64,000 bases of DNA from Odiellus spinosus. Its lineage: Eukaryota > Arthropoda > Arachnida > Opiliones > Phalangiidae. The stretch is from the NCBI GenBank assembly GCA_963920705.1, contig OY987226.1:20493600-20557599 (forward strand), written 5' to 3'. Shown one piece after another: positions 1-64,000 of this stretch. The position numbers were made by a program, and so were the translations under genes. Each line of letters begins with the position of its first letter. The first letter of the stretch is position 1. The notes under the pieces are model-generated. The model saw only the letters and a list, made by a program, of their open reading frames with translations. It was not told where the DNA came from and ran no database searches.

Positions 1-2460
1 TATTTTACAGGGGGTGTATTTTCTATTAGTTATTCTACAGGGGGTGTATTTTTTATTAGTTATTTTACAGGGGGTGTATTTTTAGTTATTTTGCAGGGGG
101 TGTATTTTCTGTTAGTTATTTTGCAGGGGGTGTATTTTCTGTTAGTTATTTTGCAGGGGGTGTATTTTCTGTTAGTTATTTTGCAGGGGGTGTATTTTCT
201 GTTAGTTATTTTGCAGGGGGTGTATTTTCTGTTAGGTATTTTACTGGGGGTGTATTTTCTGTTAGTTATTTTGCTGGGGGTGTATTTTCTGTTAGTTATT
301 TTGCTGGGGGTGTATTTTCTGTTAGTTATTTTGCTGGGGGTGTATTTTCTGTTAGTTATTTTGCTGGGGGTGTATTTTCTGTTAGTTATTTTACAGGGGG
401 TGTATTTTCTGTTAGTTATTTTACAGGGGGAGTATTTTCTATTAGTTATTTTACAGGGGGTGTATTTTCTATTAGTTATTTTACAGGGGGTGTATTTTCT
501 ATTAGTTATTTTACAGGGGGTGTATTTTCTTTTAGTTATTTTACAGGGGGTGTATTTTCTGTTAGTTATTTTACAGGGGGTGTATTTTCTGTTAGTTATT
601 TTGCTGGGGGTGTATTTTCTGTTAGTTATTTTGCTGGGGGTGTATTTTCTGTTAGTTATTTTACAGGGGGTGTATTTTCTGTTAGTTATTTTACAGGGGG
701 AGTATTTTCTATTAGTTATTTTACAGGGGGTGTATTTTCTATTAGTTATTTTACAGGGGGTGTATTTTCTATTAGTTATTTTACAGCGGTGTATTTTCTA
801 TTAGTTATTTTACAGGGGGTGTATTTTCTATCAGTTATTTTACAAGGGGTGTATTTTTTATTAGTTATTTTACAGGGGGTGTATTTTTAGTTATTGAAAG
901 GGGGTGTATTTTCTATTGGTTATTTTACAGGGGGTGTATTTTCTATTGGTTATTTTACAGGGGGTGGATTTTCTGTTAGTTATTTTACAGGGGGTGGATT
1001 TTCTATTAGTTATTTTACAGGGTGTGTATTTTTATTAGTTATTTTACAGGTGTATTTTTAGTTAGTTATTTTGCAGGGGGTGTATTTTCTGTTAGTTATT
1101 TTGCAGGGGGTGTATTTTCTGTTAGTTATTTTGCAGGGGGTGTATTTTCTGTTAGTTATTTTGCAGGGGGTGTATTTTCTGTTAGTTATTTTGCTGGGGG
1201 TGTATTTTCTGTTAGTTATTTTGCTGGGGGTGTATTTTCTGTTAGTTATTTTGCTGGGGGTGTATTTTCTGTTAGTTATTTTGCTGGGGGTGTATTTTCT
1301 GTTAGTTATTTTGCAGGGGGTGTATTTTCTGTTAGTTATTTTGCAGGGGGTGTATTTTCTGTTATTTTGCAGGGGGTGTATTTTCTGTTATTTTGCAGGG
1401 GGTGTATTTTCTGTTATTTTGCAGGGGGTGTATTTTCTGTTATTTTGCAGGGGGTGTATTTTCTGTTATTTTGCAGAGGGTGTATTTTCTGTTATTTTGC
1501 AGGGGGTGTATTTTCTGTTATTTTGCAGGGAGTGTATTTTCTGTTAGTTATTTTGCAGGGGGTGTATTTTCTGTTAGTTATTTTGCAGGATGTGTATTTT
1601 CTGTTAGTTATTTTGCAGGGGGTGTATTTTCTGTTAGTTATTTTGCAGGGGGTGTATTTTCTGTTAGTTATTTTGCAGGGGGTGTATTTTCTGTTAGTTA
1701 TTTTGCAGGGGGTGTATTTTCTGTTAGTTATTTTGCAGGGGGTGTATTTTCTGTTAGTTATTTTGCAGGGGGTGTATTTCTGTTAGTTATTTAGCAGGGG
1801 GTGTATTTTCTGTTAGTTATTTTGCAGGGGGTGTATTTTCTGTTAGTTATTTTGCAGGGGGTGTATTTTCTGTTAGTTATTTTGCAGGGGGTGTATTTTC
1901 TGTTAGTTATTTTGCAGGGGGTGTATTTTCTGTTAGTTATTTTGCAGGGGGTGTATTTTCTGTTAGTTATTTTGCAGGGGGTGTATTTTCTGTTAGTTAT
2001 TTTGCAGGGGGTGTATTTTCTGTTAGTTATTTTGCAGGGGGTGTATTTTCTGTTAGTTATTTTGCAGGGGGTGTATTTTCTGTTAGTTATTTTGCAGGGG
2101 GTGTATTTTCTGTTAGTTATTTTGCAGGGGGTGTATTTTCTGTTAGTTATTTTGCAGGGGGTGTATTTTCTGTTAGTTATTTTGCAGGGGGTGTATTTTC
2201 TGTTAGTTATTTTGCAGGGGGTGTATTTTCTGTTAGTTGTTTTGCAGGGGGTGTATTTTCTGTTAGTTGTTTTGCAGGGGGTGTATTTTCTGTTAGTTGT
2301 TTTGCAGGGGGTGTATTTTCTGTTAGTTGTTTTGCAGGGGGTGTATTTTCTGTTAGTTGTTTTGCAGGGGGTGTATATTCTGTTAGTTATTTTGCTGGGG
2401 GTGTATTTTCTGTTAGTTATTTTACAGGGGGTGTATTTTCTATTAGTTATTTTACAGGGG
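1..2460 (+). repeat. Satellite segment duplicated at 5191-7650 (copy 1)
   Basis: This stretch matches 5191-7650 at an offset of about 5,190 bp, variant unit by variant unit. Shared landmarks include the sequence CAGCGGTG near 785/5975, the GAAAGGGGG unit near 895/6085, the short marker unit at 1022/6212, and the run of units ending TTAGTTGTTTTGCAG at 2221-2360/7381-7520. Copy 1 carries extra short units near 1360-1500, so the offset falls to 5,164 after that point. The match is far too detailed for random satellite similarity, which indicates a recent multi-kilobase duplication within the array. Confidence 0.85.
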
Positions 2461-3060
2461 GTGTATTTTACATTATTTGTTTTACAGGGGGTGTATTTTA
2501 CATTAATTGTTTTACAGGGGGTGTATTTTACATTATTTGTTTTACAGGGGGTGTATTTTACATTATTTGTTTTACAGGGGGTGTATTTTACATTATTTGT
2601 TTTACGGGGGTGTATTTTACATTATTTGTTTTACGGGGGTGTATTTTACATTATTTGTTTTACAGGGGGTGTATTTTACATTATTTGTTTTACAGGGGGT
2701 GTATTTTACATTATTTGTTTTACAGGGGGTGTATTTTACATTATTTGTTTTACAGGGGGTGTATTTTACATTATTTGTTTTACAGGGGGTACATTTTACA
2801 TTATTTGTTTTACAGGGGGTACATTTTACATTATTTGTTTTACAGGGGGTACATTTTACATTATTTGTTTTACAGGGGGTACATTTTACATTATTTGTTT
2901 TACAGGGGGTACATTTTACATTATTTGTTTTACAAGGGGTACATTTTACATTATTTGTTTTACAGGGGGTACATTTTACATTATTTATTTTACAGGGGGT
3001 GCATTTTACATTATTTATTTTACAGGGGGTGCATTTTACATTATTTATTTTACAGGGGGT
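2461..3060 (+). repeat. Private sub-array with TTTTACATTATT unit half
   Basis: About 20 units of 30 bp in which the second half reads TTTTACATTATTTG instead of CTATTAGT. From about 2790 the sequence after the G-run changes from TGTATT to TACATT, and from about 3000 to TGCATT, each in a run of several units. Apart from isolated ACATT units near 7720, 11105, 13750, 23430, 24760, 31740 and 34345, this form is not repeated elsewhere in the window. Confidence 0.9.
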
Positions 3061-3720
3061 GCATTTTCTATTAGTTATTTTACAGGGGGTGTATTTTCTA
3101 TTAGTTACTTTACAGGGGGTGTATTTTCTATTAGTTACTTTACAGGGGGTGTATTTTCTATTAGTTATTTTACAGGGGGTGTATTTTCTATTAGTTATTT
3201 TACAGGGGGTGTATTTTCTATTAGTTATTTTACAGGGGGTGTATTTTTTATTAGTTATTTTACAGGGGGTGTATTTTTTATTAGTTATTTTACAGGGGGT
3301 GTATTTTCTATTAGCTATTTTACAGGGGGTGTATTTATTTTACAGGGGGTGTATTTTCTATTATTTATTTTACAGGGGGTGTATTTTCTATTATTTATTT
3401 TACAGGGGGTGTATTTTTTATTAGTTATTTTACAGGGGGTGTATTTTTTATTAGTTATTTTACAGGGGGTGTATTTTCTATTAGTTATTTTACAGGGGGT
3501 GTATTTATTTTACAGGGGGTGTATTTTCTATTATTTATTTTACAGGGGGTGTATTTTCTATTATTTATTTTACAGGGGTGTATTTTCTATTATTTATTTT
3601 ACAGGGGGTGTATTTTCTATTATTTATTTTACAGGGGGTGTATTTTCTATTATTTATTTTACAGGGGTGTATTTTCTATTATTTATTTTACAGGGGGTGT
3701 ATTTTCTATTATTTATTTTA
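3061..3720 (+). repeat. Standard 30-bp units grading into TTATTTATTTTACAG units
   Basis: Ordinary CTATTAGT units give way to units whose second half is CTATTATTTATTTTACAG. Shortened units (TGTATTTATTTTACAG, about 20 bp) occur near 3330 and 3500. The same mixture returns at 16380-17220, 27770-28610, 38490-39420 and 41735-42950, so this is a recurring sub-block. Confidence 0.85.
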
Positions 3721-4640
3721 CAGGGGGGTGTATTTTACATTATTTATTTTACAGGGGGGTGTATTTTACATTATTTATTTTACAGGGGGGTGTATTTTAC
3801 ATTATTTATTTTACAGGGGGGTGTATTTTACATTATTTATTTTACAGGGGGGTGTATTTTACATTATTTATTTTACAGGGGGGTGTATTTTACATTATTT
3901 ATTTTACAGGGGGGTGTATTTTACATTATTTATTTTACAGGGGGGTGTATTTTACATTATTTATTTTACAGGGGGGTGTATTTTACATTATTTATTTTAC
4001 AGGGGGGTGTATTTTACATTATTTATTTGACAGGGGGGTGTATTTTACATTATTTATTTGACAGGGGGGTGTATTTTACATTATTTATTTGACAGGGGGG
4101 TGTATTTTACATTATTTATTTGACAGGGGGGTGTATTTTACATTATTTATTTGACAGGGGGGTGTATTTTACATTATTTATTTGACAGGGGGGTGTATTT
4201 TACATTATTTATTTGACAGGGGGGTGTATTTTACATTATTTATTTGACAGGGGGGTGTATTTTACATTATTTATTTGACAGGGGGGTGTATTTTACATTA
4301 TTTATTTGACAGGGGGGTGTATTTTACATTATTTATTTGACAGGGGGGTGTATTTTACATTATTTATTTGACAGGGGGGTGTATTTTACATTATTTATTT
4401 GACAGGGGGGTGTATTTTACATTATTTATTTGACAGGGGGGTGTATTTTATATAATTTATTTGACAGGGGGGTGTATTTTACATTATTTATTTGACAGGG
4501 GGGTGTATTTTACATTATTTATTTGACAGGGGGGTGTATTTTACATTATTTATTTGACAGGGGGGTGTATTTTACATTATTTATTTGACAGGGGGGTGTA
4601 TTTTACATTATTTGACAGGGGGGTGTATTTTACATTATTT
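3721..4640 (+). repeat. 31-bp sub-array with six-G run
   Basis: About 30 units with an extra G (GGGGGG) and therefore a 31-bp period. From about 4026 the sequence before the G-run changes from TTTTACAG to TTTGACAG and stays so for roughly 20 consecutive units, all with TTTTACATTATTTATT. The 31-bp period breaks the three-base phase, and forward open frames shift here accordingly. Nearly all units are identical, so this is a recent local amplification of a single mutant unit. Confidence 0.9.
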
Positions 4641-5040
4641 GACAGGGGGTTGTATTTTACATTATTTTACAGGGGGTGCATTTTACATTATTTTTTACAG
4701 GGGGTGCATTTTACATTATTTTTTACAGGGGGTGCATTTTACATTATTTTTTACAGGGGGTGCATTTTACATTATTTTTTTACAGGGGGGTGCATTTTAC
4801 ATTATTTTTTTACAGGGGGTGCATTTTACATTATTTTTTTACAGGGGGTGCATTTTACATTATTTTTTTACAGGGGGTGCATTTTACATTATTTTTTACG
4901 GGGGGTGCATTTCACATTATTTATTTTCCAGGGGGTGTATTTCACATTATTTATTTTCCAGGGGGTGTATTTCACATTATTTATTTTCCAGGGGGTGTAT
5001 TTCACATTATTTATTATCCAGGGGGTGAATTTTACATTAT
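4641..5040 (+). repeat. Short-period and CCAG variant units
   Basis: The period shortens to about 27-30 bp with TTTTTTTACAG spacers and TGCATTTTACATT halves (4641-4910). Then come four units with TTTTCCAG or TATCCAG and TTTCACATT (4911-5035). After 5040 the standard CTGTTAGT and CTATTAGT units resume. These variants are not seen elsewhere in the window. Confidence 0.85.
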
Positions 5041-5190
5041 TTATTTTGCTGGGGGTGTATTTTCTGTTAGTTATTTTACAGGGGGTGTATTTTCTATTAG
5101 TTATTTTACAGGGGGTGTATTTTCTATTAGTTTTTTTACAGGGGTGTATTTTCTATTAGTTATTTTACAGGGGGTTTATTTTCTATTAGT

Positions 5191-7650
5191 TATTTTACAG
5201 GGGGTGTATTTTCTATTAGTTATTCTACAGGGGGTGTATTTTTTATTAGTTATTTTACAGGGGGTGTATTTTTAGTTATTTTGCAGGGGGTGTATTTTCT
5301 GTTAGTTATTTTGCAGGGGGTGTATTTTCTGTTAGTTATTTTGCAGGGGGTGTATTTTCTGTTAGTTATTTTGCAGGGGGTGTATTTTCTGTTAGTTATT
5401 TTGCAGGGGGTGTATTTTCTGTTAGTTATTTTACTGGGGGTGTATTTTCTGTTAGTTATTTTGCTGGGGGTGTATTTTCTGTTAGTTATTTTGCTGGGGG
5501 TGTATTTTCTGTTAGTTATTTTGCTGGGGGTGTATTTTCTGTTAGTTATTTTGCTGGGGGTGTATTTTCTGTTAGTTATTTTACAGGGGGTGTATTTTCT
5601 GTTAGTTATTTTACAGGGGGAGTATTTTCTATTAGTTATTTTACAGGGGGTGTATTTTCTATTAGTTATTTTACAGGGGGTGTATTTTCTATTAGTTATT
5701 TTACAGGGGGTGTATTTTCTTTTAGTTATTTTACAGGGGGTGTATTTTCTGTTAGTTATTTTACAGGGGGTGTATTTTCTGTTAGTTATTTTGCTGGGGG
5801 TGTATTTTCTGTTAGTTATTTTGCTGGGGGTGTATTTTCTGTTAGTTATTTTACAGGGGGTGTATTTTCTGTTAGTTATTTTACAGGGGGAGTATTTTCT
5901 ATTAGTTATTTTACAGGGGGTGTATTTTCTATTAGTTATTTTACAGGGGGTGTATTTTCTATTAGTTATTTTACAGCGGTGTATTTTCTATTAGTTATTT
6001 TACAGGGGGTGTATTTTCTATCAGTTATTTTACAAGGGGTGTATTTTTTATTAGTTATTTTACAGGGGGTGTATTTTTAGTTATTGAAAGGGGGTGTATT
6101 TTCTATTGGTTATTTTACAGGGGGTGTATTTTCTATTGGTTATTTTACAGGGGGTGGATTTTCTGTTAGTTATTTTACAGGGGGTGGATTTTCTATTAGT
6201 TATTTTACAGGGTGTGTATTTTTATTAGTTATTTTACAGGTGTATTTTTAGTTAGTTATTTTGCAGGGGGTGTATTTTCTGTTAGTTATTTTGCAGGGGG
6301 TGTATTTTCTGTTAGTTATTTTGCAGGGGGTGTATTTTCTGTTAGTTATTTTGCAGGGGGTGTATTTTCTGTTAGTTATTTTGCTGGGGGTGTATTTTCT
6401 GTTAGTTATTTTGCTGGGGGTGTATTTTCTGTTAGTTATTTTGCTGGGGGTGTATTTTCTGTTAGTTATTTTGCTGGGGGTGTATTTTCTGTTAGTTATT
6501 TTGCAGGGGGTGTATTTTCTGTTAGTTATTTTGCAGGGGGTGTATTTTCTGTTATTTTGCAGGGGGTGTATTTTCTGTTATTTTGCAGGGGGTGTATTTT
6601 CTGTTATTTTGCAGGGGGTGTATTTTCTGTTATTTTGCAGAGGGTGTATTTTCTGTTATTTTGCAGGGGGTGTATTTTCTGTTATTTTGCAGGGAGTGTA
6701 TTTTCTGTTAGTTATTTTGCAGGGGGTGTATTTTCTGTTAGTTATTTTGCAGGATGTGTATTTTCTGTTAGTTATTTTGCAGGGGGTGTATTTTCTGTTA
6801 GTTATTTTGCAGGGGGTCTATTTTCTGTTAGTTATTTTGCAGGGGGTGTATTTTCTGTTAGTTATTTTGCAGGGGGTGTATTTTCTGTTAGTTATTTTGC
6901 AGGGGGTGTATTTTCTGTTAGTTATTTTGCAGGGGGTGTATTTCTGTTAGTTATTTAGCAGGGGGTGTATTTTCTGTTAGTTATTTTGCAGGGGGTGTAT
7001 TTTCTGTTAGTTATTTTGCAGGGGGTGTATTTTCTGTTAGTTATTTTGCAGGGGGTGTATTTTCTGTTAGTTATTTTGCAGGGGGTGTATTTTCTGTTAG
7101 TTATTTTGCAGGGGGTGTATTTTCTGTTAGTTATTTTGCAGGGGGTGTATTTTCTGTTAGTTATTTTGCAGGGGGTGTATTTTCTGTTAGTTATTTTGCA
7201 GGGGGTGTATTTTCTGTTAGTTATTTTGCAGGGGGTGTATTTTCTGTTAGTTATTTTGCAGGGGGTGTATTTTCTGTTAGTTATTTTGCAGGGGGTGTAT
7301 TTTCTGTTAGTTATTTTGCAGGGGGTGTATTTTCTGTTAGTTATTTTGCAGGGGGTGTATTTTCTGTTAGTTATTTTGCAGGGGGTGTATTTTCTGTTAG
7401 TTGTTTTGCAGGGGGTGTATTTTCTGTTAGTTGTTTTGCAGGGGGTGTATTTTCTGTTAGTTGTTTTGCAGGGGGTGTATTTTCTGTTAGTTGTTTTGCA
7501 GGGGGTGTATTTTCTGTTAGTTGTTTTGCAGGGGGTGTATATTCTGTTAGTTATTTTGCTGGGGGTGTATTTTCTGTTAGTTATTTTACAGGGGGTGTAT
7601 TTTCTATTAGTTATTTTACAGGGGGTGTATTTTCTATTAGTTATTTTACA
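5191..7650 (+). repeat. Satellite segment duplicated from 1-2460 (copy 2)
   Basis: Partner of the segment at 1-2460 (offset about 5,190 bp). It lacks some of the short CTGTTATTTTGCAG units that copy 1 has near 1360-1500. After 7650 it continues into a GGGGGGTG, ACATT and CTTTTAGT block that copy 1 does not have, so the duplication ends near 2460/7650. Confidence 0.85.
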
Positions 7651-8210
7651 GGGGGTGTATTTTCTATTAGTTATTTTACAGGGGGGTGTATTTTCTATTA
7701 GTTATTTTACAGGGGGGTGTATTTTACATTATTTATTTTACAGGGGGTGTATTTTTTATTAGTTATTTTACAGGGGGTGTATTTTTTATTAGTTATTTTA
7801 CAGGGGTAGTATTTTCTATTAGTTATTTTACAGGGGTTGTATTTTCTTTTAGTTATTTTACAGGGGGTGTATTTTCTTTTAGTTATTTTACAGGGGGTGT
7901 ATTTTCTTTTAGTTATTTTACAGGGGGTGTATTTTCTTTTAGTTATTTTACAGGGGGTGTATTTTCTTTTAGTTATTTTACAGGGGGTGTATTTTCTTTT
8001 AGTTATTTTACAGGGGGTGTATTTTCTTTTAGTTATTTTACAGGGGGTGTATTTTCTTTTAGTTGTTTTACAGGGGGTGTATTTTCTATTAGTGATTTTA
8101 CAGGGGGTGTATTTTCTATTAGTTATTTTACAGGGGGTGTATTTCTATTAGTTATTTTAAAGGGGATGCATTTTCTATTAGTTTTTTTACAGGGATGTAT
8201 TTTCTATTAG
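6212..8210 (+). repeat. Higher-order repeat block, copy 1 (about 1.95 kb)
   Basis: Defined by four landmarks in order: (A) a clipped unit CAGGTGTATTTTTAGTTAG at about 6238; (B) a 29-bp unit ending TTATTTAGCAG near 6955; (C) a unit TGTATATTCTGTTAG near 7545; (D) the unit GGGGATGCATTTTCTATTAG near 8162. The same order recurs from 12185, 21942, 30223 and 32801. Confidence 0.85.
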
Positions 8211-8289
8211 TTATTTTACAGGGGGTGTATTTTTTATTAGTTATTTCACAGGGGGTGTATTTTTTATTAGTTATTTTACAGGGGGTGTA

Positions 8290-9890
8290 TTTTTAGTTAT
8301 TTAAAGGGGGTGGATTTTCTATTAGTTATTTTACACGGGGTGTATTTTCTATTAGTTATTTTACAGGGGGTGTATTTTTAGTTATTTAAAGGGGGTGGAT
8401 TTTCTATTAGTTATTTTACACGGGGTGTATTCTCTATTAGTTATTTTTCAGGGGGTGTATTTTCTATTAGTTATTTTTCAGGGGGTGTATTTTCTATTAG
8501 TTATTTTACAAGGGGTGTATTTTCTATTAGTTATTTTCAGGGGTGTATTTTCTATTAGTTATTTTACAGGGGGTGTATTTTCTATTAGTTATTTTACAGG
8601 GGGTGTATTTTCTATTAGTTATTTTACAGGGGGTGTATTTTCTATTAGTTATTTTACAGGGGGTGTATTTTCTATTAGTTATTTTACAGGGGGTGTATTT
8701 TTAGTTATTTTACAGGGGGTGTATTTTCTTTTAGTTATTTTACAGGGGGTGTATTTTCTTTTAGTTATTTTACAGGGGGTGTATTTTCTTTTAGTTATTT
8801 TACAGGGGGTGTATTTTCTATTAGTTATTTTACAGGGGGTGTATTTTCTATTAGCTAATTTACAGGGGGTGTATTTTCTATTAGTTTTTTTACAGGGGTG
8901 TATTTTCTATTAGTTATTTTACAGGGCGTGTATTTTCTTTTAGTTATTTTACAGGGGGTGTATTTTTAGTTATTTAAAGGCGGTGTATTTTCTATTAGTT
9001 GTTTTACAGGGGGTGGATTTTTTATTAGTTATTTTACAGGGGGTGTATTTTTTATTAGTTATTTTACAGGGGGTGTATTTTTTATTAGTTATTTTACAGG
9101 GGGTGTATTTTTTATTAGTTATTTTACAGGGGGTGTATTTTCTGTTAGGTATTTTACAGGGGGTGTATTTTTTATTAGTTATTTTACAGGGGGTGTATTT
9201 TTAGTTATTTTACAGGGGGTGTATTTTCTTTTGGTTATTTTACAGGGGGTGTATTTTCTATTAGCTAATTTACAGGGGGTGTATTTTCTATTAGTTTTTT
9301 TACAGGGGTGAATTTTCTATTAGTTATTTTACAGGGCGTGTATTTTCTTTTAGTTATTTTACAGGGGGTGTATTTTTTATTAGTTATTTTACAGGGGGTG
9401 TATTTTTAATTATTTAAAGGGGGTGTATTTTCTATTAGTTGTTTTACAGGGGGTGTATTTTCTATTAGTTGTTTTACAGGGGGTGTATTTTCTATTAGTT
9501 ATTTTACAGGGGGTGTATTTTCTATTAGTTATTTTACAGGGGGTGTATTTTCTATTAGTTATTTTACAGGGGGTGTATTTTCTATTAGTTATTTTACAGG
9601 GGGTGTATTTTCTATTAGTTATTTTACAGGGGGTGTATTTTCTATTAGTTATTTTACAGGGGGTGTATTTTCTATTAGTTATTTTACAGGGGGTGTATTT
9701 TCTATTAGTTATTTTACAGGGGGTGTATTTTCTATTAGTTATTTTACAGGGGTTGTATTTTTTATTAGTTATTTTACAGGGGGTGTATTTTTGGTTATTT
9801 TACAGGGGGTGTATTTTCTATTAGTTATTCTACAGGGGGTGTATTTTTTATTAGTTATTTTACAGGGGGTGTATTTTTAGTTATTTTGCA
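8290..9890 (+). repeat. Satellite block with GGGCGTG and AGCTAATTTACAG landmarks
   Basis: Between higher-order blocks lies a second block type. It is marked by TTATTTAAAGGGGGTG units, a unit TTAGCTAATTTACAG, a clipped TTTTTTTACAGGGGTG unit and GGGCGTGTATTTTCTTTTAG. Here the series appears twice (near 8850-8960 and 9260-9420). Related blocks lie at 14400-16080, 25430-27720, 34980-37790 and 40480-40720. Confidence 0.8.
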
Positions 9891-11650
9891 GGGGGTGTAT
9901 TTTCTGTTAGTTATTTTGCAGGGGGTGTATTTTCTGTTAGTTATTTTGCAGGGGGTGTATTTTCTGTTAGTTATTTTGCAGGGGGTGTATTTTCTGTTAG
10001 TTATTTTGCAGGGGGTGTATTTCTGTTAGTTATTTAGCAGGGGGTGTATTTTCTGTTAGTTATTTTGCAGGGGGTGTATTTTCTGTTAGTTATTTTGCAG
10101 GGGGTGTATTTTCTGTTAGTTATTTTGCAGGGGGTGTATTTTCTGTTAGTTATTTTGCAGGGGGTGTATTTTCTGTTAGTTATTTTGCAGGGGGTGTATT
10201 TTCTGTTAGTTATTTTGCAGGGGGTGTATTTTCTGTTAGTTATTTTGCAGGGGGTGTATTTTCTGTTAGTTATTTTGCAGGGGGTGTATTTTCTGTTAGT
10301 TATTTTGCAGGGGGTGTATTTTCTGTTAGTTATTTTGCAGGGGGTGTATTTTCTGTTAGTTATTTTGCAGGGGGTGTATTTCTGTTAGTTATTTAGCAGG
10401 GGGTGTATTTTCTGTTAGTTATTTTGCAGGGGGTGTATTTTCTGTTAGTTATTTTGCAGGGGGTGTATTTTCTGTTAGTTATTTTGCAGGGGGTGTATTT
10501 TCTGTTAGTTATTTTGCAGGGGGTGTATTTTCTGTTAGTTATTTTGCAGGGGGTGTATTTTCTGTTAGTTATTTTGCAGGGGGTGTATTTTCTGTTAGTT
10601 ATTTTGCAGGGGGTGTATTTTCTGTTAGTTATTTTGCAGGGGGTGTATTTTCTGTTAGTTATTTTGCAGGGGGTGTATTTTCTGTTAGTTATTTTGCAGG
10701 GGGTGTATTTTCTGTTAGTTATTTTGCAGGGGGTGTATTTTCTGTTAGTTATTTTGCAGGGGGTGTATTTTCTGTTTGTTATTTTGCAGGGGGTGTATTT
10801 TCTGTTAGTTGTTTTGCAGGGGGTGTATTTTCTGTTAGTTGTTTTGCAGGGGGTGTATTTTCTGTTAGTTGTTTTGCAGGGGGTGTATTTTCTGTTAGTT
10901 GTTTTGCAGGGGGTGTATATTATGTTAGTTATTTTGCTGGGGGTGTATTTTCTGTTAGTTATTTTACAGGGGGTGTATTTTCTATTAGTTATTTTACAGG
11001 GGGTGTATTTTCTATTAGTTATTTTACAGGGGGTGTATTTTCTATTAGTTATTTTACAGGGGGGTGTATTTTCTATTAGTTATTTTACAGGGGGGTGTAT
11101 TTTACATTATTTATTTTACAGGGGGTGTATTTTTTATTAGTTATTTTACAGGGGGTGTATTTTTTATTAGTTATTTTACAGGGGTAGTATTTTCTATTAG
11201 TTATTTTACAGGGGTTGTATTTTCTTTTAGTTATTTTACAGGGGGTGTATTTTCTTTTAGTTATTTTACAGGGGGTGTATTTTCTTTTAGTTATTTTACA
11301 GGGGGTGTATTTTCTTTTAGTTATTTTACAGGGGGTGTATTTTCTTTTAGTTATTTTACAGGGGGTGTATTTTCTTTTAGTTATTTTACAGGGGGTGTAT
11401 TTTCTTTTAGTTATTTTACAGGGGGTGTATTTTCTTTTAGTTATTTTACAGGGGGTGTATTTTCTTTTAGTTATTTTACAGGGGGTGTATTTTCTTTTAG
11501 TTGTTTTACAGGGGGTGTATTTTCTATTAGTGATTTTACAGGGGGTGTATTTTCTATTAGTTATTTTACAGGGGGTGTATTTCTATTAGTTATTTTAAAG
11601 GGGATGCATTTTCTATTAGTTTTTTTACAGGGATGTATTTTCTATTAGTT
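9891..11650 (+). repeat. Truncated higher-order block (landmarks B-C-D only)
   Basis: This block starts directly with GCAG units and lacks landmark A. It has landmark B twice (near 10030 and 10390, 360 bp apart), C near 10917 (with a private TATGTTAG change) and D near 11605. The doubled B shows a local 360-bp duplication. The CTTTTAGT run is longer here (about 10 units) than in sister blocks (about 6-8). Confidence 0.8.
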
Positions 11651-12184
11651 ATTTTACAGGGGGTGTATTTTTTATTAGTTATTTCACAGGGGGTGTATTT
11701 TTTATTAGTTATTTTACAGGGGGTGTATTTTTAGTTATTTAAAGGGGGTGGATTTTCTATTAGTTATTTTACACGGGGTGTATTTTCTATTAGTTATTTT
11801 ACAGGGGGTGTATTTTTAGTTATTTAAAGGGGGTGGATTTTCTGTTAGTTATTTTACAGGGGGAGTATTTTCTATTAGTTATTTTACAGGGGGTGTATTT
11901 TCTATTAGTTATTTTACAGGGGGTGTATTTTCTATTAGTTATTTTACAGCGGTGTATTTTCTATTAGTTATTTTACAGGGGGTGTATTTTCTATCAGTTA
12001 TTTTACAAGGGGTGTATTTTTTATTAGTTATTTTACAGGGGGTGTATTTTTAGTTATTGAAAGGGGGTGTATTTTCTATTGGTTATTTTACAGGGGGTGT
12101 ATTTTCTATTGGTTATTTTACAGGGGGTGGATTTTCTGTTAGTTATTTTACAGGGGGTGGATTTTCTATTAGTTATTTTACAGG

Positions 12185-14247
12185 GTGTGTATTTTTATTA
12201 GTTATTTTACAGGTGTATTTTTAGTTAGTTATTTTGCAGGGGGTGTATTTTCTGTTAGTTATTTTGCAGGGGGTGTATTTTCTGTTAGTTATTTTGCAGG
12301 GGGTGTATTTTCTGTTAGTTATTTTGCAGGGGGTGTATTTTCTGTTAGTTATTTTGCTGGGGGTGTATTTTCTGTTAGTTATTTTGCTGGGGGTGTATTT
12401 TCTGTTAGTTATTTTGCTGGGGGTGTATTTTCTGTTAGTTATTTTGCTGGGGGTGTATTTTCTGTTAGTTATTTTGCTGGGGGTGTATTTTCTGTTAGTT
12501 ATTTTGCTGGGGGTGTATTTTCTGTTGGTTATTTTGCTGGGGGTGTATTTTCTGTTGGTTATTTTGCTGGGGGTGTATTTTCTGTTGGTTATTTTGCTGG
12601 GGGTGTATTTTCTGTTAGTTATTTTGCTGGGGGTGTATTTTCTGTTAGTTATTTTGCTGGGGGTGTATTTTCTGTTAGTTATTTTGCAGGGGGTGTATTT
12701 TCTGTTATTTTGCAGGGGGTGTATTTTCTGTTATTTTGCAGGGGGTGTATTTTCTGTTATTTTGCAGAGGGTGTATTTTCTGTTATTTTGCAGGGGGTGT
12801 ATTTTCTGTTATTTTGCAGGGAGTGTATTTTCTGTTAGTTATTTTGCAGGGGGTGTATTTTCTGTTAGTTATTTTGCAGGATGTGTATTTTCTGTTAGTT
12901 ATTTTGCAGGAGGTGTATTTTCTGTTAGTTATTTTGCAGGGGGTCTATTTTCTGTTAGTTATTTTGCAGGGGGTGTATTTTCTGTTAGTTATTTTGCAGG
13001 GGGTGTATTTTCTGTTAGTTATTTTGCAGGGGGTGTATTTTCTGTTAGTTATTTTGCAGGGGGTGTATTTCTGTTAGTTATTTAGCAGGGGGTGTATTTT
13101 CTGTTAGTTATTTTGCAGGGGGTGTATTTTCTGTTAGTTATTTTGCAGGGGGTGTATTTTCTGTTAGTTATTTTGCAGGGGGTGTATTTTCTGTTAGTTA
13201 TTTTGCAGGGGGTGTATTTTCTGTTAGTTATTTTGCAGGGGGTGTATTTTCTGTTAGTTATTTTGCAGGGGGTGTATTTTCTGTTAGTTATTTTGCAGGG
13301 GGTGTATTTTCTGTTAGTTATTTTGCAGGGGGTGTATTTTCTGTTAGTTATTTTGCAGGGGGTGTATTTTCTGTTAGTTATTTTGCAGGGGGTGTATTTT
13401 CTGTTAGTTATTTTGCAGGGGGTGTATTTTCTGTTAGTTATTTTGCAGGGGGTGTATTTTCTGTTAGTTGTTTTGCAGGGGGTGTATTTTCTGTTAGTTG
13501 TTTTGCAGGGGGTGTATTTTCTGTTAGTTGTTTTGCAGGGGGTGTATTTTCTGTTAGTTGTTTTGCAGGGGGTGTATATTCTGTTAGTTATTTTGCTGGG
13601 GGTGTATTTTCTGTTAGTTATTTTACAGGGGGTGTATTTTCTATTAGTTATTTTACAGGGGGTGTATTTTCTATTAGTTATTTTACAGGGGGTGTATTTT
13701 CTATTAGTTATTTTACAGGGGGGTGTATTTTCTATTAGTTATTTTACAGGGGGGTGTATTTTACATTATTTATTTTACAGGGGGTGTATTTTTTATTAGT
13801 TATTTTACAGGGGGTGTATTTTTTATTAGTTATTTTACAGGGGTAGTATTTTCTATTAGTTATTTTACAGGGGTTGTATTTTCTTTTAGTTATTTTACAG
13901 GGGGTGTATTTTCTTTTAGTTATTTTACAGGGGGTGTATTTTCTTTTAGTTATTTTACAGGGGGTGTATTTTCTTTTAGTTATTTTACAGGGGGTGTATT
14001 TTCTTTTAGTTATTTTACAGGGGGTGTATTTTCTTTTAGTTATTTTACAGGGGGTGTATTTTCTTTTAGTTATTTTACAGGGGGTGTATTTTCTTTTAGT
14101 TGTTTTACAGGGGGTGTATTTTCTATTAGTGATTTTACAGGGGGTGTATTTTCTATTAGTTATTTTACAGGGGGTGTATTTCTATTAGTTATTTTAAAGG
14201 GGATGCATTTTCTATTAGTTTTTTTACAGGGATGTATTTTCTATTAG
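12185..14247 (+). repeat. Higher-order repeat block, copy 2
   Basis: Landmarks A (about 12210), B (about 13080), C (about 13575) and D (about 14197) occur in order. Three consecutive CTGTTGGTTAT units at 12520-12600 distinguish it from the first copies (at 1022 and 6212), which have none, and link it to the 32801 copy, which also has three. Confidence 0.85.
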
Positions 14248-14399
14248 TTATTTTACAGGGGGTGTATTTTTTATTAGTTATTTCACAGGGGGTGTATTTT
14301 TTATTAGTTATTTTACAGGGGGTGTATTTTTAGTTATTTAAAGGGGGTGGATTTTCTATTAGTTATTTTACACGGGGTGTATTTTCTATTAGTTATTTT

Positions 14400-16190
14400 A
14401 CAGGGGGTGTATTTTTAGTTATTTAAAGGGGGTGGATTTTCTATTAGTTATTTTTCAGGGGGTGTATTTTCTATTAGTTATTTTTCAGGGGGTGTATTTT
14501 CTATTAGTTATTTTACAAGGGGTGTATTTTCTATTAGTTATTTTACAGGGGTGTATTTTCTATTAGTTATTTTACAGGGGGTGTATTTTCTATTAGTTAT
14601 TTTACAGGGGGTGTATTTTCTATTAGTTATTTTACAGGGGGTGTATTTTCTATTAGTTATTTTACAGGGGGTGTATTTTCTATTAGTTATTTTACAGGGG
14701 GTGTATTTTCTATTAGTAATTTTACAGGGGGTGTATTTTTAGTTATTTTACAGGGGGTGTATTTTCTTTTAGTTATTTTACAGGGGGTGTATTTTCTTTT
14801 AGTTATTTTACAGGGGGTGTATTTTCTTTTAGTTATTTTACAGGGGGTGTATTTTCTATTAGTTATTTTACAGGGGGTGTATTTTCTATTAGCTAATTTA
14901 CAGGGGGTGTATTTTCTATTAGTTTTTTTACAGGGGTGTATTTTCTATTAGTTATTTTACAGGGCGTGTATTTTCTTTTAGTTATTTTACAGGGGGTGTA
15001 TTTTTAGTTATTTAAAGGGGGTGTATTTTCTATTAGTTGTTTTACAGGGGGTGGATTTTTTATTAGTTATTTTACAGGGGGTGTATTTTTTATTAGTTAT
15101 TTTACAGGGGGTGTATTTTTTATTAGTTATTTTACAGGGGGTGTATTTTTTATTAGTTTACAGGGGGTGTATTTTTTATTAGTTATTTTACAGGGGGTGT
15201 ATTTTCTGTTAGTTATTTTACAGGGGGTGTATTTTTTATTAGTTATTTTACAGGGGGTGTATTTTTAGTTATTTTACAGGGGGTGTATTTTCTTTTGGTT
15301 ATTTTACAGGGGGTGTATTTTCTATTAGCTAATTTACAGGGGGTGTATTTTCTATTAGTTTTTTTACAGGGGTGTATTTTCTATTAGTTATTTTACAGGG
15401 CGTGTATTTTCTTTTAGTTATTTTACAGGGGGTGTATTTTTTATTAGTTATTTTACAGGGGGTGTATTTTTAATTATTTAAAGGGGGTGTATTTTCTATT
15501 AGTTGTTTTACAGGGGGTGTATTTTCTATTAGTTGTTTTACAGGGGGTGTATTTTCTATTAGTTATTTTACAGGGGGTGTATTTTCTATTAGTTATTTTA
15601 CAGGGGGTGTATTTTCTATTAGTTATTTTACAGGGGGTGTATTTTCTATTAGTTATATTACAGGGGGTGTATTTTCTATTAGTTATTTTACAGGGGGTGT
15701 ATTTTCTATTAGTTATTTTACAGGGGGTGTATTTTCTATTAGTTATTTTACAGGGGGTGTATTTTCTATTAGTTATTTTACAGGGGGTGTATTTTCTATT
15801 AGTTATTTTACAGGGGTTGTATTTTTTATTAGTTATTTTACAGGGGGTGTATTTTTGGTTATTTTACAGGGGGTGTATTTTCTTTTAGTTATTTTACAGG
15901 GGGTGTATTTTCTATTAGCTAATTTACAGGGGGTGTATTTTCTATTAGTTTTTTTACAGGGGTGTATTTTCTATTAGTTATTTTACAGGGCGTGTATTTT
16001 CTTTTAGTTATTTTACAGGGGGTGTATTTTTTATTAGTTATTTTACAGGGGGTGTATTTTTAATTATTTAAAGGGGGTGTATTTTCTATTAGTTGTTTTA
16101 CAGGGGGTGTATTTTCTATTAGTTGTTTTACAGGGGGTGTATTTTCTATTAGTTGTTTTACAGGGGGTGTATTTTCTATTAGTTGTTTTA
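14400..16190 (+). repeat. GGGCGTG/AGCTAATTT-type satellite block
   Basis: Three rounds of the TTAGCTAATTTACAG, clipped TTTTTTTACAGGGGTG and GGGCGTG landmarks occur near 14890, 15330 and 15915. They end in four TTAGTTGTTTTACAG units at 16080-16190. The series parallels 8850-9830 and 36510-37880. Confidence 0.75.
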
Positions 16191-16379
16191 CAGGGGGGTG
16201 TATTTTCTATTAGTTATTTTACAGGGGGTGTATTTTCTATTAGTTATTTTACAGGGGGTGTATTTTCTATTAGTTATTTTACAGGGGGTGTATTTTCTAT
16301 TAGTTATTTTACAGGGGGTGTATTTTTTATTAGTTATTTTACAGGGGGTGTATTTTCTATTAGTTATTTTACAGGGGGT

Positions 16380-18520
16380 GTATTTATTTTACAGGGGGTG
16401 TATTTTCTATTATTTATTTTACAGGGGGTGTATTTTCTATTATTTATTTTACAGGGGTGTATTTTCTATTATTTATTTTACAGGGGGTGTATTTTCTATT
16501 ATTTATTTTACAGGGGGTGTATTTTCTATTATTTATTTTACAGGGGGTGTATTTTCTATTAGTTATATTACAGGGGGTGTATTTTCTATTAGTTATTTTA
16601 CAGGGGGTGTATTTTCTATTAGTTATTTTACAGGGGGTGTATTTTCTATTAGTTATTTTACAGGGGGTGTATTTTCTATTAGTTATTTTACAGGGGGTGT
16701 ATTTTCTATTAGTTACTTTACAGGGGGTGTATTTTCTATTAGTTATTTTACAGGGGGTGTATTTTCTATTAGTTATTTTACAGGGGGTGTATTTTCTATT
16801 AGTTATTTTACAGGGGGTGTATTTTCTATTAGTTATTTTACAGGGGGTGTATTTTCTATTAGTTATTTTACAGGGGGTGTATTTTTTATTAGTTATTTTA
16901 CAGGGGGTGTATTTTCTATTAGCTATTTTACAGGGGGTGTATTTATTTTACAGGGGGTGTATTTTCTATTATTTATTTTACAGGGGGTGTATTTTCTATT
17001 ATTTATTTTACAGGGGGTGTATTTTCTATTAGTTATTTTACAGGGGGTGTATTTTTTATTAGTTATTTTACAGGGGGTGTATTTTCTATTAGTTATTTTA
17101 CAGGGGGTGTATTTATTTTACAGGGGGTGTATTTTCTATTATTTATTTTACAGGGGGTGTATTTTCTATTATTTATTTTACAGGGGTGTATTTTCTATTA
17201 TTTATTTTACAGGGGGTGTATTTTCTATTAGTTATTTTACAGGGGTTGTATTTTTTATTAGTTATTTTACAGGGGGTGTATTTTTAGTTATTTTACAGGG
17301 GGTGTATTTTCTTTTAGTTATTTTACAGGGGGTGTATTTTTTTTAGTTATTTTACAGGGGGTATATTTTCTATTAGTTATTTTACAGGGGGTATTTTCTA
17401 TTAGCTAATTTACAGGGGGTGTATTTTCTATTAGTTTTTTTACAGGGGTGTATTTTCTTTTAGTTATTTTACAGGGGGTGTATTTTTTATTAGTTATTTT
17501 ACAGGGGGTGTATTTTTAGTTATTTAAAGGGGGTGTATTTTCTATTATTTATTTTACAGGGGGTGTATTTTCTATTATTTATTTTACAGGGGTGTATTTT
17601 CTATTATTTATTTTACAGGGGGTGTATTTTCTATTATTTATTTTACAGGGGGTGTATTTTCTATTATTTATTTTACAGGGGGTGTATTTTCAATTATTTA
17701 TTTTACAGGGGGTGTATTTTCTATTAGTTATTTTACAGGGGTTGTATTTTTTATTAGTTATTTTACAGGGGGTGTATTTTTAGTTATTTTACAGGGGGTG
17801 TATTTTCTTTTAGTTATTTTACAGGGGGTGTATTTTTTTTTAGTTATTTTACAGGGGGTATATTTTCTATTAGTTATTTTACAGGGGGTATTTTCTATTA
17901 GCTAATTTACAGGGGGTGTATTTTCTATTAGTTTTTTTACAGGGGTGTATTTTCGTTTAGTTATTTTACAGGGGGTGTATTTTTTATTAGTTATTTAACA
18001 GGGGGTGTATTTTTAGTTATTTAAAGGGGGTGTATTTTCTATTAGTTGTTTTACAGGGGGTGTATTTTTTATTAGTTATTTTACAGGGGGTGTATTTTTT
18101 ATTAGTTATTTTACAGGGGTTGTATTTTCTATTAGTTATTTTACAGGGGGTGTATTTTCTTTTAGTTATTTTACAGGGGGTGTATTTTCTTTTAGTTATT
18201 TTACAGGGGGTGTATTTTCTTTTAGTTATTTTACAGGGGGTGTATTTTCTTTTAGTTATTTTACAGGGGGTGTATTTTCTATTAGTTATTTTACAGGGGG
18301 TGTATTTTCTGTTAGTTATTTTACAGGGGGTGTATTTTCTATTAGTTATTTTACAGGGGGTGTATTTTCTATTAGTTTTTTTACAGGGGTGTATTTTCTA
18401 TTAGTTATTTTACAGGGGGTGTATTTTCTATTAGTTATTTTACAGGGGGTGTATTTTCTATTAGTTATTCTACAGGGGGTGTATTTTTTTTTAGTTATTT
18501 TACAGGGGGTGTAATTTTAG
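16380..18520 (+). repeat. Satellite block rich in TTATTTATTTTACAG units
   Basis: CTATTATTTATTTTACAG units and clipped TGTATTTATTTTACAG units form groups at 16380-16550, 16935-17220 and 17530-17710, separated by standard CTATTAGT units. Landmark AGCTAATTTACAG recurs near 17402 and 17900. This is the same sub-block type as at 27720-28610 and 38490-39420. Confidence 0.75.
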
Positions 18521-18525
18521 TTATT

Positions 18526-20950
18526 TTGCAGGGGGTGTATTTTCTGTTAGTTATTTTGCAGGGGGTGTATTTTCTGTTAGTTATTTTGCAGGGGGTGTAT
18601 TTTCTGTTAGTTATTTTGCAGGGGGTGTATTTTCTGTTAGTTATTTTGCAGGGGGTGTATTTTCTGTTAGTTATTTTACTGGGGGTGTATTTTCTGTTAG
18701 TTATTTTGCTGGGGGTGTATTTTTTCTTAGTTATTTTGCTGGGGGTGTATTTTCTGTTAGTTATTTTGCTGGGGGTGTATTTTCTGTTAGTTATTTTGCT
18801 GGGGGTGTATTTTCTGTTAGTTATTTTACAGGGGGTGTATTTTCTGTTAGTTATTTTACAGGGGGAGTATTTTCTATTAGTTATTTTACAGGGGGTGTAT
18901 TTTTTATTAGTTATTTTACAGGGGGTGTATTTTTTATTAGTTATTTTACAGGGGGTGTATTTTTTATTAGTTATTTTACAGGGGTTGTATTTTCTATTAG
19001 TTATTTTACAGGGGGTGTATTTTCTATTAGTTATTTTACAGGGGGTGTATTTTCTATTAGTTATTTTACAGGGGGTGTATTTTCTTTTAGTTATTTTACA
19101 GGGGGTGTATTTTCTTTTAGTTATTTTACAGGGGGTGTATTTTCTATTAGTTATTTTACAGGGGGTGTATTTTCTATTAGTTATTTTACAGCGGTGTATT
19201 TTCTATTAGTTATTTTACAGGGGGTGTATTTTCTATCAGTTATTTTACAAGGGGTGTATTTTTTATTAGTTATTTTACAGGGGGTGTATTTTTAGTTATT
19301 GAAAGGGGGTGTATTTTCTATTGGTTATTTTACAGGGGGTGTATTTTCTATTGGTTATTTTACAGGGGGTGGATTTTCTGTTAGTTATTTTACAGGGGGT
19401 GGATTTTCTATTAGTTATTTTACAGGGTGTGTATTTTTATTAGTTATTTTACAGGTGTATTTTTAGTTAGTTATTTTGCAGGGGGTGTATTTTCTGTTAG
19501 TTATTTTGCAGGGGGTGTATTTTCTGTTAGTTATTTTGCAGGGGGTGTATTTTCTGTTAGTTATTTTGCAGGGGGTGTATTTTCTGTTAGTTATTTTGCA
19601 GGGGGTGTATTTTCTTTTAGTTATTTTGCTGGGGGTGTATTTTCTGTTAGTTATTTTGCTGGGGGTGTATTTTCTGTTAGTTATTTTGCTGGGGGTGTAT
19701 TTTCTGTTAGTTATTTTGCTGGGGTTGTATTTTCAGTTAGTTATTTTGCTGGGGGTGTATTTTCTGTTGGTTATTTTGCTGGGGGTGTATTTTCTGTTGG
19801 TTATTTTGCTGGGGGTGTATTTTCTGTTAGTTATTTTGCTGGGGGTGTATTTTCTGTTAGTTATTTTGCAGGGGGTGTATTTTCTGTTAGTTATTTTGCA
19901 GGGGGTGTATTTTCTGTTAGTTATTTTGCAGGGGGTGTATTTTCTGTTATTTTGCAGGGGGTGTATTTTCTGTTATTTTGCAGAGGGTGTATTTTCTGTT
20001 ATTTTGCAGAGGGTGTATTTTCTGTTATTTTGCAGGTGGTGTATTTTCTGTTATTTTGCAGGGAGTGTATTTTCTGTTAGTTATTTTGCAGGGGGTGTAT
20101 TTTCTGTTAGTTATTTTGCAGGATGTGTATTTTCTGTTAGTTATTTTGCAGGGGGTGTATTTTCTGTTAGTTATTTTGCAGGGGGTCTATTTTCTGTTAG
20201 TTATTTTGCAGGGGGTGTATTTTCTGTTAGTTATTTTGCAGGGGGTGTATTTTCTGTTAGTTATTTTGCATTGGGTGTATTTTCTGTTAGTTATTTTGCA
20301 GGGGGTGTATTTCTGTTAGTTATTTAGCAGGGGGTGTATTTTCTGTTAGTTATTTTGCAGGGGGTGTATTTTCTGTTAGTTATTTTGCAGGGGGTGTATT
20401 TTCTATTAGTTATTTTACAGGGGGTGTATTTTCTATTAATTATTTTACAGGGGGTGTATTTTCTATTAGTTATTTTACAGGGGGTGTATTTTCTATTAGT
20501 TATTTTACAGGGGTGTATTTTCTATTAGTTATTTTACAGGGGGTGTATTTTTTATTAGTTATTTTACAGGGGGTGTATTTTCTATTAGCTATTTTACAGG
20601 GGGTGTATTTATTTTACAGGGGGTGTATTTTCTATTATTTATTTTACAGGGGGTGTATTTTCTATTATTTATTTTACAGGGGGTGTATTTTCTATTAGTT
20701 ATTTTACAGGGGGTGTATTTTCTATTAGTTATTTTACAGGGGGTGTATTTTTTATTAGTTATTTTACAGGGGGTGTATTTTCTATTAGTTATTTTACAGG
20801 GGGTGTATTTTCTATTAGTTTTTTTACAAGGGTGTATTTTCTATTAGTTATTTTACAGGGGGTGAATTTTCTATTAGTTATTTTACAGGGGGTGTATTTT
20901 CTATTAGTTATTCTACAGGGGGTGTATTTTTTATTAGTTATTTTACAGGG
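18526..20950 (+). repeat. Partial higher-order block (landmarks A-B, no C-D)
   Basis: Landmark A is at about 19452 and B at about 20325, but by 20400 the array has switched to standard and TTATTT units. C and D are therefore missing. A private run carries GGGGTTGTATTTTCAGTTAG near 19725. The CAGAGGGTG unit occurs twice (19980-20015), while sister copies have it once. Confidence 0.75.
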
Positions 20951-20974
20951 GGTGTATTTTTAGTTATTTTGCAG

Positions 20975-20990
20975 GGGGTGTTATTCTACA
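20975..20990 (+). other. Recombination junction inside a satellite unit
   Basis: A unit is broken in its middle. GCAGGGGGTGTT is followed directly by ATTCTACAGGGGG, after which the sequence restarts a segment already present just before (TTTTTATTAGT, then TTTTTAGTTATTTTGCAG). This looks like the seam of an out-of-register exchange or a short duplication of about 70 bp. Confidence 0.7.
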
Positions 20991-21941
20991 GGGGGTGTAT
21001 TTTTTATTAGTTATTTTACAGGGGGTGTATTTTTAGTTATTTTGCAGGGGGTGTATTTTCTGTTAGTTATTTTGCAGGGGGTGTATTTTCTGTTAGTTAT
21101 TTTGCAGGGGGTGTATTTTCTGTTAGTTATTTTGCAGGGGGTGTATTTTCTGTTAGTTATTTTGCAGGGGGTGTATTTTCTGTTAGTTATTTTGCAGGGG
21201 GTGTATTTTCTGTTAGTTATTTTACTGGGGGTGTATTTTCTGTTAGTTATTTTGCTGGGGGTGTATTTTCTGTTAGTTATTTTGCTGGGGGTGTATTTTC
21301 TGTTAGTTATTTTGCTGGGGGTGTATTTTCTGTTAGTTATTTTACAGGGGGTGTATTTTCTGTTAGTTATTTTACAGGGGGAGTATTTTCTATTAGTTAT
21401 TTTACAGGGGGTGTATTTTTTATTAGTTATTTTACAGGGGGTGTATTTTTTATTAGTTATTTTACAGGGGGTGTATTTTTTATTAGTTATTTTACAGGGG
21501 TTGTATTTTCTATTAGTTATTTTACAGGGGGTGTCTTTCTATTTGTTATTTTACAGGGGGTGTATTTTCTATTAGTTATTTTACAGGGGGTGTATTTTCT
21601 TTTAGTTATTTTACAGGGGGTGTATTTTCTTTTAGTTATTTTACAGGGGGTGTATTTTCTATTAGTTATTTTACAGGGGGTGTATTTTCTATTAGTTATT
21701 TTACAGGGGGTGTATTTTCTATTAGTTATTTTACAGCGGTGTATTTTCTATTAGTTATTTTACAGGGGGTGTATTTTCTATCAGTTATTTTACAAGGGGT
21801 GTATTTTTTATTAGTTATTTTACAGGGGGTGTATTTTTAGTTATTGAAAGGGGGTGTATTTTCTATTGGTTATTTTACAGGGGGTGGATTTTCTGTTAGT
21901 TATTTTACAGGGGGTGGATTTTCTATTAGTTATTTTACAGG

Positions 21942-23981
21942 GTGTGTATTTTTATTAGTTATTTTACAGGTGTATTTTTAGTTAGTTATTTTGCAGGGGG
22001 TGTATTTTCTGTTAGTTATTTTGCAGGGGGTGTATTTTCTGTTAGTTATTTTGCAGGGGGTGTATTTTCTGTTAGTTATTTTGCAGGGGGTGTATTTTCT
22101 GTTAGTTATTTTGCTGGGGGTGTATTTTCTGTTAGTTATTTTGCTGGGGGTGTATTTTCTGTTACTTATTTTGCTGGGGGTGTATTTTCTGTTAGTTATT
22201 TTGCTGGGGGTGTATTTTCTGTTAGTTATTTTGCTGGGGGTGTATTTTCTGTTGGTTATTTTGCTGGGGGTGTATTTTCTGTTGGTTATTTTGCTGGGGG
22301 TGTATTTTCTGTTAGTTATTTTGCAGGGGGTGTATTTTCTGTTATTTTGCAGGGGGTGTATTTTCTGTTATTTTGCAGAGGGTGTATTTTCTGTTATTTT
22401 GCAGGGGGTGTATTTTCTGTTATTTTGCAGGGAGTGTATTTTCTGTTAGTTATTTTGCAGGGGGTGTATTTTCTGTTAGTTATTTTGCAGGATGTGTATT
22501 TTCTGTTAGTTATTTTGCAGGGGGTGTATTTGCTGTTAGTTATTTTGCAGGGGGTCTATTTTCTGTTAGTTATTTTGCAGGGGGTGTATTTTCTGTTAGT
22601 TATTTTGCAGGGGGTGTATTTTCTGTTAGTTATTTTGCAGGGGGTGTATTTTCTGTTAGTTATTTTGCAGGGGGTGTATTTCTGTTAGTTATTTAGCAGG
22701 GGGTGTATTTTCTGTTAGTTATTTTGCAGGGGGTGTATTTTCTGTTAGTTATTTTGCAGGGGGTGTATTTTCTGTTAGTTATTTTGCAGGGGGTGTATTT
22801 TCTGTTAGTTATTTTGCAGGGGGTGTATTTTCTGTTAGTTATTTTGCAGGGGGTGTATTTTCTGTTAGTTATTTTGCAGGGGGTGTATTTTCTGTTAGTT
22901 ATTTTGCAGGGGGTGTATTTTCTGTTAGTTATTTTGCAGGGGGTGTATTTTCTGTTAGTTATTTTGCAGGGGGTGTATTTTCTGTTAGTTATTTTGCAGG
23001 GGGTGTATTTTCTGTTAGTTATTTTGCAGGGGGTGTATTTTCTGTTAGTTATTTTGCAGGGGGTGTATTTTCTGTTAGTTATTTTGCAGGGGGTGTATTT
23101 TCTGTTAGTTATTTTGCAGAGGGTGTATTTTCTGTTAGTTGTTTTGCAGGGGGTGTATTTTCTGTTAGTTGTTTTGCAGGAAGTGTATTTTCTGTTAGTT
23201 GTTTTGCAGGGGGTGTATTTTCTGTTAGTTGTTTTGCAGGGGGTGTATATTCTGTTAGTTATTTTGCTGGGGGTGTATTTTCTGTTAGTTATTTTACAGG
23301 GGGTGTATTTTCTATTAGTTATTTTACAGGGGGTGTATTTTCTATTAGTTATTTTACAGGGGGTGTATTTTCTATTAGTTATTTTACAGGGGGGTGTATT
23401 TTCTATTAGTTATTTTACAGGGGGGTGTATTTTACATTATTTATTTTACAGGGGGTGTATTTTTTATTAGTTATTTTACAGGGGGTGTATTTTTTATTAG
23501 TTATTTTACAGGGGTAGTATTTTCTATTAGTTATTTTACAGGGGTTGTATTTTCTTTTAGTTATTTTACAGGGGGTGTATTTTCTTTTAGTTATTTTACA
23601 GGGGGTGTATTTTCTTTTAGTTATTTTACAGGGGGTGTATTTTCTTTTAGTTATTTTACAGGGGGTGTATTTTCTTTTAGTTATTTTACAGGGGGTGTAT
23701 TTTCTTTTAGTTATTTTACAGGGGGTGTATTTTCTTTTAGTTGTTTTACAGGGGGTGTATTTTCTATTAGTTATTTTACAGGGGGTGTATTTTCTATTAG
23801 TTATTTTACAGGGGGTGTATTTCTATTAGTTATTTTAAAGGGGATGCATTTTCTATTAGTTTTTTACAGGGATGTATTTTCTATTAGTTATTTTACAGGG
23901 GGTGTATTTTTTATTAGTTATTTCACAGGGGGTGTATTTTTTATTAGTTATTTTACAGGGGGTGTATTTTTAGTTATTTAA
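21942..23981 (+). repeat. Higher-order repeat block, copy 3
   Basis: Landmarks A (about 21967), B (about 22690), C (about 23248) and D (about 23845) are in order. It has two CTGTTGGTTAT units, private changes CTGTTACTTAT (about 22161) and CAGGAAGTG (about 23177), and a one-base shorter T-run after D (about 23862). Confidence 0.85.
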
Positions 23982-24417
23982 AGGGGGTGGATTTTCTATT
24001 AGTTATTTTACACGGGGTGTATTTTCTATTAGTTATTTTACAGGGGGTGTATTTTTAGTTATTTAAAGGGGGTGGATTTTCTATTAGTTATTTTACACGG
24101 GGTGTATTCTCTATTAGTTATTTTTCAGGGGGTGTATTTTCTATTAGTTATTTTTCAGGGGGTGTATTTTCTATTAGTTATTTTACAAGGGGTGTATTTT
24201 CTATTAGTTATTTTACAGGGGTGTATTTTCTATTAGTTATTTTACAGGGGGTGTATTTTCTATTAGTTATTTTACAGGGGGTGTATTTTCTATTAGTTAT
24301 TTTACAGGGGGTGTATTTTCTATTAGTTATTTTACAGGGGGTGTATTTTCTATTAGTTATTTTACAGGGGGTGTATTTTCTATTAGTAATTTTACAGGGG
24401 GTGTATTTTTAGTTATT

Positions 24418-25251
24418 TTGCAGGGGGTGTATTTTCTGTTAGTTATTTTGCAGGGGGTGTATTTTCTGTTAGTTATTTTGCAGGGGGTGTATTTTCTGTT
24501 AGTTGTTTTGCAGGGGGTGTATTTTCTGTTAGTTGTTTTGCAGGGGGTGTATTTTCTGTTAGTTGTTTTGCAGGGGGTGTATTTTCTGTTAGTTGTTTTG
24601 CAGGGGGTGTATATTCTGTTAGTTATTTTGCTGGGGGTGTATTTTCTGTTAGTTATTTTACAGGGGGTGTATTTTCTATTAGTTATTTTACAGGGGGTGT
24701 ATTTTCTATTAGTTATTTTACAGGGGGTGTATTTTCTATTAGTTATTTTACAGGGGGGTGTATTTTACATTATTTATTTTACAGGGGGTGTATTTTTTAT
24801 TAGTTATTTTACAGGGGGTGTATTTTTTATTAGTTATTTTACAGGGGTAGTATTTTCTATTAGTTATTTTACAGGGGTTGTATTTTCTTTTAGTTATTTT
24901 ACAGGGGGTGTATTTTCTTTTAGTTATTTTACAGGGGGTGTATTTTCTTTTAGTTATTTTACAGGGGGTGTATTTTCTTTTAGTTATTTTACAGGGGGTG
25001 TATTTTCTTTTAGTTATTTTACAGGGGGTGTATTTTCTTTTAGTTATTTTACAGGGGGTGTATTTTCTTTTAGTTATTTTACAGGGGGTGTATTTTCTTT
25101 TAGTTGTTTTACGGGGGGTGTATTTTCTATTAGTTATTTTACAGGGGGTGTATTTTCTATTAGTTATTTTACAGGGGGTGTATTTCTATTAGTTATTTTA
25201 AAGGGGATGCATTTTCTATTAGTTTTTTTACAGGGATGTATTTTCTATTAG
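24418..25251 (+). repeat. Truncated higher-order block (landmarks C-D only)
   Basis: Only the last third of the higher-order block is present: four TTGTTTTGCAG units, landmark C near 24612 and D near 25205. It is joined at 24415 to a GGGCGTG-type block, so an internal deletion or unequal exchange removed A and B. Confidence 0.8.
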
Positions 25252-25429
25252 TTATTTTACAGGGGGTGTATTTTTTATTAGTTATTTCACAGGGGGTGTA
25301 TTTTTTATTAGTTATTTTACAGGGGGTGTATTTTTAGTTATTTAAAGGGGGTGGATTTTCTATTAGTTATTTTACACGGGGTGTATTTTCTATTAGTTAT
25401 TTTACAGGGGGTGTATTTTTAGTTATTTA

Positions 25430-27720
25430 AAGGGGGTGGATTTTCTATTAGTTATTTTACACGGGGTGTATTCTCTATTAGTTATTTTTCAGGGGGTGTA
25501 TTTTCTATTAGTTATTTTTCAGGGGGTGTATTTTCTATTAGTTATTTTACAAGGGGTGTATTTTCTATTAGTTATTTTACAGGGGTGTATTTTCTATTAG
25601 TTATTTTACAGGGGGTGTATTTTCTATTAGTTATTTTACAGGGGGTGTATTTTCTATTAGTTATTTTACAGGGGGTGTATTTTCTATTAGTTATTTTACA
25701 GGGGGTGTATTTTCTATTAGTTATTTTACAGGGGGTGTATTTTCTATTAGTAATTTTACAGGGGGTGTATTTTTAGTTATTTTACAGGGGGTGTATTTTC
25801 TTTTAGTTATTTTACAGGGGGTGTATTTTCTTTTAGTTATTTTACAGGGGGTGTATTTTCTTTTAGTTATTTTACAGGGGGTGTATTTTCTATTAGTTAT
25901 TTTACAGGGGGTGTATTTTCTATTAGCTAATTTACAGGGGGTGTATTTTCTATTAGTTTTTTTACAGGGGTGTATTTTCTATTAGTTATTTTACAGGGCG
26001 TGTATTTTCTTTTAGTTATTTTACAGGGGGTGTATTTTTAGTTATTTAAAGGGGGTGTATTTTCTATTAGTTGTTTTACAGGGGGTGGATTTTTTATTAG
26101 TTATTTTACAGGGGGTGTATTTTTTATTAGTTATTTTACAGGGGGTGTATTTTTTATTAGTTATTTTACAGGGGGTTATTTTTTATTAGTTATTTTACAG
26201 GGGGTGTATTTTTTATTAGTTATTTTACAGGGGGTGTATTTTCTATTAGTTATTTTACAGGGGGTGTATTTTTTATTAGTTATTTTACAGGGGGTGTATT
26301 TTTAGTTATTTTACAGGGGGTGTATTTTCTTTTGGTTATATTACAGGGGGTGTATTTTCTATTAGCTAATTTACAGGGGGTGTATTTTCTATTAGTTTTT
26401 TTACAGGGGTGTATTTTCTATTAGTTATTTTACAGGGCGTGTATTTTCTTTTAGTTATTTTACAGGGGGTGTATTTTTTATTAGTTATTTTACAGGGGGT
26501 GTATTTTTAATTATTTAAAGGGGGTGTATTTTCTATTAGTTGTTTTACAGGGGGTGTATTTTCTATTAGTTATTTTACAGGGGGTGTATTTTCTATTAGT
26601 TATTTTACAGGGGGTGTATTTTTAGTTATTTAAAGGGGGTGGATTTTCTATTAGTTATTTTACACGGGGTGTATTCTCTATTAGTTATTTTTCAGGGGGT
26701 GTATTTTCTATTAGTTATTTTTCAGGGGGTGTATTTTCTATTAGTTATTTTACAAGGGGTGTATTTTCTATTAGTTATTTTACAGGGGTGTATTTTCTAT
26801 TAGTTATTTTACAGGGGGTGTATTTTCTATTAGTTATTTTACAGGGGGTGTATTTTCTATTAGTTATTTTACAGGGGGTGTATTTTCTATTAGTTATTTT
26901 ACAGGGGGTGTATTTTCTATTAGTTATTTTACAGGGGGTGTATTTTCTATTAGTAATTTTACAGGGGGTGTATTTTTAGTTATTTTACAGGGGGTGTATT
27001 TTCTTTTAGTTATTTTACAGGGGGTGTATTTTCTTTTAGTTATTTTACAGGGGGTGTATTTTCTTTTAGTTATTTTACAGGGGGTGTATATTCTATTAGT
27101 TATTTTACAGGGGGTGTATTTTCTATTAGCTAATTTACAGGGGGTGTATTTTCTATTAGTTTTTTTACAGGGGTGTATTTTCTATTAGTTATTTTACAGG
27201 GCGTGTATTTTCTTTTAGTTATTTTACAGGGGGTGTATTTTTAGTTATTTAAAGGGGGTGTATTTTCTATTAGTTGTTTTACAGGGGGTGGATTTTTTAT
27301 TAGTTATTTTACAGGGGGTGTATTTTTTATTAGTTATTTTACAGGGGGTGTATTTTTTATTAGTTATTTTACAGGGGGTTATTTTTTATTAGTTATTTTA
27401 CAGGGGGTGTATTTTTTATTAGTTATTTTACAGGGGGTGTATTTTCTATTAGTTATTTTACAGGGGGTGTATTTTTTATTAGTTATTTTACAGGGGGTGT
27501 ATTTTTAGTTATTTTACAGGGGGTGTATTTTCTTTTGGTTATATTACAGGGGGTGTATTTTCTATTAGCTAATTTACAGGGGGTGTATTTTCTATTAGTT
27601 TTTTTACAGGGGTGTATTTTCTATTAGTTATTTTACAGGGCGTGTATTTTCTTTTAGTTATTTTACAGGGGGTGTATTTTTTATTAGTTATTTTACAGGG
27701 GGTGTATTTTTAATTATTTA
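25430..27720 (+). repeat. Two tandem copies of a 1.2-kb satellite segment
   Basis: Positions 25585-26520 match 26788-27720 at an offset of about 1,203 bp. Shared oddities include the clipped GGGGGTTATTTTTTATTAG unit (about 26175 and 27376), TTTTGGTTATATTACAG (about 26333 and 27536) and TTAGTAATTTTACAG (about 25750 and 26953). The two copies differ by single bases, such as TGTATATTC near 27087. Confidence 0.8.
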
Positions 27721-27726
27721 AAGGGG

Positions 27727-29340
27727 GTGTATTTTCTATTAGTTGTTTTACAGGGGGTGTATTTATTTTACAGGGGGTGTATTTTCTATTATTTATTTTA
27801 CAGGGGGTGTATTTTCTATTATTTATTTTACAGGGGTGTATTTTCTATTATTTATTTTACAGGGGGTGTATTTTCTATTATTTATTTTACAGGGGGTGTA
27901 TTTTCTATTATTTATTTTACAGGGGGTGTATTTTCTATTATTTATTTTACAGGGGGATTATTTTCTATTAGTTATTTTACAGGGGTTGTATTTTTTATTA
28001 GTTATTTTACAGGGGGTGTATTTTTAGTTATTTTACAGGGGGTGTATTTTCTTTTAGTTATTTTACAGGGGGTGTATTTTCTATTAGTTATTTTACAGGG
28101 GTTGTATTTTTTATTAGTTATTTTACAGGGGGTGTATTTTTAGTTATTTTACAGGGGGTGTATTTTCTTTTAGTTATTTTACAGGGGGTGTATTTTTTTT
28201 TAGTTATTTTACAGGGGGTGTATTTTCTATTAGTTATTTTACAGGGGGTATATTTTCTATTAGTTATTTTACAGGGGGTATTTTCTATTAGCTAATTTAC
28301 AGGGGGTGTATTTTCTATTAGTTTTTTTACAGGGGTGTATTTTCTTTTAGTTATTTTACAGGGGGTGTATTTTTTATTAGTTATTTTACAGGGGGTGTAT
28401 TTTTAGTTATTTAAAGGGGGTGTATTTTCTATTATTTATTTTACAGGGGGTGTATTTTCTATTATTTATTTTACAGGGGTGTATTTTCTATTATTTATTT
28501 TACAGGGGGTGTATTTTCTATTATTTATTTTACAGGGGGTGTATTTTCTATTATTTATTTTACAGGGGGTGTATTTTCTATTATTTATTTTACAGGGGGT
28601 GTATTTTCTATTAGTTATTTTACAGGGGTTGTATTTTTTATTAGTTATTTTACAGGGGGTGTATTTTTAGTTATTTTACAGGGGGTGTATTTTCTTTTAG
28701 TTATTTTACAGGGGGTGTATTTTTTTTTAGTTATTTTACAGGGGGTATTTTCTATTAGCTAATTTACAGGGGGTGTATTTTCTATTAGTTTTTTTACAGG
28801 GGTGTATTTTCTTTTAGTTATTTTACAGGGGGTGTATTTTTTATTAGTTATTTAACAGGGGGTGTATTTTTAGTTATTTAAAGGGGGTGTATTTTCTATT
28901 AGTTGTTTTACAGGGGGTGTATTTTTTATTAGTTATTTTACAGGGGGTGTATTTTTTATTAGTTATTTTACAGGGGTTGTATTTTCTATTAGTTATTTTA
29001 CAGGGGGTGTATTTTCTTTTAGTTATTTTACAGGGGGTGTATTTTCTTTTAGTTATTTTACAGGGGGTGTATTTTCTTTTAGTTATTTTACAGGGGGTGT
29101 ATTTTCTATTAGTTATTTTACAGGGGGTGTATTTTCTGTTAGTTATTTTACAGGGGGTGTATTTTCTATTAGTTATTTTACAGGGGGTGTATTTTCTATT
29201 AGTTTTTTTACAGGGGTGTATTTTCTATTAGTTATTTTACAGGGGGTGTATTTTCTATTAGTTATTTTACAGGGGGTGTATTTTCTATTAGTTATTCTAC
29301 AGGGGGTGTATTTTTTATTAGTTATTTTACAGGGGGTGTA
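27727..29340 (+). repeat. Satellite block with two rounds of TTATTTATTTTACAG units
   Basis: Positions 27777-27960 and 28420-28610 are rounds of the same sub-block, including a clipped CAGGGGTG unit in each. Each is followed by CAGGGGTTGTATTTTTTATTAG and long-T units. The sub-block is homologous to 17530-17780 and 39222-39530. Confidence 0.75.
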
Positions 29341-30222
29341 TTTTTAGTTATTTTGCAGGGGGTGTATTTTCTGTTAGTTATTTTGCAGGGGGTGTATTTT
29401 CTGTTAGTTATTTTGCAGGGGGTGTATTTTCTGTTAGTTATTTTGCAGGGGGTGTATTTTCTGTTAGTTATTTTGCAGGGGGTGTATTTTCTGTTAGTTA
29501 TTTTACTGGGGGTGTATTTTCTGTTAGTTATTTTGCTGGGGGTGTATTTTTTGTTAGTTATTTTGCTGGGGGTGTATTTTCTGTTAGTTATTTTGCTGGG
29601 GGTGTATTTTCTGTTAGTTATTTTGCTGGGGGTGTATTTTCTGTTAGTTATTTTACAGGGGGAGTATTTTCTATTAGTTATTTTACAGGGGGTGTATTTT
29701 TTATTAGTTATTTTACAGGGGGTGTATTTTTTATTAGTTATTTTACAGGGGGTGTATTTTTTATTAGTTATTTTACAGGGGTTGTATTTTCTATTAGTTA
29801 TTTTACAGGGGGTGTATTTTCTATTAGCTATTTTACAGGGGGTGTATTTTCTTTTAGTTATTTTACAGGGGGTGTATTTTCTTTTAGTTATTTTACAGGG
29901 GTGTATTTTCTATTAGTTATTTTACAGGGGGTGTATTTTCTATTAGTTATTTTACAGGGGGTGTATTTTCTATTAGTTATTTTACAGCGGTGTATTTTCT
30001 ATTAGTTATTTTACAGGGGGTGTATTTTCTATCAGTTATTTTACAAGGGGTGTATTTTTTATTAGTTATTTTACAGGGGGTGTATTTTTAGTTATTGAAA
30101 GGGGGTGTATTTTCTATTGGTTATTTTACAGGGGGTGTATTTTCTATTGGTTATTTTACAGGGGGTGGATTTTCTGTTAGTTATTTTACAGGGGGTGGAT
30201 TTTCTATTAGTAATTTTACAGG

Positions 30223-32230
30223 GTGTGTATTTTTATTAGTTATTTTACAGGTGTATTTTTAGTTAGTTATTTTGCAGGGGGTGTATTTTCTGTTAGTTAT
30301 TTTGCAGGGGGTGTATTTTCTGTTAGTTATTTTGCAGGGGGTGTATTTTCTGTTAGTTATTTTGCAGGGGGTGTATTTTCTGTTAGTTATTTTGCTGGGG
30401 GTGTATTTTCTGTTAGTTATTTTGCTGGGGGTGTATTTTCTGTTAGTTATTTTGCTGGGGGTGTATTTTCTGTTAGTTATTTTGCTGGGGTTGTATTTTC
30501 TGTTAGTTATTTTGCTGGGGGTGTATTTTCTGTTGGTTATTTTGCTGGGGGTGTATTTTCTGTTGGTTATTTTGCTGGGGGTGTATTTTCTGTTAGTTAT
30601 TTTGCTGGGGGTGTATTTTCTGTTAGTTATTTTGCAGGGGGTGTATTTTCTGTTAGTTATTTTGCAGGGGGTGTATTTTCTGTTAGTTATTTTGCAGGGG
30701 GTGTATTTTCTGTTATTTTGCAGGGGGTGTATTTTCTGTTATTTTGCAGAGGGTGTATTTTCTGTTATTTTGCAGGGGGTGTATTTTCTGTTATTTTGCA
30801 GGGAGTGTATTTTCTGTTAGTTATTTTGCAGGGGGTGTATTTTCTGTTAGTTATTTTGCAGGATGTGTATTTTCTGTTAGTTATTTTGCAGGGGGTGTAT
30901 TTTCTGTTAGTTATTTTGCAGGGGGTCTATTTTCTGTTAGTTATTTTGCAGGGGGTGTATTTTCTGTTAGTTATTTTGCAGGGGGTGTATTTTCTGTTAG
31001 TTATTTTGCAGGGGGTGTATTTTCTGTTAGTTATTTTGCAGGGGGTGTATTTCTGTTAGTTATTTAGCAGGGGGTGTATTTTCTGTTAGTTATTTTGCAG
31101 GGGGTGTATTTTCTGTTAGTTATTTTGCAGGGGGTGTATTTTCTGTTAGTTATTTTGCAGGGGGTGTATTTTCTGTTAGTTATTTTGCAGGGGGTGTATT
31201 TTCTGTTAGTTATTTTGCAGGGGGTGTATTTTCTGTTAGTTATTTTGCAGGGGGTGTATTTTCTGTTAGTTATTTTGCAGGGGGTGTATTTTCTGTTAGT
31301 TATTTTGCAGGGGGTGTATTTTCTGTTAGTTATTTTGCAGGGGGTGTATTTTCTGTTAGTTATTTTGCAGGGGGTGTATTTTCTGTTAGTTATTTTGCAG
31401 GGGGTGTATTTTCTGTTAGTTATTTTGCAGGGGGTGTATTTTCTGTTAGTTGTTTTGCAGGGGGTGTATTTTCTGTTAGTTGTTTTGCAGGGGGTGTATT
31501 TTCTGTTAGTTGTTTTGCAGGGGGTGTATTTTCTGTTAGTTGTTTTGCAGGGGGTGTATATTCTGTTAGTTATTTTGCTGGGGGTGTATTTTCTGTTAGT
31601 TATTTTACAGGGGGTGTATTTTCTATTAGTTATTTTACAGGGGGTGTATTTTCTATTAGTTATTTTACAGGGGGTGTATTTTCTATTAGTTATTTTACAG
31701 GGGGGTGTATTTTCTATTAGTTATTTTACAGGGGGGTGTATTTTACATTATTTATTTTACAGGGGGTGTATTTTTTATTAGTTATTTTACAGGGGGGTGT
31801 ATTTTTTATTAGTTATTTTACAGGGGTAGTATTTTCTATTAGTTATTTTACAGGGGTTGTATTTTCTTTTAGTTATTTTACAGGGGGTGTATTTTCTTTT
31901 AGTTATTTTACAGGGGGTGTATTTTCTTTTAGTTATTTTACAGGGGGTGTATTTTCTTTTAGTTATTTTACAGGGGGTGTATTTTCTTTTAGTTATTTTA
32001 CAGGGGGTGTATTTTCTTTTAGTTATTTTACAGGGGGTGTATTTTCTTTTAGTTATTTTACAGGGGGTGTATTTTCTTTTAGTTGTTTTACAGGGGGTGT
32101 ATTTTCTATTAGTTATTTTACAGGGGGTGTATTTTCTATAAGTTATTTTACAGGGGGTGTATTTCTATTAGTTATTTTAAAGGGGATGCATTTTCTATTA
32201 GTTTTTTTACAGGGATGTATTTTCTATTAG
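30223..32230 (+). repeat. Higher-order repeat block, copy 4
   Basis: Landmarks A (about 30248), B (about 31062), C (about 31558) and D (about 32180) are in order, with two CTGTTGGTTAT units. A GGGGTTGTATTTTCTG unit near 30488 is shared with the 32801 copy and, in altered form, with the 19427 copy. Confidence 0.85.
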
Positions 32231-32800
32231 TTATTTTACAGGGGGTGTATTTTTTATTAGTTATTTCACAGGGGGTGTATTTTTTATTAGTTATTTTACA
32301 GGGGGTGTATTTTTAGTTATTTAAAGGGGGTGGATTTTCTATTAGTTATTTTACACGGGGTGGATTTTCTATTAGTTATTTTACACGGGGTGTATTTTCT
32401 ATTAGTTATTTTACAGGGGGTGTATTTTCTTTTAGTTATTTTACAGGGGGTGTATTTTCTTTTAGTTATTTTACAGGGGTGTATTTTCTATTAGTTATTT
32501 TACAGGGGGTGTATTTTCTATTAGTTATTTTACAGGGGGTGTATTTTCTATTAGTTATTTTACAGCGGTGTATTTTCTATTAGTTATTTTACAGGGGGTG
32601 TATTTTCTATCAGTTATTTTACAAGGGGTGTATTTTTTATTAGTTATTTTACAGGGGGTGTATTTTTAGTTATTGAAAGGGGGTGTATTTTCTATTGGTT
32701 ATTTTACAGGGGGTGTATTTTCTATTTGTTATTTTACAGGGGGTGGATTTTCTGTTAGTTATTTTACAGGGGGTGGATTTTCTATTAGTTATTTTACAGG

Positions 32801-34808
32801 GTGTGTATTTTTATTAGTTATTTTACAGGTGTATTTTTAGTTAGTTATTTTGCAGGGGGTGTATTTTCTGTTAGTTATTTTGCAGGGGGTGTATTTTCTG
32901 TTAGTTATTTTGCAGGGGGTGTATTTTCTGTTAGTTATTTTGCAGGGGGTGTATTTTCTGTTAGTTATTTTGCTGGGGGTGTATTTTCTGTTAGTTATTT
33001 TGCTGGGGGTGTATTTTCTGTTAGTTATTTTGCTGGGGGTGTATTTTCTGTTAGTTATTTTGCTGGGGTTGTATTTTCTGTTAGTTATTTTGCTGGGGGT
33101 GTATTTTCTGTTGGTTATTTTGCTGGGGGTGTATTTTCTGTTGGTTATTTTGCTGGGGGTGTATTTTCTGTTGGTTATTTTGCTGGGGGTGTATTTTCTG
33201 TTAGTTATTTTGCTGGGGGTGTATTTTCTGTTAGTTATTTTGCAGGGGGTGTATTTTCTGTTAGTTATTTTGCAGGGGGTGTATTTTCTGTTAGTTATTT
33301 TGCAGGGGGTGTATTTTCTGTTATTTTGCAGGGGGTGTATTTTCTGTTATTTTGCAGAGGGTGTATTTTCTGTTATTTTGCAGGGGGTGTATTTTCTGTT
33401 ATTTTGCAGGGAGTGTATTTTCTGTTAGTTATTTTGCAGGGGGTGTATTTTCTGTTAGTTATTTTGCAGGATGTGTATTTTCTGTTAGTTATTTTGCAGG
33501 GGGTGTATTTTCTGTTAGTTATTTTGCAGGGGGTCTATTTTCTGTTAGTTATTTTGCAGGGGGTGTATTTTCTGTTAGTTATTTTGCAGGGGGTGTATAT
33601 TCTGTTAGTTATTTTGCAGGGGGTGTATTTTCTGTTAGTTATTTTGCAGGGGGTGTATTTTCTGTTAGTTATTTTGCAGGGGGTGTATTTCTGTTAGTTA
33701 TTTAGCAGGGGGTGTATTTTCTGTTAGTTATTTTGCAGGGGGTGTATTTTCTGTTAGTTATTTTGCAGGGGGTGTATTTTCTGTTAGTTATTTTGTAGGG
33801 GGTGTATTTTCTGTTAGTTATTTTGCAGGGGGTGTATTTTCTGTTAGTTATTTTGCAGGGGGTGTATTTTCTGTTAGTTATTTTGCAGGGGGTGTATTTT
33901 CTGTTAGTTATTTTGCAGGGGGTGTATTTTCTGTTAGTTATTTTGCAGGGGGTGTATTTTCTGTTAGTTATTTTGCAGGGGGTGTATTTTCTGTTAGTTA
34001 TTTTGCAGGGGGTGTATTTTCTGTTAGTTATTTTGCAGGGGGTGTATTTTCTGTTAGTTGTTTTGCAGGGGGTGTATTTTCTGTTAGTTGTTTTGCAGGG
34101 GGTGTATTTTCTGTTAGTTGTTTTGCAGGGGGTGTATTTTATGTTAGTTGTTTTGCAGGGGGTGTATATTCTGTTAGTTATTTTGCTGGGGGTGTATTTT
34201 CTGTTAGTTATTTTACAGGGGGTGTATTTTCTGTTAGTTATTTTACAGGGGGTGTATTTTCTATTAGTTATTTTACAGGGGGTGTATTTTCTATTAGTTA
34301 TTTTACAGGGGGGTGTATTTTCTATTAGTTATTTTACAGGGGGGTGTATTTTACATTATTTATTTTACAGGGGGTGTATTTTTTATTAGTTATTTTACAG
34401 GGGGGTGTATTTTTTATTAGTTATTTTACAGGGGTAGTATTTTCTATTAGTTATTTTACAGGGGTTGTATTTTCTTTTAGTTATTTTACAGGGGGTGTAT
34501 TTTCTTTTAGTTATTTTACAGGGGGTGTATTTTCTTTTAGTTATTTTACAGGGGGTGTATTTTCTTTTAGTTATTTTACAGGGGGTGTATTTTCTTTTAG
34601 TTATTTTACAGGGGGTGTATTTTCTTTTAGTTATTTTACAGGGGGTGTATTTTCTTTTAGTTGTTTTACAGGGGGTGTATTTTCTATTAGTTATTTTACA
34701 GGGGGTGTATTTTCTATTAGTTATTTTACAGGGGGTGTATTTCTATTAGTTATTTTAAAGGGGATGCATTTTCTATTAGTTTTTTTACAGGGATGTATTT
34801 TCTATTAG
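32801..34808 (+). repeat. Higher-order repeat block, copy 5
   Basis: Landmarks A to D occur at about 32826, 33700, 34166 and 34764. It starts only about 2,578 bp after the previous copy, so copies 4 and 5 are a near tandem pair. Private changes include TTTTGTAGGGGG near 33793 and TATGTTAGTTG near 34140. Confidence 0.85.
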
Positions 34809-36762
34809 TTATTTTACAGGGGGTGTATTTTTTATTAGTTATTTCACAGGGGGTGTATTTTTTATTAGTTATTTTACAGGGGGTGTATTTTTAGTTATTT
34901 AAAGGGGGTGGATTTTCTATTAGTTATTTTACACGGGGTGTATTTTCTATTAGTTATTTTACAGGGGGTGTATTTTTAGTTATTTAAAGGGGGTGGATTT
35001 TCTATTAGTTATTTTACACGGGGTGTATTTTCTATTAGTTATTTTTCAGGGGGTGTATTTTCTATTAGTTATTTTTCAGGGGGTGTATTTTCTATTAGTT
35101 ATTTTTCAGGGGGTGTATTTTCTATTAGTTATTTTACAAGGGGTGTATTTTCTATTAGTTATTTTACAGGGGTGTATTTTCTATTAGTTATTTTACAGGG
35201 GGTGTATTTTCTATTAGTTATTTTACAGGGGGTGTATTTTCTATTAGTTATTTTACAGGGGGTGTATTTTCTATTAGTTATTTTACAGGGGGTGTATTTT
35301 CTATTAGTTATTTTACAGGGGGTGTATTTTCTATTAGTAATTTTACAGGGGGTGTATTTTTAGTTATTTTACAGGGGGTGTATTTTCTTTTAGTTATTTT
35401 ACAGGGGGTGTATTTTCTTTTAGTTATTTTACAGGGGGTGTATTTTCTTTTAGTTATTTTACAGGGGGTGTATTTTCTATTAGTTATTTTACAGGGGGTG
35501 TATTTTCTATTAGCTAATTTACAGGGGGTTTATTTTCTATTAGTTTTTTTACAGGGGTGTATTTTCTATTAGTTATTTTACAGGGCGTGTATTTTCTTTT
35601 AGTTATTTTACAGGGGGTGTATTTTCTTTTAGTTATTTTACAGGGGGTGTATTTTCTTTTAGTTGTTTTACAGGGGGTGTATTTTCTATTAGTTATTTTA
35701 CAGGGGGTGTATTTTCTATTAGTTATTTTACAGGGGGTGTATTTCTATTAGTTATTTTAAAGGGGATGCATTTTCTATTAGTTTTTTTACAGGGATGTAT
35801 TTTCTATTAGTTATTTTACAGGGGGTGTATTTTTTATTAGTTATTTCACAGGGGGTGTATTTTTTATTAGTTATTTTACAGGGGGTGTATTTTTAGTTAT
35901 TTAAAGGGGGTGGATTTTCTATTAGTTATTTTACACGGGGTGTATTTTCTATTAGTTATTTTACAGGGGGTGTATTTTTAGTTATTTAAAGGGGGTGGAT
36001 TTTCTATTAGTTATTTTACACGGGGTGTATTTTCTATTAGTTATTTTTCAGGGGGTGTATTTTCTATTAGTTATTTTTCAGGGGGTGTATTTTCTATTAG
36101 TTATTTTTCAGGGGGTGTATTTTCTATTAGTTATTTTACAAGGGGTGTATTTTCTATTAGTTATTTTACAGGGGTGTATTTTCTATTAGTTATTTTACAG
36201 GGGGTGTATTTTCTATTAGTTATTTTACAGGGGGTGTATTTTCTATTAGTTATTTTACAGGGGGTGTATTTTCTATTAGTTATTTTACAGGGGGTGTATT
36301 TTCTATTAGTTATTTTACAGGGGGTGTATTTTCTATTAGTAATTTTACAGGGGGTGTATTTTTAGTTATTTTACAGGGGGTGTATTTTCTTTTAGTTATT
36401 TTACAGGGGGTGTATTTTCTTTTAGTTATTTTACAGGGGGTGTATTTTCTTTTAGTTATTTTACAGGGGGTGTATTTTCTATTAGTTATTTTACAGGGGG
36501 TGTATTTTCTATTAGCTAATTTACAGGGGGTGTATTTTCTATTAGTTTTTTTACAGGGGTGTATTTTCTATTAGTTATTTTACAGGGCGTGTATTTTCTT
36601 TTAGTTATTTTACAGGGGGTGTATTTTTAGTTATTTAAAGGGGGTGTATTTTCTATTAGTTGTTTTACAGGGGGTGGATTTTTTATTAGTTATTTTACAG
36701 GGGGTGTATTTTTTATTAGTTATTTTACAGGGGGTGTATTTTTTATTAGTTATTTTACAGGG
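34758..36762 (+). repeat. Tandem duplication of a 1,002-bp satellite segment
   Basis: Positions 34993-35572 match 35995-36574 at an offset of exactly 1,002 bp. Shared features include three successive TTATTTTTCAGGGGG units, the ACAAGGGGTG unit, TTAGTAATTTTACAG and TTAGCTAATTTACAG. Landmark D precedes both (about 34764 and 35765). A single GGGGGTTTATT change near 35525 is private to the first copy. Confidence 0.85.
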
Positions 36763-37789
36763 GGTGTATTTTTTATTAGTTATTTTACAGGGGGTGTATT
36801 TTCTATTAGTTATTTTACAGGGGGTGTATTTTCTATTAGTTATTTTACAGGGGGTGTATTTTTTATTAGTTATTTTACAGGGGGTGTATTTTTAGTTATT
36901 TTACAGGGGGTGTATTTTCTTTTGGTTATTTTACAGGGGGTGTATTTTCTATTAGCTAATTTACAGGGGGTGTATTTTCTATTAGTTTTTTTAAAGGGGT
37001 GTATTTTCTATTAGTTATTTTACAGGGCGTGTATTTTCTTTTAGTTATTTTACAGGGGGTGTATTTTTTATTAGTTATTTTACAGGGGGTGTATTTTTAA
37101 TTATTTAAAGGGGGTGTATTTTCTATTAGTTGTTTTACAGGGGGTGTATTTTCTATTAGTTGTTTTACAGGGGGTGTATTTTCTATTAGTTGTTTTACAG
37201 GGGGTGTATTTTCTATTAGTTATTTTACAGGGGGTGTATTTTCTATTAGTTATTTTACAGGGGGTGTATTTTCTATTAGTTATTTTACAGGGGGTGTATT
37301 TTCTATTAGTTATATTACAGGGGGTGTATTTTCTATTAGTTATTTTACAGGGGGTGTATTTTCTATTAGTTATTTTACAGGGGGTGTATTTTCTATTAGT
37401 TATTTTACAGGGGGTGTATTTTCTATTAGTTATTTTACAGGGGGTGTATTTTCTATTAGTTATTTTACAGGGGGTGTATTTTCTATTAGTTATTTTACAG
37501 GGGGTGTATTTTCTATTAGTTATTTTACAGGGGTTGTATTTTTTATTAGTTATTTTACAGGGGGTGTATTTTTGGTTATTTTACAGGGGGTGTATTTTCT
37601 TTTAGTTATTTTACAGGGGGTGTATTTTCTATTAGCTAATTTACAGGGGGTGTATTTTCTATTAGTTTTTTTACAGGGGTGTATTTTCTATTAGTTATTT
37701 TACAGGGCGTGTATTTTCTTTTAGTTATTTTACAGGGGGTGTATTTTTTATTAGTTATTTTACAGGGGGTGTATTTTTAATTATTTAAA

Positions 37790-40700
37790 GGGGGTGTATT
37801 TTCTATTAGTTGTTTTACAGGGGGTGTATTTTCTATTAGTTGTTTTACAGGGGGTGTATTTTCTATTAGTTGTTTTACAGGGGGTGTATTTTCTATTAGT
37901 TGTTTTATAGGGGGTGTATTTTCTATTAGTTGTTTTACAGGGGGTGTATTTTCTATTAGTTGTTTTACAGGGGGTGTATTTTCTATTAGTTGTTTTACAG
38001 GGGGTGTATTTTCTATTAGTTATTTTACAGGGGGTGTATTTTCTATTAGTTATTTTACAGGGGGTGTATTTTCTATTAGTTATTTTACAGGGGGTGTATT
38101 TTCTATTAGTTATTTTACAGGGGGTGTATTTTCTATTAGTTATTTTACAGGGGAGTGTATTTTCTATTAGTTATATTACAGGGGGTGTATTTTCTATTAG
38201 TTGTTTTACAGGGGGTGTATTTTCTATTAGTTATTTTACAGGGGGTGTATTTTCTATTAGTTATTTTACAGGGGGTGTATTTTCTATTAGTTATTTTACA
38301 GGGGGTGTATTTTCTATTAGTTACTTTACAGGGGGTGTATTTTCTATTAGTTATTTTACAGGGGGTGTATTTTCTATTAGTTATTTTACAGGGGGTGTAT
38401 TTTCTATTAGTTATTTTACAGGGGGTGTATTTTTTATTAGTTATTTTACAGGGGGTGTATTTTCTATTAGCTATTTTACAGGGGGTGTATTTATTTTACA
38501 GGGGGTGTATTTTATTTATTTTACAGGGGGTGTATTTTCTATTATTTATTTTACAGGGGGTGTATTTTCTATTAGTTATTTTACAGGGGGTGTATTTTTT
38601 ATTAGTTATTTTACTGGGGGTGTATTTTCTATTAGTTATTTTACAGGGGGTGTATTTATTTTACAGGGGGTGTATTTTCTATTATTTATTTTACAGGGGG
38701 TGTATTTTCTATTATTTATTTTACAGGGGTGTATTTTCTATTATTTATTTTACAGGGGGTGTATTTTCTATTATTTATTTTACAGGGGGTGTATTTTCTA
38801 TTATTTATTTTACAGGGGGTGTATTTTCTATTATTTATTTTACAGGGGGTGTATTTTCTATTAGTTATTTTACAGGGGTTGTATTTTTTATTAGTTATTT
38901 TACAGGGGGTGTATTTTTAGTTATTTTACAGGGGGTGTATTTTCTTTTAGTTATTTTACAGGGGGTGTATTTTTTTTTAGTTATTTTACAGGGGGTATAT
39001 TTTCTATTAGTTATTTTACAGGGGGTATTTTCTATTAGCTAATTTACAGGGGGTGTATTTTCTATTAGTTTTTTTACAGGGGTGTATTTTCTTTTAGTTA
39101 TTTTACAGGGGGTGTATTTTTTATTAGTTATTTTACAGGGGGTGTATTTTTAGTTATTTAAAGGGGGTGTATTTTTTATTAGTTATTTTACAGGGGGTGT
39201 ATTTTTAGTTATTTAAAGGGGGTGTATTTTCTATTATTTATTTTACAGGGGGTGTATTTTCTATTATTTATTTTACAGGGGTGTATTTTCTATTATTTAT
39301 TTTACAGGGGGTGTATTTTCTATTATTTATTTTACAGGGGGTGTATTTTCTATTATTTATTTTACAGGGGGTGTATTTTCTATTATTTATTTTACAGGGG
39401 GTGTATTTTCTATTAGTTATTTTACAGGGGGTGTATTTTTTATTAGTTATTTTACAGGGGTGTATTTTTAGTTATTTTACAGGGGGTGTATTTTCTTTTA
39501 GTTATTTTACAGGGGGTGTATTTTTTTAGTTATTTTACAGGGGGTATATTTTCTATTAGTTATTTTACAGGGGGTATTTTCTATTAGCTAATTTACAGGG
39601 GGTGTATTTTCTATTAGTTTTTTTACAGGGGTGTATTTTCTTTTAGTTATTTTACAGGGGGTGTATTTTTTATTAGTTATTTTACAGGGGGTGTATTTTT
39701 AGTTATTTAAAGGGGGTGTATTTTCTATTAGTTGTTTTACAGGGGGTGTATTTTTTATTAGTTATTTTACAGGGGGTGTATTTTTTATTAGTTATTTTAC
39801 AGGGGTTGTATTTTCTATTAGTTATTTTACAGGGGGTGTATTTTCTTTTAGTTATTTTACAGGGGGTGTATTTTCTTTTAGTTATTTTACAGGGGGTGTA
39901 TTTTCTTTTAGTTATTTTACAGGGGGTGTATTTTCTATTAGTTATTTTACAGGGGGTGTATTTTCTATTAGTTATTTTACAGGGGGTGTATTTTCTATTA
40001 GTTATTTTAAAGGGGGTGCATTTTCTATTAGTTTTTTTACAGGGGTGTATTTTCTATTAGTTATTTTACAGGGGGTGTATTTTTTATTAGTTATTTTACA
40101 GGGGGTGTATTTTTTATTAGTTATTTTACAGGGGGTGTATTTTTAGTTATTTAAAGGGGGTGGATTTTCTATTAGTTATTTTACACGGGGTGTATTTTCT
40201 ATTAGTTATTTTACAGGGGGTGTATTTTCTATTAGTTATTTTACAGGGGGTGTATTTTCTATTAGTTATTTTATTGGGGGTGTATTTTCTATTAGTTATT
40301 TTACAGGGGGTGTATTTTCTATTAGTTATTTTACAGGGGGTGTATTTTCTATTAGTTATTTTACAGGGGTTGTATTTTTTATTAGTTATTTTACAGGGGG
40401 TGTATTTTTGTTATTTTACAGGGGGTGTATTTTCTTTTAGTTATTTTACTGGGGGTGTATTTTCTATTAGCTAATTTACAGGGGGTGTATTTTCTATTAG
40501 TTTTTTTACAGGGGTGTATTTTCTATTAGTTATTTTACAGGGCGTGTATTTTCTTTTAGTTATTTTACAGGGGGTGTATTTTTTATTAGTTATTTTACAG
40601 GGGGTGTATTTTTAATTTTTTAAAGGGGGTGTATTTTCTATTAGTTGTTTTACAGGGGGTGTATTTTCTATTAGTTGTTTTACAGGGGGTGTATTTTTAA

Positions 40701-42950
40701 TTATTTAAAGGGGGTGTATTTTCTATTAGTTGTTTTACAGGGGGTGTATTTTCTATTAGTTGTTTTACAGGGGGTGTATTTTCTATTAGTTATTTTACAG
40801 GGGGTGTATTTTCTATTAGTTATTTTACAGGGGGTGTATTTTCTATTAGTTATTTTACAGGGGGTGTATTTTCTATTAGTTATTTTACAGGGGGTGTATT
40901 TTCTATTAGTTATTTTACAGGGGGTGTATTTTCTATTAGTTATTTTACAGGGGGTGTATTTTCTATTAGTTGTTTTACAGGGGGTGTATTTTCTATTAGT
41001 TATTTTACAGGGGGTGTATTTTCTATTAGTTATTTTACAGGGGGTGTATTTTCTATTAGTTATTTTACAGGGGGTGTATTTTCTATTAGTTATTTTACAG
41101 GGGGTGTATTTTCTATTAGTTATTTTACAGGGGGTGTATTTTCTATTAGTTATTTTAAAGGGGGGTGTATTTTCTATTAGTTGTTTTACAGGGGGTGTAT
41201 TTTCTATTAGTTATTTTACAGGGGGTGTATTTTCTATTAGTTATTTTACAGGGGGTGTATTTTCTATTAGTTATTTTACAGGGGGTGTATTTTCTATTAG
41301 TTATTTTACAGGGGGTGTATTTTCTATTAGTTATTTTAAAGGGGGGTGTATTTTCTATTAGTTATTTTACAGGTGGTGTATTTTCTATTAGTTATTTTAC
41401 AGGGGGTGTATTTTCTATTAGTTATTTTACAGGGGGTGTATTTTCTATTAGTTATTTTACAGGGGGTGTATTTTCTATTAGTTATTTTACATTGGGTGTA
41501 TTTTCTATTAGTTATTTTACAGGGGGTGTATTTTCTATTAGTTATTTTACAGGGGGTGTATTTTCTATTAGTTATTTTACAGGGGGTGTATTTTCTATTA
41601 GTTATTTTACAGGGGGTGTATTTTCTATTAGTTATTTTACAGGGGTGTATTTTCTATTAGTTATTTTACAGGGGGTGTATTTTTTATTAGTTATTTTACA
41701 GGGGGTGTATTTTCTATTAGCTATTTTACAGGGGGTGTATTTATTTTACAGGGGGTGTATTTTCTATTATTTATTTTACAGGGGGTGTATTTTCTATTAT
41801 TTATTTTACAGGGGGTGTATTTTCTATTAGTTATTTTACAGGGGGTGTATTTTCTATTAGTTATTTTACAGGGGGTGTATTTTTTATTAGTTATTTTACA
41901 GGGGGTGTATTTTCTATTAGTTATTTTACAGGGGGTGTATTTATTTTAAAGGGGGTGTATTTTCTATTATTTATTTTACAGGGGGTGTATTTTCTATTAT
42001 TTATTTTACAGGGGGTGTATTTTCTATTATTTATTTTACAGGGGGTGTATTTTCTATTATTTATTTTACAGGGGGTGTATTTTCTATTTATTTTACAGGG
42101 GGTGTATTTTCTATTATTTATTTTACAGGGGGTGTATTTTCTATTATTTATTTTACAGGGGGTGTATTTTCTATTAGTTATTTTACAGGGGTTGTATTTT
42201 TTATTAGTTATTTTACAGGGGGTGTATTTTCTTTTAGTTATTTTACAGGGGGTGTATTTTTTTTAGTTATTTTACAGGGGGTGTATTTTCTATTAGTTTT
42301 TTTACAGGGGGTGTATTTTCTATTAGCTAATTTACAGGGGGTGTATTTTCTATTAGTTTTTTTACAGGGGTGTATTTTCTTTTTGTTATTTTACAGGGGG
42401 TGTATTTTTTATTAGTTATTTTACAGGGGGTGTATTTTTTATTAGTTATTTTACAGGGGGTGTATTTATTTTACATAGGGTGTATTTTCTATTATTTATT
42501 TTACAGGGGGTGTATTTTCTATTATTTATTTTACAGGGGGTGTATTTTCTATTAGTTATTTTACAGGGTGTGTATTTTCTATTAGTTATTTTACAGGGGG
42601 TGTATTTTCTATTAGTTATTTTACAGGGGGTGTATTTTCTATTAGTTATTTTACAGGGGGTGTATTTTTTATTAGTTATTTTACAGGGGGTGTATTTCCT
42701 ATTAGTTATTTTACAGGGGGTGTATTTATTTTACAGGGGGTGTATTTTCTATTATTTATTTTACAGTGGGTGTATTTTCTATTATTTATTTTACAGGGGT
42801 GTATTTTCTATTATTTATTTTACAGGGGGTGTATTTTCTATTATTTATTTTACAGGGGGTGTATTTTCTTTTATTTATTTTACAGGGGGTGTATTTTCTA
42901 TTATTTATTTTACAGGGGGTGTATTTTCTATTATTTATTTTACATGGGGT
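37790..42950 (+). repeat. Right part of the main array, TTATTT-rich
   Basis: No higher-order landmark A-D set occurs here apart from a weak D-like GGGGGTGCATTTTC unit near 40014. Long runs of near-identical CTATTAGT units (40770-41650) alternate with TTATTTATTTTACAG groups (38490-38850, 39222-39410, 41735-42150, 42470-42950). The region ends where ACATGGGGTGTACCCC introduces the palindromic zone. Confidence 0.8.
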
Positions 42951-43999
42951 GTACCCCTTGTAAAAAAATAATAAAAGATTTTTTTTTCAAGGGGTACCCC
43001 TTGTATTATTTATTTTTTTACAGGGGGGTGTATTTATTATTTATTTTTTACAGGGGGTGTATTTATTATTAATTTTTTACAGGGGGTGTATTTATTATTT
43101 ATTTTTTACAGGGAGTGTATTTATTATTATTTTTTTACAGGGGGTGTATTTATTAAAAATAAATTATAAGGGGTACCCCTTGTAAAAAAAATCAAATATT
43201 AGAAGGGTACCCCTTTAAGAAAAAACCATTATTATTTTTCTACAAGGGGTACCCCTTGTAAAAAAAAAAAAACAATTATTATTTTTTTACAAGGGTGTAT
43301 TTACAATTTTTTTTTACAGGGGGTGTATTTATTATTTATTTTTTTACAGGGGGTGTATTTATTATTTATTTTTTTTACAGGGGGTGTATTTATTATTTTT
43401 TTTACAGGGGGTGTATTTATTACTTATTTTTTTTACAGGGGGTGTATTTATAATTTTTTTTTTTACTGGGGGTGTATTTATTAAAAATCAAAACCCCTTG
43501 TAAAAAAAATCAATTATTTTTTTAAAAGGGGTCCCCCTTGTAAAACAATAATAATTGATTTTAATAAATGCACCCCCTGTAAAAAAAAATAATAATAAAT
43601 ACACCCCCTTTAAAAAAATAAATAATAAATACACCCCCTGTAAAAAAAAATAAATAATAAATACACCCGCTGTAAAAAAAATAAATAATAAATACACCCC
43701 CTGTCAAAAAAATTAATAATAAATACACCCGCCGTAAAAAAATAATAATTGATTTTTTTTTTCAAGGGGTACCCCTTGTAAAAAAATAATAATTGATTTT
43801 TTTTTTCAAGGGGTACCCCTTGTAAAAAAAATCAAATATTATAATTTTAGAAGGGTATCCCTTGTAAAAAAATAATAATTGATTTTTAATAAATACACCC
43901 CCTGTAAAAAAATAAGTAATAAATACACCCCCTGTAAAAAAAAAATAATAAATTCACCCCCTGTAAAAAAATAAATAATAAATACACCCCCCTGTAAAA

Positions 44000-44030
<31 letters not shown>

Positions 44031-46830
44031 ACACCCCTGTAAAAAAAAATAAATACACCCCGTGTAAAAAAAATAATAATTGTTTTTTTTTTTTTTTTTT
44101 TTTTTTTTTATTACAAGGGGTATCCCTTGTAAAAAAATAATAATTGGTTTTTTTAAAAGGGTACCCTTCTAAATTTATAATAATTGATTTTTTTACAAGG
44201 GGTACCCCTTATAATTGATTTTTAATAAATACACCCCCTGTAAAAAAATTATAATAAATACACTCCCTGTAAAAAATAAATAATAAATAAACCCCCTGTA
44301 AAAAAATAATAATAAATACTCTCCCTGTAAAAAATAAATAATAAATACACCCCCTGTAAAAAAATTAATAATAAATACACCCCCTGTAAAAAAATTAATA
44401 ATAAATACACCCCCTGTAAAAAAATAAATAATATATATACCACCTGTAAAAAAAAATTATAAATTCACCCCCTGTAAAAAAAATAAATAATAAATACACC
44501 CCCTGTAAAAAAAAATAAATACACCCGCTGTAAAAAAATAATTGATTTTTTTTTTTTCAAGGGGGTACCCCTTGTAAAAAAATAATAATTGATTTTTAAT
44601 AAATGCACCCCCTGTAAAAAAAATAATTAATACACCCCCTGTAAAAAAATAATAAATACACCCCCCTGTAAAAAAAATAATCAAATACACCCCATGTAAA
44701 AAAATAAATAATATATACACCCCCTTTAAAAAAAAATAATAAATACACCCCCTGTAAAAAAAATAATAAATACACCCCCTGTAAAAAAAATAATAAATAC
44801 ACCCCCTGTAAAAAATAAATAATATATATACCACCTGTAAAAAAATAATAAATACACCCCCTGTAAAAAAAAATTATAAATACACCCCCTGTAAAAAAAA
44901 AAAATAGCTACACCCCCTGTAAAAAAAATAATAAATACACCCGCTGTAAAAAAATAATTGATTTTTTTTTTTTTCAAGGGGTACTCCTTGTAAAAAAATA
45001 ATAATTGATTTTTAATAAATGCAACCCCTGTAAAAAAAAATAATTAATACACCCCCTGTAAAAAAAAATAATAAATACACCCCATGTAAAAAAATAAATA
45101 ATATATACACCCCCTTTTAAAAAAAAATAATAATAAATACACCCCCTGTGAAAAAAATAAATAATAAATACACCCCCTGTAAAAAATAAATAATAAATAC
45201 ACCCCCTTTAAAAAAAATAAATAATAAATACACCCCTGTAAAAAAAATAAATACACCCCCTGTAAAAAATTAATAATTGATTTTTTTTTACAATCGGTAC
45301 CCCTTGTAAAAAAATAATAATTGATTTTTTTTTCAAGGAGTACCCCTTGTAAAAAAATAATAATTGATTTTTTTTTTCAAGGAGTACCCCTTGTAAAAAA
45401 ATAATACTTGGTTTTTATTTAATTGGGTACCCCTTGTAATATTATAATAATTGATTTTTTTACAAGGGGTACCCCTTATAATTGATTTTTAATAAATACA
45501 CCCCCTGTAAAAAAATAATAATAAATACACCCCCTGTAAAAAAAATAAATAATAAATACACCCCATGTAAAAAAAAATAAATAATAAATACACCCCCTCT
45601 AAAAAAAAATAATAAATACACCCCCTGTAAAAAAATAAATAATAAATATACCACCTGTAAAAAAAAAAAAAATAGACCCCCTGTAAAAAAAAATAATAAA
45701 TTCACCCCCTGTAAAAGAAAATAAGTAATAAATCCACCTCCTGTTAAAAAAAAATTAATTAATAAATATACCACCTGTAAAAAAAATAAATAGACCCCCT
45801 GTAAAAAAATAAATAATAAACTCACCCCCTGTAAAAAAATAATTGTTTTTTTTTTACAAGGGGTACCACTTGTAAAAAAATAAATAATAAATACACCCCA
45901 TGTAAAAAAAAAATAATAATAAATACACCCCCTGTAAAAAAAATAAATAATAAATACACCCCATGTAAAAAAAATAATAATAAATACACCCCCTGTAAAA
46001 AAAATAAATAATAAATACACCCCATGTAAAAAAATAAATAATAAATACACCCCCTGTAAAAAAAAATAATAATAAATACACCCCCTGTAAAAAAAATAAA
46101 TAATAAATACACCCCCAGTAAAAAAATAAATAATAAATATACATCCTGTTAAAAAAAATATATAAAAAATACACCCCCTGTAAAAAAAAAATAAATACAC
46201 CCGCTGTAAAAAAATGATAATTGATTTTTTTTTACAAGGGGTACCCCTTGTAAAAAAATAATAATTGATTTTTTTTACAAGGGGTACCCCTTGTAAAAAA
46301 ATAATAATTGATTTTTTTTTATAAGGGGTACCCCTTGTAAAAAATAAAAATTGATTTTTTTAACAAGGGGTACCCCTTGTAAAAAAATTTAATTGATTTT
46401 TAATAAATACACCCCCTGTAAAAAAAAATAATAAATACACCCCCTGTAAAAAAATAAATAATAAATACACCCCCTGTAAAAAAAAAAATAATAAATACAC
46501 CCCCTGTAAAAAAATAAATAATAAATATACCACCTGTAAAAAAAATAAATAATAAATACACCCCCTGTAAAAAAATAATAAATACACCCCCTGTAAAAAA
46601 ATAATTGATTTTTTTTTCAAGGGGTACCTCTTGTAAAAAAATAATAATTGATTTTTAATAAATACACCCCCTGTAAAAAAAATAATAAATACACCCCCTG
46701 TAAAAAAAAATAAATAAGAAATACACCCTCTGTAAAAAAAAATAATAAATACACCCCCTGTAAAAAAAATAATTAATAAATGCACCCCCTGCAAAAAAAT
46801 AATAATTGATTTTTTTACAAGGGGTACCAA
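42951..46830. repeat. Degenerate, strand-switching edge of the satellite with palindromes
   Basis: Units of the same family persist as TTTTTTACAGGGGGTGTATTTATTATTTAT but become A/T-tract rich and uneven in length. From 42951 to about 43490 they keep the plus orientation. From about 43560 to 46800 they are reverse complemented (AATAAATACACCCCCTGTA). Interspersed are blocks centred on AAGGGGTACCCCTT, flanked by TTGTAAAAAAATAATAATTG and its complement. These palindromes lie near 42955, 42993, 43172, 43250, 43770, 43812, 44570, 45300, 45470 and 46240-46375 (four in a row, about 43 bp apart). Small ORFs on the minus strand only read the repeat. No gene is visible. Confidence 0.9.
43996..44022. repeat. 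A27 homopolymer paired with T27 at 44083-44109
   Basis: A run of 27 A is followed 60 bp later by a run of exactly 27 T (44083-44109), with inverted satellite fragments between and around them. Together they form an inverted repeat. Homopolymer length is prone to sequencing error, so the exact equality may be chance. Confidence 0.75.
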
Positions 46831-46836
46831 TCCTGT

Positions 46837-48131
46837 TTTTCAAGAGTAAACAACTTTTTCAAAAGTAGATTTTCGAAAAGTACGACGCCCCTTCGAAAAA
46901 TACGACGCCCCTTCGAAAAATACGACGCCCCTTCGAAAAATACGACGCCCCTTCGAAAAATACGACGCCCCTTCGAAAAATACGACGCCCCTTCGAAAAA
47001 TACGACGCCCCTTCGAAAAATACGACGCCCCTTCGAAAAATACGACGCCCCTTCGAAAAATACGACGCCCCTTCGAAAAATACGACGCCCCTTCGAAAAA
47101 TACGACGCCCCTTCGAAAAATACGACGCCCCTTCGAAAAATACGACGCCCCTTCGAAAAATACGACGCCCCTTCGAAAAATACGACGCCCCTTCGAAAAA
47201 TACGACGCCCCTTCGAAAAATACGACGCCCCTTCGAAAAATACGACGCCCCTTCGAAAAATACGACGCCCCTTCGAAAAATACGACGCCCCTTCGAAAAA
47301 TACGACGCCCCTTCGAAAAATACGACGCCCCTTCGAAAAATACGACGCCCCTTCGAAAAATACGACGCCCCTTCGAAAAATACGACGCCCCTTCGAAAAA
47401 TACGACGCCCCTTCGAAAAATACGACGCCCCTTCGAAAAATACGACGCCCCTTCGAAAAATACGACGCCCCTTCGAAAAATACGACGCCCCTTCGAAAAA
47501 TACGACGCCCCTTCGAAAAATACGACGCCCCTTCGAAAAATACGACGCCCCTTCGAAAAATACGACGCCCCTTCGAAAAATACGACGCCCCTTCGAAAAA
47601 TACGACGCCCCTTCGAAAAATACGACGCCCCTTCGAAAAATACGACGCCCCTTCGAAAAATACGACGCCCCTTCGAAAAATACGACGCCCCTTCGAAAAA
47701 TACGACGCCCCTTCGAAAAATACGACGCCCCTTCGAAAAATACGACGCCCCTTCGAAAAATACGACGCCCCTTCGAAAAATACGACGCCCCTTCGAAAAA
47801 TACGACGCCCCTTCGAAAAATACGACGCCCCTTCGAAAAATACGACGCCCCTTCGAAAAATACGACGCCCCTTCGAAAAATACGACGCCCCTTCGAAAAA
47901 TACGACGCCCCTTCGAAAAATACGACGCCCCTTTCGAAAAATACGACGCCCCTTTCGAAAAATACGACGCCCCTTTCGAAAAATACGACGCCCCTTTCGA
48001 AAAATACGACGCCCCTTCGAAAAATACGACGCCCCTTCGAAAAATACGACGCCCCTTCGAAAAATACGACGCCCCTTTGAAAATTACGCTCTTGAAAATC
48101 TACTTTTGAAAAGGTTGTTTACTCTTGAAAA
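46837..48131. mobile_element. 20-bp tandem array bounded by 38-bp inverted repeats
   Basis: About 60 copies of a 20-bp unit (CTTCGAAAAATACGACGCCC) fill 46875-48080. Nearly all are identical. Four consecutive units at about 47930-48005 carry one extra T (21 bp). The array is framed by inverted repeats: 46837-46874 and 48094-48131 are reverse complements over 38 bp with one mismatch (key parts CAAGAGTAAACAAC and AAAAGTAGATTTTC). The framing suggests a small non-autonomous TIR element whose interior expanded, or a fold-back element. No clear target-site duplication is seen, and the right end abuts another TIR element. Each unit has three CpG dinucleotides. The unit has no sequence similarity to the 30-bp satellite. 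Confidence 0.8.
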
Positions 48132-48133
48132 TA

Positions 48134-48427
48134 TAGGGAGGGTGAAGAGGAAAATCAAGTAATTTTTTATCGAGTCTTCTACTTATTATAAGACCTATTT
48201 CCAGAGCCATTTTGTTAAAAAAAATGGCGCGACTTAGAGCATGCCACGAGTTTTTTGTTCGCTGGAAGGCATGACATTACAGGAGTGGTTGAAGGGAATA
48301 GCTTTGAAATCTGGATCTAATTTAAAATTTAAAATCATTTGGAAATATTGACCGATTGATTAACTACGCGTATAGGTCTTAGAAGAATCGATAAAATTTC
48401 GTCTGGTTTTCCTCTTCACTCTCCCTT
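48134..48427. mobile_element. MITE of about 294 bp with TIRs of 50-59 bp
   Basis: 48136-48194 (starting GGGAGGGTGAAGAGGAAAA) is the reverse complement of 48376-48425 (ending TTTTCCTCTTCACTCTCCC), apart from one 9-bp gap and scattered mismatches. TA dinucleotides lie just outside both ends (48132-48133 and 48428-48429), which would fit a Tc1/mariner-type target, but this is weak evidence. The interior has no ORF of note. It touches the inverted repeat of the 20-bp array with almost no gap. Confidence 0.75.
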
Positions 48428-49738
48428 TAATAATAATTTTTCAATATATGCGTTATATCCTAAGTGCCATTTTTCAAGATGTCTAATGTATGTGTCGGTA
48501 TAGCGGGGTCGACATTACAGTTGATCCGCATCCACGCTATGTGTCTATGGACGAAGAGAGTTGAGAAAGAGAAAGGGATCGTGCTTGGGGTCTTTGGGTG
48601 GTGCATAATGACAAACCCGGTTTCAATCATTCATCACAGAGTATCGCGGGCGATCACGACGTTTCACGATCATTATTTCGCCGCAGGCCGGCTTATATCT
48701 ATGGCGATTTCGCCTTCCAACGTATAAAGAGGGTTATAATAAGGTACTACGGCTGAAAGGACCCGACGTCAAAATATATTCGCGCCTTATACTCCAAGAG
48801 TGATATTATTCAATTTTTATACTAAAGTGGACACAAAGAAGTACGCTCGTGTTTTTTTTTAGAATATACATACGCGCGAGTGAGTAGAACCAAGGTTTTA
48901 TAAAAAAAAGGTCCCACTTTAGGGTAAAGTATGAAAGCAACCACAATGGTGCCAATACTAACACTAAAGTTCTCGCCGCTATGTCTAGTCACTGACCTAT
49001 ATACAAATGATTTCAGTCTTTTAGTTTTAGCTTTAATTATGAAGTTAAAATTCTTACGTGCTAAACGCGCGCCTTTGCCTATCAAAACTCGAGGCGAAAT
49101 AAACTTAGGCGAGTACGTATTAGAGAGCCTGAGATCAATTTAGAAGACAGAGAGCTAGGGAGCGTTTCCTAATCAATCGTCTATCGGATATAGCTCGTTT
49201 ATGTTGGGCACCTTTCCCATCTTTAAACGATGGAAGGGTTAAATTTATCAAAAGGGGGACGGGTAAAGTTGCTCGTGTCCTACTCGAAATCTACTAGCGC
49301 AATAAAATCTCGTATTTAGATCATCAATTTGACTAGCGGCGCCTGGCTCCCATTTATACTGATAACGTCTTATTGCCTAATCATTTTCCAAACACCCCGT
49401 TACCAATGCACCCCGGAGAGATAGAAAGACGACGATCGTTGCGACAAATCGATAATTTCTATCTATTTCGAATGACCTATATAATGCCAAAACAGGATAT
49501 CTCGCTTTTACAATCGAAAAATCGCAACCTGACGCGTAGCTTGCTAAAAAGAAATTAGCAAAAATATATTAAAGTTCATTTATATTCGGAATTATTCGGC
49601 TAAAAACGTATTCGAGATTTTTCACAATTATTGGACACGTTTTGGTGATAAAATCCAAAAATTTGGCTAGGTATGAATTTCACTTAGATGAAAAACTGAA
49701 CCCATCTAACGACTACAAGGCCTACAGGCTTCAACAAC
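48428..49738. other. Anonymous non-coding stretch
   Basis: I find no recognisable gene. Small open frames are present (for example 48464-48727 plus and 48822-49085 minus), but they mostly lack a normal ATG start, overlap each other on opposite strands, and resemble no family I know. A weak inverted repeat pairs CTAAAGTGGAC near 48824 with GTCCCACTTTAG near 48911. By eye, CpG is frequent here. Confidence 0.5.
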
Positions 49739-50223
49739 GGGTGTACTCAGCTAGAGCGTATCTCGAAAAGAGCGCTTTCCCAAAAGAGCGCTTTCTCTAA
49801 AAGAGTGCTTTCCTAAAAGAGCTTTTTCCCCCATAAGAGTGCTTTCCTAAAAGAGCTTTTTCCCCCAAAAGAGTGCTTTCCCAAAAGAGCCTTTTTCTCT
49901 AAAAGAACGCTTTTTCAAAAAGAGCTTATACTCTAAAAGAGCGCTTTTCCAAGAGCCTTTTCTCTAAATGAGCGCTTTCCCAAAAGAGCACTTTCTCCAA
50001 ATGAGTGCTTTCTTAAAAAATATTTAATAAAAATCGTCGCTTCATAAAAAATGAAGGCACTATACTAGTAACTTAACCTAACGCATTTCGTAAACGACGC
50101 TTTCCCAAAAGAGCACGTTCCCAAAAGAGCGCTTTTGAAACAAAGAGAGTTAATTCAGAAAAATTGAAAAACATTTTATTGGGAAAAGCGCTCTATTGGG
50201 ACGTGCTCTAATGAGGGTCACCC
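49739..50223. mobile_element. hAT-like MITE with internal 16-bp tandem repeat
   Basis: The left end (GGGTGTACTCAGCTAGAGCG) and the reverse complement of the right end (GGGTGACCCTCATTAGAGCA) are similar, and both lead into AGAGCGCTTT motifs. The flanks are TTCAACAA (49730-49737) and TTCAAGAA (50224-50231), an 8-bp target-site duplication with one mismatch, as expected for hAT. The left half (49766-50015) is about 15 diverged copies of AAAAGAGCGCTTTCCC, a near-palindromic motif. A second inverted pair lies at 50098-50141 and 50174-50217. No transposase is encoded. Confidence 0.65.
49766..50015 (+). repeat. Diverged AAAAGAGCGCTTTCCC tandem repeat
   Basis: About 15 units of 14-18 bp alternate forms such as AAAAGAGCGCTTTCCC, AAAAGAGTGCTTTCCT and AAAAGAGCTTTTTCCCCC. 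The core AGAGCGCTTT is partly palindromic, so single units can pair with each other in either orientation. The array lies inside the hAT-like MITE. Confidence 0.75.
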
Positions 50224-52831
50224 TTCAAGAATACTGATTTACAATTATCTTCGAATGACACCTGGCGACGATTTTCAACTCATTCTCTGATATTAAATCT
50301 AACCAAGCGCCAATGATACCTCAAAATTAAATTGTAAAATTTCATAATTTCAAGTGCAGATTCTGAAAATAAATTCTAAAGTTGCTCGTTTTTAACTCGT
50401 AGTTTTGTTCCTTAAATTATCAAATGAATATACATTTTTTTATAGTTGTGTGAGTTGCGTCCGTTTTGAAGCGAGTTTTGGTTAAGGCTTTAGATTGTGG
50501 GTGGGGAATAAGCGAATCTTATTTGGTACAGGGCAATTTTACGAGCTTCAATATATTTTAGAAGCTCATCCTCCAAAATCCTTTTCCAACTGTCTCCGAT
50601 CGAAAACTATCTTTCTCTAATTGTAGAAAGTTTATTCGCGAAATTTGGCGTTTATCGCGCAAACGGGAATTAACAAATCGAAAAGATATCGTACTCGAAT
50701 TAAAGATATAAGGCTCTACTACTCCGGATTTACTGTCTACGTATTGAACGTTTGCGTAATAACATTACTATACCATTGCGATAATAATAGTTCGTAATCA
50801 TATAGACAACACAAGCTAACAAATGAAGACTTTCAGGACCGTACATGTCGAACATTTTTGAGTTTTTTTGTCCCATTGATACATTAATCAGCAAGCATAT
50901 AAAGATCTAGGAGGGGTTTCAATTTCAAAAACCGTAACGGAAAGCTCATTTTAATATTAAATTTGCGTGGTTCTTTAATTGTAATTAGAAATAATTTAAT
51001 TCTTAAATAGAGTTATATATAGGTCGGGATCATGAAGAAGTTACAGTGGAGGCACGGTCTGATTTCGTCATTCGCGTTGGGGATGTCAAGAGGGTGGTCC
51101 AATAAGAAAGTGAGCTGATTTTTAAAGGGGTACAACTACGATGTTAGAAATAAAAGTTGGCTAAAATGTGGAAATTATCTTTGAATTAGAATTAAATTTA
51201 CTATGAAATTAATGCTGAATGAAATTCTGCTGAATGAAATTCTATTGAATTTTAGGAATATCAAGTTTAATTTTCATTATATTGTGGTAAGATTTGTCCT
51301 TTAAGACAAACTATAATATCGCCCACCCTTTTGTTTTGTAGCTCGGTTAAGACGCTCTGCTTATTTAGTAATATAGGATAATATTGGAGCCAGTATATCT
51401 CGTTATCCATCGCTATCTCGGTCGGCCACGCGCCGTACTTTCAGTAAACGAAACAAAATACCATTAAATTCCTATCTATACACTATATACGTAAGTTAAT
51501 TGTAAAGGCTCTTCTATAAGCAATTATTCGTTTGGCTCTAGCCCCCTTAATACGGTATATACGAAGGAATCTTCTGTAATTCAAATTAGCTCAACTCGAT
51601 TGTTAATTACAGATTTGGGTCGTCAATGCCGCCCACCAACCTAAATATTTCAAACAATTAGGTTTAATTATACGGAAAAGTGGAACAACTTTGAAAGTGT
51701 CTTAAGTCTCACAAACAAGAGAGAGTAAGTGGCGCTAAGCCTTATACTTTTATGAATAAAGAAGCCTGATATTTTCGGTATTTAAAATTACAGAATCAAT
51801 GAAAAGTTACAGCCAAATAATGAGCTGTAGACTTTTTAGACCTCAGCTGAAAGTGAAACTTTTAAGGAATTGAGGTATATGTGATTTTTTTATTGACTAT
51901 AAAAATTGCTACTACAAATAAGATGTTTGTGTAGTAAAAAATCCAGTGTCTCTGAGTTGTAACAAAAAAAGGAGAACCTCTAATAAATTAAAATATACCC
52001 CCCCCCCCTTCTTGGCCTAAAATAGTTCCCCGCGACACGTGCTTCGGCACACTATTGAAATCGTGCTAAATGATGACTTACTGCCAATTGATGTTTTAAG
52101 ACTATACAACAGAGGAGCAATTTACTTTTAAGGAAAGGCTGTACTAATACTGACATCGTAGCAGCAGTCCTGCAAGGTAAACTCTAATGTTCCTTCTTGC
52201 TTCAATGAGTCCCCGGTGTAAAAGTGTTGTGGAAGCTTAAGTTGCGCCGAGAAAGAGCAGTGCGCAAAAGTTGGTCAATTGGAGCGTGGATATCTAGAAT
52301 AAAGAAGACTTATTGTCTTTGCTCGATACTTCTCGCTTTCTCTCTCTCGCTCTTTCTGTAGCGGAAGATAAAAGCGGACCATTGATCATCATTCGTTAGA
52401 GCCTGACCATCTTTGCCTTCTTTCTAAAAAACAGCTCGCATTCTCGACTCGAGAGTGATAGGCCTTCGGAAGGCGGCTACAAAGAGATTGGAACAACGGC
52501 GTCTCTACACTAATTTCTTACTCGCTATCCTCCTGTCTATTACCACACGTACCTCATTTCTCGAGCTTGGTGTTGCCAGCTTGCCAAGAACGAAAGCTTC
52601 TTTCTCGGCCGTCACCAGGGAATTCTTATTCGGCGAGATAGAATATACGCGCATATTTCATAGACGTATAGAAGTTCCATTATATAACTCAAAACGATAT
52701 ATACGTTACTATATTCGCGGTTATACCCTGCGAAGGATCAGATTTCCACATTACAAAAGCTATTTTCTTCGAAAATTTAGGTTCTTTCCTAGAGTATAAC
52801 CGAATATTTAATATAATTCACCAATAAACTC
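50224..52831. other. Anonymous AT-rich stretch
   Basis: No gene is recognised. A short tandem of GCTGAATGAAATTCT (two and a half copies near 51213-51250) and a run of 11 C (51998-52008) are the only simple-sequence features. A pyrimidine-rich tract lies at about 52328-52360. The 114-codon open frame at 52455-52799 contains no ATG codon and resembles nothing known, so I do not call it. Confidence 0.5.
51998..52008. repeat. C11 homopolymer
   Basis: Eleven consecutive C in AT-rich surroundings. Length may vary by sequencing. Confidence 0.8.
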
Positions 52832-52952
52832 AATTAGAAATGCGAACTGAGCATGCTACAGGAACTTTAGGAGTTTCGACTGGTAAATGAGATATAGCAG
52901 ACAAATCTGCTACAGATTATCTCAGTTCGTTGAGAGTGGCGCATTTCTAATT
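52832..52952. other. 121-nt nested inverted repeat (hairpin or tiny MITE)
   Basis: The outer arms AATTAGAAATGCG (52832-52844) and CGCATTTCTAATT (52940-52952) are perfect complements. Next inside, GAACTGAG (52844-52851) pairs with CTCAGTTC (52921-52928). At the centre GAGATA pairs with TATCTC, and TAGCAGA (52895-52901) pairs with TCTGCTA (52906-52912) around a CAAA loop. Several nested stems with the same order suggest either a very short fold-back element or a structured RNA precursor. Nothing shows which. Confidence 0.55.
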
Positions 52953-55822
52953 AAAGTGTTTTTACTATCCAGTTTTCTAAATGTAATTTTAAATACATTT
53001 TTAAAAGTTACTGCAGGATCTAAACTCTCCCAGATTCAAGGGGAAAAAAGGTAAACTACCCTTGGGCCGGATATTAATGGGTGTTGCTTAGTTTTGAACT
53101 TTCCCCAGTGAAATAAATAAACGCTCTACTTGAAGCCAAAATGGATGTCCCGGCTTATTGAATTAGCCTAATCGATCACATCCTTTGGGCCCAATGCGCT
53201 CGTTATTCGTCTTAACACGTCCATGCATGCCAGTAAGATGTTTGTTGTATTTGGTTCCATTGCATGCTTTAATATTTTATATTTTGAACTACTATGTTTT
53301 GCTGATTCTGATTTCGTAATTTATAAATACTGGGCTCTTCCGACATGGAAGTCGCTCTGTTTTCAAAAGGGTTCCCTTCAGGTGACTAATAAAATAAACC
53401 TCTCTGCATGTTAGGCAACCCTATAGAAGTGTGCTTTTCTACAAATAGAGTATATCTAGTTGATACTTTCGCCCGATTCTCTTGATTAAAAGATTTCAAC
53501 TTCTCTTTTGTTGGGCGAGGTCAATTAGGGTCTCTTCCCTTTTCCTACCCTTTATTCTTCCCCCTGAATGCACCGATAAAGAAAGAGGATATCTTTTTAT
53601 AAAAAGGAATAAGCTGCGCTGGGGTCGTGGGGTAAAAAGGTGGCGACACCGGCTGCAGCGTTCGAGGTATAAAAGTAAAAAAACTAATTAAGCGGCAATA
53701 TATTTTAATAGTTTTGGAACGAGAGGTCCTAGCCTCCTCTTTAGACCAAGATACTCCTATCTTTACCGCTTATTTCATATTATAGGAGGAAGGTGGCGAT
53801 ATAAACGAGACATTTTTATATTATATGGTTCATTTCGGAAGGCGTACCCGATGGCTTATTATAGAAATCTAGTAATTTTGTGCCTGCGCTGCAAAGGGAG
53901 AGCCAATGTTCAATTGCCCGCACGTTATACGCACCAAGGACGAAGGACAGAGCGTGATTTTTCACGCTTTCAAACGTCGTATTTCTCATTTAGCTAGCCA
54001 ACTTTTATTCTACGCAACATTTCGGCGTCAGTTAAGCTACAAAGTATAGGCTCTTTGAAACAGTTCTATATTCTAGATTATTGTAAATGCACTAAATATA
54101 CATTATAAAGTCTAATGCTATAATCCTTTTTACAAATGTTCGTTAAATGTTTTACTGTTTACCCCAAAGTGTTTCAATTTGACCTTTATAAAACTGATCC
54201 GAAGTCTAGCGCGTGTATTTCTCCTTCGATAGGACGAGCAGACCTTTTTTATTTTAACGATGCTAACATTACGAAATAAGGAATTCTATAAGTTTTCATC
54301 TTCCCGTTGCCACATGAGCAACATCGCTCGTAGGAAAAGGCTCGAGTCGTGACGTAGGCTACAATGTTGAATTTGATATATAAAAAACAAGAGTAGCCAG
54401 ATATATTTAATATTTTTACCCGTTTACCTCGAATTGTAATATTTTGACCATTTCTAAACCGTTTCAAGTTCACTGATCTGACCTATGCTCTGAGCGGGGC
54501 TTGAAAATTTCATTATTTCATTCCCGTGTAGGGTTTCCGTTCACGTTGAATCTGAACAATCATGATAAACGATAGCCTAGCTTTGTACGCTAGCTGACGG
54601 CTTGTATAGACCAAAGAGTATATACAACCTTACTTAGAGCAAACATTACGGTGAAGATCCGGTTTTTTCAACGTTAAATTTAACGCCAAGCTAGGTTGTA
54701 GAACACTATAAGTCTAACCTTAGATATAACAGGTCTCACCCTTCCTTGGCTCTCTTTCTCTCACCTCTTACTTTATTTTTTAACGAGAGGGAGATAGAGT
54801 TGAAGGAACAGTGGCTGCGTCAACGACAAAGGGGGTAGGACGTGATTTACATATCCCTCGAATCGACGCTTCTCCGCCGGACAGGAGATAGCAGCGACCC
54901 CCGGAACTTGGGAAGAGTTGATCGGGTTTATTGAGTGCCACAAGGCCTACTTGGTCCTGTATCGTTCCTATCTTAATGGGAATCTGTTTTCTAACGCCAC
55001 CCTTAACCCTCTGTCCTGCCCCTAAAATTTTTTTATCGGTCACGCTATCGACGCGGCGGTAAAAATTGCTAGCAATTAAGGGGATGGGGAGGGGGCATGC
55101 CCACCACCTCTTTTCCCCCTTTTCGATTAGAATATTCCCTTCAGTAACTGCATTTGTGGAGACTTTTCAAAGGACGCTAATCTCGTTTAGAAAAACTAAA
55201 GAAGAACCCAAACGTTCCATAGTTAATATTATACTGAAAATATTTTTTGGTTAACCAACTATATTTAAAATTGCGAGGTAAAAAAAAATATTAAAAAGAG
55301 TACGCATCGAAACTTTGGCTCCATGAAAAGTTCAACTCTAGATCTCTCTCTCTCTCTCTCTCATAATCAAAGTTGCTAGTCCCCGACCCAGATTAGATTT
55401 GTTAACGCGATGTTAAATAAATGTTTATGGTATTTTAAGAATAGTTTAAATTTTAAGAAACGTTTTAGAAAATTTCAAGGAACTTTTAATTTTGTAAGAA
55501 TGATATGAGTTTACTAACTAGTTAATTTAAAAATGGGGCTCGCTTAGCTGCACGAGTCACGGCAAGGCTTAGAGTGGAAATTTTGAAAAACAAAACTTCG
55601 TCATCTCTGTTTCTTGAAACAGAATTAATGAGAGCAGTACGCTTCTTGTTCTTTTAGAAATAATGATCATGTTTTACCTTTGTAAACAAAAAGATACGCA
55701 AAATATTAGCCCCAAATTAACTTCTTAATCCCAATTACAATTCCCGAATAGTTTGGCTGGTTTTACGCACTATCGTCGCATATATCTCAGATGATTTAAT
55801 TTTAATTTCTCACTTGAAGACC
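52953..55822. other. Anonymous stretch with a GC-richer patch
   Basis: I see no gene. The patch at about 54780-55080 is richer in G+C and holds an 87-codon minus-strand open frame without an ATG, which I do not call. A 14-bp perfect palindrome CGTTAAATTTAACG lies at 54672-54685. The TC microsatellite at 55343 is listed separately. Confidence 0.5.
55343..55362. repeat. (TC)10 microsatellite
   Basis: Ten uninterrupted TC dinucleotides. Confidence 0.9.
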
Positions 55823-55847
55823 GGATATACGAATGTTTCGTATATCC
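55823..55847. other. Perfect 11-bp hairpin
   Basis: GGATATACGAA, a TGT loop, then TTCGTATATCC: eleven paired bases with no mismatch. Too short to classify, and there is no matching second copy in the window that I noticed. Confidence 0.6.
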
Positions 55848-56607
55848 AGATGACGTAAATTTGGGTAACCAATAAGATACCAAATCCAATTGACTGACGT
55901 TTAATGGGAGGGGCCTCCTAGAGTTTGAATGTAACAAAGGCTAGAAATCGTCTAACTAAAGTAATCCTCCTTAGAAAAATAAATTAATTCTTGGTTTGGT
56001 CAAACAATTTAATCCCTTTGGAACGTTTGGGTTTTTCTTTTTAATTAAATAGATCCTCTTCTGGGATGTGAGAGAAAGAGAGTAACATATAGGGCGTAAG
56101 CCCTTTCCGAGCGGAAGGAAGAGGGGGAGTATTTTTTAACTACAAATAAGGATAAGCCCCTACCCTTCCTATATATCGTCGTTAACTCGCACCCCCTTGG
56201 AACAACGCGCGTCAGGTCGTAACGAGAAATTCGATTTTTGTTTCAAATTAAAAGGAAACCCCCTTTTTTAGTTCAAGGAAACAGGAAATGGAATTCGTTT
56301 TGGTGTTGATCGAGAGAACTTAAAATGAGAGTTAACTATTTGGTCTCTCCTGGTTACCCTAGAATTTAGTTGGCCAATTAAAAGTCATGTTTCATTTAAA
56401 ATATTCTAGTAAATTTCAATCTTTATCGCATGGAACCGACACACATAAAGTAAACACAAAAGTGCTAACGACGTGGCGAACATCGTACCAGATCATCTCA
56501 CTACCTCTCCGTAAACACAATTAATTCGGGGAGGTAAAATAGTTGAGATGTTTTTCTGGAGAATAGATGGTTCTATAAAGAATCATATACACTAATATAG
56601 AAACGGA
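55848..56607. other. Anonymous non-coding stretch
   Basis: AT-rich sequence. I see no gene, no long repeat and no recognisable element here. Confidence 0.45.
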
Positions 56608-56785
56608 TAAAAGAGCCATTAAAAAGCACCCATTTGTATTGCTAATGTTGCCTTTTTCCAAGGTTGGTTTAAAATATAGGATTTTCTATACTTTTGCCAG
56701 CCTCGAAACTAACAAAAAGAGTCGTTAAATAGAACCCGTTTCTACGGCAGATGTTGCCTTTTGTCAAGGGTGGAACGTATATAGT
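56608..56785 (+). repeat. Diverged direct duplication, period about 106 bp
   Basis: 56608-56685 and 56714-56785 share the order AAAGAGYC, TTAAA, A-CCC, TTT, then ATGTTGCCTTTT, CAAGG and TGG. Offset is about 106 bp. The copies differ at roughly a third of positions, so the duplication is old. It lies directly before the dispersed repeat at 56822. Confidence 0.6.
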
Positions 56786-56821
56786 GTTTATAGATTCAAC
56801 TATTGACTAATATTTGTAATT

Positions 56822-56940
56822 ATCTTACAACGCTACGCTAAAGAAGATATTTCTCTTTGGGGAAAGTGACTTATAGAGGCTGGCGGCATCCGTGGGACGG
56901 GGATAATCGGTGGAAAGACCCAGAACTCCATATAAAGGTT
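56822..56940 (+). repeat. Dispersed repeat, copy 1 of 3
   Basis: This segment is similar to the reverse complement of 62168-62300 and, at its start, to 61334-61395. The best conserved part is GGTGGAAAGACCCAGAACTC (56910-56929), and the start shares TCTTACAACGCTACG. A further piece, 56960-56990 (around CAATTATTCGCGAA), is the reverse complement of 61627-61650. The family is unknown to me. It may be a SINE-like or non-autonomous DNA element, but no diagnostic ends are visible. Confidence 0.65.
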
Positions 56941-56990
56941 CTATCATGCACTCTAAAAGCCGGCAATTATTCGCGAAGCTGGCGCCATCT

Positions 56991-57723
56991 ACTTTAATGG
57001 GTAATCGACCACAATACCTGTTTTTAAGGCTCAAGAGATTTCAAATTCACGCCTTTTTCAGATATGCGCGGAACACGTCATATTTTTGCAAATTAGATCA
57101 ATTTGCGTACTGTCGACACACGCGTCACATACGTCACCTTCAGTCTCGAGGAGGGGTGGAAAGGGACGTGATGACAATGTCCTGTATTATACCACGATTC
57201 TTGTAAGGAATCTTTGTGGGGAAAAAACCACATATCGAATAAAACCACGGGTGAACTGATACCATTCCCGTGCTCGCGGCCAATAAATTACTTAGATTTT
57301 GATAAGTGCGGCCGGCCCCTATAACGTCAAACTGGTCACGGCACCATGGCCAGTCCGCCTCCGAATAAACCTTTTTTATGTAAAAAAGGGGTGCCCAATT
57401 CGTGACTGTGCAAGATTTATCTCGGCTCATGAAGTGAGATATCAAACGAAAATACAATATTTCATTTATAAGGCTATATTTGAATAATGCGCTTTCATTT
57501 CGATTAAATTACACTGGACAACTAAAAATATACTCTGAAACTGTATAATGGTTTCTCCTTTATGGCCCGAGTTGCTCTTGGAATTTTTTATAAATAATTT
57601 TGAGAATAAATCTCTTGAAAGGAGAAGCACTTTCCAGCAACATGCCAAGACGTTGTCTGCATGACCATATTTGAATATTAAGACAATATGCGGAGCTAAT
57701 TAATGCAAAGTTATACCATTAAA
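56991..57723. other. Region upstream of the chemoreceptor gene
   Basis: Short open frames on both strands overlap and lack normal ATG starts. The near-palindrome CCTTTTTTATGTAAAAAAGG lies near 57370. An in-frame stop (TAA at 57724) ends the receptor reading frame upstream. No clear promoter can be assigned, although the strip 57720-57745 is AT-rich. Confidence 0.5.
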
Positions 57724-57846
57724 TAAAAAACTATATTTTTAAACTGTCCAGTGTTTTTTATTTCATGGTCCACTTTCTTCTTGGAAGGTTCGTCAATTTA
57801 CTTAGATATAGAACGTTCCGTAGAAAAAGACGGACTATTGAACAAC

Positions 57847-59022
57847 ATGTTTAGACGCTGTAGCAAAAGAAACCGCATTGTTTTTCCAAAATACGTCAAA
57901 CAAAATCGAGTTTTAAACTTTATACTTCATATATGTTTATATTTAGGGTTAATTCGAGAAAAGAAAGGAAAACGTATTAGTTATCAACAATATTTCATAG
58001 CATTGCTGGTCAACAGTTACTTTGGATATTCGATATTCTTAGCCATTCGACAGTTTTTCCTGCACAACAACATAGCAACTCAAATCATGTTTCCTTTGGC
58101 AATGGCCACTGGTGCGTTTTTAGTCAATACGTCTCTATTCAAGAACAACCTTTTCGAGAAATGTCTTCAAACCTTAAGCCACGTATCCAATACCTTGTCT
58201 GTCACAAAATGTAGCAAGGAACTGAACTATTTTACCGTATTATGCGTAGCAATGAACATCTCGTCGTGCGTACTTGGAATGATCGGGGTCGCTTCATTAA
58301 CAGAAATACAAATTAGATACCTGGCAGGAGATTTTGCGATTATTTCACCCACGTTCGCTAATAATTATCTGTACGTGATTTACATTTTGATGGAATCCAT
58401 TCACGTAACTTACATCTTCACCATCAGCTACAAGTACCTGTATCAAACCGTCTTGGCGTTTACCGTTGATAGTGTCCGAAATTACGTCAAGTCTATGACT
58501 TACGCTTTAAAAAATAATGACTGTAACTTGGACGAATTACAAAGAAATCACACTAAATTGTTGGAAATAGTGAAAGATTTGGATTCCGCTTTTCAATGGC
58601 ACGTAGTTATATTGATAACTCAATGGTTGATTGATTTTCTCATAAATTTCACGATGTTCGTTAAAGAAACAAGCTCGGTTAACAATTACTATATCGTATA
58701 TTGGTTCCTACAAATTTTGCTACCCCTTACTTGCACCGCGATGATGTTGGTGGGTTTATGCCAGCTTCGCGATTGTAATTTGATGTTAGTTGATTTTGCT
58801 TACAAACGAGAACTTCGCGATAAGACGAGAGCTTCTCTGATGATGGAGTTAATGTTAAGGAAAAAAATGAGAAGTGGTATAATGGAATTCAACATTTTGA
58901 GTTGTTTCCCAATTGAAAAAGATTTTATGATTAGTATTTTTACCGCAGCAGCGTCTTACTTGACGTTCGTCCTCGGGGTGTTGGGTACATCAAAGGGCTT
59001 AACGGCTCCTCCGGAACAATGA
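57847..59022 (+). CDS. Seven-transmembrane chemoreceptor, insect gustatory-receptor (7tm_7) type
   Basis: Members of this family are ligand-gated cation channels in the dendrite membrane of taste or other sensory neurons. The frame is open from 57727 to the TGA at 59020, but the first ATG is at 57847, giving 391 residues, the usual length for the family. Hydrophobic segments lie near residues 20-36, 48-70, 81-97, 127-150, 172-205, 252-271, 281-303 and 357-379. The segment LFEKCLQTLSHVSNTL (102-117), the long loop with NHTKLLEIVKDLDSAFQWHV (234-253) and the C-terminal FTAAASYLTFVLG (365-377) match the family pattern. In the canonical TYhhhhhQF end motif, S replaces T and QF is replaced, which marks it as divergent. 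The coding part needs no intron, but CAG at 57749-57751 could be a 3' splice site bringing in an upstream exon. The alternative, an odorant receptor, fits the C-terminus less well. No frameshift or stop is seen, so it appears intact. Confidence 0.78.
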   Translation: MFRRCSKRNRIVFPKYVKQNRVLNFILHICLYLGLIREKKGKRISYQQYFIALLVNSYFGYSIFLAIRQFFLHNNIATQIMFPLAMATGAFLVNTSLFKNNLFEKCLQTLSHVSNTLSVTKCSKELNYFTVLCVAMNISSCVLGMIGVASLTEIQIRYLAGDFAIISPTFANNYLYVIYILMESIHVTYIFTISYKYLYQTVLAFTVDSVRNYVKSMTYALKNNDCNLDELQRNHTKLLEIVKDLDSAFQWHVVILITQWLIDFLINFTMFVKETSSVNNYYIVYWFLQILLPLTCTAMMLVGLCQLRDCNLMLVDFAYKRELRDKTRASLMMELMLRKKMRSGIMEFNILSCFPIEKDFMISIFTAAASYLTFVLGVLGTSKGLTAPPEQ

Positions 59023-59167
59023 ACCGGGAAAAAACGGCCTTACTTTTTTAATAGACCATTCCAACCATGGAGTAGGAAAACGGTTAAAGTTAATATAAAA
59101 GTTAATATTACGTATAACGTACACGGTTTTCTTTACGAAAGATCCCCAGAATGTTATAGATGGTCCC

Positions 59168-59173
59168 AATAAA
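59168..59173 (+). promoter_or_regulatory. Putative polyadenylation signal of the chemoreceptor gene
   Basis: AATAAA, 145 bp after the stop codon and the first such hexamer downstream. A plausible 3' end, but AT-rich DNA produces this motif often. Confidence 0.4.
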
Positions 59174-60811
59174 AAGCCACGAGCTCGTAATAAAATTGAT
59201 TAATTAAATTAAATTAAGATTAAATTCAAAAAGGAGAGTCTACAAATAATGTATTTATATATATCGAAGGACAGGTAACGGGTTTCCCAGTATTGTACAA
59301 TTTAAAAATAGGGTTTTATCATTATTTTTAAATTGACCTGTTTATTTCATGATAGTATTTTGTGAAAATGTTTCAGACACTATGTTTATGTAAATGTTGC
59401 TCAAGTATTAAAATAGCCTTGAAATTCATGGCGCGAGTGTTCTTATCGTAATACAGTAGCGTTGTACAATGTTTATTGCCGGTGTCCTAAAATAATAGTA
59501 CTACAAATATGTTATTTTAGTGTTTATTATCTAAAATACAAACCCTGATTTAAAACTTTACTACTATTTTTCGAGTGACTGGTTTAGAACTTCAAAAAGT
59601 ACGGGCTTAAGACGCGCAATTGCTGGAAATCATTGCACTTTAACTTTTCCAAATCTCATTAAAATGCTTTCAATTTTCTTTTATAAATTCAATATATATA
59701 TTGCGCAATAACATGTATGTTATAAAAATTGATTTGTAGTCCAAACTACGAATAAATAAATAGTATGGATGTTCGCCTAGTGTTTATTGCTTTTCGTGGT
59801 GTCTACTGGCTATCAAAACCTTTCTTATCGGCTACTGGTTTATAATGATTCCAGGCTTTCAAAATATACTAAAAAACTTACATTATTAAAGTATTGTATA
59901 AATATTATACAAAAAGAGGCTGCCGCGCAACCTTAAAAAGGACAATCTCCTTGTAGAAGTCAAATCCGCAAAAGGAACAGAAATTACAAAACTGTTAGGG
60001 AAATGGCAATTAAATATTTTTGAAATTGTAATTTATGATTTAAGTTCATTATTTCAAAGATTTTCATATGATTAAATATGGATCATTTCGACCTTATTAT
60101 TTTGTTTCAAATTTTAGACACAAATGCCCTACTGTCTGCTTATTTCTTGGCTACGAGGATAGATGTCACGCGATACAGTGCAAAATTGTATGTCGCGGAA
60201 ATGGCGAAACCAATTTACAAAAAAACACCATAAAAACCCGGATTTGGGTTCATGGGGATGTAACACAAAAATAAAAACAGCTAGAATTCATTTAAATGAA
60301 GGAAAATGGTATTTTATTCAACCCTACATCTCTCTTTTTTCCCTTGCCTCGTCTTGTTCCTTATTTCTATTAGCGTATAAATAAGTTTGCGACCCAAAAG
60401 AAAAAAATAGCCAAAAATGCAAATGATTGTCAGGGGGAAACAATCCCAGTTTTGAATGAATGGGAAGCTTCACTTTGCCTGGCGATCTCTAATATAAAAG
60501 TCATTTTCTTTGAGATTATAGTTTAGAGTGCCTCCAAATATATTTCTACTGAAATCTCTGCCTGTTCAAGGCGTTTTTAGAATGCTTTTTCGTAGGCGCC
60601 GACGATTTTTCCATTTAAAACAAAGTTTAATTTTTTCATAATGGGATTCTTGAAATATCTCGATTCATAAAATAAATAGAAAATAGGGTGGGGGTGAAGT
60701 TAATTGAAGTTCGGCTTTCTCATCCAAAATCCGAACAAACTATAAATCGGCTTCCACACTTTGCGCTCCAGAGATTAAGAGATGCTATACTTGGTATCGC
60801 ATAATTTATGT
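59174..60811. other. Non-coding stretch after the chemoreceptor gene
   Basis: AT-rich sequence without a recognisable gene. It contains two short inverted repeats: AATTTAAAAATA (59299-59310) with its complement at 59323-59334, and CTAAAATAA with TTATTTTAG around 59489-59521. A 68-codon ATG frame at 60068-60274 has no similarity I recognise. Confidence 0.5.
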
Positions 60812-60819
60812 TCGTGATA

Positions 60820-60999
60820 TAGAGGTCGGGGTTTGAACAAGATTATCCAGAAATATTTGGTTAATCAGTTAATCGTAAAAAATAAACGGGTAATTATTCG
60901 CGATTACGTTGCATTTATTATAGACTTCCCGGGAATAATTTCAAAATATGAATAAATATAAAACAAACAGAAATTTTCTTATCCAAACCCCCACCTCTA
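60820..60999. mobile_element. 180-bp TIR element (copy A) with 8-bp target duplication
   Basis: The left end TAGAGGTCGGGGTTTG and the reverse complement of the right end TAGAGGTGGGGGTTTG differ at one position in 16. The flanking direct repeat TCGTGATA occurs at 60812-60819 and 61000-61007. The 8-bp duplication suggests hAT-type transposition. There is no coding capacity. A second, diverged copy lies at 61652-61809. Confidence 0.75.
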
Positions 61000-61333
61000 T
61001 CGTGATATAACCCTTTTCCTCGATATTTTAATTTTTTCATTTCAATGTCCCTTCAAATATTGTTCGGTATCATTATCCCTTTGAAATTATTTTTCATCAT
61101 TTACATAAACAAATGATTTTGATCCTATTCCCCAGAATTAAATAATAATGTAACATCTAATATATTTAAACTTAAACTTTATTATTTAAATCCCATGTTC
61201 CCCTATTCGTATTTTATCTAACCCTCATTGAAACTCTAAAATAAATTATTTAATACATTTTAAGAAATTATAATTTGATTTCCGACTCAGGAATCATTCT
61301 TAAAGATGAATTCCAAATACTGGGTTTGCATCA

Positions 61334-61395
61334 GAGATCTTACAACGCTACGATATAGAGATATGCCTCCTCCCATAGCCTCTATGTCGTCGACA
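61334..61395 (+). repeat. Dispersed repeat, copy 2 of 3 (partial)
   Basis: Begins AGATCTTACAACGCTACGAT and continues through ATAGAGATATGCCTCC, matching the start of the copy at 56822 and the complement of the end of the copy at 62168-62300. Similarity fades after about 61395. Small open frames across it on both strands are not convincing genes. Confidence 0.55.
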
Positions 61396-61651
61396 AACGG
61401 CGGGTTGATTGTAGAACCATCTCTAAGTAAAGTAAAATTCTTGGCTTTGACAGAAACCTCCCTTTTCCACCCCACCTCCAGACTAGAGGTCACACGCGTC
61501 GACAATATGAGAATTGATCTAATTTGCTAAAATATTACGTGCTCCCCGCATATCTGAAAAAGGCGCGAATTTTAAATCTCTTAAGCCTTGAAAAACACAT
61601 ATTTGTAGTCGATTAACCATTTTGGTAGATGGTTCGCGAATAATTGACGGT

Positions 61652-61809
61652 TAGAGTTCGCCGGTTCGGACAATAATCCATAAATATTTGGTGAATGAGT
61701 TAAATATTCGCGATTACATTACATTTATCATAGACTTCCCGTGAATTATTTCAAATTATGAATAGAGATTAAACAAACAGAAATTATCTTGTCCATATCC
61801 CGACCTCCA
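61652..61809. mobile_element. TIR element, copy B (diverged, about 158 bp)
   Basis: Aligned with copy A over its whole length. Shared segments include AAATATTTGG, ATTCGCGATTAC, ATAGACTTCCCG and AAACAAACAGAAATT. The ends TAGAGTTCGC and GACCTCCA are weaker matches to the TIR. No clear target-site duplication remains. It is immediately followed by the element at 61817. Confidence 0.7.
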
Positions 61810-61816
61810 GTCAGAG

Positions 61817-62154
61817 CAGAAGCCGATGAAACCCTCCTTTGAAGTCTACTACTCTAATATATCATATAGCGCTCCTCTCTGTATGGGTAAAATTCCCAAT
61901 TTTACGACATCGGAGGGGTCCTACTTCATACCCCCCCGTCTACGGAAAATTCTAAATTCTCTCTCGCCACAAACGACGACGTTTTTTTGACGAACTCCAA
62001 GGCTGCTAGAGATATTCGCTCGACGAACTCCCGCTCCGAAAATATCTACCGTTAGGAGGCGTACGAATCGCGCTTTGTGAAACTAACCCATACAGAGAGG
62101 GGTAGACAAGACCCGGGAGTAATAGACTTCAAAGGAGGGTTTCATCGGCTTCTG
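61817..62154. mobile_element. 338-bp MITE with 7-bp target duplication
   Basis: The ends are reverse complements for about 37 bp with one mismatch, starting CAGAAGCCGATGAAACCCTC. A second matched pair (CCTCTCTGTATGGGT) lies further in. GTCAGAG is repeated exactly at 61810-61816 and 62155-62161. The CAG end and a duplication of 7 or 8 bp would suit hAT, but the class is not certain. There is no ORF inside. Removing it joins copy B to the dispersed repeat at 62168, so it is the youngest insertion in this cluster. Confidence 0.8.
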
Positions 62155-62167
62155 GTCAGAGAGATAT

Positions 62168-62300
62168 AACCTTTATTTGGAGTTCTGGGTCTTTCCACCG
62201 ATTGTCCCCGGCTATATCACTAATGGCGACATCCGTGTCTAGTAGTCACTGTTCCCCCTATGAGGCGTATCTCTATAGCACAGGGTTGTTAGATCTCTAG
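62168..62300 (-). repeat. Dispersed repeat, copy 3 of 3 (inverted)
   Basis: On the minus strand it matches 56822-56940 from AGATCTAACAAC to AACTCCAAATAAAGGTT, including GGTGGAAAGACCCAGAACTC. It is in opposite orientation to the other two copies. Confidence 0.65.
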
Positions 62301-64000
62301 TTTGCATGTAACATATATAGAAGCATGTTTTGGGATTATTTTGATGATGATGGTTTTCTTTGTTAATTATTTTTGAAATATCTTTTTAAACCCCAAATGA
62401 TCAGATTTTTGGAATCAGTCGCCAGTCTCCCTTATGATTTGCCACTTCATTCAAACTAATATTCAATTTGCGTAACTTGATTACTTGAACACGAAGTAAA
62501 TTGAATGAGTCGCCTTTATTCGACCCGATCCCATATAGGATGAGGACAGGTGATCCCCGAGGACCGAAGGCGGCGAGATTTAATTAGAAGCCGTGTACGC
62601 CACTAACTCTCTCGTTTATTAATTGAACCGAATTTTGCAAAGCCACGCGGGTAACCGACATAGAAGCTTTGTAACAAATTTCTCTTTCTCTTTGAATTTT
62701 GAGGCGTCAAAACTTTATGAAGTTTTAACGAAGTACATTCGATAGCCGAGCATCCCCATCTCGTTTTACCACAGATTTTCATGACCCGTAATCTACTCCC
62801 CTTATTCCCTAGAAATCGCTAACATATACTTCTAAGGTTAATTTCATTTAGGCAAGTTTTCGTCCGCCACGCCTTGCTTAAAATGGAGAATGAAATGTTT
62901 TAGTGCCAAGCTTTTCAGATTGATAATCCGTTGTAAAAATTAAAAAATAAACTTCTTCACCTCGTTACCATTTATGTTCAGATCGCTCGTGAATCTACTA
63001 TGGGTTACGTAGTGAATTCACGGCAGAATATAATATCCTTGGATTAATTAATAGGTTTCCTAACTGAGCGCGAGACTTTCGGCAGTCTTCGAATAATATC
63101 GTTGCTTGAAATGAATAAGGCGCTATGACTAATACGAGTGGCCACGGGGCTGCTCTTCATTTATAAATGGGTGATGAACTATTTGACGATGACATCACCT
63201 TTATTCCTTTGTACTATTTCTCTCAGTCTCCCAGTCGGATCCCGAGGGGCAATCCCCCTTGTTTATTAGAGAGTCTCCCATACATGTACGTATATAACTT
63301 TCCTCTTGATCTCCCGATTCTATTCCCTCCTAAATACGAGTAAAGTCGACGATCGACCAGTCAAATAGATCGACCGAGCTAGGGAGAAAAGTAAGGAAAA
63401 GATCCCCCATTCCGCAGTATGATATATATAGTGGTAGTCATATATACTCACTAAAGAAATTTCGGTCCCATCGCCGAAATAAATTTATTAAAGGCGAAAT
63501 GGCACCGCGATATGTTTTACCATCTTCAAAGGACTAGTCTCATTCAAATGACTTTTTTAGGGTTTCACATGATATTCTAGTAAAACTCAGCGAGATATTC
63601 AAAATGACACCACTATGGACCCTCTTTGATTTACCACCGTGCTCTGATTGAAGCTATACCTATAAGGCAACATCAATCAAGAGATCATAGCTTACCACAA
63701 CTTTGCATCAAAAATGCATTCACATCACAGTTGCCAATAGGGGGAGAAATTACGAAACAAATAAAAAACCGTGGTACCATGTCACTTTAAAATGATTTCC
63801 CAAAACTGGATTCTAAAAGAACCCGAATTTCCTACGGTACCAACAAGTCTTTGTGGGGAATTCGAACGTCATATCAATCAATAGCCAATGTAGGTGTCAG
63901 TGTATTTGCCGGAAGTTTCTTAAGAAAGCGTATACAATTTCGAATATGACGCTTTAATAGTATGATAAAGCTAAAATAATATTCCATAGGCATTCGATGA
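62301..64000. other. Anonymous non-coding stretch to the window end
   Basis: I see no gene, no long repeat and no TIR element. One small inverted pair GGTGATG/CATCACC spans about 63169-63198. Any exon here is too short or too unfamiliar for me to call. Confidence 0.45.

What the first reader, a model, noticed from the sequence alone, without database searches (positions are those of the whole stretch)
1..42950. At least 43 kb of a G+T-rich 30-bp satellite with several layers of order
The array is uninterrupted and one-directional, and shows order on four scales: the 30-bp unit, runs of like variants, blocks of 1.0-2.0 kb and a 5.19-kb duplication. Such resolved higher-order structure with a unit this short is uncommon. 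If it is centromeric or pericentromeric it could be functional, but nothing in the sequence shows that.
Basis: partly seen in the sequence, partly recalled or inferred. Interest (0 to 1): 0.72.

Follow-up and report, generated by a model that had tools for sequence, protein, structure and literature searches.

The report
Harvestman satellite grown around palindromes
A 55-kb stretch of a 30-letter DNA repeat in a harvestman genome is real and neatly layered, and looks like a local expansion of a non-coding repeat family scattered over the chromosomes rather than a centromere.

Summary
Window 1-42953 is an uninterrupted one-directional 30-bp array with ordered variants, kb-scale blocks and a 5.2-kb tandem duplication. 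The array starts 12.5 kb before the window: 55,483 bp, about 1,876 units.

The array belongs to a family found on at least nine contigs: 29,552 exact copies of a 20-bp core and 3,753 of a related palindrome, at 16 or more places in the first 6.7 Mb of chromosome 1. Three unit types are private to this locus (258 of 258, 227 of 227, 80 of 80 exact genome copies). In the 9 two-armed loci that surfaced, the main arms converge.

Best reading: non-coding satellite whose unit, resembling half of the palindrome, expands in place by slippage, unequal exchange and segmental duplication; the palindrome as seed is inferred. A centromeric role is not supported: the family lies at many places per chromosome, and harvestmen are usually monocentric. 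Coding is rejected by frame-breaking unit lengths. Foldback-transposon ancestry stays open: converging arms fit, but no shared element ends were found at three loci.

The parts
1..42953 (+). Main 30-bp satellite array (right-hand 77% of a 55,483-bp array that starts 12.5 kb upstream of the window)
   Evidence: TRF; unit anchors; upstream part in L010 and L011
1..2453 (+). In-window part of copy A of the 5.2-kb tandem duplication (copy A begins at -2767)
2454..7617 (+). Copy B of the 5.2-kb tandem duplication
   Evidence: 171 of 174 units identical
29835..32412 (+). First copy of a 2.55-kb tandem duplication
   Evidence: 78 of 84 units identical, 0.24% mismatch
32413..34960 (+). Second copy of the 2.55-kb tandem duplication
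34585..36531 (+). Block repeated at lag 1,002 bp (945 bp exact)
42954..43565 (+). Transition zone: palindromes ACAAGGGGTACCCCTTGT mixed with forward units of an AT-rich type also seen at other loci
   Evidence: sequence; TRF; orientation string
43566..46830 (-). Reversed arm: units pointing the other way, interleaved with palindromes
   Evidence: GC skew flips; 71 reversed cores
46205..46401 (.). Tandem run of palindromes (43-bp period); single strand folds to a strong hairpin
   Evidence: fold z = -8.5 for 46250-46340
46837..46874 (+). Left arm of a 38-bp inverted repeat flanking the 20-bp array
   Evidence: a 34-bp piece of it occurs only as this pair in the genome at up to 3 mismatches
46872..48088 (-). 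20-bp array TTCGAAAAATACGACGCCCC x 60.7, 99% matches, its exact dimer found only at this locus; C-rich on +, so it points like the reversed arm
48094..48131 (-). Right arm of the inverted repeat flanking the 20-bp array

Best explanation
It is a non-coding satellite array, one locus of a genome-wide family of short-unit tandem repeats in the harvestman Odiellus spinosus. Shown: the family has two related modules, a directional unit of about 30 bp (core TTTTACAGGGGGTGTATTT) and a palindrome (TTTACAAGGGGTACCCCTTGTAAA); arrays lie at many places on at least nine contigs; three unit types tested here are private to the locus; the array carries duplications from single units to at least 5.2 kb; the main arms of the two-armed loci that surfaced converge. 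Inferred: short palindromic copies act as seeds, which their hairpin makes prone to slippage and template switching; one half is copied in tandem, which gives forward units on the left and reversed units on the right; once an array exists, slippage and unequal exchange spread new variants locally and larger segmental duplications create the kb-scale order. No host function is needed to explain it.
For: Array and order above shuffles. Family dispersal: 11,838 + 17,714 exact 20-mers, 3,753 exact palindromes, hits on C1, C2, C3, C6, C7, C8, C12, C13 and C15. Privacy: 258 of 258, 227 of 227 and 80 of 80 exact genome copies of three unit types lie in this array (counted). Unit and palindrome are related: circular local alignment 15 against a mean of 8.4 for letter shuffles, 0 of 300 as good. 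Converging main arms in the 9 two-armed loci that surfaced. At C3:16.23 the arms join without spacer in a perfect palindrome of at least 80 bp made of whole units, as fold-back copying would leave. Two palindrome stretches fold strongly (z -8.5 and -5.7); one 90-base stretch of the array does not, on either strand (z 0.1 and 0.2). Coding rejected: of 467 units not 30 bp long, only 38 have a length divisible by 3.
Against: The seed step is not shown: at C3:16.23, C12:20.91 and C6:4.96 the arms meet without a copy of the GGGGTACCCC palindrome. Counter-oriented bits exist on a small scale: single reversed units beside palindromes before the forward arm at C1:0.187, C1:7.52 and C3; forward units beside palindromes, several times, towards the right end of C2:32.71; <2 >7 inside C12 and one forward unit at its right end; one forward unit inside the reversed arm of C3. 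The left 22-bp arrays next to this locus are not detectably related to the unit. How copies reached so many places is unexplained.
Confidence: 0.72

Rival explanations
1. The arrays are the overgrown inverted arms of a foldback-type DNA transposon family, whose terminal repeats are made of short tandem units; the element jumped around the genome and its arms then expanded into satellites.
For: Converging arms made of tandem units, palindromes in the middle and at edges, dispersal over many loci. The Tetris element shows such a route in Drosophila virilis (PMC4079207, abstract and passages).
Against: No shared unique ends were found outside the arrays at three loci. C1:0.187: no match between the flanks. 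Window locus: one 26-bp inverted match, which lies in the arm of a small inverted-repeat element. C1:17.04: five short inverted matches of 23-35 bp about 1 kb outside, all on a TTAGG-like motif repeated in the right flank. The inverted repeat around the 20-bp array exists only once. No transposase was looked for.
Confidence: 0.25
2. The array is (part of) the centromere or pericentromere of chromosome 2.
For: Long homogeneous satellite with block order; interior position, 20.5 of 34.5 Mb.
Against: Family present at several places on C2 itself (0.61, 3.3, 6.2, 9.4, 20.5, 32.7, 33.2 and 33.4 Mb) and on eight other contigs; harvestmen usually have monocentric chromosomes. Sequence without long tandem arrays begins 1.3 kb to the left and 5.2 kb to the right of the array, with some more short arrays further out. 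The locus-private units mean that no single unit type could mark all centromeres.
Confidence: 0.05
3. The higher-order pattern is an assembly artefact.
For: Raw reads could not be inspected.
Against: No N in the 94 kb held; longest exact repeat 1.9 kb against mean HiFi reads of about 11.4 kb at about 54-fold coverage; near-copies still differ at informative units.
Confidence: 0.04
4. The array codes for a repetitive protein; the 30-bp unit reads as a 10-residue repeat in one frame.
For: Long open frames, up to 765 aa at 1795-4092.
Against: Open frames follow from a unit length divisible by 3; 429 of 467 unit-length variants shift the frame.
Confidence: 0.01

Closest known systems
Tetris foldback transposon and its TIR-220 satellite, Drosophila virilis (PMC4079207; abstract and passages seen)
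   Same: Tandem units inside inverted arms; units also form longer arrays; many loci
   Different: 220-bp unit with defined flanking domains and target-site duplications; repeats there do not group by contig, whereas three unit types tested here are private to the locus; no element ends found here
Scattered satellite DNAs of the oyster Crassostrea gigas (PMC8268682; abstract and passages seen)
   Same: Tandem-repeat arrays scattered across the genome without accumulation at one kind of site
   Different: There 9 of 11 inspected satellites are mostly carried by mobile elements (Helitrons) and arrays are short; here a 30-bp unit, palindromes and a 55-kb array
Higher-order-repeat satellites such as primate alpha satellite (recalled)
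   Same: Multi-unit blocks repeated with high identity
   Different: Here the blocks are irregular in length (1.0, 1.2, 1.4, 2.6, 5.2 kb) and the family is not confined to one site per chromosome
Drosophila FB foldback elements with short tandem units in inverted repeats (recalled, not tested)
   Same: Short tandem units in converging arms
   Different: No unique ends or target-site duplication shown here; far larger

Membership tests
Satellite DNA (non-coding tandem array) | Long head-to-tail array of near-identical units | tested here: met
   55,483 bp, about 1,876 units
Satellite DNA (non-coding tandem array) | No protein-coding constraint | tested here: met
   38 of 467 non-30-bp units keep the frame
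Higher-order-repeat satellite | Multi-unit blocks repeated as units, beyond chance | tested here: met
   Run-preserving shuffles; block alignments. Blocks are irregular, not one fixed period
Centromeric satellite | One major site per chromosome in a monocentric species | tested here: not met
   Many sites on C1 and C2; harvestmen usually monocentric
Centromeric satellite | CENH3 nucleosomes | not testable with these tools
   No ChIP data
Foldback transposon | Long inverted arms built of tandem units | tested here: met
   Converging main arms in the 9 two-armed loci that surfaced
Foldback transposon | Shared unique termini in inverted orientation | tested here: not met
   Not found at three loci (window, C1:0.187, C1:17.04); the short matches seen are a small inverted-repeat element and a TTAGG-like motif; other loci not tested
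Foldback transposon | Target-site duplication | tested here: inconclusive
   Flanks were compared only by BLAST, which cannot see a short duplication
Foldback transposon | Related transposase in the genome | not tested
   No transposase family was searched
Helitron-associated satellite | Helitron end boxes beside the array | not tested
   No Helitron end model was used

The most novel reading that the evidence does not exclude
A class of satellite that spreads and grows from a palindromic seed: dispersed short palindromes are copied to new places, each half then expands only on its own side, so every mature locus is a pair of converging arms with locus-private units. Arms would then keep a fixed strand polarity towards the centre, perhaps because expansion depends on replication direction through a cruciform-prone centre.
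Probability: 0.22. Interest if true: 0.68.

Novelty: new variant of a known kind. Interest (0 to 1): 0.42.

Why it matters
Satellites are usually met only after they have become huge and uniform. Here one genome holds what look like the stages side by side: palindrome clusters, short mixed arrays, two-armed loci, and a 55-kb array with readable duplication history. That makes the birth, spread and local takeover of a satellite testable by comparing loci within one assembly and between harvestman species.

Tried and rejected
Structured RNA: no Rfam family at gathering score in the window. Coding array: rejected by unit lengths. The 20-bp array as a dispersed mobile element: rejected, since a 34-bp piece of its inverted repeat (up to 3 mismatches) and the exact dimer of its unit occur only here. 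Viral source of the palindrome: no exact 22-mer match in the viral collection, which says little. Chemoreceptor-like frame against sequences of solved structures: no match up to E = 1. Five other flank frames (of six sent) had no Pfam family. Relation of the left 22-bp arrays, the 17-bp array and one AT-rich array to the 30-bp unit: no better than shuffles; the 18-bp unit and the right 20-bp unit do better than nearly all shuffles (0-1 of 300 as good), the 22-bp form less clearly (13 of 300) and the GC variant of the 18-bp unit not clearly (45 of 300). These units are short, so I treat all but the palindrome and the 18-bp unit as leads. One continuous 240-kb locus at C2:33.20-33.45 Mb: not decided; one search scored only 1 of 629 candidates and showed only the right part.
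Full report
What was checked. The window lies at G000:C2:20493600-20557599 in a genome of 443,074,358 bases in 286 contigs. Lengths of six contigs (C1 35.43, C2 34.49, C3 29.37, C6 24.91, C12 23.73, C13 20.48 Mb) agree with chromosomes 1, 2, 3, 6, 10 and 11 in Table 3 of the genome note on the harvestman Odiellus spinosus (PMC11503004; passages and outline seen; found). TTAGG telomere repeats occur near the right end of C1, from 35,430,304 on as far as the capped list goes.

The array. TRF calls a 30-bp array over 1-42467 and on to 42953. It continues to the left for 12.5 kb, to C2:20481070, where it abuts a 22-bp array of 58 copies. In all it is 55,483 bp and about 1,876 units with 185 distinct sequences; anchor spacing is never above 31 bp. 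The left end is an exact 31-bp run of about 1,490 bp; the right edge, read by eye, passes gradually into an AT-rich unit type seen at other loci.

Order. Neighbouring identical units: 779 of 1,874 against 82.2 on average in 200 shuffles. Shuffling whole runs instead, ten-unit words that recur drop from 672 to 4.8 on average, and twenty-unit words from 324 to 0. Local alignment of unit strings (14 best, then stopped) gives a 5.2-kb tandem pair (0.06% mismatch), a 2.55-kb tandem pair (0.24%) and twelve further pairs of 2-13 kb at lags of 1.4-26.6 kb (0.19-1.55%). Blocks at 1,002, 1,203 and 1,364 bp are local to about 23.9-36.5 kb. This is the pattern of repeated segmental duplication of different sizes, not of one fixed higher-order unit.

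Beyond the array. From 42954 the sequence mixes palindromes ACAAGGGGTACCCCTTGT with forward units, and from 43566 to 46830 the units point the other way, again with palindromes; GC skew changes sign in the same kilobase. Next comes a 20-bp array (46872-48088) inside a 38-bp inverted repeat; a 34-bp piece of that repeat occurs nowhere else in the genome at up to three mismatches.

The family. The exact 20-mer TTTTACAGGGGGTGTATTTT occurs 11,838 times on one strand and 17,714 on the other, against 0 for the reversed control; this locus holds 705 of the 29,552, so most copies lie elsewhere. The exact 24-bp palindrome occurs 3,753 times. The two lists, which show only the first 100 places each, name at least 16 separate places in the first 6.7 Mb of C1 (my count, places 50 kb or more apart). 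DNA searches add C2, C3, C6, C7, C8, C12, C13 and C15. By contrast three unit types of this array are private: 258 of 258, 227 of 227 and 80 of 80 exact genome copies lie here (counted in the held sequence). A unit type taken from C13:8.65, on the other hand, has matches of 90% and more on C2, C3, C7, C8, C12 and C15, so not every type is private to its locus.

Grammar. Writing forward units as >, reversed units as < and palindromes as P shows the make-up of each held locus, for example P2 >60 P7 <12 P2 <13 at C1:0.187. Loci with two main arms: C2:20.5 (this one), C1:0.187, C1:17.04, C3:16.23, C12:20.91 and C6:4.96, C1:0.458, C8:15.66, and an 18-bp relative at C1:19.956/19.981, whose arms are 24 kb apart with the stretch between unseen. 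All nine run > then <. If arm order were a coin toss this has a chance of 1 in 512. The nine were not sampled at random: they are those that surfaced in my searches, and the lists were capped. Other held loci show one main direction only. Exceptions on a small scale are listed under evidence against. Between the arms lie palindromes at this locus, C1:0.187, C1:17.04 and C1:0.458; at C3 the two arms join without spacer as a perfect palindrome of whole units, and at C12 and C6 they join over a short spacer. A palindrome is itself a forward half followed by a reversed half, so a palindromic seed whose halves expand would give this order without any further rule. That step is inference.

Relations among units. 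The 30-bp unit and the palindrome share TTTTACA(A/G)GGGGT, above all of 300 letter shuffles. An 18-bp unit (TTTTATTTTCAAGGGGTG), found beside the 30-bp arrays at C3 and, as variants, at C12, C13 and C2:3.33, is related as well; the right-hand 20-bp unit scores above nearly all shuffles; the left 22-bp units do not.

Function. Nothing points to a host role. No Rfam match, no coding constraint, no single-strand structure in the one stretch of the 30-bp array folded (z near 0), strong hairpins in two palindrome stretches. A centromeric role would need one site per chromosome in a group reported as usually monocentric (PMC5904373, passage); the family has many sites on C1 and C2. This specific array as the chromosome-2 centromere is not excluded by sequence, only unlikely.

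Literature. Searches for Opiliones with satellite DNA, harvestman with tandem repeat and genome, Opiliones with heterochromatin and Phalangium opilio with genome assembly listed nothing that by title or abstract start describes such repeats; only open-licence papers are held. Foldback-derived and scattered satellites are known elsewhere, and reviews of dispersed satellites appeared in a further listing (listing only).

Verdict. It is a dispersed, non-coding satellite family, undescribed as far as these searches go, whose two-armed, palindrome-rich loci are a variant on known themes. The most interesting part is not the length of this array but the family grammar.

Noticed in passing
57727-59019, + strand: Open frame of 431 aa with a weak match to the 7tm chemosensory receptor family 7tm_7 (PF08395, 23.2 bits, below its cut-off 26.6); no solved relative found.
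   Followed up: partly
48132-48429: Small inverted-repeat element of about 300 bp (arms 48132-48181 and 48380-48429); a 26-bp piece of its arm matches the left flank at L010:594-619, so it may be dispersed.
   Followed up: partly
49753-50013: Another short tandem array, 17/34-bp period (AGAGCGCTTTCTCCAAA), not detectably related to the main unit.
   Followed up: no
L010:3396-4420 and L010:6182-7468: Two further 22-bp arrays, 99% matches, just upstream of the satellite; the second abuts it directly.
   Followed up: no
about C1:17042823-17051119 (L017/L018): LTR retrotransposon inserted in an array of the family; terminal repeats 98.8% identical over the 250 bp aligned, which suggests a recent insertion.
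   Followed up: no
C1:17060960-17061460 (L019): A 500-bp stretch directly right of the C1:17.04 array is an imperfect palindrome (87% over 517 aligned bases).
   Followed up: no
C2:33204000-33213000 and C2:33443000-33456000: Two palindrome-rich arrays of the same type pointing at each other 240 kb apart; they could be the arms of one very large locus.
   Followed up: partly
L044, about C1:187177-187455: An inverted-repeat element (ends GGCTGGGAAATAAGG / CTTATTTCCCAGCC) sits inside a palindrome copy at the left edge of the C1:0.187 locus.
   Followed up: no
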